NCBI GenBank assembly: GCA_024220505.1
Contig: JAKZZE010000005.1
Location: forward strand, 828,501-892,500
Length of the DNA stretch: 64,000 nt
From: Rhizopus arrhizus
Taxonomy: Eukaryota > Mucoromycota > Mucoromycetes > Mucorales > Rhizopodaceae
Reading direction: 5' to 3'
Under the pieces are notes generated by a model. That model worked only from the letters and a program-made list of their open reading frames with translations, was not told the DNA's origin and searched no databases. The position numbers and the translations under genes were made by a program. This document shows positions 1 through 64,000 of the stretch, one piece after another. The first letter of the stretch is position 1, and each line of letters starts with the position of its first letter.

Positions 1-442
1 TGTTGTGTGATTGAATGAGTGTTACTAGTGGAGCAAAGTTAAGAAGGGATAGGTAAAATTTTCTGCGCTTAATAGGATCTGCATATGCATAAATTGTCAG
101 GACATAGAAAGGAGGAAAGTGAAAATTGTTGTGTTCGACTGAGACAAGCAAAAATCGATGGTCAATAGAGGATAGGATTGGATTGAGGGTAACGTGGCGG
201 TTAAGTGACACAATACCACAAAAATTGGACCAGCAGGCAGATTTTGTTTGTAATAGCATATTCAAGGACTGTTGTATTTCTGTAGTAGCAGCGTGAGTTT
301 CTTGCATTGTTAGTATATCTAAGGATTGGTGTCGTAGAAAGTTAGTAAATGCCTGTCTTTTGGATATATCATGAGGTGTGGATAAGCTCCGACAATTAAT
401 AGAGCCTATTCTGACCGTTGTTGATCGACGTGACTCACTCAT
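1..442 (-). CDS. LINE ORF2, N-terminal endonuclease part (partial)
   Basis: Reading from ATG at 442-440, the frame stays open to the window edge (147 codons). It gives an exonuclease-endonuclease-phosphatase start: RIGSINCRSL, then LTMQETH (the metal-binding Glu motif of APE-type LINE endonucleases), then YAYADPIKRRKFY, the usual region after the second strand. In LINEs this domain nicks target DNA so that reverse transcription can prime there. The reverse transcriptase domain is outside the window. The start codon overlaps the ORF1 stop, which suggests translation of ORF2 by termination-reinitiation. It cannot be judged here whether the full ORF2 is intact. Confidence 0.85.
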   Translation of the reverse strand, partial: MSESRRSTTVRIGSINCRSLSTPHDISKRQAFTNFLRHQSLDILTMQETHAATTEIQQSLNMLLQTKSACWSNFCGIVSLNRHVTLNPILSSIDHRFLLVSVEHNNFHFPPFYVLTIYAYADPIKRRKFYLSLLNFAPLVTLIQSHN

Positions 443-1521
443 TGGGATGTGTGGTTGGGCGTCGTTACTTGTTCTGGTTTGCCGTTGTCCGTGGGATCAT
501 TCTCTGTTTCAGAGTCTGAATCAAAGGCCCCAGGTGCAAATTCTTCGCCAATTTCCAGTTCCATATCGTCAGAATCATTGTTAACAGACGTTGGACGGAA
601 TCCGCTAAAGACATCAGTAATGGTGGAGGGATCCTCGGTTTTGCGTTTTTTCAATGGTTGTGGTACACGGTCTTTAATGATGTCATTAGCTAAGGTTTCA
701 TTAATCCATTGTTGAGCAGTAAAATAGCGTGCCACGCTAGAAACTAAATGGGGACGGATGAACCTCAAAGTGCGAATACATCGGTCTTGATGGAGGGCGT
801 GTCCTAATCTGGTACGGTCTTCAATAGAGCATGTGTTATATTTAGGATCAGCAATATGCTCGGGTGATGATGGAGAGAAAACGGAAATGATCTCTATGTT
901 ACATGCAGTTAAGGTTGCAACAAGTTCTGATTTGAAGGCCTGATGAATCAAGAGCCCAATGACAGAACGTGCAGGGAGACTTATGTCAATGATACGATTG
1001 GTATCGATGCCCAGGCGATGAAATCGTCTTCGTATTTCAACGCGACTCAAACGACGTGACCGAGGGATATAGACAGTATCATATCCAGCGAGCTCGGTAG
1101 AGGGCAAGGAGAATGCACGTGCGGTAGCGATTCGCTTGTGAGTAGAGGTAACCACACGATATTTGGGAGCTCTCTTAACAATTGTGGTCCATTTCTCAGT
1201 CTCCGTGACATTGTTATTATGCTGAGGAGCATATTGGCTTGCCTCAGTGCCACGAGTTTCAGAGGCTAGTGGGTCAGTAGTAATGTTGCTGACAGTGGTG
1301 GATGTGTTTCTGACGTTTTTAGACTTTGCCGCAGTATTGGAGGCGGTCAATTGGGTGACAACTGCATTCATTCGGTCAAGTTCCTTGTTTAGGTGATGGT
1401 TAGCTGACTCTAATGAGTCAAAACGGGTGACTAATTCGGCTATCTGGTCAGTGAGCAGATGGACCATGTTATAAAGATTAGCCAACGTGGTGGCTAAATC
1501 TGACTGATTTGCGTTTTCCAT
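439..1521 (-). CDS. LINE ORF1 protein (gag-like)
   Basis: A 360-residue protein. The first ~65 residues form a heptad-rich coiled coil (LANLYNMVHLLTDQIAELV), as in ORF1 proteins that trimerise. A basic middle part follows (about 110-190, with KWTTIVKRAPKYRV and SRRLSRVEIRRRFHRLG), likely an RRM-like RNA-binding region, and the C-terminal third is acidic and low-complexity. I see no CCHC knuckle. In LINEs ORF1 coats the element RNA. The ATG at 1521 is the first in frame. The TGA stop at 441-439 overlaps the ATG of ORF2. The call rests on position and architecture, because ORF1 sequences diverge fast. Confidence 0.75.
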   Translation of the reverse strand: MENANQSDLATTLANLYNMVHLLTDQIAELVTRFDSLESANHHLNKELDRMNAVVTQLTASNTAAKSKNVRNTSTTVSNITTDPLASETRGTEASQYAPQHNNNVTETEKWTTIVKRAPKYRVVTSTHKRIATARAFSLPSTELAGYDTVYIPRSRRLSRVEIRRRFHRLGIDTNRIIDISLPARSVIGLLIHQAFKSELVATLTACNIEIISVFSPSSPEHIADPKYNTCSIEDRTRLGHALHQDRCIRTLRFIRPHLVSSVARYFTAQQWINETLANDIIKDRVPQPLKKRKTEDPSTITDVFSGFRPTSVNNDSDDMELEIGEEFAPGAFDSDSETENDPTDNGKPEQVTTPNHTSQ

Positions 1522-2322
1522 GGTAAGGAAAGAACGAATTTATAAAGATATATAAGCTGGTGTTGGAGGATAGTTGTTAGCAGTTGGATGTTTACAAAAA
1601 CGAATAAATTTTAGGCTGAGTTTCAAAGTTATCGTAAAATTTTGAAACACGAAAGAAGTCTGGAGTGAATGGGTTGAGTTACGAAAGAAAAGAAAAAGAT
1701 CAGAATAGCGATCTTTTTTATACTTTTCAGATATGGCTTTGACTGCTTTTTTTCAACTTCATACGTGACGATTGTCATGGGAAAAGCATGTGATATTTTA
1801 TGCAGTAGATGGAGTCAGTTTGTCTTTCTAAGCTCATATCTACTTTTTAAAGATGATAAACAGGGGAGAGTATGTTCCCCTTTTATTAAATCACTTTACT
1901 GAAGGAATTCATTTATGTTTTTATGCCGCTACATTTTCATTTTTCAACTTCAATAATCTCAGCTAGAAGAAAAAATTCATTGTATTTGGTCAAGAACTTG
2001 GAGATAATAGACTTGGTCAGAGCAATATTTATGCCTGGCATCTTATTTAAGCAGTTCAACCAGTTTAAATATCAAGAGATATACGTTTCCATGTAAATGG
2101 TTTTGGCATTTACTGTTATACAATCACATAAGGATTTTGTCATTATCAAGACAACGTATGGCTTTAACTTCATTCCAAAAAAAATTTATATCATAACATT
2201 CTAAAGACATAAGGTCCTACTATAATGTTTAAATTTTGAGCCTCGTACATTAAGACCTTTTAGAATCAGTTTCAAATGTAGCTAATAAAAATCTGTGTTG
2301 TTCAAAAGAGAGCCTTTAAATT
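1522..2322. other. Intergenic / LINE 5' flank
   Basis: AT-rich DNA between the LINE ORF1 start and the LETM1 stop. The LINE promoter and 5' untranslated region must lie in the part next to 1521. I see no conserved coding, tRNA or repeat structure; short A/T runs only. Confidence 0.5.
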
Positions 2323-3954
2323 TTATTTTTTTTGGGCACTTTCATCGGTATTCTCAAGTGAATCAAGTTCTTTGTCTATATAAGTTAATAATTTCTCTAA
2401 TCTTTGACTAAGACGTTGTGTAGACTTATTTGCTTCACTATTTTTTGCTGCCTTCAAATCTTCAATAAGCTATAAAAAAAAGATTAAGTCAACCATCTAG
2501 AGCATAATGATTGTAACCTACTTCTTTATAATCTTCATGATGAAACATGATTTCGTTCAACTGAGCACGCTGTTCAAGGTATTCAACCTTTGTCTTCAAT
2601 TTAGCTAAAGCTGCTTGCAAATTTTCATCCTCAGATTTGATTTCCTCCTAAAATTATTTACCCTTTAATAAAAGATGTGTAGATAACAGCATGTATAACT
2701 CACCATGCTAGGGAATTCCTTTGCCTTAATTTCACTCTGTTCTTTCTGTTGACGTGCCTTCTCTTCCTTTTCTTCTTGCTCTGATTCATCTTCAATCAAT
2801 TCTTCCTGCTGCTCAAGTACATCCAACTTTTGTTTATAAGTACTTGCACCGATTGTCTCTAGCACCTGAAGTTCAGCCTCATTCACTAAATTATCAGGTA
2901 AACTCTGGAACGTTGCACGGAGTGCGTCTTCGGGTGTAACACGAACATCAGTGAAGCTAAAGGCGCGTGACAGGATCAGTAAGGTAGACGGAACTTTATG
3001 ATTCAAATGCAAATCAAGCCATTGACTCAACTCATCACGCATTCTTCCGGGTGATGTTCCTATTGTTCTGATGCCACGTGCAGCACATGCAGCGCTCAAC
3101 TCTTGCAAGGTCAAATTCCCAATTCCTTCCTGCTGAATCTCTACATCATCCCTCTTGATATGACGCATTCTATTACGAATCTGGAAACGCAAAAAATTGT
3201 CGGTGCCAAAAGCATTAATATTCATATATCTGCAAATAGAAACCAATTGAGGTCTCGAAAGATTGTCTAATGTTAATTCATCTTCAAATCGGCTTGCAAT
3301 CTTTAACAAATCCTCCGTCGAAGCTTGTTCACCTGTCATGCGTACCTTGTGGAAAAGGTTACCAAATGCCTTGGCCGCGCTCGGGTCTGAGCCAGAGATT
3401 GCACCAGATTCGACAATAGTCTCTTGCAAGAACCGTGCCATTTCCAATCTGACTTGAAGCAACTTTTTCTTTTTTTCTTCTGCCAATTTTTTATTTTCAA
3501 AAGTGCTTGGTAACATGTTGGGAAACAACTTCAAGGCGACAGGTAAAAGCAATTCCATAAAGGGAACGATAAGGAATACAGCAAAGGGAACCAAACGAAG
3601 AATATCTGAAGTGGTACGTCGAAGCTAATATGTGTTATTGGTTGCTTTTATTCTTTTTTCTTGTAAGTATACCTGTCTATTCTCACGTCGTGTTAGTTTT
3701 GCACCTTGTAATAACTTGTAGGTCAATCGAGAAGAGATTCTAACTTCTAGTCCAAGTAGTTTAGCACCATGCCAATAGTGTACAGCTTCTTCTTTAATCT
3801 TTTGTAATAAAGGTTTTTTCTTTTCTATTGTTGTTGCTGATGTTGCTTGTTTTTCGGATCGCTGGATAAAAACACGTTGTGATAAAGCCCTTTGCCTTAC
3901 CATAAAAGGCTGATAACTTTGAATTAACCGAGATCTTACTGTTAATCTAAACAT
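2323..3954 (-). CDS. LETM1/Mdm38-family mitochondrial inner-membrane protein
   Basis: Four exons on the minus strand: 3954-3673, 3624-2704, 2647-2522 and 2469-2323. The introns are GT-AG and keep phase 0; the product is 491 residues. The N-terminus is Arg/Ser/Gln-rich with few acids, a mitochondrial presequence. A single membrane segment (about 102-125) has the family's proline-containing pattern RLVPFAVFLIVPFMELLLP. The LETM1 ribosome-binding region follows (to ~330), and the C-terminal ~150 residues are charged coiled coil (ELIEDESEQEEKEEKARQQK). The family acts in mitochondrial K+/H+ (or Ca2+/H+) exchange and ribosome association. The last two short exons, both coiled coil, rest on splice signals and continued phase. 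Length is near the usual 500-570 for fungi. Confidence 0.92.
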
Positions 3955-4047
3955 TTTTTTTTTATAAAAAAAAAATAAAAGAAAAAAAGAAAAAGTAAAA
4001 AAGGTCCAGGATTTATTTTACGTCATCAGAAATAAAGCGTTGTATAA

Positions 4048-5564
4048 TTATTGTGCGCGTTTAGCAAATCCAATTCTCTTATTTTCATGGTCATATACAG
4101 ATACATACTGCTGAAGAAATCCATAGCCTAATATAGCATCAACAAATGAAGGACTATCTTGGATATAAGTATAACAATACTCTTTTGAATACGTAAGCTA
4201 AATGTTGTCATAAAGTTAGTTATTCCTAATGTAGCCAAAAAAAAAAAAAAAAAAAAAAAAAAAAGTGTATTACTACTCCGCTTGTAATTAGATAATGCTT
4301 TGGAGTAATGGTGAAGTCAGTATTGTTTAGTTGAATTGAAATCTCTGGTAAGTTTTGTGTATTACAAGGAACAACATATTGGCCTGTGATATCACGATGT
4401 GCACCTTTAACATATTTGAATACATTATTGACAATATCCTTTGGTAAATGAATCAAAGTTGAACCTTTCATTTTTTTTGAGTCATTTTTAAGGTTACAAG
4501 CATTTTATTCTCACTTACCGGTATCAACCATAGCTGTAACACTATATGTATAAAACCTCCTATAACTCCCTACTCTAATACTCTGAAGATCTACTGCCCA
4601 ATAATCCTATATTGTATGTTACTCTAACTTGCATAAGTATGATTATCACAACTGGCTTCTTTTTACCATATATTCTATCCTATTTGAAACTGGCACATAG
4701 TGTACTTCACCTGTAATATGTCTAGCCTCTACTCCTCCAAACACAATCTCACCGTTGATACGTTTTTGTTCAGACACTACAGGTTGAAAATAAACTGAAA
4801 AAACCTTTTGCCCAATCACTCCTTTTTCATACATGGTTGTTACAAGTGTTGGGATGACTTTGTTTTCTGGATTGTCATATATACTTAACGTATCAGGTCC
4901 TATACCTAATATACCATCTAAAACCAAGAATTAATTTCGCCTCTCTTAATTTCTATTTAAATAGAATACATTACCCGCTCCATCCATTGTTAATTCTCCA
5001 TCATTATAATTGGAAACTGCGAAATTCTGTTCAAATTTAGTAATAAAAAATAAAAAAATAAAAAAGTAAAAAAAAAGATGCATAAAACTTTACAACTTCA
5101 GGAATAGTCACTCCATTTACCGTGACAGAATCTTGGGCATAATAACCACTTGAAAAGCCTTCACCATAATGAATGCTGAATGGAAGATAAGATGAATTGA
5201 AAGTTGATGAACGAGAAGGCTGTAGAGTATGATAAGGGTAACCACAATCACGATTACAACCTACAATGGGCACCCAAGTACTAGAAGAACCAGTATCTAA
5301 TAATAAATAAAAAGGTTGAGGTGGTGTTCCTATTTCGATTTGAATCAAGTAAGCTAAATCGACATTAGCAAGAGGAGCACCTAAGTGACGATTTCCATAA
5401 GCAGCCGCTTTTAATTCTCTACGTTCCACAGCTTGAAAAGGAATAGAAATCAGTTTTTGTGCAACAATACATGTGATTACTTTTGATATCAAAAGTGTAA
5501 AGATAATCATTTTAATAAGAGGGGAATTAATCATTCTCTTATGCAACGCACTCTCGCTTTTCAT
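4048..5564 (-). CDS. Secreted pepsin-family aspartic protease (A1)
   Basis: Six exons: 5564-5094, 5026-4975, 4917-4667, 4606-4519, 4464-4277 and 4197-4048. Joined they give 399 residues with all phases consistent. A hydrophobic signal segment (about 12-35, LIKMIIFTLLISKVITCIV) is followed by a short pro-region. Both catalytic motifs are present: DTGSSSTWVP with Asp90, and VDTGST with Asp286, whose Gly codon is split by an intron. The flap Tyr is in IHYGEG (about 123). A cysteine pair CNRDC lies near 103-107. The family comprises saccharopepsin- and rhizopuspepsin-type endoproteases of vacuole, wall or medium. A second Met at residue 11 could be the real start. The intron at 4276-4198 holds a long homopolymer. 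Confidence 0.92.
4237..4264 (-). repeat. 28-base A/T homopolymer inside protease intron 5
   Basis: On the coding strand this is a run of 28 T in a 79-bp intron. Downstream, the intron keeps a good branch-point match (AACTAAC) and an AG acceptor, so splicing is probably preserved. The tract takes over a third of the intron. Confidence 0.9.
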
Positions 5565-5699
5565 TGTCCCCTCTCTTCATCTCTCTCTATATACGCACAC
5601 CACATATAACAAAGAATGTAAAAGTTCAGTTTACAACTAACTCTACATATTCTCTCTACTTTTACATATACACAAAGAGTTTTATTGTATATTAACATT

Positions 5700-6207
5700 T
5701 TATTCTTTTCTGACCTTTTTGGTCTTCTTGACACCGCGGAACTTCTTCTCACGGTTCTTCTTTTCCTTACGTTGCTTACGACCACCCTTGGGAGGTTCAG
5801 CAAGACCGTAACGAACAAGACGGTATCTAGGTTCAAATTTCTTCAGTGCCTCCAAGTTGTCATAAATCAAGGCGAAACCAGTGGTCTTTCCACCACCAAA
5901 GTGAGTCTTGAAACCGAAAACGGAAACGACTTCCTTTTCAGCCTTGTACATTTTGGCAATTTTAACACGAAGTTCATCTTTGGAAACATTAGCGAGTCCA
6001 GGGTGAATCACATCAACAACCATTTGCTTACGTTGGAGTAAGCGATTGGTGAGGAACTTGCGGGTTCTGATTGTAACAGATGCAGCGTCGGCCTAAAACC
6101 ATTTATATAAAAAGAATTAATCCAGACGTGTCCAGCTTGTAGTCCTCCTCCTCCCTCCCTTTTCTCTCAGAAAAAAAGAGTGTTGATGGATGAATAAACT
6201 TTACCAT
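5700..6207 (-). CDS. RPS24: 40S ribosomal protein eS24
   Basis: Exon 1 is only the start codon (6207-6205), followed by a 112-bp intron (GTAAAG to TTTTAG) and exon 2 at 6092-5700, giving 131 residues. The body is typical eS24: [16 protein letters not shown], then VVDVIHPG, then [19 protein letters not shown], and a very basic Lys/Arg tail. eS24 is a small-subunit protein needed for 18S rRNA maturation. An intron directly after ATG is common in fungal ribosomal protein genes and is the reason for this start: no in-frame ATG precedes ADAASV in exon 2. The gene lies 135 bp upstream of the protease start, same strand. Confidence 0.93.
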
Positions 6208-6437
6208 ATGGATGATATGAAAAGGGGAAGGGCCTTTTTCAAATGGTCTTCTTACAACTTTACTGGGTGCATTTCCACACCTCTTTCCCAAAAAACAATA
6301 CGATAGCTGCTTCCCATCTTCCCCTTTCCTCAACGTTCAAGTCCGGTTATTAATTACCGGACATCATAAGCTGTCATTGAATTGAGTCCGATTGAAAGAA
6401 ACAATAGAGAAAAAATTAATTTTATTTTATTTTTAAA

Positions 6438-7567
6438 TTAAATCAATCCTTTTGCAACAGCAATTTCAGCATTAAGTACAGAAGAACCGGCTGCACCAAG
6501 CAAAGTATTGTGTATTAACAAGACAAATTTGATATCTAAAACAGGGCATTTTCTAACACGACCAACTGTGACTGCTTGTCCCTTTAAATTTTCACGATCT
6601 AAACGAGGTTGAGGTCTATCAGCATCATAAGTAACAACAATAGGCTTCTCGGGTGCTGAGTGACATTGTAACTTTTCAGCTTCTGATGAATACTTTTCAA
6701 GAACTTGATTGACTTGTTCTAATGAAGGAGATCCATTGGCAAATTTAACAGAAACAGTTTCCAAGTGACCGTCCAAGACAGGCACACGTGTACATGTGGC
6801 AGAGACTACTGTGTTCTCTAAAAGGCTAAAAGATTTTTTATCATCAGCTACACCACCCAAGATCTTTCCTACTTCCCATTCCATCTTTTCTTCTTCTCCT
6901 CCAATGTGAGGTACAACATTGTCAAGGATATCTAAGCTAGGAACACCAGGGTACCCGGCACCTGAGATGGCTTGTTGTGTATTGACAATGATATGGCTAA
7001 TAGGTCCAAAGGCATCTTGCAAGGCCTTCAAGGGAACAACTAATCCAGTAGTAGAACAATTGGCGTTGGTGACTAAGAATCCCTTTTTAAGATTGTGGAG
7101 AGAACGTTGATGAGGGATCAAATCGAAATGGTCGGGATTGACTGTAGGTACGATCAAGGGTACAACCGGATCACGACGATAGTTCTTTGCGTTGGAAAAG
7201 ACGGCAATATCTTGCTTCAACATGGCCATTTCTACATATATCTCTGCGCTTAATAAACTTTTCTTTTGCAATAAATCTTTATCCTCTTACCAATATCACC
7301 AGCAACATCAGCATCAAGACCAGAAAAAACAACATCACAGTCCTTGAATAATTCAGCATCACAGGACTTGACAGTGATATCCTTGACATTTTCAGGGATA
7401 GGGCGAGCTTGCTTCCAACGAACGGCATCCTTGTATGCCTTTCCAGCAGAACGAGAAGAAGCACCAAGGGCATGGATCGTAAAGACAGGATGGTCTGCTA
7501 ACAAGAGAATAAAACGCTGTCCAACAGTTCCAGTTGCACCGAGAATACCGACTTTTTTGGTAGCCAT
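6438..7567 (-). CDS. HOM2: Aspartate-semialdehyde dehydrogenase
   Basis: Two exons, 7567-7291 and 7243-6438, joined inside a Glu codon; 360 residues. It begins with the NADP-binding Rossmann motif [13 protein letters not shown]. The active-site Cys155 is in NANCSTTG, matching the conserved position in yeast Hom2. The substrate-binding region [10 protein letters not shown] and the late His ([11 protein letters not shown]) are present. The enzyme reduces aspartyl-phosphate to aspartate semialdehyde, the branch point to threonine, methionine and, in many moulds, lysine precursors. Of the two possible intron acceptors, the one after GCGCAG is chosen because the other brings an immediate stop. Length matches the family. 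Confidence 0.95.
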
Positions 7568-8092
7568 GTTTTTTTTTTTTTTTTTGTTTCAAGAAAGAAG
7601 AGCGGCCAAAAAAAAGTTTGAATCCATTCAATTTATCATTGGAAGAGAGTGACTCATTATTTATCAAATCCGCTTTGAAGTCACTTTTTCTCTCTGTAAC
7701 CTTATTGGTTGTACAAATAATGCGACCCTGAATTATACTTAGGAACTACTGTAGCATTTTGCAAGCAAATAAGGATACTGTCTTTATACAAGGAATTTTG
7801 ATTTAAGCACCAGATGCTTGCTTTAAAAAAAAGATTAGATGTGTAAAATTAAAACACAATACAAGAATTAATCTAAAAATTTACACTAATGAAATGAAAA
7901 CTGTTTTATCCAAAAAATCATGCAACCTTTTTTTTAAGATGTTCGGAAACATTGCCTATCTTGGTATTTTTAATAGTACATCTATCCTGAATCTTAAATG
8001 AGCATCTGGAGAAATCATGATAATACAAGTTGATAACAACTTGCATTTATATTGTAAGTACAATTTGTAAAACTCTGTTTTCGTACATTATT

Positions 8093-8095
<3 letters not shown>

Positions 8096-8130
<35 letters not shown>
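8096..8130. repeat. 35-base A homopolymer
   Basis: Uninterrupted run of 35 A on the plus strand, one of the longest in the window. No target-site duplication or coding relic is visible beside it to mark it as a retroposon tail. Confidence 0.95.
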
Positions 8131-8131
<1 letters not shown>

Positions 8132-10090
8132 CAGCAAGAAAACTCTGGTACATTAATCACACCATCTTGACCCATCAAAGCACCAATGAAGAAGAGAATG
8201 GACCTATTTGATTGATTGTTTGGCTTTACCTCATGTCTACTGGCTCATTTTGATTAGCTTTAATCCATCCTTCTTATACCATATATTCATCGATTTACTA
8301 ATACAAAATTGTCATTTTCTCTTTTTATATCTACTATAATTATAAGTTTTGTCTATTCAAATTACTTTTTTTGGTTATGCTTCCCCCGTACAATTAATTC
8401 AAAGATTATAAGGAAACGCATACAGTCCATATATTGGGTAATTTTCATTTTTATCACTTTTATCATTATTAAATAAAACAAGCAAAATATAGATTCTTAT
8501 TTGATTCAATATTATATCATGCTATTAACCCTTATAAATACCGTACTGTATGCAAACCTCCACTACAATTTAACCTAGGGCAACGATTCCTCTATTGGTT
8601 TCCAGGTCTATAGCCAGTTATTTATTTTTTTCCTTAGTTTCCTAAAGAGTTTTTAGTTTAACATAATTAGATCTGGCCTGGACGATAAGATGCTTTAAGC
8701 TACCAAGCATCCATTGTGGCCATTTATAATTTTATAAACAGAATACCTTGTTTAAACGTACAGTATGTAAGGGCTCGGGTCAGAATAACAGTGATAAACA
8801 GATATTTAATATTGGGTAAGGAAAATAAAATCAAGAAAAACAAACAAGAGGAAGGAAAAAGAAGTGTGTAGGCTAACTGAGAGATTAAAAAGCTATGGTG
8901 TTTATAGAAACATCTCTAGTTGCTAAAGATAGGATTGGGTGCTGATGTGAAGGCTGTCCTGTTGCACACACCTAAGAGGAGAAAGAGAAATAATACATAG
9001 TGGGCTAAACGTAAGGAAAACACGCATCGTATAAGGTTTCCTAAAAAGAGAAAATCGTAAGGTATTTGTTGGAAGTGTGTTCAAAAATATTTATTCTGGC
9101 GTTAGCCACAAGTGACAAGGTAAGAGGCTGAAAGAAAAAGCAATACGCATCAGAATTGGTGAAACTCGATCCCTAAACAAAACTAGTTTATAACTGCTCA
9201 AAAATCCGAATATCTAAAGACATTCATCACTAATACAGATGAAACGAAATTGCTTTTAGGCACAAAGACATTCAATGCCCTAACAACATCAAGCCCTCAG
9301 CTTAATCAATCTATTACACCGACAATCAACATGATGCTGGACATACCCAGAAAACCACAAAGCACATGTCTAATTGTGAAGAAATCCTCGAAGGAAGTAA
9401 CGTTTCTACTAGATGGAGATCCCGACTGTCACTTGACCGCAAATTATGGATGCTTCTATCATTTCAGGTAGCTTTGTACAAGTTCTATCTCGTTTCAATG
9501 TACATTTGCTGTTGAACCTTTAACAATTTCGTCGACGATAATCTAGCATGACCATATACAGTATTTATGATCGTCGACCGGCATATGAGCAGTGAGAGTG
9601 TGAATTACCGTTTGGCATCAAAGCCCTTCCAAGAAATTGCGTTGGTGATTTTTCGGTCCCTCTGTTAATGAGCTCATTTATTTGAAGAAGCAATTAGAGG
9701 ACAAGTTGTTAATCAAATTTTAAGAAAGAATTAGATAAAAGCTATATTTTTGTCCATTGTAACCTTGTTTGCAAATCAAGCAAAAATTCGAATCATAGAA
9801 ACGATAAATTAAATCAATAACTTCAAAAACTTATTGTCTTACTCTCCGAACCAACCGTCCTAAGCAATCACACAGTGGCCATTGTCTTTATTTTACTTAC
9901 AAATAAAATATTTGTATACACAGGTTCTCTAACTCTATATAGAATTGAGTAATCTTATTGGCTAATTTATTATTACAAAATGTTGATTATTCATCCTCTT
10001 TTTTAATTACTCATCCATTGTCTTTATTTTAGGAGTAAACAAACAGTTTGTGTAATCAAAGCCACCGTATTCCAAAATGAGTAAGCAAAA

Positions 10091-10120
10091 TGACGTATTG
10101 CGCAATCTGCGATATAAAAG
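10091..10120 (+). promoter_or_regulatory. Glutaredoxin promoter: bZIP-like sites and TATA box
   Basis: TGACGTATTGCGCAAT at 10091-10106 combines a CRE/AP-1 half site (TGACGT) with the perfect 10-bp palindrome ATTGCGCAAT, the C/EBP-type site. TATAAAAG follows at 10113-10120, 66 bp before the ATG. bZIP regulators of the Yap1/Atf1 type commonly control redox genes in fungi; that they act here is inference. Confidence 0.5.
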
Positions 10121-10185
10121 TAAACCCCATTTCGCATTTTTTTATTTTTCTCTTTTGAATAGGATCATCGATTTCACAAGAAAAA

Positions 10186-10600
10186 ATGGCTCAAATTGAA
10201 CAAATCGTCGAAGAAATTATTAAGAATAACAAGATTGCTGTCTTCTCCAAGTCTTATTGTCGTAAGTTTTTAATGGTTATCCTTTCAAGATACGCGTTAT
10301 TAATTTTTTTAAAAAAATCCAGCTTACTGTACCAGAGCAAAGAAAGCTTTGGAAGGCCTCAATTTAGATTTTTTCCATATTGAACTTGATGAAAAAGGTA
10401 AATAAGTGCATTAATATATGTGAATAATAAATTAATAAACTACTTTAGAGGATGGTGCTGATATTCAAGGATATCTTTTGGCAAAGACAGGTCAGCGCAC
10501 TGTTCCCAACATTTTTATTAACCAGAAACATGTTGGAGGATGTGATGACTTGATGCAAGCTATAAGCTCTGGAAACATTAATCAACTTTTAAAAGCTTGA
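10186..10600 (+). CDS. Dithiol glutaredoxin
   Basis: Three exons: 10186-10261, 10323-10397 and 10449-10600; 100 residues. The active site CPYC (Cys25, Cys28) is assembled across the first intron, whose boundary falls in the Pro codon. TVPNIFIN supplies the cis-proline and GGCDD the glutathione-contact loop. It reduces protein disulphides and mixed glutathione disulphides using GSH, in the cytosol: there is no targeting peptide. Length and motifs match yeast Grx1/Grx2 without their extensions. It is one of the few plus-strand host genes here. A TATA box and bZIP-like palindrome sit just upstream. Confidence 0.95.
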
Positions 10601-10994
10601 TCAGCTCTTGAAATGGAATTTATGCGGTTTTATTTTTATTTCTTACACTTGTTTTTTTTTTTTTATCCTTAAAAATAAAGGCATGATTTATTAAGCTTTG
10701 TTAGCTTTGTTCCTTTTAGAGATTCATAGATACTATTTTCTTTAATTGTGTACATCCAAATGTTCATATATATTCAAAAATATCAAAAAAGCAGCAAGAC
10801 AGAATGGTAAGCCCGATATGGCGTAAAAAACGAATTTATAAAATGACATTATTCAAATATATTCACCCTACAAAACCAGACAAAACCTATTGAATTTGTG
10901 TTTCAGTTTGAAAACAAATAAGAGGCTGCAAACCCATACATTTTAACATTGTAACTTTCTTAACCCTTAGTGGGTTGTTAGTTTAATTAATAAT

Positions 10995-11060
10995 AAGTGT
11001 GAGACACAGATTTAATATAGGTTCGAAGGTAATTTGTCTTTATAAGTGACCATCAGATCT
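10995..11060. repeat. Degraded relative of the inverted-repeat arm
   Basis: This segment shares AAGTGACCATCAGATCTT without mismatch, except for a two-base gap, with arm sequence at about 35655-35675 (and its mirror near 28450-28470). It also shares flanking TTTAATATAG. Over ~65 bp the identity looks near 70%. I read it as an old, decayed copy of a repeat family that is also in the arms. Confidence 0.45.
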
Positions 11061-12942
11061 TGTTAGATAGATCAGGCTTGTTTTAGAATTTAAAGTAACT
11101 TGATTTGAATAAAAGGAGATACAATGAATATTATTGACTTTAAAGGACTTGTCTCGCTTGTATTTTAAAGAGTAGTACCGAATGAGTTAAGGAGATAAGG
11201 ATACTTGATTTAATGATAAAATACAGTTATAAATATACGGAATATAAAGATAGTTAAGTTAATTAATATTGAAGATAAGTGAAATAAAAGCTTGTCCGTT
11301 TTATAGACAAAAGAAAGTAAGGTTTGATTTTAAGATATAACTTAAGGTTCAAAGTAAATAAACTCCAAAAAATGAATAGGTTCAAAAATAGTGGATTCAC
11401 AAAATACAACCATCATTGGTATTAATATCAACAGATTCTCTGTTACATATTACGTTAATGGGTGCAATTTTTATCAAAACATACAGTAAAATAAGACTGC
11501 TTTCTGTCAAGCAATACATAGGCCAGCTATATATTCTAAATCTACCACAAGATATTTTTTGGAGCGTCTTTTGGCTTATTCTTTGTTTCTTTTTCAACAT
11601 GTTTGAGTACACAATTTATCATAGTGAACATTTAGCTGCTATTTTCTTTATGTATATTAAAATATTCTTCCTTCATGATGACGAACAATACAATAAAGCA
11701 TACTACTACACAAATTGGAAAGACAGAAAAGAATTTAGGTGTGTAGGATAATAAATTGAGTAAATGATAGATTTCTTTGTTTTGTTTGTTATTAATATAA
11801 ACATAATTTATAGATTTATAAATGCTTACTAATATATCTTTTGTTCAGTTACTAACGATTGAAATAGTTTTTAGATTTTAATGTATGAAAACGATTAGTT
11901 TATATCGTCATACGAATACATGCTACTCTTTTTGCTACAAACCTAAGGGAATTGTCTAGAAAAGAAAGGAGGAAAGCTAAGCGAAGAGAGAAAGGCACTC
12001 ACTTATGTTGAGAATACATGCTAGTAAATATGATACTCGAATACTATTACAAGCATATATATCAATATGTGATAGAGGACTAGATAAACTCAAAAGAATC
12101 TTGTATACAAAACAAAATATACAATTATACATATCTACTCCAATTTAACATAAAGATATATATACATATGCAGATATCAATGTATCTTTTCAGCTTAAAA
12201 TAAATGTTAAGTTGTATTGTTTTTCTAAGAAATCTGAACTAAATGAGAATAAGATACAAGTAAAGGCAATGAAAAGATACTATTCATTGACAGAAGATTT
12301 TCATTAGTTATATAGTTACTTTCTAATACTTAACTAGGTGAGCCAAAAGCAAAGCTATAAACAACATATTGTTTCTTTTATATTAATACTCCTTTATTTC
12401 TAGCAGGTAGTTGATAGGCTTTTGGGAATAATAAAAAAAGAGATCATTATGGGAAATTAAAGCCCGGTTTATAATCAATCCTCTATTTATGTGTTAGAGA
12501 TCATTCAAAAACATATGCACAGCATTAATACATTCATATTTGATTCATTTTCTTGAATGAGCTCTCAATTATAATATGTGATTTTATTGTTACTGTATCC
12601 TTTATAATGGGATCTGCTGATATTATAAAGTATGACAAAGTAAATAAGTTGTATTCTTGATTGTGGAACTGAAGCTTTTTGCTCCCATTTCTCAGAAGAT
12701 AAATGCTCCGCTGTTTCACCGTTATTTATGTGTAACTTCCTTGACATCTGCAGGCTCAAGCTTTAAAGTTGCAAGGGATTCTACAAATTGTAATTCCATA
12801 ATTTTTATTTACATTCAAGACCAAATTTGAAATTATCTTATGTTTTTGGAAATAAGCTTGGGCTATTGCATAAATAAATGATATAAGTGATTTAACTATT
12901 GTTTATTTAATAATAAAAGGAACTTGTATATATTTTGTTTTT

Positions 12943-12960
12943 TGTGTGTGTGTGTGTGTG
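12943..12960. repeat. GT dinucleotide microsatellite
   Basis: Nine GT units followed directly by a T run, just past the stop codon of the GPI-type gene, in its 3' untranslated or terminator region. Confidence 0.9.
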
Positions 12961-12966
12961 TTTTTT

Positions 12967-13577
12967 TTACAATTGGAGTAAGCCAATGGCCATACAAGCA
13001 ATTGTAAGTACAGCTACAGGGTGGATATTAGTAGCAGATGAGGTACTAGTGCTATGATTAGCAGAAGGCGAGCTGGATGCAGCAGGAGAGGCCACACTAC
13101 TGGATGCAGCAGCAGTGGTAGCAGCAGCTACTACACTATTAGCTGTGCTTGATGCGACAGGCAAAGCAGATGACGATGCAGGCACAGCAGCACAGATACC
13201 TTGAACGCTAGCTGATTGAATACTTGCTTCAGAAGAGTAATTAGGACAAAGATCGTAACATTGTAAAATCAGACGCTACACAAAAAACATTAGAATCCAT
13301 GAGAAATTATGGTCTAGCAATTGATATTTACTTGAGCATCACATTGACATTTGTAATCAACAGGTCCACACTTGGATAATACACCATTTTGAATGTTTTT
13401 ACATCCATCAAAGCTATAAATAATAAGTATCATGTAATCACTTTTCATTTTTTGATTTGATCCCTTTTTCCCTTTTTTTACTTACTTTGCTTGAGCAGCA
13501 CAAGTACCATCAGCATATACTTGATGGAGACTCAAGACAGCAACAAGGATTGTGATTAAAGTAATGGATTTGTACAT
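12967..13577 (-). CDS. Small GPI-anchored eight-cysteine (CFEM-like) surface protein
   Basis: Three exons: 13577-13486, 13413-13332 and 13275-12967; 160 residues. Signal peptide at 1-23 (SITLITILVAVLSLHQVYA). The mature domain has eight cysteines, including DGCKN, SKCG, YKCQC, LQCYDLC and QGIC, a count and spacing like CFEM-type domains. A Ser/Ala/Thr-rich stalk follows, ending in a hydrophobic C-terminus (about 143-160) with no charged tail, the signature of GPI attachment. Such proteins sit on the fungal wall or membrane; some CFEM proteins bind haem. I see no clear iron-ligand Asp, so function is open. Introns are GT-AG and phases agree. Confidence 0.8.
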
Positions 13578-15082
13578 TAAGCAGTTTAATATAAAAAGAA
13601 AAAGAAAGAAGAAAGGGAGGACAAAGAAAATTACTGCAATTTTTTATTTGCGGATTTATTTTAAAAGCCTCCTTACATATACCCCTAATAAGCTGTTGGA
13701 AAATAGGAAGGGGAATGAATTGAAAGCCCCCCTCCGGAAAAAAAAGCAAAGAATAGCAAAAAAAAAAAATACAAAAAAGAACATTTTAAAAGAAATATGA
13801 ATATATGTTGTATTTTGAAGTCATCCATCATACAACAATAAAAAGTATAGCACCTGTAATGAAAATAGATATTTAAAAGAAAAATATATTATTAGGAGAG
13901 AATCTAATGGTGTGTTAAAGTTACTATTTACTTCTTTTGGAGGCATTCTCACCCTCTCTCTGTATGAGGAGTTTTGTGTAAATGTCAATTTATTAAAATC
14001 GGAAAATGCTTCTTTTCAAAGACAGGATATGTTTACTTTATACATGCATCTGTATTTATATCTCTCTTTTGTAAGTTTCGATACTTTCACTTTCATGAAG
14101 AACATATATTACCAAAAGGAATTGCAAGCTCTTGATATAAGTTAAATAACTATTTCTATTTGATTTAAATATCGTAACATTTTTTGTGCAACCATTTGCC
14201 CTTTAAAAATATGAATCAGCTGTCCTTTTAGTATCTTGAAAGAAAAAGATAGAAATTTTCTTCATGCTTCTTTTAACCAATTTTTAAACCCAACTTCCCA
14301 ACAATTTGCCCTTAAAAAAATGATGAACAGAACATTACAGCCATTGTGTAAAGTGAAAAAACTCAAGATACATATTCCCGTATTAGCGTGAAAACATTTA
14401 TTGATCTCACATATCTTGCTGCTTTATAGGTTAAATTAAAGAAAAAGCAATTAAAAATAGTAGTATTGATGAAAGAACGACCAGGGAAGCTTATAAAAAT
14501 GACAGCAGTACCAAAGATAAGGGACTGATGAACAGTTTGATGTTGACTTTAAATTCGAAGTCACTCCAGAATTGTACTTATACGGACAGCCAATAAACAT
14601 TGGCACAAGAAGCAAGTTCAAACTGTTGAATTTTAGTGAAGCACACAAAGTGTTGCTACTCTTTTAACGCTCATATCCAACAAAAAGAATTTATAGAGTA
14701 AATTTTCTGTTATATTAGGTTACTTCTTCCATTTTGGTTTTGAATCAATTAAATAATATTTTCTGTTATAAGTAATTAATAACAAATTTGAGCTTTACCT
14801 TCCCAAAAAAAACATCTGGTTCTAAAACAGTATACCATTAACTTTATAATAGCCACCAGCGTATAAATCTAGTATATACGATCAGGATAACTATGAATTA
14901 ATTCTTTTAAATTCAAAAGTATTCTTTATTGCTCAATACAGCGGATATAACTACCATCTTGTTGCCAACAGAGCACACATAATCCTACTGTTGTATTTAT
15001 TGTTTAAATTTAATTGTAAAACGTTGATAACATACTTTTCAGCTCCTCTTTATTAGCTACCATTACCTGGTCATAAGTTCCT
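13578..15082. other. Intergenic region up to the inverted repeat
   Basis: AT-rich. The first 150 bp hold the promoter of the GPI-type gene. A short frame at about 14522-14667 (plus) reads FDVDFKFEVTPELYLYGQ and looks more protein-like than its surroundings. It is too short to assign and may be a decayed gene fragment. Nothing else is seen. Confidence 0.45.
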
Positions 15083-15101
15083 AAATAATCAGTAATAAAA
15101 C

Positions 15102-15134
<33 letters not shown>

Positions 15135-15336
15135 GATATGTGGTTATACTACTATTTGAATAGTAATAGATTGATTAAACTGTTGTTTATAAAATCTAAT
15201 GATGTCGAGTATGTTTAGTTGATAGTATTATTTTATATGCCCGTGTTTCTTTTCATCACAAAGGGGCGTGAATAGTACAAAAGAAGTAATTATCTTGGTG
15301 AAGAGTAGATAATGTCAGTGATAGTATATCAAAGAT

Positions 15337-15899
15337 TGTTGTAGAACAGTAACTGATTGTAGTTGACATTAATAAATATAAGTCTTAATACAAGATCGTA
15401 ACTAAAATAAAATACAAGTTTATTTAAATAAGATCGTACAACCAATTCCAAGTAAACACATTCTAAAAGAATATGTATTGTATTCATGATGATTCTTTGA
15501 TAAGAAGAAGCATCAAATAAAATGACAAGATCTTTTTCTATTGTCAAAAACCCAATTCAATATCAGGAATACTACTAATCCTTCGCGTAATTGAAATAAC
15601 GCGTAAAATAAGGTTATTCAAGTCAGTGAGGAATGTTGTAGAACAGTAACTGATCGTAGTAGACATTCATAAATATAAGTCTTAATACAAGATCATTATT
15701 AAATAAAATAAAAATATAAGTTTATTTAAATAAGATCATACAATCAATTCCAATTAAACATGTTCTTTTAGAATATGTTTTGTATTAATAAGAGTTCTTT
15801 GATAAGAAGAAGTATCAACTAAAATAACAAGATCCAATCCAATATCAGAAATATTGCTAATCTTTCATATAATTGAAATAACGCGTAAAATAACGTTAT
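15337..15899 (+). repeat. Diverged tandem repeat, ~297-bp unit (second unit interrupted by element A)
   Basis: Unit 1 is 15337-15633. Unit 2 begins at 15634 with the same TGTTGTAGAACAGTAACTGAT, runs to 15899 and resumes at 21858-21873 after element A. Both units end in AGTGAGGAA or close to it, and identity looks about 80-85%. The mirror copy in the right arm (42252-42830) is uninterrupted. The units could be old solo LTRs, but I cannot find convincing termini. Confidence 0.8.
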
Positions 15900-16314
15900 T
15901 GATGTATCCATCATTCATAACTCGATATGAAAACAGTATTAATAAGCTACATGTAAAATATATCCAATAGATAGGCTACAGGTTAATTCGGATAATCTTC
16001 ATTAAGGATAAGATGCTGCGTAATTGCACGGTTAAATTATATTAAATCCAGGAACTAAATCACAGTCAATCGCAGTCAATCATATACGAGTATTCTATGG
16101 ATAAATGCTTATGGTGACAAAGATAACAATGGAAGAACACGTAACCATTATCTATTTGTCATCAGTTATATCATACTCATTAATTATTAATCCATGACAT
16201 GAAATATTATCCGTGTATGAAAAGTATAAATAGAGTATCATTTTCTTATTAAATAAAACAATCTCTTTATCGAGTCTCGTCCTCTCTTGTTCCTTTCTAT
16301 TCTTGGATAAATCA
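15900..16314 (+). repeat. 5' LTR of element A
   Basis: 415 bp, TG...CA ends. It contains the TATA box of the element at 16225-16232. The first eight bases after the LTR are T; no TGG-type tRNA primer site is visible there. Confidence 0.95.
16225..16232 (+). promoter_or_regulatory. TATA box in element A LTR
   Basis: TATAAATA about 140 bp before the first ATG of the polyprotein and some 80 bp before the LTR end, as expected for the U3/R boundary. The same sequence recurs in the 3' LTR. Confidence 0.6.
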
Positions 16315-16365
16315 TTTTTTTTGACGAATTCTCTTTACTCTATTATTACTACGCTATTCTCAAAC

Positions 16366-19300
16366 ATGTCTATCAACTCTAATCTTTTGGCTTACAACGA
16401 AGAAACCCTTCTTTCTGAAAGTGACCCTGCTTTCATTGGTCCTAGACTTGAAAAGCCCTCCATGGTTAATGGGATCGAACTTCCTCTTACTGGATCTCCA
16501 AACTCTATTACAGAAGATATAGAGATGGAAGAAGTTGAACCCAGGGCTATGGCCTCTCCACTCGCTGGTGTCAAGGGCAGTGGCGCAGCACCACCTTCTC
16601 AGGTCTCGGGTAGTCGTAATTTGACGGCTACCGTCCAGACTTTGACGAAACAGGTAGAACAAATTGCTGCGGCTATCACGGGTCAAGAGCTTACAGGAAA
16701 GCAACTTGCTAACCTTTCCCGCGAATATACGACCAAGTCTACCATCTTGGCCTCCTTGTTGGACTTGCAAGCAAAAATGGCTAATAACTTGACTATACAA
16801 ACCAATGGCTCTGCCATTAACGGTTCTAACAGTCAACCTACAGTGGTTCCTCAAAACTTACCTTTGTTTCAGTACACTGGTAATGTAGAGAACTCAGCAT
16901 TGCCCGTCTTTAAAGACATTGCTGACTGTATCCGACGTTTTGAGGATATCCTCTTTGCGTACCGCTTGGATGTACAGGTGCATTGGCAGCGCCTCATCCC
17001 TTTCTCACTTACCCATACTCAACGTTCTTGGTATGATGAATTACGGGTAAAGAAGAATTTATCTTGGACCATATTCAAGGAACAATTAACCTTGAAATAT
17101 GGCATCGAATCCACTGAGGCCCAAGCCCACGCCTCAAGAGAGCTGTTAACCATCAGTATGCAGCCTGATGAGTCTGTGGAAAAATACACTGACCGCTTTT
17201 TGAAACTCAAGCGTGAAGCCACTCCCGTAGCTGATGATTTTTTGGCTATTTTGTTCGTGAACTCCCTCACTAGTAGCCTCCAAAATCATGTCAACATGGC
17301 CATCGTCAGTCTTGATCAGGAGGCAAGGAATGACATAAACCTCCTTTCTAGTATCGCAAGAAAGTTTCATACGAAACAACAGACCTTGCCCCATATGTCA
17401 ACTAAAAAATTCAATAACCAACCCTCTCAAGTCAACGGGTTGAACCCTCCCAGTGGTATTCATAAAAGAAACCACCGTACGGATGGAAGGACTTGTATCA
17501 TCCATGGAAAGTGCAACCACACAACAGATCGTTGTAAAAAGGCTCAGGAACTCGGAATTGCTGGCAATATGAACAAAGAGACATCTAGCAAGCGTTGCTT
17601 TAAATGCAACGCTCCTTTTACTAGGGAGCATTTAAATGTTTGCCCTAAAAGGAATCAACCTCTTTCTGCTGGTTCTGCCTCTTCCTCCTCCTCTACTGCA
17701 CCTACCATAACCAGGGCATTCCGCTCACTTCAGTTGACTGGCAGTGAAGATAAACCAATGGGTACAAAGGCTTCTAAATATAACCCTGCCAACCAACAAA
17801 GCCACGATGAAGAACAGGATCTTGACGATGAAGCCGTCAAGGACATCCACTACTACTCATCATTATGTAAGTTGCAACCGTTTAATACAAAACTTCACAG
17901 TTTTAATAACAAACGTACTGATTCCTTTTTTGTACCCATCACTATAGAAAATGTCCGTACTTGGGCTTTGGTTGATACTGGGTGTAATACTTCTACGATC
18001 TCTCCTGACCTAGCAAAAATTATAAACGTTAGAACTTTTCCTGTTTCAGGAAAATTACAATTAGCTAGTTTGAATACCTTGGTACCTAGAACTGCTATTA
18101 CAGATCAAATAAAAGTATTTTATAACGGAATCAATGTCTTACATGAATTTGAAATTTTTAAGTTTGATAAGGATATACCTATTTGTATTGGTACAGATCT
18201 TATGCCTAAGTTAAACATTAACTTGACAGGTTTAGCTGTTACGTGGGATAGTCCTAATATCTCTACAATACCTGATCCAATAGACCCTTCACCTATCAAA
18301 CCTAATAAGTCACCCGCTGGTACTCACCAACAGCGTGAACAACTTATGGACGCATTACAGCCATATTTGAGCGCCAATGCTAAGATCCCTAGCACGTCTG
18401 CATGTCCTCTACCTGAAGCGATAGTTCGCTTGGAAACTGAACCAGGTAAAACCACTTATAGACGGCAGTATCCTATTGCACTGTCAATCCAGCCTAAAGT
18501 ACAAGAACAGGTTGACAAATGGTTAGCAGATGGTGTAATTGAAATAGCCCCTCCTAATACTGCATTTAACTCTCCTTTGTTGACTGTACGTAAGAAGGAT
18601 GCTAATGGTAATTATAGTGACGATGTACGGGTGTGTATAGACCCCAGACATATCAATGCAATACTCATTAAAGATCGTACCGACCGCTTTCAATTACCAT
18701 TGATAGCTGAGTTGCATCAAAAAATGAGTGCTGCGACACTATTTACAGTACTTGACCTCAAACAAGCTTTTCATCGGTTACCTCTAGCTGATGAGCATAG
18801 AGCCCTTACAGCTTTTACATTTAACGGTCAACAATATCAATTTTGTAGAGCACCATTCGGTTTGACCCCTATACCAAATCACTTTCAACGTGTGCTAACT
18901 ACCCTCTTACATGACTTGCCATACGTTACATGTTTCATTGATGATTTAACTATCGGTACTGGACCCGATATTGAGGAACATATCAAATGCGTAACTACTG
19001 TCATCGAACGACTTACATCAGCTAAATTTATTCTTAACGTTGATAAATGTCACTTTATGCAAACTTCGGTAAACATCCTAGGCTTCACTATTAGTCACAA
19101 TAGTCTCTCATTGGATAGCAGAAAGGTTGCAAATGCTTTAGCATGGCCAATACCAAAAACTGGAAAAGATATACAACGCTTTCTAGGCCTCGCTAATTAT
19201 TTTCGAAGTCATCTCCCAAATTTCTCTACCATGACCGCACCGTTAGATAAACTACGTAACGAAGGTTCATTGGAACACATTTGGACTGACAAATATCTAC

Positions 19301-21231
19301 AGGCTTTTCGAAATATACAGACAGCCTTATCTAATGCTCCTGTTCTGTCTATACCTGACATGCGTCATGAATTACAGCTAGCTACAGATGCTAGCAACAC
19401 AGGAATTGGCGGTGTACTTTATCAAATTATTGACGATAAAACTCGCTATATTGGATTCGCAGCAAGAGCACTGTCGAAGTCAGAAATGAACTACTCGACA
19501 ACTAAACGAGAGCTGTTAGCCATCTGTTATCTTTTTGAAAGATTTCACAAGTGGTTGTATGGATCTCAATTCACGCTGTATACTGATCATAAAAGTTTGG
19601 TCTATCTTGGCACACAAAACATTCCTAATCCCATGATGCTGAATTGGTTCGAAACTATTTTCAACTATACATTCAAAGTAATCCATCGTCCAGGAATTGA
19701 AAATGTGTTGCCGGATTCACTTTCTCGTCTTTTTTCAGACGATACGGAAAAAAGACTGGGGGGAGATAATAATCCTCAGCAACTTTCCATAAAAAATAAA
19801 AATACAAAGTCACAGAGCAAACGTACTACAGACAACAGTACAAACATAAAACAAAGAGCTGTACAACTAGTAGACTACATGACACCACCAGAAGAGGAAC
19901 GTCATAACCTATTATTAAAGGCACATCTACTTGGACACTTTGGGGCTGATGCTATTGTAAAGACAATCCACAATGATAATTTGCACTGGATTAATATTAA
20001 AAAAGATGCATTGCAGCTAGTATCCAATTGTCCTGAATGTCAACAATTTAATATTGGCAAACACGGGTATCACCCTCCCCGTAGTATTCTACCAGATGGT
20101 CCTTTTGATCACGTCTGTATTGACCTCGGTACCCTGAACATTACATCAACAGAAGGACATAATTTCATTTTAGTCCTAGTTGATCTCTTCACAAGATTTA
20201 CAATTCTAAGACCATTAATGGATAAAACTGCAGTATCCATAGCTAATGAACTTAGAGATATCTTTTGCACTTTTGGTTGGCCCAAAAAGCTTAGTTCAGA
20301 TAACGGTACAGAATTCACTAATGAAATATTTAATTCATTAATGGAAACCTGTGGTATTGACCATAGACTTTCACTGCCTTATAACCCATTGGGTAATTCG
20401 ACTAACGAATCGTTTGTTGGAATAGCCAAACGAGCTCTTGTTAAAAGATTACAAGGCAAGAAAGACGAGTGGAATCTTTTCCTTCCTAGTATTCAATATG
20501 CTATGAATTGCAAATATTCTAGATTACATCATTCCAGACCATTTGTGCTTATGTATAATAGACAACCAAATGAATTTCAGGATTATTCCAATGCACAATC
20601 CTCAATACCTAACTCTAGTCAGCAGTATGCTAAAGCACTAGAAAATAAATTAGACAATATGAACAACATAGTAATCCCTGCTATACGTAACCGTATTATG
20701 ACTACTCAAAGAACTGACAACGAGTATTTTACAAAGAAGCACCGCATTGTAAATCAACAATTTCCTACTAATAGCGAAGTTATGATAAAAAATGTGAATA
20801 GAAATAGTAAAACTGACCCAAGGTACGAGGGCCCCTTTGTCGTACATGGAGTCACAAAAAATGGTAGCTACATTTTGACGGATAAAACAGGTACATTATT
20901 ATCGCGCGACGTACCTACCTCGCACATCAAACTCATCTCTACAGACAACGTTGTTAATAATCGCGCTGACCAACAACAGTACGATGTGCAGGCAATTATC
21001 CAACATAAAGGAAATAACACTAGTAATTATAAATACCTAGTAAGATGGAAAGGTTATCCTCCAGAATATGATACCTGGGAACCTGCCTCAAGTTTTGATG
21101 ACATGAGTATGATAGAACAGTACTGGGCAAGACGTAACGTCAATAATAACATTGGCAAACGTAAACGCTCATCTCATACCAATGTTCCAACCAAGACTAA
21201 TAATTTTAACAAACGAAACAAGACAAAGTAA
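16366..21231 (+). CDS. Gag-Pol polyprotein of chromovirus A
   Basis: Single frame of 1621 codons from the first ATG. Order: Gag (WYDELRVKKNLSWTIFK near 220-240); zinc knuckle CFKCN...HLNVC near 411; protease LVDTGCNTS (Asp ~537); reverse transcriptase with CIDPRH and the active site FIDD (~856-859) instead of the usual YLDD; RNase H ATDASNTGIGG; integrase with HHCC zinc finger (~1185-1224) and DDE at about 1253, 1312 and 1348. A chromodomain (about 1538-1590) ends the protein, with the aromatic-cage pattern YLVRWKGY...TWEP. Chromodomains direct chromovirus integration to marked chromatin. Gag and Pol are fused without frameshift. All key residues are present apart from the Tyr-to-Phe change. 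Confidence 0.97.
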   Translation: MSINSNLLAYNEETLLSESDPAFIGPRLEKPSMVNGIELPLTGSPNSITEDIEMEEVEPRAMASPLAGVKGSGAAPPSQVSGSRNLTATVQTLTKQVEQIAAAITGQELTGKQLANLSREYTTKSTILASLLDLQAKMANNLTIQTNGSAINGSNSQPTVVPQNLPLFQYTGNVENSALPVFKDIADCIRRFEDILFAYRLDVQVHWQRLIPFSLTHTQRSWYDELRVKKNLSWTIFKEQLTLKYGIESTEAQAHASRELLTISMQPDESVEKYTDRFLKLKREATPVADDFLAILFVNSLTSSLQNHVNMAIVSLDQEARNDINLLSSIARKFHTKQQTLPHMSTKKFNNQPSQVNGLNPPSGIHKRNHRTDGRTCIIHGKCNHTTDRCKKAQELGIAGNMNKETSSKRCFKCNAPFTREHLNVCPKRNQPLSAGSASSSSSTAPTITRAFRSLQLTGSEDKPMGTKASKYNPANQQSHDEEQDLDDEAVKDIHYYSSLCKLQPFNTKLHSFNNKRTDSFFVPITIENVRTWALVDTGCNTSTISPDLAKIINVRTFPVSGKLQLASLNTLVPRTAITDQIKVFYNGINVLHEFEIFKFDKDIPICIGTDLMPKLNINLTGLAVTWDSPNISTIPDPIDPSPIKPNKSPAGTHQQREQLMDALQPYLSANAKIPSTSACPLPEAIVRLETEPGKTTYRRQYPIALSIQPKVQEQVDKWLADGVIEIAPPNTAFNSPLLTVRKKDANGNYSDDVRVCIDPRHINAILIKDRTDRFQLPLIAELHQKMSAATLFTVLDLKQAFHRLPLADEHRALTAFTFNGQQYQFCRAPFGLTPIPNHFQRVLTTLLHDLPYVTCFIDDLTIGTGPDIEEHIKCVTTVIERLTSAKFILNVDKCHFMQTSVNILGFTISHNSLSLDSRKVANALAWPIPKTGKDIQRFLGLANYFRSHLPNFSTMTAPLDKLRNEGSLEHIWTDKYLQAFRNIQTALSNAPVLSIPDMRHELQLATDASNTGIGGVLYQIIDDKTRYIGFAARALSKSEMNYSTTKRELLAICYLFERFHKWLYGSQFTLYTDHKSLVYLGTQNIPNPMMLNWFETIFNYTFKVIHRPGIENVLPDSLSRLFSDDTEKRLGGDNNPQQLSIKNKNTKSQSKRTTDNSTNIKQRAVQLVDYMTPPEEERHNLLLKAHLLGHFGADAIVKTIHNDNLHWINIKKDALQLVSNCPECQQFNIGKHGYHPPRSILPDGPFDHVCIDLGTLNITSTEGHNFILVLVDLFTRFTILRPLMDKTAVSIANELRDIFCTFGWPKKLSSDNGTEFTNEIFNSLMETCGIDHRLSLPYNPLGNSTNESFVGIAKRALVKRLQGKKDEWNLFLPSIQYAMNCKYSRLHHSRPFVLMYNRQPNEFQDYSNAQSSIPNSSQQYAKALENKLDNMNNIVIPAIRNRIMTTQRTDNEYFTKKHRIVNQQFPTNSEVMIKNVNRNSKTDPRYEGPFVVHGVTKNGSYILTDKTGTLLSRDVPTSHIKLISTDNVVNNRADQQQYDVQAIIQHKGNNTSNYKYLVRWKGYPPEYDTWEPASSFDDMSMIEQYWARRNVNNNIGKRKRSSHTNVPTKTNNFNKRNKTK

Positions 21232-21425
21232 CGAACTGAATATGATCTTTTCCCATTACTTTTTTCCTCAACAGGTTTTTTGGGTTTTTATCGATTATAT
21301 ACCAGAAGAGCATACTCTCTCTTTCCTCTACACTTACGTCTTTAATATAAACAGCCTACGCAATCATATTGGATATGATCTCTGTACTCTTCGTTATTCA
21401 TGATGCTCATCGGTTGTTCCAACCT

Positions 21426-21434
21426 GGAAGGGGG
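21426..21434 (+). other. Polypurine tract of element A
   Basis: GGAAGGGGG, followed by CAA and then the 3' LTR at 21438. This is the expected primer for plus-strand DNA synthesis. Confidence 0.7.
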
Positions 21435-21437
21435 CAA

Positions 21438-21852
21438 TGATGTATCCATCATTCATAACTCGATATGAAAACAGTATTAATAAGCTACATGTAAAATATA
21501 TCCAATAGATAGGCTACAGGTTAATTCGGATAATCTTCATTAAGGATAAGATGCTGCGTAATTGCACGGTTAAATTATATTAAATCCAGGAACTAAATCA
21601 CAGTCAATCGCAGTCAATCATATACGAGTATTCTATGGATAAATGCTTATGGTGACAAAGATAACAATGGAAGAACACGTAACCATTATCTATTTGTCAT
21701 CAGTTATATCATACTCATTAATTATTAATCCATGACATGAAATATTATCCGTGTATGAAAAGTATAAATAGAGTATCATTTTCTTATTAAATAAAACAAT
21801 CTCTTTATCGAGTCTCGTCCTCTCTTGTTCCTTTCTATTCTTGGATAAATCA
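21438..21852 (+). repeat. 3' LTR of element A
   Basis: 415 bp, the same as the 5' LTR at every position I compared. It is followed by the GTTAT target duplication. Confidence 0.95.
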
Positions 21853-22270
21853 GTTATTCAAATCAGTGAGGAATTCCCAGAATAAAAGATAATCTATGAC
21901 AGACATACAAAAGAACAAATGAAAAGCTTTCATAACCATAATTACAGATGACAGTTGTAAAAGTAAGTAAATATTAGAAGAAGGCTTACAATAGAAGATA
22001 TCAAGCCCTTCATTCGATAAGATATAAATACCTGATTTCAATTAGATTTTTTTTTTTTTTTTTTTTTATACTTTAACTGAAATAAAAATCATTCCCAAGC
22101 AGTACACACACTGCTTCTTGATCTTTGTTTCTACGTTTTCTTTAATTGCCTTAACAATTATACAACAAAGATTTTTGAAAGATAGAAAGAGGTATTTAGA
22201 AACTATAAAAGGTTCAGAACAAAAAAATTCACATTTTGCTTTAACTATAGAGCAGACAACGCACAAAATA

Positions 22271-22303
22271 TGCGGACCGCACCTTCAAAATTCCGGACCG
22301 GAA
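22271..22303. promoter_or_regulatory. Twin 11/13-bp palindromes with CGG-A-CCG core
   Basis: TGCGGACCGCA (22271-22281) and TTCCGGACCGGAA (22291-22303) are each perfect palindromes around a central A, starting 20 bp apart in very AT-rich DNA. CGG/CCG half-sites are what Zn2Cys6 fungal regulators bind. The mirror copy in the right arm is at 41822-41854, and a related imperfect copy occurs at 34464-34486. They lie 60-100 bp upstream of the tRNA gene in the uninserted state. Confidence 0.5.
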
Positions 22304-22314
22304 ATTTAATTGGG

Positions 22315-22322
22315 ATATATAG
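22315..22322 (+). promoter_or_regulatory. TATA-like upstream element of tRNA-Arg, displaced
   Basis: ATATATAG. In the site before element B inserted it would end 26 bp before the tRNA. Upstream TATA elements at this distance are needed for tRNA transcription in some fungi, such as Schizosaccharomyces pombe. Element B now separates it from the gene by about 5.5 kb, in both arms. Confidence 0.4.
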
Positions 22323-22342
22323 TTTTTAAATGTACACAAAAA

Positions 22343-22755
22343 TGTCGTGCTTGAGGGAAGGCCAACCAATAGTAGTTTGTATAAGTTAATAAAAGAATTA
22401 TTTGAACTTGTAAAAGATAATGTTTATTTTCTTAAAATAATAACGAGTATTTATATGTTTTCCTAATGGTCTTATGACTTCCTAAAATAATCATATTGCT
22501 GCGGTTCACTGCTGCGGTTCATTGCTGCGGTCATTTGTTGTGATCACTTGCTGCGGTCGCTTGCTGCGGTTCATTGCTGCGGTCAAGTTGCCATGGTTAC
22601 TTGTACGACGGTCTTTGTACTTTGCCAATGGGTGCGTGATATTCTTTGAGCTATGGGCAAGACGCAACTTCAAAACATTTAATGACGCTTTCCTTTTTAA
22701 GGTCCCAGAAGGTCTTTGGCGTGGAGTTGGGACAAATCTACGTTTTGCTACGACA
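22343..22755 (-). repeat. 3' LTR of element B (left copy), codes the polyprotein C-terminus
   Basis: 413 bp. The Gag-Pol frame runs into it and stops inside at 22506, so the last ~82 residues are LTR-encoded. It contains a degenerate tandem of the unit TGCTGCGGTTCAT at about 22497-22585. Confidence 0.95.
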
Positions 22756-25700
22756 TCACTCCCCTCCAAGACTGTTGATCGTCTCTGATCAACTTGAACA
22801 GCGGTAGATGGAGAAGGAGTAATCTTGGGGTTAGGTTCAGGAAGCGTAGAAACACCATTTTGGGAACGCCAGACAGCACGAGAAACTGTAGGATTGTACC
22901 AAGGTGTTGCAACAGATTCAGCTTTGACTTCTTTTAATCGATCAACATGGACCCAAGACGGGTAAGGTTCACCTCCAATGGAGATCAGCTTGTATATATT
23001 CGTTGTGTCATTCTTGCCAGTTATAATGTAAGGACCCATCCAGTTATATTCCAAACCATATTTTTGTTCGTTTCTTAACAAAACATGATCACCTACTTCA
23101 AAATCCACTTTGGTGATTACTGCATCCCATTTAAGTTTGTCCGCCTCCGATACAGCACGCATTCTTTGTTCAGCAGCAGCTCTTTCTTGTCCCAGACCTT
23201 CCAATTCTCTAGCAGTATGTTCAGCAATTGTACGAGGGTCATTTGCTATAGACCCCTCCAAGTAAGGTTTTAAATCATCACCTGGTATAACAGGTTCACG
23301 TCCATAAACTAAATAGAATGGGGAATAACCAGCAGAGCGATGTTTACGTATACGGGCTGCAAAGAGAGCAGTGTCTACAAATTGATCCCAGATATGTATC
23401 GCACCATGTACATACTTCCGCAACATTGTTTTCAATATACCATTTAGCCTTTCGCATTTACCATTTGATCGAGGGTGGAAAGCAGAAGTCATACGGTGAG
23501 TGGTATTAAGACGTTCACAATAGCTTTTAACTAATTTTGATAAAAAGTTGGCACCACGATCTGTTACAATTTCAGCAGGACAGCCAAATTTCATTACAAT
23601 TTCTTCATATATAAAGTCGGCTACAGCTTCAGCAGTAGCTTCAGGAAGAGCACGGGCAATGGGCCAGTTTGTTGTATAGTCTACGGCAGTTAGCAGCCAT
23701 CTGTTTCCTTTCTTTGTAGTGGGGAGTTCTCCTATAAAGTCAAGATGCCAGCGTGAAAAAGCCGGTGGAATATCTAACGGTACCATTGGGGCATGATGTT
23801 TATTCTTGTTTGGGCTAGCAGCTAGTTGACATTGCGGGCAATATGATAACCATTTTTGAATATCGCCTGACATATCTGGCCACCACCAACGCTTCTTTAA
23901 TAGATCATACACTGTAGTTTTACCGAGGTGACCAAATCCAGCATGGAATTTTTCCACAAGATCAGCACGGCGAGAGAAAGGGCAAAACTGCACTAGCACG
24001 AACTTCTTTCCATTTTTGATTTTTCGGTATACTTTGTTATTACGAACCACAAATTTTTCCTTGTTTTGTTCCATCCGTTTTTTCATAGCTTCTGATATAT
24101 CACTTGGAATATTTATACGATAATATTCTGGCCAGTCAGATTCTTCCTTGTGTTCAACTTGATACAAATATTTGGGTTCCAATTCTTCCATATCGGCAGT
24201 ACAGTTAGGACCATCACGTCGACTCAAAGCGTCAGGCACACCATTTTCCTTCCCAGGTTTGTATTTTATCTTTGGATCGTAGGCTTCAATTTCGGATAAC
24301 CACCGAACTAAACGAGGGGTAGGTTTCTTTTGAGATCGTAAGTACTGTAATGGATTGTGATCGGTAAACACCGTATAATCAGAGCCGTCTATAAAACATC
24401 TCCAGGTACGTAATGCATGCAATATTCCAATTAATTCTCGTTCTTGTGGCGGGTAGTTTCTTTCACTAGCAGATAGCTTTTTGGATTCGTATGCAATAGG
24501 ATGTAACAAATTATTATCGTCCTTCTGTAATAGCACTGCACCAACACCAAAATCAGAAGCATCAGTCTCAATGATAAATGGCTTAGTCAGATCGGGCGAT
24601 TGAAGCACAGGTGCTGTAGACATGAGATCCTTGAGTTTCTTAAATGCAAGTTCACATTCACTAGTCCAATGTATGGAACGCTTCTTGGCTCCAGTTCCTT
24701 TTGTCAAGTCCGTCAAGGGGGTTGCAACAGTTGAGAATCCAGATATGAACCGACGATAGTGTGAGCACAAGCCAATAAACTGACGAACTTCTTGCACGTT
24801 CGTAGGACGAGGCCATTCTTTAATTGCATTTATTTTTGAAGATGAAGGCAGCACCCCTTTTTCAGATACACGATAACCGAGAAATTCAACTTCTTTCTTG
24901 TTAAAATCACACTTTTTGGGGTTGACATATAATTTGTTTTCACGGAGTCTTTGTAGTACCATTCTTAAATGTTTTTCATGTTCTTCTTTGGTCTTGCTGA
25001 AAATCAAAATGTCATCAAGATATACCAATACAAATTTGTCCACATAATCACGAAGTACGTCGTTCATCATCTTTTGAAAAGTGGGAGGACTATTAGTTAA
25101 ACCAAACGGTAAGACCAAAAATTCATAAGAACCATATCGGGTATTGAATGCTGTTTTAGGAATATCTTCCTTGCGAATACGAACTTGATGATACCCACTT
25201 TTAAGATCGATACTTGAAAAATATTTGGCACCTCCTAAACGTTCTAAGCACTCATCAATGCGAGGTAAAGGAGTGCTGATTCTTTTGGTCAGGGAGTTGA
25301 TTGCACGATAATCAATACACATACGTAGTGAGCCATCCTTCTTGCGTACAAACAACACTGGAGCGCCCCAAGGAGAGTAACTAGGTCGGATGAAGCCAGC
25401 ACTGAGTAATTCTTTTAGTTGTCTTTGTAATTCATCCAATTCTCGTGGACTCATTTTGAACGGGGGCCTGTTAACAGGCTTAGCTTCTCCAGTATCAATA
25501 ACATGTTCAACCGTTCTCATAGGGGGTAGACCAGGCAGGGATCCTTCACAAAAGACGTCCTTGAATTCCTTGAGAAGAGTTGAGTTTACTTTTTCTACAG
25601 CTTTGTTGTCGTTGAAGTGAACCAAGTATAATTCTTCAACTTGGTTTTTCTTGGTACTTCGTTGTAACTGCCTTTTGGACATTACATATGCAAAATCTCT

Positions 25701-27197
25701 TACAGGCGCGAATGGCATGGCGACGGTAGGATTGACACAGGGCACAATGGTTTCTTTTAATCCTTTGCAATTCGATAATACCCAAGAGTTAGTCTTCCAA
25801 TCAGGAGTAGGTTTAGCTTGCTTTAACCATTGTTGTCCCAAAATAAGATCGAACTTCATATCAAAGATATAGGCTTGTGTTCGATAGCATAGTTTTCCAA
25901 CTCGAAGTATGAACTCTACTTTTTTGTTGATAGTCATCTTATGACCTCCAGCGGTTTCTACTTCGCTAGCAGTACGAAGAGGAATTATCTTCATAAAATT
26001 ATTGACCAAGCGAGGGGCAATATAATTTGATCCAGCACCGGTGTCAAGTAGGGCTTTGATCTTGCCATTACCATTTTTACCATTATATAAACACATTTCG
26101 TACAAGGGCAAATCAGTGACTTTATTATTGAAGTTTAAAATATGAGCACCGTCTTGAGCAAGAAGTTGTTTATCATCATCGTCATTGTATTCATCTTCTT
26201 CAAACTTTGCTACAGACTTGTTATCTTGATTTACAGTTTCCACATTGTTTAAAGATTGTTGTTTTCTTCCATTGTTTGATTGAAACCCTTGCCTAAACCT
26301 TCTTCCAGACTTTCTCCAAGTAGGACATTCATTCTTCATGTGACCGACACCTTGACAACCATAACAACGAACTTGTTGACGACTTGTGCTACGACTTCCC
26401 AAATTGTTCTCTTTTCTGTTGAAGCGATAAGCTTTAGATAATACATTGATAGCATGTTGGATTGAATCCAAGTCCATAGGATCATCATTAGGTAAAGCAT
26501 GGATAGTTGACTGAGATCGCGTAAAAGGATTATTGGCAGCAGGAGTGTTGGTGGCATACGACATAGCATACTCACCATCGTTCATAGCAGCTTCAATGGC
26601 AAGAGCAATGGATTCAGCACTTTCTAATGAATGGGGAAAACGTGATCTAACCATGACCCGTAATTGTGACTTTAGTCCACGAACGAAACGATCCAAAGCA
26701 TCACCTGACGACATATCCTTAATTTGTAATTGTAGACTGCGGAATTCATTAATGTAAGAAGTAACATTAGTGCGTTGAGTTAGGGCAGCCATCTTGTCAC
26801 GAGCAGCTTGAGTGGCATTGACAGGTTTAAATTCATTTTCCAATATATTTTTAAATGTGGGCCAGTCTTCAGGAGTGATGCGAGATGTCTTGTATTGGTT
26901 CCACCATATAAGGGCATCACCGCGAAGCAAAGTAACAGCGTACAGTATTCTTTCTTTCTCTTGCATAGGTACCAGTTCAAAATAAGTTTCCAGCGAGCTA
27001 ATCCAGCTTGTAACAATTAACGAGGATCTTTCACCTCTATATAAATCAGGTTCACGGACGCGAAAAGATGGAGCACTTTTCGCAGTAAGAGTACGTAGTA
27101 AATCATTAAGCATGTCCTTGTCCAAATAAACGCCTTTTCCAGCAACAGAAGCACCAGGGCTTCCCATAATAATATCTTCTTCAATAACACCAGACAT
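22506..27197 (-). CDS. Gag-Pol polyprotein of element B (left copy)
   Basis: One frame, 1563 residues, from ATG at 27197. Gag (ALIWWNQYKT, FVRGLKSQLR) is followed by a CCHC knuckle CYGCQGVGHMKNEC near 275, protease LLDTGAGSNYI (Asp ~385), reverse transcriptase with YLDD (~726), RNase H ETDASDFGVG, and integrase with HHCC (HAGFGHLG...CPQCQ, ~1082-1120) and DDE at about 1151, 1212 and 1249. No chromodomain. The C-terminus past ~1480 is basic and encoded inside the LTR. All catalytic residues are present and there are no stops, so the copy may be competent. The right-arm copy (36928-41619) gives the same protein. Confidence 0.97.
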   Translation of the reverse strand: MSGVIEEDIIMGSPGASVAGKGVYLDKDMLNDLLRTLTAKSAPSFRVREPDLYRGERSSLIVTSWISSLETYFELVPMQEKERILYAVTLLRGDALIWWNQYKTSRITPEDWPTFKNILENEFKPVNATQAARDKMAALTQRTNVTSYINEFRSLQLQIKDMSSGDALDRFVRGLKSQLRVMVRSRFPHSLESAESIALAIEAAMNDGEYAMSYATNTPAANNPFTRSQSTIHALPNDDPMDLDSIQHAINVLSKAYRFNRKENNLGSRSTSRQQVRCYGCQGVGHMKNECPTWRKSGRRFRQGFQSNNGRKQQSLNNVETVNQDNKSVAKFEEDEYNDDDDKQLLAQDGAHILNFNNKVTDLPLYEMCLYNGKNGNGKIKALLDTGAGSNYIAPRLVNNFMKIIPLRTASEVETAGGHKMTINKKVEFILRVGKLCYRTQAYIFDMKFDLILGQQWLKQAKPTPDWKTNSWVLSNCKGLKETIVPCVNPTVAMPFAPVRDFAYVMSKRQLQRSTKKNQVEELYLVHFNDNKAVEKVNSTLLKEFKDVFCEGSLPGLPPMRTVEHVIDTGEAKPVNRPPFKMSPRELDELQRQLKELLSAGFIRPSYSPWGAPVLFVRKKDGSLRMCIDYRAINSLTKRISTPLPRIDECLERLGGAKYFSSIDLKSGYHQVRIRKEDIPKTAFNTRYGSYEFLVLPFGLTNSPPTFQKMMNDVLRDYVDKFVLVYLDDILIFSKTKEEHEKHLRMVLQRLRENKLYVNPKKCDFNKKEVEFLGYRVSEKGVLPSSSKINAIKEWPRPTNVQEVRQFIGLCSHYRRFISGFSTVATPLTDLTKGTGAKKRSIHWTSECELAFKKLKDLMSTAPVLQSPDLTKPFIIETDASDFGVGAVLLQKDDNNLLHPIAYESKKLSASERNYPPQERELIGILHALRTWRCFIDGSDYTVFTDHNPLQYLRSQKKPTPRLVRWLSEIEAYDPKIKYKPGKENGVPDALSRRDGPNCTADMEELEPKYLYQVEHKEESDWPEYYRINIPSDISEAMKKRMEQNKEKFVVRNNKVYRKIKNGKKFVLVQFCPFSRRADLVEKFHAGFGHLGKTTVYDLLKKRWWWPDMSGDIQKWLSYCPQCQLAASPNKNKHHAPMVPLDIPPAFSRWHLDFIGELPTTKKGNRWLLTAVDYTTNWPIARALPEATAEAVADFIYEEIVMKFGCPAEIVTDRGANFLSKLVKSYCERLNTTHRMTSAFHPRSNGKCERLNGILKTMLRKYVHGAIHIWDQFVDTALFAARIRKHRSAGYSPFYLVYGREPVIPGDDLKPYLEGSIANDPRTIAEHTARELEGLGQERAAAEQRMRAVSEADKLKWDAVITKVDFEVGDHVLLRNEQKYGLEYNWMGPYIITGKNDTTNIYKLISIGGEPYPSWVHVDRLKEVKAESVATPWYNPTVSRAVWRSQNGVSTLPEPNPKITPSPSTAVQVDQRRSTVLEGSDVVAKRRFVPTPRQRPSGTLKRKASLNVLKLRLAHSSKNITHPLAKYKDRRTSNHGNLTAAMNRSKRPQQVITTNDRSNEPQQ
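22756..22767 (-). other. Polypurine tract of element B
   Basis: GGAGGGGAGTGA on the minus strand directly before the 3' LTR, inside the coding frame. Plus-strand DNA primer. Confidence 0.7.
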
Positions 27198-27400
27198 AGT
27201 CCGATAAGATGTTCCAATATAAGTCTTGTAAAATTAGAGAGACAATAACCAAGTAGTAAAATAACCCAAGAATAATTCTTGTAAAATTCCAATAGCAAAC
27301 CAAATAAAAAGAGTAAACCAAGAAATAACCTTCTTGTAAATATCGCAAATAGAATCACCAAATAGATTCAATAATTAGGTATAACAACCAGATAAAATAA

Positions 27401-27417
27401 CCAAACAGATGCTACCA
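27401..27417 (-). other. Primer-binding site of element B
   Basis: Two bases past the 5' LTR, the minus strand reads TGGTAGCATCTGTTTGG. TGGTAGC is complementary to a tRNA 3' end ...GCTACCA, the end of initiator Met tRNA in fungi, the usual Ty1/Ty3 primer. The remaining bases were not checked against a tRNA of this organism. Confidence 0.65.
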
Positions 27418-27419
27418 GT

Positions 27420-27832
27420 TGTCGTGCTTGAGGGAAGGCCAACCAATAGTAGTTTGTATAAGTTAATAAAAGAATTATTTGAACTTGTAAAAGATAATGT
27501 TTATTTTCTTAAAATAATAACGAGTATTTATATGTTTTCCTAATGGTCTTATGACTTCCTAAAATAATCATATTGCTGCGGTTCACTGCTGCGGTTCATT
27601 GCTGCGGTCATTTGTTGTGATCACTTGCTGCGGTCGCTTGCTGCGGTTCATTGCTGCGGTCAAGTTGCCATGGTTACTTGTACGACGGTCTTTGTACTTT
27701 GCCAATGGGTGCGTGATATTCTTTGAGCTATGGGCAAGACGCAACTTCAAAACATTTAATGACGCTTTCCTTTTTAAGGTCCCAGAAGGTCTTTGGCGTG
27801 GAGTTGGGACAAATCTACGTTTTGCTACGACA
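27420..27832 (-). repeat. 5' LTR of element B (left copy)
   Basis: 413 bp, apparently identical to the LTR at 22343-22755. The open frame inside it is the LTR-encoded tail of the polyprotein, not a separate gene. Confidence 0.95.
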
Positions 27833-27843
27833 AAAAATGTGAA

Positions 27844-27917
27844 GCCCGATTGGCCAAATTGGATACGGCGTCCGCCTTCTAAGCGGAAGATTGCGGGTTC
27901 GACCCCCGCATTGGGTA
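27844..27917 (+). tRNA. tRNA-Arg (anticodon TCT), left copy
   Basis: Full cloverleaf in 74 nt with discriminator A. Acceptor strands GCCCGAT and ATTGGGT pair with two G-U wobbles. The D arm carries an A-box match (TGGCCAAATTGG). The anticodon stem is TCCGC/GCGGA with loop CTTCTAA (anticodon TCT, reading AGA). The T arm GCGGG-TTCGACC-CCCGC contains the B-box GGTTCGACC. No intron. Element B ends 11 bp upstream. An identical gene in opposite orientation is in the right arm. Confidence 0.93.
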
Positions 27918-27921
27918 CTTC

Positions 27922-27927
27922 TTTTTT
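27922..27927 (+). terminator. RNA polymerase III terminator of tRNA-Arg
   Basis: Six T starting five bases past the tRNA discriminator base. The mirror is at 36198-36203 for the right copy. Confidence 0.8.
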
Positions 27928-28150
27928 CCGTAGATTTTCGGATAAACGTTTTGGCGAGTCTTTCTTTTTCTTTTTTTTTTTTTTTTTTTTTTGAACTATC
28001 CAACAAAGAAGGTATTGTTGACTCCCAAATGAGCATATAAATCTTGTGCATGATTTAAAATTGAAGAGCCTTTTAACGGAAAAGAAAAAAAAATAGCATT
28101 TACACGACTTTTGGCTAAGTTGATAAACGAGCACTGTCAGAAATGAAAGT

Positions 28151-28184
<34 letters not shown>

Positions 28185-29389
28185 ATGATAATAATAATAT
28201 TGTAACAAAGAAGTCCAAAAAAAGTGAAAAATATCAAGAAAAGGAAAGAAGTCAAAAAAATGAAAAATGTCAAAAAGAAAAAGAAAAAATTATTATATAT
28301 TATATTTATATCAACCATTCAGTCAAAGAATAAAATCATTAGTCAAGTTTTTTTTATATTTTTATACTTTACTTATAAAAAGTTCCTGGTCTCTTATTTT
28401 ATTCTTCTTTTATAACCTTTTATCAAGAAACATTGTATTTATCTTATATATAAGATCTGATGGTCACTACTTATATCAAGCTTCTACCTAGGTTCTATAT
28501 TAAACATCAACTCACAAGGCAATTTTAACCTTAAAATCTGGCTTTACAAGCAAACTTCATCTCTATCTAACTCATAAACCTACAAGGTACTATTTTGTAA
28601 CAATATATATTGAATTTAAAGTACACAAACATTCACAAAAATTATAAAAGCTTTATGCAATCGAAAGCTTTACTGAATTGCTTTTGAAGCACTTACTTTA
28701 CTCTTTGATTATTTTTGAATAAATATCATTCAAAGCAAATCTGTTTTATTTTTCTTTTATTTTACATAATATAAAAAATAAGTCAAGTCCCTTGAAGCAC
28801 ATACACTTTATTCTAATCCCTTTTTTTTTTTTTTTTTTTTTTTTTATCCTTTACATTATGTCGCTCTAAACAACTTAATCCATTAAACATGATTCAGTGC
28901 CCTTATTACAAACGAATTTATGCTTAATTTATTACTACTTTTAGAACTGAACACTATTCAAACTTTTGGTTCTATATCAAATTCTCAAAAGTATATAAAA
29001 GCATCAAATACTGATATTATTATTGTGCTAACTTGAATTGGCTGTTAAAGCTGAACGGGACTTGATTCCACAAAAATTACATATTGTTTACTTTTGTATG
29101 CCTAGAGAACTTAAATAATGACAGACATTGAATTACTCACGTATAATATTCAGACATCTTTACATAAAAGCTGTCAAGTTTAGTGTAATTGCCACTATTA
29201 TTATTAATTTTTTTTTATTTATATTAAAAAAGACTTAAATGAGCGTGCAATGTCTTTAATACGCCTTAATCACCCAAGTCAGATCAAAAAGGAATGAAAG
29301 AGGATTTAAAAAAAAAAAACATATTTTGATATCAAGGACAAAAAAAGTAAAAGCAAATAAGAAAAGAAAGACATGCCATAGACATCAAT
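27928..29389. other. Inner part of left arm, non-coding
   Basis: AT-rich with three long runs (22 T at 27971, 31 A at 28152, 25 T at 28821) and AT-biased filler; mirrored at 34736-36197. Apparent frames here are low-complexity Phe/Lys strings. The stretch near 28450-28500 has a diverged relative at 10995-11060. No gene is seen. Confidence 0.6.
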
Positions 29390-29990
29390 ATGAGCTCTGT
29401 AGTAACCAATCCAAGAGACGTTTTCTACGAAAGAGTGGAGGTGAAAGAGACAATTTTTTATGATGATGATGGAGTTCAAAAAGAACCAGACACATGGTGG
29501 GGCAGTGAAGAAGTCAAGAGGAAATATATTGAAAGGAGCATGCTTTGCGAATGGGCAGCAAATTCAAAAGAAAATACAAGAGATCTTCAATAGTAGTCGG
29601 CATTTATAACTTTCGATGCATATTGAAACATTGAATGTCATGATTCTTGGTAAAGGAGCGGTCATTATGCTTGGGACAAGGCTTTGGTTGACCACCATAC
29701 AGACAGCCAAGCTTCCATCGGACACATCTGCTGTGTTCAGAGTAAGACAAGAAAAGCCAAATTAAGGAATCCAAAGACAAAGAAGGACGACAAAGAGAGA
29801 GCAGCTTAGAGTGAGAAGCTAATTGTCTATGTAAGATGTTGTCTTGTAGGAGCCCACGTTTGATGACCATATAGGAACGATGGTAGAGGATATCACCTAA
29901 CCGTGAACAACGCTGTCATAGTACTATTTTCGAAAGTTTGTGCCATTGGAGTCGACCAAAATGCTGCATGGCTAGAATAAGATTAAACAG
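29390..29990 (-). pseudogene. Decayed LINE ORF2 3' end, copy 1
   Basis: Minus-strand frames give the C-terminal region typical of Mucoromycota LINE ORF2 proteins: WHKLSK, then RCVRWKLGCLYGGQPKPC, then KNHDIQCFNMHRKL, then MPTTIEDLLYFLLNLLP, with stops and frame changes. It would have been the RNase H-distal tail of a LINE reverse transcriptase. The inner boundary of the left arm (29442) falls inside this relic, so the right arm contains only its extreme end. The plus-strand frame at 29390-29593 is an antisense shadow of it. Confidence 0.65.
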
Positions 29991-30059
29991 TTTTTATGCT
30001 TATAAAAAAATAATAATGCAAGAGGGACATATAGTATTTAAAATGCATTGAATTGCCTG

Positions 30060-30860
30060 CGCCAGATCAATAAAGTAAAAGGAAAACTAAAAAGCCTTTA
30101 GACATAAAGGCAAAAATGTGAAAGAAGGGAAGAAGCAATAGACGATATTTGAAGCACTTGAAATTAATTCTTGGGTAACTACTTTAAGAGTTGAATATCA
30201 GGTTCTAGAAGGATAGTTAGGATCTCTTCATGGGCCGAGTAATCGAGTTTATGTAGTAATGTGCAAACAATGACTCATCGAACTCTCCAAGCGCCAGCTT
30301 TCTAGGTAGACAGAAGAACTTTCTTAGGCAATTTATTCAACAGGAAAGACAATGGATCAGGGACTGAGAGAGGCATTTTTAGTCGATGGCCCATGTGCAA
30401 CTAACGGATGATGTGCTGTTTCGTAAAAGGTTATTTTGGGTGATAAGGACATAGCTTTGGCTTTCCGCCAGGTGGCCAGCCTAATCTACAGCGTAGACAT
30501 CGACCACGTTCCAGCCGAGTCATGGGAAGCCAAATTAAGTGATCAATACAGTTTCAGGGCGGCATTGGGATAGGATCTTATCAGATTAGTCGTTGGACCA
30601 TTTTAAGTAATTGTCTCGAAAAAAGTATAGCGCACTAATTTGAATTTGTTTGTAGCTAATAAGCCAAGTTGAGGAACATACTGCGATCAAAGCGGGCTTT
30701 TAGCGATCTTACCCCATTGAGACATACTTCGTGCTATTTGCATGTAGGAGAAGAGTTTGGTACGTAAAGTTTCCTCAAGCAATATAGTTGACCAAAGTAG
30801 AAATTGAGCTTGTAAAATGTGTATACGCTCTTGCATCGACGGAAGTTTTGTGAGCATGAC
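30060..30860 (-). pseudogene. Decayed LINE ORF2 3' end, copy 2
   Basis: A second relic with the same order: LPSMQERIHILQAQF, then LIWLPMTRLERGRC followed by LRCRLGWPPGGKPKLC, then MPLSVPDPLSFLLNKLP, then TLLHKLDY. It is broken by several stops. It is in tandem with copy 1 and in the same orientation but more complete upstream. Both lie entirely in the spacer except for the end of copy 1. Confidence 0.65.
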
Positions 30861-31086
30861 TAGAATACTATATTTTTCAAATTTTTAGGAAAAATAAAAA
30901 ATAATTTGGAGAAAATTGATTAAGTAATTTAGAAAGAAAGTGATAAGATTCTGATAATAATTGGTAGAAGAAGCATGAGATAGTTTGAGATAGAACAAGC
31001 AGTGAAAATAAAAGAGAGACACCAAAAGATATAAATATATAAGATGAATGTTAGTAAAAGATCATCACAAAAAGTATTACACACAA

Positions 31087-31110
31087 CTCACCCCCTAAAT
31101 AAGGGATGAG
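31087..31110 (-). ncRNA. Candidate Fanzor guide-RNA scaffold hairpin
   Basis: Starting 7 bp after the decayed Fanzor stop, the minus strand reads CTCATCCC, a loop TTATTTAG, then GGGGTGAG: an 8-bp stem with one G-U pair, in otherwise AT-rich DNA. TnpB and Fanzor guide RNAs arise from the 3' end of the nuclease gene and the adjacent element end, so position and structure fit. No second copy in the window allows a covariation test. Confidence 0.3.
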
Positions 31111-31116
31111 AGCCCG

Positions 31117-34100
31117 TCATGGAATTCTCATGTAATCCCCAGAAGAAGCAGAATTCATGTATTCAGGAGGTGTTTCATTATAATGTTGTGAGATGTATGT
31201 AAAAATAGAGCGTATGTTTTTGACAGTCATCACATCACAATTCCATATCGTACTACAAGAATTATACTTGAGGACGACATGTACTTTTCGTTTTAATCCG
31301 GCTGAAACGGTGTTTGTTAAGTTTTTGGTTTTACATTGTTTACATGTTTGATTGGTAAAAGCCTCAGTGACGTAGGTAAATTCAGTTTTCCCTTTTGGAT
31401 CCTTTGATATCTTTTTAGTAGCGTCGATAGTCCATCTGGTGAAAACAGAAAATTTTTCTTTAATAGGTCCAGAAAAAGAGCCACTAACGTAAGCAATTAT
31501 TCTATTCTTGTAAGAGACAGTAGATTTATTATCTTTTGGAGGAAGTGGGATCCATTTTTGCTTATTGTCACAATGCTGTCTCTTTTCACTAATAGAACTA
31601 TCGCTGTTGTATTTAACACTATCATCAAATAATCTTATGGCAATCTCATAAGTCACTTTTTGGTTTTTAATATAATTTTTGAAATGAAGTTTAATTAATC
31701 TGAGCATACATGTTGTGGGTATAAAATGCTTGTCCACCAATAAAAGTATCTTACCAATCATCCTTGTTATAATAGTCAGAGGTCTTTCGGTAGTTTTTTA
31801 ATTTAATAAAAATAGCCTTTGAGAAATTGATCAAATTTGGTGTTTTGAAGGTAGATAGCTCACTCATAAATCTAAAACCTTCTCAGTTGCGTTGTTGATG
31901 TTGCGTACATTCTTGAGTAGCAAGATTGAAGCCACACATATGACAACGTTCTTTGGTAGATGTCTTTCTAGTCTTTTCCTTTTAAGATGAAGAATCAGAA
32001 TCAACTGCAGTAAAGGTGTCAGTAATACCGGAGTCAATACCTCAAACAAGAGTTTCATAGTTCTTAACTTCCTCTGCAAAGTCTTTAGGAGTTAGGATAT
32101 TTTACACTTTATTAGTACTTGAAAAAGCTTTCTTAGGGTTCTTTTTTATAATATATTCAACAGAGTAAACATTTGTTTGAATCAAATACCTAAAAGTGAG
32201 CATCAGTTAAAAATGATACATACCTATGTGAAAACAGTATAGCTTACCAAAATTTGCGCTTGTCATTTGAAATGTTATTATATTTTTTGATATCTATTTT
32301 AGAAAAGGCAAAGAATTTTAAGTACTATGTTGTAAAATCACCATTAGTTGCTTTTTTAGGGTTTCTTTCCTTATTACTGGTGCATGACTTGGCAACCTTC
32401 CAGAAAGATTGTTTATCGATTTGGATAGACTCGGGCTTGCAATCATACAATGATAATAATAAGAAAAAAAAAAAAAAAAAAAAAAAGCTAATTCTCTAGA
32501 ATCAGCGTGCTTTCTGGACTTGAACGTATTGTCTTGAATCTCTTTTTGAGTATCCTTGATAAATGCCTTAACCTTTTCCAAATCATCAGCATATAGTTTT
32601 TCAAGATTTTTTGAGGCTTTCAAGACTTGTTTGAGTTGATAGATACTAGAATAGCTTCCTTTAAGCTTTGTAGCCTTCAGTATTCAAATTGGAGACACCT
32701 TCAATAAAGTTCAGATTCTATGAACATAGCCAAGAATAGCAGCTTTTTGAAGAAAATTCTCTTGAATAAATTGCCTTTTATTCATTTCCTCTTATATCAT
32801 ATGAAGCCATTTAAGATAGTAATATGGACTTGCATAAACATTTGCTTCAGTTGGATTCTTAGAGTTGGGAGTTTCATATTCCTTCCAATGTAAAGGAGAA
32901 TCTTTGGCAATATTCTTGTTGACGTCTTTCTTCTCAACAGAAGAGGGTCATTTAGAAGTAGAGGGACTTTTTTTTTGATAGAAATGATAAACAAGAGATT
33001 TTCTTTGTTCTACAGTTAAACTATCACCACAGAAAATATTGTGGCTAGGTTTGGATAAAAGACCAAGAAAGTAGAGGATAGTTCTTTTTCAAAATTTCTT
33101 GAAGTATTATTACGCACTAAAGTTTCATACTACTTTGCTATAGGTGAAACAATTGTTTGATACTCTTGACCTTTGAATTCATCCAAGTTGATTTGCTCAG
33201 GTAAAAACTCGCAAAATTTATCAAAATAATTCCTGACTTCTTCACTAGCTTTCTTTCCTTGTCCAGTAAAAAGTAATAAAAGTGGATAAACCAAGTTGGG
33301 AATAATAGCAGCAATAGCTTGCTTGTTTTTTACTTGATTAAGGTAAAAGTAGGCTGCAAGCATAGACCTAGCATAGATGGCTTGAGTTATATGAGACACT
33401 ATTTTTTGGATTTCCAAAATTATATTAGCACCCTTACAAATGTTGTTCAAATTTGCCTTGGTAACCAAATTTTTGTAAACTCTTTGTGTGCTTTTATCTT
33501 GCTCTTGACACGATAAGGGTACCTGAAACTAGAGGACCTTACATGATCAATTACATCTAAGTAAGGTGTTCCATTGGATTTGTGTATGATCGTTGAGCCT
33601 CTTTTTTTTTTCGGCAATTCTAAGGGCTACTTGTATGTCCTTCTTCTTTTGAAAAGCTTTAGAAGTATTCTTTTATTGATCATTGGAGCTTTACTAGTCG
33701 ATGTAGAAGGAGTAGCAGAAGGAGCAGTGGCAAATAAGTCTGCATCATTGTTATAATGCTGGTATAATTCGACATGATAAATAATAAATATACTCAGACC
33801 TTGTTCTTGTTCAGGCGTTACAGATGTATGTAATATCTCTTTCTTACGCCTATTCCTCTTTGACTTGACTGCCTTTTTACTATTGATGGAAGACTTTCCT
33901 TTGCCTAATGTTGTTTGCATTAGTTTGCTTATTTATGTAGAGAAAATACAAGTTATTACAAAGTATACCTGGCATCTTTTTTGAAATCTTCAAATGGATC
34001 ACTGTATGGCACATACTGGAAAGCGGGCTTTATGGGAGTTTGGAAATCATTATCAAAATCTTCTTGAGCATGAATTTTTCCTTGAATTGTTTGAAAGCCT

Positions 34101-34117
34101 GAAGCATTAGCTGTCAT
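31117..34117 (-). pseudogene. Decayed Fanzor (eukaryotic TnpB-like RNA-guided nuclease)
   Basis: Fragments in several frames. A possible first exon (34117-33969) begins MTANASGFQTIQGK. A Lys/Arg-rich stretch (33920 on) could be a nuclear signal. Helical segments follow at 33468-33130 and about 32930-32700. RuvC-I is GIDSGITDTFTAVD at about 32041-32000. The longest open piece, 31761-31117, carries AYVSGSF, the zinc-ribbon start TEAFTNQTCKQCKT, and RuvC-III as WNCDVMTVKNI, where active proteins have NRD..AAKN. The second zinc knuckle has lost a Cys (YNSC). Stops, frame changes and a 23-A run (32464-32486) break it. In active proteins this nuclease cuts DNA guided by an RNA from its own 3' end. 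Confidence 0.75.
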
Positions 34118-34682
34118 GTATGTATGGCTTTAGTCTTGTTTCATTGACTGATAACAATTTCATATGGCAAGTTTTGTTTCCCTTTCGATCTTTTGAAAGA
34201 TAAACTTTTCTGAGCTGGAGGATTCAAATTAGGCTTCTTTCTCTGCTTCATCTGTATTTATTACTTTAAGTAGTCTTACTCTTGAATACAAAAAAATAAA
34301 AAAGAAGATACTTGTTACTCGAAAAAATTGATAAGGAAGAAGAGTGAGAAAAAGAAAAAACTCATATTTGATTATATTATCTTTCAATTTATCACACGAA
34401 TTTATGAAGAGGATCAACAACAGGTTCTTTATTAAAAAATATAAAACATGTGTTAAAAACGACATTTTGAAGGCGGCCGCATTTTGACTCCTCAAACTAT
34501 AGAGGCTTGTTCGCAAGCTGCTCTAATTGGTTGTCAGAGATGGATAAGACATCCAATTTCATTCTTTAGCTGTTGCCTTTCTTTTGTAAAAAAAAGTCTA
34601 TAGTTCTCAAAATAGTTATCACATTTTCTAGATTAACAAATATAATTTTTCTCATTTATTTGGAAAAATCTATAATAAAGTG
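34118..34682. other. Right end of spacer, non-coding
   Basis: AT-rich DNA between the Fanzor relic and the right arm. A further N-terminal fragment (MKQRKKPNLNPPAQKS on the minus strand near 34247) may belong to the relic. The GCGGCCGC-centred motif at 34464-34486 resembles the arm palindromes. Nothing else is seen. Confidence 0.4.
34464..34486 (+). repeat. Diverged copy of the arm palindrome motif
   Basis: ATTTTGAAGGCGGCCGCAT plus TTTG aligns to right-arm 41834-41861 (ATTTTGAAGGTGCGGTCCGC then ATATTTTG), with a few short gaps; CTATAG follows a little further on in both. It may be a terminal motif of the element that carried the Fanzor gene, or a dispersed repeat. Confidence 0.4.
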
Positions 34683-35941
34683 ACCTCCACTCTTTCGTAG
34701 AAAACGTCTCTTGGATTGGTTACTACAGAGCTCATATTGATGTCTATGGCATGTCTTTCTTTTCTTATTTGCTTTTACTTTTTTTGTCCTTGATATCAAA
34801 ATATGTTTTTTTTTTTTAAATCCTCTTTCATTCCTTTTTGATCTGACTTGGGTGATTAAGGCGTATTAAAGACATTGCACGCTCATTTAAGTCTTTTTTA
34901 ATATAAATAAAAAAAAATTAATAATAATAGTGGCAATTACACTAAACTTGACAGCTTTTATGTAAAGATGTCTGAATATTATACGTGAGTAATTCAATGT
35001 CTGTCATTATTTAAGTTCTCTAGGCATACAAAAGTAAACAATATGTAATTTTTGTGGAATCAAGTCCCGTTCAGCTTTAACAGCCAATTCAAGTTAGCAC
35101 AATAATAATATCAGTATTTGATGCTTTTATATACTTTTGAGAATTTGATATAGAACCAAAAGTTTGAATAGTGTTCAGTTCTAAAAGTAGTAATAAATTA
35201 AGCATAAATTCGTTTGTAATAAGGGCACTGAATCATGTTTAATGGATTAAGTTGTTTAGAGCGACATAATGTAAAGGATAAAAAAAAAAAAAAAAAAAAA
35301 AAAAGGGATTAGAATAAAGTGTATGTGCTTCAAGGGACTTGACTTATTTTTTATATTATGTAAAATAAAAGAAAAATAAAACAGATTTGCTTTGAATGAT
35401 ATTTATTCAAAAATAATCAAAGAGTAAAGTAAGTGCTTCAAAAGCAATTCAGTAAAGCTTTCGATTGCATAAAGCTTTTATAATTTTTGTGAATGTTTGT
35501 GTACTTTAAATTCAATATATATTGTTACAAAATAGTACCTTGTAGGTTTATGAGTTAGATAGAGATGAAGTTTGCTTGTAAAGCCAGATTTTAAGGTTAA
35601 AATTGCCTTGTGAGTTGATGTTTAATATAGAACCTAGGTAGAAGCTTGATATAAGTAGTGACCATCAGATCTTATATATAAGATAAATACAATGTTTCTT
35701 GATAAAAGGTTATAAAAGAAGAATAAAATAAGAGACCAGGAACTTTTTATAAGTAAAGTATAAAAATATAAAAAAAACTTGACTAATGATTTTATTCTTT
35801 GACTGAATGGTTGATATAAATATAATATATAATAATTTTTTCTTTTTCTTTTTGACATTTTTCATTTTTTTTGACTTCTTTCCTTTTCTTGATATTTTTC
35901 ACTTTTTTTGGACTTCTTTGTTACAATATTATTATTATCAT

Positions 35942-35975
<34 letters not shown>

Positions 35976-36207
35976 ACTTTCATTTCTGACAGTGCTCGTT
36001 TATCAACTTAGCCAAAAGTCGTGTAAATGCTATTTTTTTTTCTTTTCCGTTAAAAGGCTCTTCAATTTTAAATCATGCACAAGATTTATATGCTCATTTG
36101 GGAGTCAACAATACCTTCTTTGTTGGATAGTTCAAAAAAAAAAAAAAAAAAAAAGAAAAAGAAAGACTCGCCAAAACGTTTATCCGAAAATCTACGGAAA
36201 AAAGAAG

Positions 36208-36281
36208 TACCCAATGCGGGGGTCGAACCCGCAATCTTCCGCTTAGAAGGCGGACGCCGTATCCAATTTGGCCAATCGGGC
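36208..36281 (-). tRNA. tRNA-Arg (anticodon TCT), right copy
   Basis: Reverse-complement copy of the gene at 27844-27917 with the same 74 bases, including the A box, B box and T-run terminator (36198-36203). Element B ends 11 bp upstream of it, as in the left arm. Confidence 0.93.
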
Positions 36282-36292
36282 TTCACATTTTT

Positions 36293-36705
36293 TGTCGTAG
36301 CAAAACGTAGATTTGTCCCAACTCCACGCCAAAGACCTTCTGGGACCTTAAAAAGGAAAGCGTCATTAAATGTTTTGAAGTTGCGTCTTGCCCATAGCTC
36401 AAAGAATATCACGCACCCATTGGCAAAGTACAAAGACCGTCGTACAAGTAACCATGGCAACTTGACCGCAGCAATGAACCGCAGCAAGCGACCGCAGCAA
36501 GTGATCACAACAAATGACCGCAGCAATGAACCGCAGCAGTGAACCGCAGCAATATGATTATTTTAGGAAGTCATAAGACCATTAGGAAAACATATAAATA
36601 CTCGTTATTATTTTAAGAAAATAAACATTATCTTTTACAAGTTCAAATAATTCTTTTATTAACTTATACAAACTACTATTGGTTGGCCTTCCCTCAAGCA
36701 CGACA
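36293..36705 (+). repeat. 5' LTR of element B (right copy)
   Basis: 413 bp, mirror of 27420-27832. Starts 11 bp from the tRNA-Arg 5' end. Confidence 0.95.
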
Positions 36706-36927
36706 ACTGGTAGCATCTGTTTGGTTATTTTATCTGGTTGTTATACCTAATTATTGAATCTATTTGGTGATTCTATTTGCGATATTTACAAGAAGGTTAT
36801 TTCTTGGTTTACTCTTTTTATTTGGTTTGCTATTGGAATTTTACAAGAATTATTCTTGGGTTATTTTACTACTTGGTTATTGTCTCTCTAATTTTACAAG
36901 ACTTATATTGGAACATCTTATCGGACT

Positions 36928-39900
36928 ATGTCTGGTGTTATTGAAGAAGATATTATTATGGGAAGCCCTGGTGCTTCTGTTGCTGGAAAAGGCGTTTATT
37001 TGGACAAGGACATGCTTAATGATTTACTACGTACTCTTACTGCGAAAAGTGCTCCATCTTTTCGCGTCCGTGAACCTGATTTATATAGAGGTGAAAGATC
37101 CTCGTTAATTGTTACAAGCTGGATTAGCTCGCTGGAAACTTATTTTGAACTGGTACCTATGCAAGAGAAAGAAAGAATACTGTACGCTGTTACTTTGCTT
37201 CGCGGTGATGCCCTTATATGGTGGAACCAATACAAGACATCTCGCATCACTCCTGAAGACTGGCCCACATTTAAAAATATATTGGAAAATGAATTTAAAC
37301 CTGTCAATGCCACTCAAGCTGCTCGTGACAAGATGGCTGCCCTAACTCAACGCACTAATGTTACTTCTTACATTAATGAATTCCGCAGTCTACAATTACA
37401 AATTAAGGATATGTCGTCAGGTGATGCTTTGGATCGTTTCGTTCGTGGACTAAAGTCACAATTACGGGTCATGGTTAGATCACGTTTTCCCCATTCATTA
37501 GAAAGTGCTGAATCCATTGCTCTTGCCATTGAAGCTGCTATGAACGATGGTGAGTATGCTATGTCGTATGCCACCAACACTCCTGCTGCCAATAATCCTT
37601 TTACGCGATCTCAGTCAACTATCCATGCTTTACCTAATGATGATCCTATGGACTTGGATTCAATCCAACATGCTATCAATGTATTATCTAAAGCTTATCG
37701 CTTCAACAGAAAAGAGAACAATTTGGGAAGTCGTAGCACAAGTCGTCAACAAGTTCGTTGTTATGGTTGTCAAGGTGTCGGTCACATGAAGAATGAATGT
37801 CCTACTTGGAGAAAGTCTGGAAGAAGGTTTAGGCAAGGGTTTCAATCAAACAATGGAAGAAAACAACAATCTTTAAACAATGTGGAAACTGTAAATCAAG
37901 ATAACAAGTCTGTAGCAAAGTTTGAAGAAGATGAATACAATGACGATGATGATAAACAACTTCTTGCTCAAGACGGTGCTCATATTTTAAACTTCAATAA
38001 TAAAGTCACTGATTTGCCCTTGTACGAAATGTGTTTATATAATGGTAAAAATGGTAATGGCAAGATCAAAGCCCTACTTGACACCGGTGCTGGATCAAAT
38101 TATATTGCCCCTCGCTTGGTCAATAATTTTATGAAGATAATTCCTCTTCGTACTGCTAGCGAAGTAGAAACCGCTGGAGGTCATAAGATGACTATCAACA
38201 AAAAAGTAGAGTTCATACTTCGAGTTGGAAAACTATGCTATCGAACACAAGCCTATATCTTTGATATGAAGTTCGATCTTATTTTGGGACAACAATGGTT
38301 AAAGCAAGCTAAACCTACTCCTGATTGGAAGACTAACTCTTGGGTATTATCGAATTGCAAAGGATTAAAAGAAACCATTGTGCCCTGTGTCAATCCTACC
38401 GTCGCCATGCCATTCGCGCCTGTAAGAGATTTTGCATATGTAATGTCCAAAAGGCAGTTACAACGAAGTACCAAGAAAAACCAAGTTGAAGAATTATACT
38501 TGGTTCACTTCAACGACAACAAAGCTGTAGAAAAAGTAAACTCAACTCTTCTCAAGGAATTCAAGGACGTCTTTTGTGAAGGATCCCTGCCTGGTCTACC
38601 CCCTATGAGAACGGTTGAACATGTTATTGATACTGGAGAAGCTAAGCCTGTTAACAGGCCCCCGTTCAAAATGAGTCCACGAGAATTGGATGAATTACAA
38701 AGACAACTAAAAGAATTACTCAGTGCTGGCTTCATCCGACCTAGTTACTCTCCTTGGGGCGCTCCAGTGTTGTTTGTACGCAAGAAGGATGGCTCACTAC
38801 GTATGTGTATTGATTATCGTGCAATCAACTCCCTGACCAAAAGAATCAGCACTCCTTTACCTCGCATTGATGAGTGCTTAGAACGTTTAGGAGGTGCCAA
38901 ATATTTTTCAAGTATCGATCTTAAAAGTGGGTATCATCAAGTTCGTATTCGCAAGGAAGATATTCCTAAAACAGCATTCAATACCCGATATGGTTCTTAT
39001 GAATTTTTGGTCTTACCGTTTGGTTTAACTAATAGTCCTCCCACTTTTCAAAAGATGATGAACGACGTACTTCGTGATTATGTGGACAAATTTGTATTGG
39101 TATATCTTGATGACATTTTGATTTTCAGCAAGACCAAAGAAGAACATGAAAAACATTTAAGAATGGTACTACAAAGACTCCGTGAAAACAAATTATATGT
39201 CAACCCCAAAAAGTGTGATTTTAACAAGAAAGAAGTTGAATTTCTCGGTTATCGTGTATCTGAAAAAGGGGTGCTGCCTTCATCTTCAAAAATAAATGCA
39301 ATTAAAGAATGGCCTCGTCCTACGAACGTGCAAGAAGTTCGTCAGTTTATTGGCTTGTGCTCACACTATCGTCGGTTCATATCTGGATTCTCAACTGTTG
39401 CAACCCCCTTGACGGACTTGACAAAAGGAACTGGAGCCAAGAAGCGTTCCATACATTGGACTAGTGAATGTGAACTTGCATTTAAGAAACTCAAGGATCT
39501 CATGTCTACAGCACCTGTGCTTCAATCGCCCGATCTGACTAAGCCATTTATCATTGAGACTGATGCTTCTGATTTTGGTGTTGGTGCAGTGCTATTACAG
39601 AAGGACGATAATAATTTGTTACATCCTATTGCATACGAATCCAAAAAGCTATCTGCTAGTGAAAGAAACTACCCGCCACAAGAACGAGAATTAATTGGAA
39701 TATTGCATGCATTACGTACCTGGAGATGTTTTATAGACGGCTCTGATTATACGGTGTTTACCGATCACAATCCATTACAGTACTTACGATCTCAAAAGAA
39801 ACCTACCCCTCGTTTAGTTCGGTGGTTATCCGAAATTGAAGCCTACGATCCAAAGATAAAATACAAACCTGGGAAGGAAAATGGTGTGCCTGACGCTTTG

Positions 39901-41619
39901 AGTCGACGTGATGGTCCTAACTGTACTGCCGATATGGAAGAATTGGAACCCAAATATTTGTATCAAGTTGAACACAAGGAAGAATCTGACTGGCCAGAAT
40001 ATTATCGTATAAATATTCCAAGTGATATATCAGAAGCTATGAAAAAACGGATGGAACAAAACAAGGAAAAATTTGTGGTTCGTAATAACAAAGTATACCG
40101 AAAAATCAAAAATGGAAAGAAGTTCGTGCTAGTGCAGTTTTGCCCTTTCTCTCGCCGTGCTGATCTTGTGGAAAAATTCCATGCTGGATTTGGTCACCTC
40201 GGTAAAACTACAGTGTATGATCTATTAAAGAAGCGTTGGTGGTGGCCAGATATGTCAGGCGATATTCAAAAATGGTTATCATATTGCCCGCAATGTCAAC
40301 TAGCTGCTAGCCCAAACAAGAATAAACATCATGCCCCAATGGTACCGTTAGATATTCCACCGGCTTTTTCACGCTGGCATCTTGACTTTATAGGAGAACT
40401 CCCCACTACAAAGAAAGGAAACAGATGGCTGCTAACTGCCGTAGACTATACAACAAACTGGCCCATTGCCCGTGCTCTTCCTGAAGCTACTGCTGAAGCT
40501 GTAGCCGACTTTATATATGAAGAAATTGTAATGAAATTTGGCTGTCCTGCTGAAATTGTAACAGATCGTGGTGCCAACTTTTTATCAAAATTAGTTAAAA
40601 GCTATTGTGAACGTCTTAATACCACTCACCGTATGACTTCTGCTTTCCACCCTCGATCAAATGGTAAATGCGAAAGGCTAAATGGTATATTGAAAACAAT
40701 GTTGCGGAAGTATGTACATGGTGCGATACATATCTGGGATCAATTTGTAGACACTGCTCTCTTTGCAGCCCGTATACGTAAACATCGCTCTGCTGGTTAT
40801 TCCCCATTCTATTTAGTTTATGGACGTGAACCTGTTATACCAGGTGATGATTTAAAACCTTACTTGGAGGGGTCTATAGCAAATGACCCTCGTACAATTG
40901 CTGAACATACTGCTAGAGAATTGGAAGGTCTGGGACAAGAAAGAGCTGCTGCTGAACAAAGAATGCGTGCTGTATCGGAGGCGGACAAACTTAAATGGGA
41001 TGCAGTAATCACCAAAGTGGATTTTGAAGTAGGTGATCATGTTTTGTTAAGAAACGAACAAAAATATGGTTTGGAATATAACTGGATGGGTCCTTACATT
41101 ATAACTGGCAAGAATGACACAACGAATATATACAAGCTGATCTCCATTGGAGGTGAACCTTACCCGTCTTGGGTCCATGTTGATCGATTAAAAGAAGTCA
41201 AAGCTGAATCTGTTGCAACACCTTGGTACAATCCTACAGTTTCTCGTGCTGTCTGGCGTTCCCAAAATGGTGTTTCTACGCTTCCTGAACCTAACCCCAA
41301 GATTACTCCTTCTCCATCTACCGCTGTTCAAGTTGATCAGAGACGATCAACAGTCTTGGAGGGGAGTGATGTCGTAGCAAAACGTAGATTTGTCCCAACT
41401 CCACGCCAAAGACCTTCTGGGACCTTAAAAAGGAAAGCGTCATTAAATGTTTTGAAGTTGCGTCTTGCCCATAGCTCAAAGAATATCACGCACCCATTGG
41501 CAAAGTACAAAGACCGTCGTACAAGTAACCATGGCAACTTGACCGCAGCAATGAACCGCAGCAAGCGACCGCAGCAAGTGATCACAACAAATGACCGCAG
41601 CAATGAACCGCAGCAGTGA
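36928..41619 (+). CDS. Gag-Pol polyprotein of element B (right copy)
   Basis: 1563 residues with the same domain order and the same sequence as the left-arm copy: Gag, CCHC knuckle, DTG protease, YLDD reverse transcriptase, RNase H, HHCC/DDE integrase, and a basic tail encoded in the 3' LTR. Equal coding capacity in both arms means either that duplication was recent or that gene conversion keeps the arms alike. Confidence 0.97.
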   Translation: MSGVIEEDIIMGSPGASVAGKGVYLDKDMLNDLLRTLTAKSAPSFRVREPDLYRGERSSLIVTSWISSLETYFELVPMQEKERILYAVTLLRGDALIWWNQYKTSRITPEDWPTFKNILENEFKPVNATQAARDKMAALTQRTNVTSYINEFRSLQLQIKDMSSGDALDRFVRGLKSQLRVMVRSRFPHSLESAESIALAIEAAMNDGEYAMSYATNTPAANNPFTRSQSTIHALPNDDPMDLDSIQHAINVLSKAYRFNRKENNLGSRSTSRQQVRCYGCQGVGHMKNECPTWRKSGRRFRQGFQSNNGRKQQSLNNVETVNQDNKSVAKFEEDEYNDDDDKQLLAQDGAHILNFNNKVTDLPLYEMCLYNGKNGNGKIKALLDTGAGSNYIAPRLVNNFMKIIPLRTASEVETAGGHKMTINKKVEFILRVGKLCYRTQAYIFDMKFDLILGQQWLKQAKPTPDWKTNSWVLSNCKGLKETIVPCVNPTVAMPFAPVRDFAYVMSKRQLQRSTKKNQVEELYLVHFNDNKAVEKVNSTLLKEFKDVFCEGSLPGLPPMRTVEHVIDTGEAKPVNRPPFKMSPRELDELQRQLKELLSAGFIRPSYSPWGAPVLFVRKKDGSLRMCIDYRAINSLTKRISTPLPRIDECLERLGGAKYFSSIDLKSGYHQVRIRKEDIPKTAFNTRYGSYEFLVLPFGLTNSPPTFQKMMNDVLRDYVDKFVLVYLDDILIFSKTKEEHEKHLRMVLQRLRENKLYVNPKKCDFNKKEVEFLGYRVSEKGVLPSSSKINAIKEWPRPTNVQEVRQFIGLCSHYRRFISGFSTVATPLTDLTKGTGAKKRSIHWTSECELAFKKLKDLMSTAPVLQSPDLTKPFIIETDASDFGVGAVLLQKDDNNLLHPIAYESKKLSASERNYPPQERELIGILHALRTWRCFIDGSDYTVFTDHNPLQYLRSQKKPTPRLVRWLSEIEAYDPKIKYKPGKENGVPDALSRRDGPNCTADMEELEPKYLYQVEHKEESDWPEYYRINIPSDISEAMKKRMEQNKEKFVVRNNKVYRKIKNGKKFVLVQFCPFSRRADLVEKFHAGFGHLGKTTVYDLLKKRWWWPDMSGDIQKWLSYCPQCQLAASPNKNKHHAPMVPLDIPPAFSRWHLDFIGELPTTKKGNRWLLTAVDYTTNWPIARALPEATAEAVADFIYEEIVMKFGCPAEIVTDRGANFLSKLVKSYCERLNTTHRMTSAFHPRSNGKCERLNGILKTMLRKYVHGAIHIWDQFVDTALFAARIRKHRSAGYSPFYLVYGREPVIPGDDLKPYLEGSIANDPRTIAEHTARELEGLGQERAAAEQRMRAVSEADKLKWDAVITKVDFEVGDHVLLRNEQKYGLEYNWMGPYIITGKNDTTNIYKLISIGGEPYPSWVHVDRLKEVKAESVATPWYNPTVSRAVWRSQNGVSTLPEPNPKITPSPSTAVQVDQRRSTVLEGSDVVAKRRFVPTPRQRPSGTLKRKASLNVLKLRLAHSSKNITHPLAKYKDRRTSNHGNLTAAMNRSKRPQQVITTNDRSNEPQQ

Positions 41620-41782
41620 ACCGCAGCAATATGATTATTTTAGGAAGTCATAAGACCATTAGGAAAACATATAAATACTCGTTATTATTTTAAGAAAATA
41701 AACATTATCTTTTACAAGTTCAAATAATTCTTTTATTAACTTATACAAACTACTATTGGTTGGCCTTCCCTCAAGCACGACA
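41370..41782 (+). repeat. 3' LTR of element B (right copy)
   Basis: 413 bp; carries the stop codon and last ~82 codons of the polyprotein (to 41619) and the GCTGCGGT-type degenerate tandem in reverse complement. Confidence 0.95.
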
Positions 41783-42251
41783 TTTTTGTGTACATTTAAA
41801 AACTATATATCCCAATTAAATTTCCGGTCCGGAATTTTGAAGGTGCGGTCCGCATATTTTGTGCGTTGTCTGCTCTATAGTTAAAGCAAAATGTGAATTT
41901 TTTTGTTCTGAACCTTTTATAGTTTCTAAATACCTCTTTCTATCTTTCAAAAATCTTTGTTGTATAATTGTTAAGGCAATTAAAGAAAACGTAGAAACAA
42001 AGATCAAGAAGCAGTGTGTGTACTGCTTGGGAATGATTTTTATTTCAGTTAAAGTATAAAAAAAAAAAAAAAAAAAAATCTAATTGAAATCAGGTATTTA
42101 TATCTTATCGAATGAAGGGCTTGATATCTTCTATTGTAAGCCTTCTTCTAATATTTACTTACTTTTACAACTGTCATCTGTAATTATGGTTATGAAAGCT
42201 TTTCATTTGTTCTTTTGTATGTCTGTCATAGATTATCTTTTATTCTGGGAA
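41783..42251. other. Right-arm segment beyond element B
   Basis: Mirror of 21858-22342: target duplication, TATA-like element, the twin palindromes (41822-41834 and 41844-41854) and a T/A run. No gene. Confidence 0.6.
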
Positions 42252-42830
42252 TTCCTCACTGATTTGAATAACGTTATTTTACGCGTTATTTCAATTATAT
42301 GAAAGATTAGCAATATTTCTGATATTGGATTGGATCTTGTTATTTTAGTTGATACTTCTTCTTATCAAAGAACTCTTATTAATACAAAACATATTCTAAA
42401 AGAACATGTTTAATTGGAATTGATTGTATGATCTTATTTAAATAAACTTATATTTTTATTTTATTTAATAATGATCTTGTATTAAGACTTATATTTATGA
42501 ATGTCTACTACGATCAGTTACTGTTCTACAACATTCCTCACTGACTTGAATAACCTTATTTTACGCGTTATTTCAATTACGCGAAGGATTAGTAGTATTC
42601 CTGATATTGAATTGGGTTTTTGACAATAGAAAAAGATCTTGTCATTTTATTTGATGCTTCTTCTTATCAAAGAATCATCATGAATACAATACATATTCTT
42701 TTAGAATGTGTTTACTTGGAATTGGTTGTACGATCTTATTTAAATAAACTTGTATTTTATTTTAGTTACGATCTTGTATTAAGACTTATATTTATTAATG
42801 TCAACTACAATCAGTTACTGTTCTACAACA
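42252..42830 (-). repeat. Tandem ~297-bp repeat, uninterrupted copy
   Basis: Two units (42252-42533 and 42534-42830), reverse complement of the left-arm pair. It holds the empty target site of element A (GTTAT complement at 42268-42272) and so serves as the pre-insertion reference. Confidence 0.8.
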
Positions 42831-43032
42831 ATCTTTGATATACTATCACTGACATTATCTACTCTTCACCAAGATAATTACTTCTTTTGTACTATTCACG
42901 CCCCTTTGTGATGAAAAGAAACACGGGCATATAAAATAATACTATCAACTAAACATACTCGACATCATTAGATTTTATAAACAACAGTTTAATCAATCTA
43001 TTACTATTCAAATAGTAGTATAACCACATATC

Positions 43033-43065
<33 letters not shown>

Positions 43066-43084
43066 GTTTTATTACTGATTATTT

Positions 43085-43986
43085 TTCCCTACTTGCTATT
43101 TGACAAAGCAGCAACTCTAGAAGAATCTTTGTGATGCTGAAAATAATTTAATAACCTTACGGTTTGAAGCTTAAAACCTATCTTGTACTTTTATGGTCAA
43201 ACAAAGACCATTTGTTGAAATTGACGATAATAACGCCCAATTTGAGGGCTTGTCCGAATTTACAAAGCATATTTAGAATAAAGAGATATTCAAGATATAA
43301 TAAATTATTTGAGGCATATTGAGCACATTATTTTTTAGATTTTTTGGGAACAGGTAGAACTTACGACAGAGGCCAAAAAATGATGAAAATACTTTTTATA
43401 AAGTGAGAATTGAGAATTGGTATTTTAAACAATAAACAAATGCTAGCATATAGCGAACCATGTTATATTTAAAGGCAATTAATTTACAAGTCTATTGGAA
43501 TATTAAATGCTGTTAAATATTATGTAACTCATCTGTAACCAAGGTACAATGCTGTAAGGTTACAGAAACATGGACGATCAAGAGCCACAAAGTTCCCGGC
43601 GACTTTTTTAATTGGTTACTCCGAAAGGCATATTGTCCTACATTTTGTGTAAGATGCTTTTTTTCTTATCAGATTGAAAAAAAATGCTTTTTTTTTTTCT
43701 TTAGATTCTATCGTAATTTTCTCCCCTCCCCTTTTTTTATTTTTAAAAATATAATTATTATATTCAATAAATATTGTAAATTAGTTAAATAAAAAATCTT
43801 TAAAAATTACTTTTCATGTCGACAAGATCTACGTCTTACTTTATAATTTCCTTTTTTATACAAGTTTTATTTCCCCTTATTTCTTGATGTCATTTCATTA
43901 TCGTGAGAAAACTTTAATTTCTATAATTTATTGCAAGTTTAAAAAAATAAATAAAAAGTGGGAGGGAGTATATGAAAGTATAGAGA
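43085..43986. other. Intergenic region right of the inverted repeat
   Basis: About 0.9 kb of AT-rich DNA from the end of the right arm to the arginase stop. It presumably includes the arginase 3' untranslated region. No coding or RNA signal seen. Confidence 0.5.
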
Positions 43987-44970
43987 CTATAATAAAGTTT
44001 CACCTAAGCAACAACGAGAAAGTGAACAACCAATTTGAACTGTTTGGAAAACAGCATCAGAGTCTGCCAAAGCAGGGTTGACTTCCATAATATCAGCTGC
44101 TACCAGCAATCCGGTTTCGGCAATGGCCTCACAAATATAATGACCTTCACGGAATGTTAAACCACCACGGACAGGTGTGCCTGTGCTAGGAGCTACACTG
44201 GGATCTAAGGCATCAACATCAAAAGAAAGGTGAATAGGAAGATCACGGTTGGGATTGATGTGGTCAAGGGCCATGTCAACTACTTTTCCGATACCGTATT
44301 TATCAACATGATGCATAGAAAAGGCTTGAATATTGTGTTCACGAATAATCTTCTTTTCACCGTCGTCTACATCACGTAAACCAATATAAGAAAGACGGTT
44401 TGTTTTCAACAAAGGCTTCACCCATTTAAAGTCAGGATGATCACCAGCAATACCAGCCAAGAAACTGACGGGGCAACCGTGGATGTTTCCAGAATCAGTG
44501 GTAGCAGGTGTATTGATATCCTATTGACAGGTTAGCTTTACCTTTTAGAAGTTTATATAACTTACAGCATGAGCATCAACCCAAATAAGACAAGCTTCAG
44601 GGTAAGCACTAAAGACACCAGAGACAGTAGCCAAAGCAACTGAATGATCACCACCCAATGTCAATACAAATTTGCCTTCCTTTGCACTTTGATAGATTTG
44701 CTTTGACACATGCTCAGTAACAGCAGAGACATACTTGGGTTGCTTTAAATTGAGCACATCAGGATCTTCGGCAGGACGCAAGGAATGAATGGATTCATTG
44801 GCTTCATAGTCTACTTTATAACCCATCTCTTGAAGCTGGTTTAATAAACCAAATTCTACCAAACGAATTGGGCCATCTTCTACACCTGTACGAGGTTGAC
44901 CACCATTGAATGGAACACCAATTACAGAAACAGATTTATCTTTGAGAAATTTATTTTGAATAGCAGACAT
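43987..44970 (-). CDS. CAR1: Arginase
   Basis: Two exons, 44970-44566 and 44520-43987; 312 residues. All Mn-binding motifs are present: GGDHS (His109), VDAHAD (Asp132, His134, Asp136), which the intron splits before Asp136, and SFDVDALDPS (Asp236, Asp238). The enzyme hydrolyses arginine to ornithine and urea, the first step of arginine use as nitrogen source. The intron is GT-AG, phase 0. Length fits fungal arginases. The inverted-repeat domain ends 0.9 kb beyond its 3' end. Confidence 0.96.
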
Positions 44971-45132
44971 TTATACAAAAACAGAAGAAAAAAAAAAAAA
45001 AAAAAAAAAGAGTTGAATGCAAAAAAAAAAAGAATTTATAAGTGTTCCTTTAGTTTCTTAAATTAGTAAGAAGAGGAAGCTCTATTTTTATCCAATAAAA
45101 ATCGTGAGAATTTTGAAGCCACACATAAAATT

Positions 45133-47102
45133 TTATTTTCTCTTTTTAAAATAAATAGAAATCAAAAGAAAAATAAAGGCCAGGAGTTGGAAAATACGAC
45201 GATTTGTTTTTAGCCATAAAAGTTTAGGGTGTTTAACAAGTAACAATCTGAGGATAGTTGCCTTCTTATCTGTGTAAGGAGGATAGCGAACACCAATGAC
45301 TTTTTCCATCTTTTGTTTTTTGATCAAGATACCGCGTTCATGACTAAATGTATCAAAAGATCGTTGACCATGATAATTACCCATACCGGATTGTCCTACA
45401 CCACCAAATGGTATGCTGTATTCTGTATTGATAGTTTAGCTTGATGTTGATGACATTTTATATTTATTCTTACCTGCTTGATGCATTAAACAGTCATTGA
45501 CACAAACACCACCTGAGCGGGTATTTTTCAAGACTAAATAACATTAGTAAAAAAAAAGAAATATTAGCGTAATTTTTTCATCTTTTTACTTTGTTCTTGT
45601 ACTTTCTTTTTTTGAGTAAACAAATATAAAGCAAGTGGTGGATCCCTGTGTGTGTTTTATATAAGTATTCTATACATAATATAACATTTACTTACTTTCT
45701 GTTTACAAGAGCAATCACTTCTTCTAATGAGTTAAAAGTGATAATGGGTAAAACAGGACCAAATATTTCATCAGCCATCAATGAAGGATCATCAAATCTT
45801 ACATTGGTTACAATTGTAGGGGCAATGTAACGTTCCTTTTTATCAATGTCACCTCCAATAACAACATCACCACTTGTACGATTATGAAGTAAAGCACTAA
45901 TACGATCCACATGTCTCTCTGATACAATACGTGCATAATCTTTAGAGGCTTGAGGATTAGATCCGTACCATTTGTTTAATGTACGACCTATTGCTTCCAC
46001 AAAGGCTTCTAAACGACTTGTATGAATCAATACATAGTCTACACCAATACAAATCTATTCAAAGATGTCAATATATTATAAATAAGACAATTCTATTATA
46101 CCTGTCCAGCATTATAAAACTTTCCAAAGGCGATACGATTAGCTGTTAACTGAATGTCAGCATCTTCTGTAACAATAGCGGGTCTAGAAATTAAAATCAG
46201 ATAAACAGTAAGCGTTTATCAGTAAACACTTACGATTTGCCACCCAATTCAAGTGTGACAGGAGCTAAATGTTTGGAGGCAGCTTCCATTACAATCTTAC
46301 CAACATGACCACTGCCAGTATAAAAGATATGATCAAAAGAATACTTTAGTACCTCAGTTGTTTCTTCAACACTGCCATTGATAACACGATAACAACTTGG
46401 ATCCAAATATTTAGGAAACAGTTCAGTAATAAGAGCAGCAGTGTGTGGTGCAACCTCAGAAAGCTATATAAAAGTAAGACATATTGTTCAATATCAGCCT
46501 ATGTTTACCTTGAGAATAACACAATTACCAGCTGCTATAGCACCAGCCAAAGGGACCAAAGAAAGCTTATGCAAATTAGTTTTATGCAATATCAATCATC
46601 ATTTTACTTTACTTGAACAGGATAATTCCAGCAACCAATGATAAGAACAACACCTAATGGATCACGGCGAACAATGGCTTTATCTGTCTTGTTACTCAAG
46701 CTTCGAGACTTGGTAACTTTGTCCTTGCTTAATTCATTCAAGTTCTAATATTCAAAGAGTGAATACATTATAGTAATAATAATAGCATTATTTTACATCA
46801 AGAAAATAAAGACACTCATCTAAAACAGGAGCAATATCACCACTCAATGCTTCAATTTTAGGCTTATTTAAATCTTTTCTTAATGCTTCATAAAATTTTT
46901 CTTCATTTTCTTCAACAAGTGCATGTAATCTTTCAAGTTGTCTTTTACGAAAGTTTATTTCACGAGATTTACCTTTTATTAAGGTTATTAACGCATTCAA
47001 ATGTATTTGGAATATGAATTTACCAGTGAAAAATATTTGACGTAAATGATCAATTGAATCTTGGATTGTATCAAAACTTGAATAAGAAAGTATTTCAGAC
47101 AT
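45133..47102 (-). CDS. Tail-anchored fatty aldehyde dehydrogenase (ALDH3 type), frameshifted as sequenced
   Basis: Ten exons: 47102-47024, 46972-46797, 46744-46613, 46565-46509, 46461-46234, 46183-46102, 46054-45696, 45645-45590, 45533-45474 and 45422-45133; about 506 residues. Conserved pieces appear in order: [37 protein letters not shown] (catalytic Glu), AGQICIGVDY (catalytic Cys), [19 protein letters not shown]. The C-terminus is one hydrophobic helix followed by KKRK, a tail anchor like that of ALDH3A2 and yeast Hfd1, which oxidise long-chain aldehydes at ER or lipid droplets. In exon 5 the frame LSEVAPH shifts to [14 protein letters not shown] at about 46441: two bases appear missing in an ACAC stretch. 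It could be a real lesion or a sequencing error. Confidence 0.85.
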
Positions 47103-47204
47103 AAAGAAAAAAGAAAAAAAAAAAAAAACCAAAACTTGTCCCCTTTTTATATAATTTTTTTTTACTCAAAGTATGTAATGTGTTTTTATCCAAATTAAGA
47201 AAAA

Positions 47205-47665
47205 TTATTTATGCATTTGTCTTTCTAAAAAGGCTTGTCTTAATATGAAATTATTGGTTTGATAATAATCATTCACTTCTTCCATCTCAACATCGTCTTC
47301 CCACCAGCTTTCTCTTTCTTCTGGATCCCCAAATCTTTCGACATGGATCGAATGTAATACTTGATTTACTTTTTCATATTCTGAAACGGGCGTCTTGGTG
47401 GATATAGAAACTGTCTTGATTACTGGGTATAGGTTGTTATTATTCTCTTTTACTCTAAATGATAACAGTCAATTACTTTTACTTTTTATATAATTGTTCT
47501 TTTTTTATTATCTTTCTAACTTTGTTACGTTGATTTGGGTTTAAATGGCTTAGATCGCTTTAAAGCTCTTTCAAAAGATTCAGTTGATCTTGCTCTCTTT
47601 AACGGATTGGACATTCGTATTAATAAAGGTGATAAAAGTGACCCATCCCAATATGAACTTGACAT
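47205..47665 (-). CDS. Small hypothetical protein, two exons
   Basis: Exons 47665-47529 and 47454-47205 join in phase through GTAAC and TTTAG signals into 128 residues. The N-terminal half is basic (NPLKRARSTESFERALKRSKP) and looks nuclear. The C-terminal half is acidic (DPEERESWWEDDVEMEEVND). I do not recognise the family. Support: an open frame kept across the intron, polar coding-like composition, and tight spacing to its neighbours (103 bp to the ALDH start, 207 bp to the next stop, all same strand). Confidence 0.6.
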
Positions 47666-47871
47666 GCTAAAGAAAAAAAAAAATTGTTGCCAAATAAATT
47701 AAGTGATAAAAAAAGATATACAGAGTGGCGCTTTTTTTTTTCTTTGAAAAATAGACGCGTCATCCTTCTTATAAATTAACCAAGCACAGGTAAATTCATG
47801 ATTTATTACTGCCATGAGTACTGTAACACACGATTTTCAGAGTGCTTATATATAAAAAATGGGGTTTATTA

Positions 47872-50800
47872 TTATTGTGTATTCACATTATCATTATTAT
47901 TATCTTCCTTAATTAATTTTTCCTTTTTACGCGCCATACGCCTCTTTGTATAATCGTTTCCTTCTCCATTCGAATACCGTCTCATTTTGACTTCCAGTTG
48001 ATTTCCGTACCCATCTACTGTAATAAACTTATTGCCTTGCTTATATCCAGAGGTGCTAGCAGAATGACTTGTCGTCAGTTGAGAGGGAGAATGACTTCGA
48101 GGCATCGGTTTAGCTCTTCGGGTCTCAATATATCCTTCTTGAATTGACGGCTCTTCCTCATGTATGACAGCCTCTGATAGTTTGGGTATGAAGTCGCCTT
48201 CAAGTAAGGCATGGTCACGCAAGAACTGTGAGAGCTCTGTCCATCCTCCCCCAACACGCACCATGACCATTTTGCTCTTGAGTACACGACAGTAGGCCAT
48301 CTTGGGGTTTACATCACCAAACCAATATCGACCCACTTCACCAGGCACCATCTTAACCTTGACCCGGTAAGGTGCATTGTTCACAATACGACCAATCTCG
48401 ATATCCAAGTCATTATCTGGATCGGCTACATAAGAGTTGAGAGGTGGTTTCGTAAGACGAGGTCGTGGCGTCTTGACATGTGTAGCTGATTTCGAAGGCT
48501 GCTGGTGTCGATTGATGGTGAGTCGTGTGGATCCTGAGGAAGAGGCACTCGGTGTGGGTGACAGGCGAGAGACGTCTCCGGCTGCGCGTAATAAAGGGGA
48601 GGCTTTGCGGTTAGGTAATGAAGATTTTCGAATACGCGTTTGCTGCTGTTGGTATTCCTTGCTATCGATCGTTCGACTCAGTTCAACCTTGCGTGTCTTG
48701 TATTGCTTTTTGAGGAGTTCCCATCGATTTTCTAATGCCTTTAGGTGATTGGCTACAAGTTTCTTTTCTGGTTGGTGCGTGATAGAGCAGTCTTTGGCTA
48801 GCTTGAATGCTGCCATGATGTTATTGTCGTAATACTTGAAACGTGCGTCGAGCTCAATTGTCTTTGCTTGCAAATCAGCACGAGTTAGGCCATGACCCAT
48901 TAGGGGAGCTGGCTTACCAATCGCTTCCTCTAATGAGCTTTGCAGAATGTCCAAATCATCAGTGATTGTCAAGAATTGACCCAGTTCAAGCGCTCTATTG
49001 AGCTCACTTTCCTTGGTCCTTAATGCATCTGTTAAGCGATTCACAGCGTCCTTGGTCTCTTGATATTGCTGGATAAGGGCGTCTCCTTCTTGGCATTCGG
49101 CCATCATCTTTTCAAGTTCACTAATCTCTGGTTCAAGTTGAGTCCTCATTTCTTTTTCAACAGTTGATAGGTTTTTCAAGTGCATCTCAACCTCAGGCTT
49201 TCGAAGCATACTGGACATGCCGTCTTCTTGTTGTCCCGCCTTGATATCTGTGGGGGAAGGAAGCTTGATGCTTTCCAAATAGCTTCTGGTATCTCCTAGC
49301 AAGTTCATCACGTTTTTAACCTTTCGAAGCATTGCAATACCATGCGTAGTTCTATGCACGTCTTGCAGAGCCTGATCTCGTATTTGTTTGAGCGATATCC
49401 ATTTTTGATTGATATCCTGAGCTCTTTGATAAATGATAGAAACTAAACTGTCCCACAAATCCTTTTCTTCGTTTATTTTTGGTAGTTGATGGATTTCATT
49501 TGTCATATCATCAAAAGAGGTCATGACAGATGCAAAGTTCTCTATCTTTTCATCCAAAGCCGCTAAATCTTCTTGTGCTTCTTCGTTGTGCGGATCCACT
49601 TGCTCGATCGCTTGCTGACAATGATCAATCCAAGTTGAGATGTCATTTACACTCTTGGCATGTCCCAAAGACCTTTTGATCAAGTCGCAAAAGCTTGTCT
49701 TTGATTTGATGGCCTCGGCTAATTGATCAAGCGCATCTTCAAGATCTTGCTGCATAGATTGAGTGTCAACCCCGTATGTGTCTCGAAGGCGAGTCAGAAG
49801 AGGCTCAACTTCTTGAGTTGATAATTGAATGAGCTTATTTTGCTTGATCTCCATTGTGTTTTGCTTAATGACGGGTGGATTGGCAATGTTTTGCTGTATA
49901 TTTTCAAGGTCTTGCCTCCACTGCTCAATTTGGTCTTGGACAGTATCCTTGACTTTAGAGATCATGGCCTGACATTTGATAAGGTCCTTTTGCTTTTGTG
50001 CATGCTTTTCCTTTTGATCTAGTACACCTTTAGCCTCAATAATCTCCTTGTGGATCTTGTTGTATTGTTCTTGGAAAATTTTCATATTTTCCTTGACTTT
50101 GATTCCTTCAGGTATACTATCTGAAAGCTTTTGGGCAGATGAGAGAGAATCCTCAATGGTGTCAAGAAGTGCGGTAAGTTGTTTTCTTTCCTGATCAAAA
50201 TCAGGACTCTCTTCCATCAATCTCTGCACAGTAGCATCCAGTGTTTGCTTGATAGAAAGTTTGCCAAAGAGCATCATCCACTGAGCAGTTTGATCTACTA
50301 CTTGCTTGGCCTGAGCAATTTTCTTTTGCGTCTGTTTCCAGAGATGTTCGATCTCTTGATGCCTTTTATCTACTTCTGTCACTTTGTTTAGTTGAAGAAA
50401 TCTGTGTGATGAGCAAAGTTCATCATACTTGTCCACCCGAGTCTCGACAGACGAGCAGAGCGATTCATAAGCTATCTTGGTCACCTCGACTAGACTATCT
50501 TGCATAAGGCCCTGTTCTTTCAAGAATACATTGATAGCATCACATGTAATTTGGATCAAAGCCTCTAATGTATCAGCGTCTGCAAGGTATCGCTGCTTCC
50601 ATCTATACCTATTAGTCTCAGTTGCACGGCGATGCAAAAGAGCCTTCAGATTTGCAAAAGCAGCTTGCACTTCACCACATTTTTCTTGATCTATCTCTGC
50701 GCGTACTCGGATCGGTTCCACTTGAGAGGTCTCCAAGCACTGCACGCGTTCTTGCCAATCAGAGACTACCTCATCCGTCACATTCTCTACAGCGATCTGC

Positions 50801-53800
50801 ATCTCTTGTTCTAACTGACCATAGCTTGTGTGAAATTCGTTCAAGAGTTGGTCCCACTCAGCCTGACGCAGTTTTTCCGAAAGATCTTGTTTGACCATTT
50901 GTACATGCTCACAGAGTTCCTTGTATTGAGTATCCACCTCTGACTGAATTGTCTGTATCGTATCATCTTCGGTGACCTCAATTGTCTTGGTACAGGACGC
51001 TCTCAGGGCTGTGATGGTGTTTGCGTAGGCCAAGACAGCAGAGTGAGTAGCAGCAGCAGCTTGAACAGCCTCTCGCAGGTCTTGTGAACCATCAGGACGT
51101 ACCCATTTGGATTGAATCCATTCTTTAACAGTGGTAACCTCCGCTAAATAACTGGACTCTGCTGCGCGACGACGTGAAACTTGTTCCTTTGTCTTCAGGA
51201 TTGATGCCAAGATACCTACAAGTTCGTCAAGCCTTGCATAACGTGCCTGGATCATGTCGGATACAGTTGTATTGTAAGCTATTTGGTCTTGATCGCCATC
51301 TGGTAAGGGAATTGCTGTATCCAGCTGCTGTACATCCACTTGGTATGCCTTAAAGTCCTTTTCATCACTGGACTCGCTTTCATCAGACTTCAGGAACTGC
51401 GTTTTGAGCGACTCAGCGTGTGTCTCGAGCGCTTGGATATTACTCAAACAGTGGCCTATAGCGTCCGATTGAGCAAGGACTTGATCTGCAAGAATCATAG
51501 ATGATTCCAGACGGCATTTGCTGCTTTCTACCATTGACTTACGCTTTAAGGTAGCCTCGGTAGGTTGTTGAAGTGCTTCAAATTCATCCAAGAGACGTTG
51601 CAGTTGCTCCATGTAATTTACAAATGTGGGACGAGGTGGGTCAACTGCAGATCTCTCTGGTGACCAACGAGCATGGTGCTTGATAAAGGAATCAAGCTCT
51701 GTCTCAAATTCACCACATTCTTTCAAAAGCTTGTCTGTGTTACTCTCCCAACGATAACGATTGCAAATGAGATCGATCTCAGATACTTGCAATTCAACAA
51801 CATCCTGCATCTTGTTCATTCGCTTCTTCATTTCGATTTGTTTGTCTTGAACCATGACTAGTTTTGACCCCAAGGCCTCAAAGGCATTCATCATGTTTAT
51901 ATAAGCAGTATCAAGTTTAACAAAAGAGTTATTGGCATAATCGTCAAGTTCTTTCTTGTGTTCTGCCACATCTTTGACCAATTTCTGAAGCAATTCGCCT
52001 TGTTTATTGTCAAGAGAAAGCCAAAAATTCTTGTCATTGGCTGTATTACGAATGCGCTCTTGCAGTTTACTTAATTTGGAGGTGTCCGATTCGACTAGAG
52101 ATTGCCAGTGAAGGCGAGTATCATAGCATTGAACTTGACGTGCAAAGAGTTCAGAATATTCCGTCAATTCCTTACGAGTTGCTTTCAATTGATTTGTATG
52201 AGGTATGAGTTGTGTTATATTAATGTTAGTGTTGCTCAAAGCCAGCAGTGCATCTGTACGTTTCATCAAGACTTCGTATCGTTCACAGTTCAACTGTGAT
52301 ATCTTGTCTCTTAGTGCTTTAGCATCCAGTTGATGGTCAGAAGGCTGCAACACGTCTGAGTAGAGTTGATGGTTAAATGCATAAAGACCTTCGAATTCTT
52401 GCTTGATTTGCTTCAAGTGTTCTATCAAATCAACAGTCTCCTTGATGCAATCGTTTAGTTCTCTACGATGATCGAGCATAGTCTTAAGACGCGAAAGCAG
52501 GTCCTTTATTTGGTTGGCCAAATCTTGAAGTTCGGCATATGTCTTATAGACTATGTTGGCAATATCTGTACTGATCTCGTCATCTGCAGTTGAAGGTCGT
52601 GTTGCTCTCGCTTCCTCATTACATTGAGGATAAGGAATCCTTGAACCCATACGGGTCCAAAGATCAAGAACTTGATGGCTATATTCATTAGTTGTTTGTT
52701 CCAATTCATTCTCTTCTTGTTGACTTGGTATATACAAATCATTATCCAGATGTTGCTGTAAATCAGCCATAAGCTTTTCGCCAGCCTCATGAAGGGTCAA
52801 AGCATGTGCTGAAAATGCATCAAGCGACACATGTTGATCCAGCACGGCTTGTGTAAACAAACAAAGGTCCTTGAGGTGAGTAAAGTTTCGGTTAAGCGTC
52901 TCTTGTCTACGTTTGACGTGCTCGGGCGTCATTGTGTTACTATCATTTGTCAAAGGTACATCTTCCTTCTCAATCTGGTCAAATCCTTCTACTAAGCCCA
53001 GAAAGACTTGCTGGGTTGAATTGAACGAGTGTTGCTCAAAGGCGTCCATCTTGGATTGAATATCTTTGAATTCTTGTACAATTTGGGTCCAATCAGATTC
53101 AGTATGATCTCTATGTCGCCATTGTGCCTTTTTAGCTGTAAATTCCCATAGGTTGGATGTCATGTTTGTAATCCACTGAAATGACTTTGTATAAAAAGCT
53201 TCCCAGCCTATTCGTTTCTCCAAGATATCAAGACCCAAGCTGTGACTGGACAGGGCTTCATCCAGTTTGTTCAGATGTTGCTCAAGTCCGCTCAAACCTG
53301 AGCAAAGTGTATCGACATATATCCCTTGGTGCATTGATGAACTAGAAAGAACTTGAATATTGTCGTTCAATTTTTTGACTTCATTTTCTCGGATCCCTTT
53401 CAGCTTAGCCACTTGTCCATCTCTTTCCTTACGTAAACGAGCTAAATCAACTTCATCCAATGCACATTTGCCTACAAAAACGTCCACTTTGGCTTTCTGC
53501 ATTGCTCGCATTCGTTCATCTACCCAACTTGTCAAACGTTGAATTTCGTCTTGAAGTTGCTTGGCTCGTTTCTGAAGCTGAAGAGCACGTCGATAAGCAT
53601 TAAGTCCTTGATCGAGCGCTTCACCTAGCAAGATCAGAGCTGATTTGCGAGCTCCAATTACCATTCGGATAGTTTCATTTGCATCTTCATTCGCTTGTTC
53701 ATCGCTTGGGTGTAAAGCCTCTGGGTAAGGTATTCTTGTGGCCAGTCCAGTCACAAGTCGGATCGCATCCTCTTGAAATAAACTGACCTTTTCGCTCAGG

Positions 53801-55473
53801 TCTGAATAAGTAAACTGCTGCTGTTCTGACTGGGTAATTTCCTGTCGCAGCTTTTCACCTTGTGTTTTGAGTTCATCTGCACGCTCCAAGAAATCAGTAA
53901 CAACTAGATATTGCTCTACTATTTGACGAGTCAATACGATTCGATTCGTGAGCGTTTCAAATGCTTCCTCCAGAGCCACCTGTCTTGATTCAAGATGGCT
54001 GGGTAATTCCATATGACATGAATCATCCAGCTCCTGATATGTGTTGACTGTTGTCGTGAACTGCCCTTTATCAAACGCGCTACATTCGTTTTCAAACTCG
54101 ACTAGCTTCTCGACCACCTCTTCCTTGCTCAGGTGAACCATCATCGGCCTCCATCGTGCCTTTTCATCCATAAATGTCTTGACCTTTTCCAGCATTGATC
54201 GTACCCAGCCAACTGCTCCATCATATTCATGCTCCCAGTCCATGCGTAAAGTCAATATTTGAAGTTCATAAGACCTCCGTCGAAGTAAATGCATTAGACG
54301 GTCGAGGGTCATGAGAGTTGAGAAGGTGATTTCGATTGTCGTTGTATCTGCCGGACTCAAGTCTTTATTATTGCCTGTTAGTGCTTTCACATGTGCTCTT
54401 AACCGAGTCATATCTTCCTTATCAAATGTCTCTATTTCTTGCTTAAGCTCCTCGTGCTCCTTGTTCAAGCGTTTCACTACTTCTGGACTGAGTTCGAGTT
54501 CAACCTCTTCCAATGCATCTATAGTGGCTCGATTCTCTAAGATCACAATACGTTCCTCAATCCAGATCCGAATACGTTCAGCTTCTACAAACCATACACG
54601 GACTTCTTCTACCCATGCGCAAATCAATTTATGCCTTTGCCACAGATCGTCGTCGTCTTGCTTTGGTAAACTCGCGAACAACTCCCCTACCTTTGCTGCT
54701 CTTTCCTCTAAATCTTGAATACCTGCATCTGTGGTGGTTGTTTTAAGCATCTTGGCTTGAATGAATTGGAGTTCGTTACGAATATATGCGGTGGTTTGAA
54801 ACATGTGGCGGTGATCGCCATTATGCAATTGATGTTCAAGAACGGTTCGCGTGGCGTCAATGGCGGATACGGTGGGATGTGTACGCGCATACTCAGGCAA
54901 GTTGGATTCAAAATCGGCAAAGTCTTGAGATTGAATAGTTACAAAGGCGGACTCAATGTCTTCAAGTGTTAAAAGATGATGTTCTACAAAACAAATATGA
55001 GCATATTAGGCCATCTAATTTTCTTTGCCTATTTTACCTTTCTCTTCTCTCTTGAATGAAGCAATACTTTGTTCTTCTTTTAATAACCCAGCAGATTGAT
55101 GAAATAACTCTAATAGTTGAGACAGTAACTGATTGGCATTCTTTTCAAACTCAATATATCCTTCTTGACGATAATTCTCTTGTTGTGAAGCGACCCAGAG
55201 CTGAAATTGATGAAGCCAGAGAACGGTATCTGTTTCAAGGTCTACAGCTGCGCGTTCTTTGAAGAGTTGGATAAAGTAATCACGGTTTGGTTGGTTTAGT
55301 TGTTGAATGAGGTCAGGTACTGATTGAGAAAAATAACGGTGAGCTAAACAGACTATGGCTTTATCGTCTGCTGCATTCAAGTCAGATAGTGGTTGTATCA
55401 GTGATAAAGTAAAATAAATATAGAGTTCATTTTGTAACCATGCCAGCACGGTATCAGCAAGCGTCAAGTCCAT
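47872..55473 (-). CDS. Giant coiled-coil protein with C-terminal GAR (GAS2) domain, spectraplakin-like
   Basis: Two exons, 55473-55038 and 54983-47872, make 2515 residues; the second is a single 7.1-kb frame. The first ~100 residues (TVLAWLQNELYIY, IVCLAHRYF) resemble a degenerate calponin-homology domain. Residues ~150-2200 are helical repeats of spectrin type, with recurring Trp and Leu heptads. A Ser/Pro-rich linker precedes a GAR domain (about 2320-2405, GEVGRYWFGDVNPKMAYCRV, then VGGGWTELSQFL), the microtubule-binding module of GAS2 and spectraplakins. A role in linking microtubules to other structures is inferred. It is the longest gene in the window. Confidence 0.85.
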
Positions 55474-55778
55474 TAAAAAATATGAATAAAAGAAAAGGGG
55501 AAAACTAAAAAAGAGAGGGAAGCATTAAACCCAGAACAAAAGTTTTAAAATAAAAAATAGGAGTTTTTCTAATTTAGTAAAATAAAAAGGAGGTGAGTTT
55601 ACTGAAGGGTCTGTAGAAAACTTGTATAAATTAAAACCCATCTGATGAAAAGCCTTTGGAGGAAATTAAGGTACACGCTTCATCTCCTAAATTGGCGGTA
55701 CTATAAAATAATAATAATTTTTGTCAAGTTATAAATATTCATATTTTTTATTCACAGCAAAATAAAAAATTATGCTTC
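55474..55778. other. Intergenic, GAR-protein promoter / uS17 3' end
   Basis: 305 bp, AT-rich. It must contain the promoter of the giant GAR gene and the 3' end of uS17. No specific site stands out. Confidence 0.5.
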
Positions 55779-56455
55779 TTAGAACTTGTTGAAAGCCTTG
55801 GCAGTACCCTTAGCCTTGGAGACCTTAATAACGTTGAAACGAACGGTCTTGGAAAGAGGACGACATTGACCAATGGTGACCATATCACCACTATTATAAA
55901 AAGATTAGCAAATTGGATATCAAAGGCTTGGGGAGCCGCCACCTCACCAACTACCTCCATCCACAAAAACGAATCATTGCAAACCATTATGCTCATCAAA
56001 TTGGAATAGAGTCATAGTGAGATGTGTATTAAGGGGGAATACTTACACTTGGATGGCTTGGTTATCGAAAGCAGGAGAAACGTGAGCAGAGATGTTCTTG
56101 TGACGCTTTTCGTAACGGTTGTACTTGGGGATGTAGTGAAGGTAGTCACGACGAACAACAAGAGTACGCTTCATCTTGGTAGAGACGACAACACCAGTAA
56201 GGATACGACCTTGGATGTTGACTTCACCAACGAAAGGACACTTCTTGTCGATGTAGGTACCGACCTTAGCTTCCTTGGGGGTCTTGAAGCCGTTACCGAC
56301 TTCCTTGAACCAACGTTGGTTGCGCTTCTTGGCATCCTTGGAGTTTTGGAAAATACCAGCTTGCTTTTGGAAAGCCTTTTCGGTCTATTCCGATAAACGC
56401 GGTTAGATAATATGCTGATCGTGTTTCGTATTGTTGTACTTACTTGGTGTTCCAT
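55779..56455 (-). CDS. RPS11: 40S ribosomal protein uS17 (S11)
   Basis: Three exons: 56455-56444 (MEHQ only), 56384-56047 and 55890-55779; 153 residues. Typical uS17 blocks: [70 protein letters not shown]. The protein binds 18S rRNA in the small subunit body. The second donor is GTAAGT at 56046, two bases past an overlapping GTGTAAGT, chosen because only this keeps QVGDM in frame. A tiny first exon is common in fungal ribosomal protein genes. Its start lies only 147 bp from the PPR stop. Confidence 0.94.
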
Positions 56456-56602
56456 GTTTAATACAAAATGAAAGAGGAGGAAGTAAAAAAAATGCAAAAT
56501 TTTTTGTCTTTATTCTTTTTAGCTGAGAAGGAAAACAAAACTAGTCACATGCGATTTGATTGGGTTATTATACAAGCCACATATAGGCAGAATGCATTGG
56601 TA

Positions 56603-57562
56603 TTAGGAAGAGAATGGTGCTTTGTTTCTTTTATTTACATAATACAATTTTTTACGATAGTTGCTGTTTTTTCTATGTTTTATGATTTTAAGCAACAGCT
56701 GTTTTTTAAATTTCTTTGGGACCAGGCCTTCAGCTTCTGCGTGTAATTCTTCTATAAACTTTTTTGCTATACGATGTTTATTTACGTGACATAAGACAGA
56801 AACTACCATATCTACCATCGCATAATCAGGTGGGATTGAGTATGCTTCCATTTCATCTAAATAACGCATCATTGCTTTCATGTCCCTTCGTTCCACTGCA
56901 TCCTTCATCCAGATACCAAATGTCGCAACGGTCGGTGCACTATGTCGTTTGAGTTCCTCGTACGCTTTTTTCGCGTTTTCTATATCACCGTTCTCTAAAA
57001 AAGCCTTAATCAGCGTGTTGTAAATCACGACGTTCCCTCGCATGATGGGCTGTGACATATTTTGACAGACTTTCTGTATGGCTTGCATATCCCCTGTCGT
57101 ACGTGCGATCAAATTGATAAACATGGTATAGATGTACGTCAACGACCGTTGTGTGCGATCCGATAATGGACAGGTGCTGTAGAGCTGATCTAGGGTATCA
57201 TAAAGGGCTTGCATGCCAACCAAGTGATTGTTTACATAGAGCGATCTGGCAAGACTATAAAGTGCTTCCTGATTAGGGAATCCACCTTGTTCTACCAGTT
57301 TCAAATAAGTTGAAAGGGCCTCACTTGGCCGTCTTTGTTTGGCTAGTTTGACAATTGAAATACATGTTTCGGTAGTTCGGATTTTGCTGGTATCGATTGT
57401 ATTGGGTTGTGTTGAATACGATCGTAAGAATTTCCACCTTGATTGAAATCTGCCACAACCAAGGCATGTTGATGGGTTTCTTCGCTGTAATCTTAATAGA
57501 AGTGATTCATGTCTCGGCAAAATATTCGAAATAAATAAATTGAGCACGCGAGCTGGTCGCAT
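56603..57562 (-). CDS. Pentatricopeptide-repeat protein, probably mitochondrial
   Basis: Single exon, 319 residues from ATG at 57562; five more codons upstream lack an ATG. The N-terminal ~65 residues are basic with no acids at first (MRPARVLNLFISNILPRH, LRSYSTQ), a mitochondrial presequence. At least four helix-turn-helix PPR units follow, best seen in VVIYNTLIKAFLENGDIENA and the next unit, TFGIWMKDAVERRDMKAMM. The C-terminus is basic. PPR proteins bind organellar transcripts; which one cannot be told from sequence. Confidence 0.8.
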   Translation of the reverse strand: MRPARVLNLFISNILPRHESLLLRLQRRNPSTCLGCGRFQSRWKFLRSYSTQPNTIDTSKIRTTETCISIVKLAKQRRPSEALSTYLKLVEQGGFPNQEALYSLARSLYVNNHLVGMQALYDTLDQLYSTCPLSDRTQRSLTYIYTMFINLIARTTGDMQAIQKVCQNMSQPIMRGNVVIYNTLIKAFLENGDIENAKKAYEELKRHSAPTVATFGIWMKDAVERRDMKAMMRYLDEMEAYSIPPDYAMVDMVVSVLCHVNKHRIAKKFIEELHAEAEGLVPKKFKKQLLLKIIKHRKNSNYRKKLYYVNKRNKAPFSS

Positions 57563-57970
57563 GAGAGGTTTTGCCACAAAAAAAAAGAAGTGAAATAGAA
57601 AAAAACTTCAATTTTGCAAAATTCCCTCCTACCCCCTTTTTATGAATGTGACGCAACATATACCAAAAAAGGCAAGTGGTCAAGTATTCCTATTTTTAAG
57701 AGTTGATCCCATTGTTGCCATATATTTCTGTATAAGTGTTGTGGTTGTATTTATTAAAAGAAAGATTTGTATCATAGAAAGGGTACCTGTATCTATCTTT
57801 GTAGCGTGTTTTTTAAATTAATGCATCGTACATTTATGATCTTTCTTTTTCTTACAGAACTTGATGAGTTTTTCATCAAACATCTTACTCATTTTCAAGA
57901 TACATGTTCTTCAACGTTTAACCAACATAAGCATTCATTACATGTGCTTAAATAAAGAAAAATTTATTTA
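57563..57970. other. Intergenic, PPR promoter / MKT1 3' end
   Basis: 408 bp, AT-rich, between the MKT1 stop and the PPR gene start. No conserved coding signal; an apparent plus-strand frame of 62 codons here has no support. Confidence 0.5.
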
Positions 57971-60845
57971 TTAAAACATCTTGGTTCGAAACCATTCATT
58001 TGCATCGGTAAACATAGTCAATGTTTCCAACGAGATAGTATTCATTCTGTGTAATAACTCCACAGATTCTACTAACTTCTTCCAAAATTGAAAACCAATA
58101 TCAAGATCGGCTTGAATAGAGGAACATGTTGGGAATGCCTTTTCAGTATGTGCTAAAGCTTCAGATGGTGATTGACCTTCTACTATCTTTTCAAGATAAT
58201 GTTTACATACGAGGCCCAAAGCAACGTTAACATCAGCCATGTAAGGAAGACTATCATTTGTAAAGATTGACTTCCTTTTCTTTGTTTGTAACAATGCTTA
58301 CCTATCGTTAATTTCAAAATAATCATCTCTTTCCTTTCTTACGAGCCCATTCAAAAAGAAAGATAAAGTAATCATTTCACTTAAATTTCTATAGCTTCTG
58401 TTCAATGCTTTTACGAAACTATTAAAAACAAGTAAATCACGATTCAAAGGACCAGACCATTGAGCACTCTACATAAAAGCAATCATAAATATACGTAAAT
58501 AGACATGTTCCAATTGCTTACCTTAAGCTGAATCGGCAATAAAGAAAATATACGAGAAAGTAATATAACGTTCTTTTGTTCAGATTCTAGTATATGTTAT
58601 CATTTATGAATGTCCATTCACTTGTTTTTTTCTTTTCTACTTACCATTTCCAAGCGGTTTCGTGTACGTTTTACTGTAAGTTTTATTGCTCAATACTTCA
58701 AATCGAATCAACTCCAGTGCTGTCAATAAAGCTTCTTGCATTGATCTAGAGACTTGATCACCTTTAAATGCTGTATTCAGTGCTTTTCCCCATGGTGTAA
58801 GCAGATGTTTTGAGGATGTAATAAAGCTAAATAAATTCATTTATTAACAGCGTTTTAAATAAAAATATAAATTTACTCTCTTATCTCTAATGTCTTCCAC
58901 AACACATTGGCTATAACTTCATTCTTATCCTCAAGTGGCTAAAATATACATAAATAAACATTTCCATTTTTTCTCTTTCATTCTTATATACCTGCTCAGG
59001 GTGTGGTTTAGTAATAGTTTTAGTAGCCTTTGATTCATTTTCAAGTGTACGGATACAAAACTTCAAATCAATGTGTGTTGTCTATAACAATTATATGTTA
59101 GAAAACATAATTCTATTTCTAAAAAATGATGTACCTTTTGTGATTTTAATTCTGAATCAATCAAACTCTTTGTTACATTCCATGAATTAGTTTTTTCATA
59201 CACTGTATTTAAAGGAGTGACATCAATACGCGTTGCTCCCTCTGTAGGTTGATGATACATAATTTGCTCAACTGCAGGTTCAAACCAAAAGTAAGTAGCC
59301 ACTTTACGTGTCTTATAAAATTGATGAAGAGGCTGAGTGAGAAAACTGAGTGTTTGAGTACGAATACTAAGAAGTTGATGAAGAAAGTGGTGGTATTCAG
59401 CAGATTCACCATTATCTAAAGGTGCATTTTCAATCAACACACCGGAAACGAGACTATTGATACACTAGTTTGAATGTTAATATATGATTTGCCTTTGCCT
59501 TTGTCTTTTTTTTTAGAAAATAAAAATACCTGTGGTCCAATAAGACCTCGCATGAGATAATAGTAAAGCTCGTCCGGTAAACGATAACCAATGAATTCGT
59601 GAATATCGTTTGGTGCATGTTCAATATTTAATGGCTTGATCTCACCTTCATCAGTTAAAATTAAATGGTATTTAACAGCACAGCGTGTACGACAAAAGAG
59701 GTCAATGTATTGTGTTTTAGAAATAATTGGGTTGTCCGAGTAAGCTTGAACTGCATTGAATCCAGTCTTGTGTTGTTTGATTAAATCGTGAACACCTTTC
59801 AAAAGAATTATTCTATTGATGCTTATTATCCGAATCTCTTTATTTTACCTTTAAATGTGAAGCTCACTACAGATGTGTTGAGTGGAGGGAAGCTTGGGCA
59901 ATATTCGAAACCAGCTAATATGCAAATATCCAAGAATTGTTCATCAGATACAACCAAGTCTTGAAGTACTGTCTTTTTGCTTATCCAATGATAATTTCCT
60001 TTCTATTTTATTTTATTTTGTATTTTCTACTTTAATCTTTTTCTGTGTACAAACTTTTCCCCTGCCCTCTCTTTTTAATACCTCAAAATCAATACTTGTA
60101 ATCATCTTATCAACATCCCACATTAATAGTTCAGAACCTCCGCATACTGCGTTCACAAGTTGTCTAGGATGATTATACATATAAGCAAGCTAATAACAAT
60201 AACATCAGTGTCAATTCATCCTCTTTTAATCTATCTGATTTACCTGAGCCCAAGCAGAGTAAGGAGCCCGAACAAATTCTATACCATTTTCATGCAAAAT
60301 ATGAAATACACTGTTCAATAGATCTGCGGGATGGACACCTCCACTACTTGCCCAATTACTCATGGCCAAATCCACTTTTCCTTTTTCGTAAAATTCCCAA
60401 CCGGTTGCTCGGTGATTTGGACGTGTATCTTCTTTTGAAAATGGCTTATCTTTACGAAGAATGGATAAACCAGGAAATACAAAGATGGGTGTGATGCCGT
60501 TGGTCCTAAAAACGCGAGTACATTAGCTCTCTTTTATATATCCATCTGCCAAAAGAACCCTTTACTTAAAGTGTTTTAATTCTTTTTCAATGGATTCTTT
60601 TAGTCGAAGAGGTAATCCACCCATGGCAGTAACAGCTGGCTCTTTTAATACAATCTTTCGAAGCCAATCATTACCCTCGATACCTAATCTTGTGTCTTTC
60701 AGTTGTGATGTGGCAGAGGTTTGAATTAAACGTCGTTCCGCCGTGAAAACTATTTGCAAAATCATAGTGATTAAGTTCTTTTATTTATTACTGTAGCATT
60801 AAAGAAATTATTATGTTTATTACTGTCAAAATGTCGAATCGGCAT
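57971..60845 (-). CDS. MKT1: Mkt1-like post-transcriptional regulator (XPG/FEN1-fold)
   Basis: Thirteen exons, all GT-AG and in phase: 60845-60824, 60749-60566, 60505-60244, 60189-60082, 59972-59849, 59795-59530, 59464-59135, 59081-58992, 58938-58877, 58826-58645, 58586-58522, 58468-58302 and 58250-57971; 713 residues. The 22-bp first exon gives MPIRHFD, matching the Mkt1 start MPIR. The XPG-like half shows RLGIEGNDWLRKI, FVFPGLSILRKDKPF, LAYMYNHPRQ, CGGSELLMWDVDK and DLVVSDEQFLDICILAG. The C-terminal half is the Mkt1 C-terminal domain. In yeast Mkt1 acts with Pbp1 on polysomes to control mRNA translation and has lost nuclease activity. It is the most intron-rich gene here. Confidence 0.9.
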
Positions 60846-61161
60846 AACGGAAAACGGTAAGAGATGAAATAAAAAAAAAAAAAGGAGAAAATAAATTTTA
60901 GAATTTATTCCATTTTCTCACTTTGGGTGACTTTAATTTTTGTTTGTATTCATGCATTTTCGTATATTGAATGATACATTTAAAGCTTTGCACTAATATT
61001 GGTAGAAAAAGCCTAGTTTTTCTTTTTTTACAATAGCTTAGTGAAATAAAAATGAACCATTTAGTACTATGTTGGATTTATTATGTAAAAAAAAAAAAGA
61101 TTAGTGTAGCGCGTATTATAATATTGGCCAAAGGTTTAAAATATATAAAAAAAAAGCATTA
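60846..61161. other. Intergenic, MKT1 promoter / F-box 3' end
   Basis: 316 bp, AT-rich with short A runs. Nothing specific recognised. Confidence 0.5.
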
Positions 61162-62892
61162 TTAAAAATAACAATCAATCGTTTTCGCACCATCTTGTAA
61201 TAGCAAATTCAGTCTATGAATGGATTGACAACGAATAGAAAGAGTGATAACATAAGGATGATAATTCGCGTACAGCTCATTTACAATGAAAGGGGGTATA
61301 CGTATTAGCCTGTTTTCTTGCCAAAGATAATGATTCACACAAATATCGTTGGATTTCACTAAATTCAGCAATAGTTGTTTACAGTTTAATGAAATAAGAT
61401 CCAATTCTAATACTTTGTCGAACCGGGTATTAGGCATATCCATGGTAAGAGTGACAGGTAAGTTGGTTTCATTTGGAAAGTGGCACTCGTGCATGACCAA
61501 TTTTTGAAGGTTAGGTAAAAAATTGGAAATTTCGGTAAGTACCCCATCGTTCAAGTTAGCCTTTTTGAGCTTTAGTTCTGTAAGATGAACGTGGCATTTG
61601 TTGGTTATTGGTAAATAATGGTCAATTTCGATATAGCTGATTTGCAGTGATTTTAGATTGGGGCAACAGTCGCCATAGATGCCGAGGTTGAAAAAGCTCC
61701 AAAAGTGGCAAGGATGCTCAATAACCAAACGATGCAGTTGAGGACCAAGAATATTCAGGATGACTGAGGATACCGAGGATGAAAAATCGTCCTCGTACTC
61801 ACCAGTGATGTTGCAATGAATGCCGTCGGACGTCATAGTCAACTGAACAACTATTTGGCGCAGGTAGTGAAATTCAGGCGTATATTCAAGTTGAATTGTT
61901 CTTGGATGTTGAAACTTGATGAGTGAATTGAGAAGCTGCAGAAGAGCACTGATGTATCGTACTTTGAGAACAATGAAGGGAATTCGGGTCATATGTTCAA
62001 TAGATTGAATGTCAAATATTGCTGAGCTATGGATTGCCACTTGTAATTCTTGTAAACAAGGAAATTTCTGTAAAAAGTAGCTTATTTGAGGCATATAAAT
62101 TGCATCAAAAGAAAAACAGCCCTTAATTGATATTTTTTTCATTGACGGATAAGTTTCGACAGTCTGTGGGACATTTTGCAGGGCTTCTAAGGTGTCTAGT
62201 TCAGTCTGTGTTAATCCAAAGTCGTGCCAGTCAATATCCAATTCAGCCACTTGACTGGCATATCTTAAAGCCAGTTCATAGTCTTGTTTTGTGGCATATC
62301 CAATTCGAGGAAATATGTTCAACCTGGTCAAGCAAGGGAAAAGCCGCAGTTCAGCTACATCTTCTACACGGACAGGCGTTGATCGAGGTCCTAATAATTG
62401 CAGATTTGTCAAACTGGATCGTACTTCTCGCACACACTGGTAATAAAGCTCCAAGTTGTCACTTTCTCGAATTGTATCTGGTATCCTTTGTAGCTTGGCC
62501 CAGACATGTCCCTCTTGCATGATTCTCAAGAATGTTTTCCACCATCCATACGACATATTCTCTTCGTCTGATTCGAATACTTCTACATTCGGACAATAAT
62601 CAATTAACATAGTCAACCTTTCATATAACTCTTCTAAATTGTAACTTCCTTCCATAAACTTTATTCTTTTCACAAATCGGCCCAGCTGATGAGGTGAGAG
62701 ACATATGAACGGTATGTAATCATCTGTGAGATCTTCAAGATAGATGGTGTTGTAAAGGTACGGCGTACAGATCAAGTTCCATGTCTTATTTACTAAACAA
62801 TAGTTGACTAAATCTTCTATTGACAAATGTGATATAATCTGGTCCCACATTTCAAGAGGAAGGTTGGACCATACAGCACTTTTGAATTCCAT
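61162..62892 (-). CDS. F-box protein with leucine-rich repeats
   Basis: Intronless, 576 residues. The F-box is at 10-52 (NLPLEMWDQIISHLSIEDLV, then CLVNKTWNLICTPYLY), binding Skp1 of an SCF ubiquitin ligase. The rest is irregular leucine-rich repeats (LQELQVAIHS, LKSLQISYIEID, LTELKLKKANL, LQKLVMHECHF), the usual substrate-binding part. Such F-box/LRR proteins are a large expanded family in Mucorales. The substrate is unknown. The ATG at 62892 is the first in frame and sits directly before the F-box. Confidence 0.88.
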   Translation of the reverse strand: MEFKSAVWSNLPLEMWDQIISHLSIEDLVNYCLVNKTWNLICTPYLYNTIYLEDLTDDYIPFICLSPHQLGRFVKRIKFMEGSYNLEELYERLTMLIDYCPNVEVFESDEENMSYGWWKTFLRIMQEGHVWAKLQRIPDTIRESDNLELYYQCVREVRSSLTNLQLLGPRSTPVRVEDVAELRLFPCLTRLNIFPRIGYATKQDYELALRYASQVAELDIDWHDFGLTQTELDTLEALQNVPQTVETYPSMKKISIKGCFSFDAIYMPQISYFLQKFPCLQELQVAIHSSAIFDIQSIEHMTRIPFIVLKVRYISALLQLLNSLIKFQHPRTIQLEYTPEFHYLRQIVVQLTMTSDGIHCNITGEYEDDFSSSVSSVILNILGPQLHRLVIEHPCHFWSFFNLGIYGDCCPNLKSLQISYIEIDHYLPITNKCHVHLTELKLKKANLNDGVLTEISNFLPNLQKLVMHECHFPNETNLPVTLTMDMPNTRFDKVLELDLISLNCKQLLLNLVKSNDICVNHYLWQENRLIRIPPFIVNELYANYHPYVITLSIRCQSIHRLNLLLQDGAKTIDCYF

Positions 62893-63711
62893 GTGAAAAA
62901 AAAGTAATAAAAAAGAAGAATAACTTAAAAAAAATGCATATAAACTAAAAAAAAGAGAAAGAAAGAGAAAAGGTAATTAATCATAATTGAATTTGTTGGA
63001 CAACATTAGTGCGAATCAACACTACTTTTTTTTTTTATAAAAAAAAAGAATCAAGATGATATTCAACCTGCTCACTCTTGTAAATTATCGCAAAGACAAT
63101 CCATCAAAACATCTCTCTCGTTTATAAATAAATATGAATGTAAATCAAGAAAATTATATATTCCGGTATAGCAAAGTTGTTTGAGGTTATACTATGATTT
63201 TTTGATTTATGCATATTAAGCCATACAGTGGGAAATAAATTAATATAGTTTAAATTTCTTTTTTTAAACGTTATTTAAACACATTTGACCAAGCTAACTG
63301 TAAGAGCACTAGTAGGCTAGTAAATTATAATGATTACAGATGCTTCTATATGGTATATTGCTGTTGAATTTGCTCAGTATTTCAAACAGTTTATAGTCAA
63401 ACACTGTTTTGATAAAGAAACGAAGAGGATACGAGGTTATAATAAAATAAAGAAAAGAATAAATGGTATATTGTGAATCTTACTTTTCTTTAAATTGCAA
63501 ATAGATGACCTGGAAAGATTGATTGAGATGGGTCACAACCAATGATTCAAGGCGTATCATTTCTATCCATCGTGCAAAATATTGATAAATGTACAGGATG
63601 GGATTAGAAATGATCACTCATCATTGACGGTTTTTATTTTTTGAAAGCCATCACCAAGTGGTTAAGCTGTTCATCCAATAGAAAGCACAAAAAAAGAATA
63701 AAGCTATATAT
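62893..63711. other. Intergenic region
   Basis: About 0.8 kb, AT-rich. It contains the F-box promoter. A short A-box-like string (CCAAGTGGTTAAGC) near 63655 lacks a tRNA body. Nothing else is seen. Confidence 0.5.
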
Positions 63712-64000
63712 TTATCTACAGATTTTATTAGAATATTGAGGTACAATTCTTTCTTTTAGCATAGACTCCCACAACTCCAAGTACTCCTGGTTTCTAAACC
63801 AAAACGTAGTATTCATTATCTTAGAATCATTCCAATTGACGGTCAGGCACCACTTGCCATAGCCTAAAGACTGATTACAAACACTCAAAATACGACTATG
63901 AAAGATGCCATATCTAAATTCAAGATTGCTTCTTCTCTTCTTTTTGATTGGAATCGCATTGAGCTTGATCGAATCCTTACTATTGTCCTTACAGATTAAA
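63712..64000 (-). CDS. C-terminal end of an unknown protein (partial)
   Basis: From the right edge a minus-strand frame is open for 95 codons to TAA at 63714-63712. Its composition is protein-like: NQSLGYGKWCLTVNWND and FWFRNQEYLELWESMLKERI, preceded by a basic PIKKKRRS. No start is visible within the window. I do not recognise the family; it could be the last exon of a host gene or part of an element. Confidence 0.4.
   Translation of the reverse strand, partial: LICKDNSKDSIKLNAIPIKKKRRSNLEFRYGIFHSRILSVCNQSLGYGKWCLTVNWNDSKIMNTTFWFRNQEYLELWESMLKERIVPQYSNKICR

Follow-up and report, generated by a model that had tools for sequence, protein, structure and literature searches.

Two nearly identical arms in inverted orientation, each 8,402 nt long, flank an asymmetric spacer of 5,240 nt in the window, the 64,000-nt stretch of Rhizopus arrhizus DNA analysed in this study (on C37). 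As listed in Table 1, each arm contains one copy of the retrotransposon element B and one tRNA-Arg(TCT) gene; the left arm spans 15083-29442 minus element A, and an arginase-like gene lies beyond the right arm. The alignment of the arms, from which element A was left out together with one of its two target-duplication copies, has 8,403 columns with no mismatches and two one-base gaps, both in homopolymers (a T at 27971 of the left arm and an A near 28254/35871). The original prediction of a giant inverted repeat with two 8.4-kb arms and a 5.2-kb spacer, differing in homopolymer length only, is therefore borne out by the alignment, the pairing coordinates and BLAST. Both of its pairing rules, left + right = 64125 and, outside the element A insertion, 58167, hold for the paired blocks I1 (21853-27991 / 36134-42272), I2 (28254-29442 / 34683-35871) and I3 (15083-15900 / 42267-43084). 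A near-exact inverted match of 8.4 kb is far beyond chance. The arm sequence flanking the tRNA gene has full-length matches only in the two arms (best 40 of 547 candidates), and the outer arm sequence minus its dispersed repeat is found in full only there (best 40 of 390). The left outer arm includes a repeat of about 267 nt (15634-15900) for which about 40 places were scored at 97-99% identity, and an old tandem pair of about 300 nt lies at 15334-15834.

Table 1. Features of the inverted arms, the spacer and the adjoining sequence (positions in the window).
Feature	Position	Strand	Description
Left arm, outer part	15083..15899	+	pairing, BLAST
Element A	15900..21852	+	Ty3/gypsy LTR retrotransposon with chromodomain, 5,953 nt
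Left arm, inner part	21853..29442	+	pairing, BLAST
Element B, left copy	22343..27832	-	Ty3-like LTR retrotransposon
tRNA-Arg(TCT), left copy	27844-27918	+	
TE1	29199..29970	+	unbroken across left arm-spacer junction 29442/29443
Spacer	29443..34682	.	TE1, TE2 and TE3 relics
TE2	29977..30854	+	copies L047, L053, L054
TE3	30866..34677	-	decayed Fanzor-like transposon
Inner junction, derived	34682..34683	.	TE1 sequence starts abruptly, about 5 bp past the TE3 end
Right arm	34683..43084	-	pairing, BLAST; inner end derived
tRNA-Arg(TCT), right copy	36207-36281	-	
Element B, right copy	36293..41782	+	identical to left copy
Intact empty site of element A	42268..42272	-	GTTAT once
Right outer edge	43084..43085	.	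about 0.9 kb from arginase-like gene 3' end
Arginase-like gene	43987-44970	-	

Element B is 5,490 nt long and has LTRs of 413 nt, a target duplication AAAAA and a Ty3/gypsy domain set. Its 5' end is located 11 bp from the tRNA-Arg(TCT) gene on the upstream side, and both copies of this gene point at the spacer. The same LTR element and tRNA gene had been predicted for both arms, and the two copies of element B are in fact identical. The target duplications are present in both arms, which shows that element B inserted upstream of the tRNA gene before the duplication; it is a young element, because its LTR is also identical at C23. Ty3 is described as integrating at Pol III genes (PMC8632968). 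Element B resembles Ty3 in its domains, its 5-bp target duplication and its position upstream of a tRNA gene, the distance being counted here from the gene itself. As a possible difference from Ty3, it has its LTR start beside an intact tRNA gene at only two of the eight insertion loci of its family, i.e., tRNA-Arg in C37 and tRNA-Met at C23:851805; a tRNA-like fragment, read by eye, lies alongside at C22:93505, and no tRNA was found beside the remaining five. No Pfam Chromo match was found in element B at E 0.001; the chromodomain of Ty3 itself is described as detected by structure (PMC8632968).

The spacer consists of relics of the dispersed repeats TE1, TE2 and TE3. TE3, whose right end was located by eye with a precision of a few bp, carries the relic of a Cas12f1-like TNB (Fanzor/TnpB-type) domain at 31117-31797, which scores below the Pfam cut-off, and has a 95% copy at C37:943181-946964. 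Rhizopus, Phycomyces and Mucor are described as having elements with Fanzor1 proteins (PMC3627910), with which a Mucorales-like host would agree. Among the nine stop-to-stop spacer frames of at least 50 aa that were scanned, this broken TNB relic gives the sole Pfam match below E = 0.03; an inversion gene switch is not supported, as no intact spacer gene was found among these frames. TE1 runs across the left junction in all eight paralogues that reach it (L045, L047-L052 and L057; 20 loci compared, picked via the spacer part, so that copies with the arm part alone would escape selection). Six of these eight have a match to the right arm as well, which in no case extends past 34683 towards the spacer. 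The left arm-spacer junction is thus ancestral, and at the inner end the right arm is the derived copy, because TE1 is continuous through the left junction and is cut off at 34683. The right inner junction is within about 10 bp of the TE3 end, a closeness that could be due to chance.

The outer flanks of the two arms differ. No second copy was found of the left flank 14583-15082 (best 40 of 390 candidates) or of the right flank 43085-44000 (best 40 of 372), and none of the TE2 and TE3 copies inspected by eye continues into the sequence beyond 43085. The direction of copying is accordingly read at the inner end only; the outer flanks would be exchanged if the arms crossed over at a later time. 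With the right arm taken as an insertion, no microhomology was seen by eye at either of its joints; the joints appear blunt, so template switching driven by microhomology is not favoured. Transposition of the right arm as a unit was rejected, as no target duplication was seen by eye around it.

Element A is present in the left arm only. Its LTRs, of 415 nt, are identical to each other, and the LTR is found at 100% (rounded) at the best 40 of 330 candidate places. The element is bounded by the 5-bp target duplication GTTAT (15895-15899 and 21853-21857), and the right arm has a single GTTAT, which shows that element A entered the left arm after the inverted duplication. This one-sided insertion into an arm whose counterpart keeps the empty site also argues against a simple assembly artefact; a mis-join at repeats or a palindromic (folded) read could each account for the near-zero divergence and for differences that, outside element A, are homopolymer lengths only. 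We consider an artefact quite unlikely, because element A with its proper target duplication stands against a clean empty site, TE1 is truncated on one side only at the inner edge, the outer flanks differ and the spacer is asymmetric; a folded read would yield neither the spacer nor the second flank. A possible variant of this explanation is that two true copies from elsewhere were mis-joined.

The original prediction had left open an artefact, gene conversion and a very recent origin. The last is best supported, since no substitution occurs over 8,402 aligned positions (the rule of three puts the 95% upper bound at about 3.6e-4), and the first is disfavoured on the above grounds. The arms of Y-chromosome palindromes are kept alike by gene conversion. 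An old palindrome maintained in this way would also have identical arms, and 8.4 kb is long enough for efficient conversion; the arms of a second inverted duplication, on C13, are 100% identical over 1,213 nt and 98.3% identical over the next 530 nt, which patchy conversion could give. However, element A has neither spread to the other arm nor been removed, the whole arm is identical to its exact ends, and element B is young, so that a recent origin is enough; long-term upkeep by conversion is improbable, although conversion may help to keep the arms of a young event alike. The locus is thus probably a real, recent and spaced inverted segmental duplication. It belongs to a known kind, having highly alike reversed arms, different outer flanks and an inner junction that interrupts an older repeat.

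In the order of events that we propose, element B first inserted upstream of tRNA-Arg(TCT). A break would then have occurred near 34682, beside the terminus of TE3, the Fanzor-like relic, and its repair may have copied the adjacent left arm backwards over about 8.4 kb and joined the copy to the right flank; the inner-end direction of copying is shown by TE1, and the repair mechanism is the more conjectural part. Element A inserted last. The interrupted repeat at the inner edge, the transposon end beside the break and the later one-sided retrotransposon insertion make the order legible at base resolution, and the locus is thereby a clean natural example of the origin of a large inverted repeat. 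Double-strand breaks are described as able to induce inverted duplications in yeast (PMC10622511), and inverted repeats beside breaks as steering repair (PMC6103520). Break-induced inverted insertions in yeast, mostly of 5-34 bp, are described in PMC11724301, and ODIRA inverted amplification is described as starting from an inverted triplication (PMC10766186). Our locus shares with these cases the copying of adjacent DNA in inverted orientation, or inverted repeats that steer the repair of nearby breaks, but differs from the last two in having a 5.2-kb spacer, two copies of 8.4 kb each and blunt-looking joints. Long inverted repeats within one chromosome arm are also described in Candida albicans, another fungal genome, where they seed copy-number change (PMC7371428); there they flank regions amplified under drug selection, whereas here one tRNA/retrotransposon segment is duplicated, without known amplification. 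The 5.2-kb spacer is expected to be invertible by crossing-over of the two arms. No function is evident beyond the doubling of the tRNA-Arg(TCT) gene and element B.

Exact copies of tRNA-Arg(TCT) were detected at four places, which form two inverted pairs, one at this locus and one on C13, the only other locus found with such copies outside the arms. The C13 locus is a second near-identical inverted duplication, with arms and surroundings unrelated to those described above. Its arm edge interrupts an LTR-like segment on just one of the two sides, and one of its arms has an extra LTR-like segment of about 555 nt; it follows the same logic of edge interruption and one-arm extra segment, which supports recent duplication. 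Such palindromes had been called rare, a description that is weakened because the same genome has this second structure and a third inverted pair on C5.

A core of 5.2 kb, inverted arms of 8.4 kb and tRNA genes in the arms recall regional centromeres such as those of fission yeast or Candida tropicalis. In C. tropicalis, cores of 2-5 kb are described as flanked by near-identical inverted repeats of 2-5 kb, which are common to several chromosomes (PMC4741521). Here, the core is made of transposon relics from dispersed repeats with matches on 21 of 41 contigs, and the arm pieces 27833-29442, 15083-15900 and 42700-43084 give only dispersed-repeat matches on other contigs among the candidates scored. 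In addition, the distance from the arm to the end of a coding gene is 0.9 kb, and the similar structure around the same tRNA on C13 has unrelated arms. Among these candidates, the arms and core are thus not shared between chromosomes in the C. tropicalis manner, and a centromere is highly improbable.

What is new here is that both detected tRNA-Arg(TCT) loci are inverted duplications. This recurrence could be explained by chance, by selection on tRNA dosage or by tRNA-linked breakage. That one of the latter two favours inverted duplication at these loci is a tentative suggestion and, on balance, unlikely. It is consistent with the unrelated surroundings of the two pairs, with a probability of 1 in 95 that a second tRNA palindrome falls on the one other TCT locus, and with the T-arm pattern hits, which (100 listed of 111) include just one further identical pair in inverted orientation and within 30 kb; this pair, on C5, is not a tRNA, and no other tRNA was found in such a pair among these hits. 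Against it, there are only two events, noticed after the fact, and random locus pairs have the same 30-nt class in 7.5% of cases. C19 and C10 each have a further pattern pair on opposite strands, at a distance of 24-26 kb, known by position only. AGA is not dominant among the Arg codons of the window ORFs (50 of 260 in 10 stretches, a small sample in which one stretch, 439-1521, is without a Pfam match). Slightly more doubtful still is the fuller proposal that all four detected genes, at two loci, lie within young, inward-facing inverted duplications that arose independently, owing to selection for more tRNA-Arg(UCU) or to repair that turns nearby breaks into inverted copies. A general rule that tRNA genes of this genome occur in inverted pairs was rejected (100 of 111 hits listed; by eye, best 63 of 2,878 candidates). 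In yeast experimental evolution, tRNA genes are described as having changed to meet demand (PMC3868979), and the two loci, if their recurrence is not chance, would show tRNA gene dosage changing in nature via inverted duplication.

The giant inverted repeat of the original prediction was found as described, both by direct pairing and by a BLAST-type self-comparison of the window. Each arm is 8,402 nt long once element A, an LTR retrotransposon of the left arm, is removed together with one of its two target-duplication copies, and this alignment of the arms shows 0 substitutions and two one-base gaps, both in homopolymers, in agreement with the earlier claim of homopolymer-only differences. By the rule of three, 0 substitutions in 8,402 positions give an arm divergence of less than ~3.6e-4. 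The LTR element and tRNA gene said to be shared by the arms are element B, a Ty3-like LTR retrotransposon with identical left and right copies, and tRNA-Arg(TCT), which is directed toward the spacer in each arm. Except for dispersed repeats, no other copy in the genome was found of the arm sequence around the tRNA (40 of 547 candidates scored) or at the outer end (40 of 390 candidates scored). The inverted repeat is best explained as a spaced inverted duplication of young age. Neither a centromere nor a gene switch fits the features tested.

GTTAT is present on both sides of element A, and the single GTTAT in the right arm is the untouched target site. The element A LTR has 100% rounded identity at all 40 scored places (the best 40 of 330 candidates), and the element B LTR is identical at C23:863429-863841; the element A family is young, as is element B. 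Element B was present before the duplication, and element A inserted after it.

Table. Positions of the features described in the text (bare coordinates are window positions)
Feature	Position	Remark
Left arm	15083-29442	element A left out
Spacer	29443-34682
Right arm	34683-43084
Element A	15900-21852	left arm; chromodomain Ty3/gypsy element, LTRs identical
Element B	22343-27832	left copy
tRNA-Arg(TCT)	27844-27918 (+), 36207-36281 (-)
TE1	29199-29970	dispersed repeat
TE3	30866-34677 (-)	dispersed repeat family
TE3 copy	C37:943181-946964	95%; same contig, ~80 kb away
Long open frame	47872-54900 (-)	2,342 aa
C13 spaced inverted duplication	C13:861422-877901	loci L068-L074; arms unrelated to window arms
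C13 arms	C13:861422-862634 vs C13:876689-877901	1,213 nt, 100%
C13 arms, continued	C13:862629-863158 vs C13:875610-876133	530 nt, 98.3%, 3 mismatches
C5 structure	C5:391628-396851	loci L075, L076; 5.2 kb end to end
Candidate opposite-strand pairs	C19:319693/345313, C10:43336/67208	both outward-pointing; positions only

The dispersed repeat TE1 straddles the arm-spacer border, and its match reaches this border in 8 of 20 loci (L045, L047-L052, and L057), which were picked via the spacer part, so that any copies limited to the arm part may have escaped detection. In all 8 loci, TE1 runs uninterrupted from the left arm into the spacer. Six of them (L047-L051 and L057) separately match the right arm as well, and none of these six right-arm matches extends beyond 34683 toward the spacer. 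Because TE1 is continuous at the left and stops at 34683 at the right, the left junction is old and the right junction new, and the right arm is the derived copy at the inner end. A crossover between the arms would swap the outer flanks, and the polarity is therefore limited to the inner end. The new junction is located ~5 bp past the end of TE3; this end was set by visual comparison with other copies and is accurate to within a few bases. We infer that a break beside TE3 was most likely repaired with reverse copying of the adjoining 8.4 kb. An assembly artefact, in which true copies from elsewhere were mis-joined, is possible; a folded read or simple collapse, however, could produce neither the two different outer flanks with an asymmetric spacer, nor the repeat interrupted on one side, nor the insertion that occurs in a single arm and has a proper target duplication.

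TE3 is a decayed element with the relic of a TnpB/Fanzor-type domain in the window copy (Pfam PF07282, E = 1.3e-4, 22.5 bits vs a cut-off of 26.3). Its family occurs on at least 18 contigs, and most copies have less than 80% identity. Elements of Rhizopus, Phycomyces, and Mucor carry Fanzor1 proteins, as reported in PMC3627910; this adds to our tentative assignment of the host to a Mucorales-like fungus.

The 75-nt tRNA gene has only two other exact copies, at C13:862429 (+) and C13:876820 (-) (6 of 6 candidates scored), and the next-nearest matches, on contigs C35 and C6, are 79% identical with the anticodon CCT by position. The C13 pair faces inward, as in the window, and lies in a second inverted duplication. 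The right C13 arm contains an extra LTR-like segment of ~555 nt, flanked by copies of a 4-6 nt repeat that ends in CTAT. An LTR-like segment of ~994 nt is interrupted by the inner edge, being complete at the left and truncated at the right; the spacer holds another copy of this segment, together with older direct repeats (69-77%). The LTR nature of these segments was judged by eye from their TG...CA ends. Since the C13 arms have no match to the window arms apart from the tRNA and dispersed repeats, the two duplications are independent.

A genome search with a T-arm pattern gave 111 matches, and the 100 listed include three cases of identical 30-nt strings in opposite orientation at most 30 kb apart, as well as one direct pair (C23). 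Two of the three inverted pairs are tRNA-Arg(TCT), on C37 (the window contig) and C13, while the third, on C5, is not a tRNA; it lies in a structure without tRNA whose inverted ends are at least 553 nt long at 99.8% identity, and which may be a DNA transposon with long terminal inverted repeats. With two additional patterns (72 and 32 matches), two candidate opposite-strand pairs within 30 kb were read by eye from positions without full letters. After the palindromes were collapsed and two C5 rows dropped, 96 loci were left, and the chance of the second tRNA palindrome falling on the sole other TCT locus is 1/95, while two random loci share a class with a chance of 7.5%; the recurrence comprises n=2 events and was spotted after the fact. 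An Rfam search of the genome did not list tRNA-Arg(TCT) among the 63 of 2,878 candidates scored. Across 10 ORF stretches taken from the window, AGA accounts for 50 of the 260 Arg codons, which does not settle a need for more tRNA-Arg(TCT). Among the literature titles and abstract beginnings searched, none described a tRNA isoacceptor whose two loci both carry an inverted duplication. The 100 listed matches also include 19 identical copies, and near variants, of a tRNA-like class that has TCA in place of the anticodon and could represent either an unusual tRNA or a SINE derived from a tRNA.

The LTR start of element B occurs at 11 places, which correspond to 8 insertion loci in the genome. At two of the 8 it is positioned 9-11 bp upstream of, and facing, an intact tRNA gene (tRNA-Arg on C37 and tRNA-Met at C23:851805). 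A third locus, C22:93505, has a tRNA-like fragment beside it, as read by eye. At the remaining loci, the adjacent few hundred bases that were retrieved gave no tRNA with ARAGORN or Rfam. According to PMC8632968, Ty3 integrates just upstream of the start site of Pol III genes with a 5-bp duplication; the placement of element B resembles this targeting, and Ty3-like tRNA targeting by element B is possible.

The eukaryotic assembly comprises 50.26 Mb in 41 contigs, with the window at C37:828501-892500. The window genes encode LETM1, arginase, GAS2, PPR, and F-box domains, and this gene content and the low GC are compatible with a fungus. The GAS2 domain is close to the end of the very long open frame, which we take to resemble a spectrin-repeat cytoskeletal linker.
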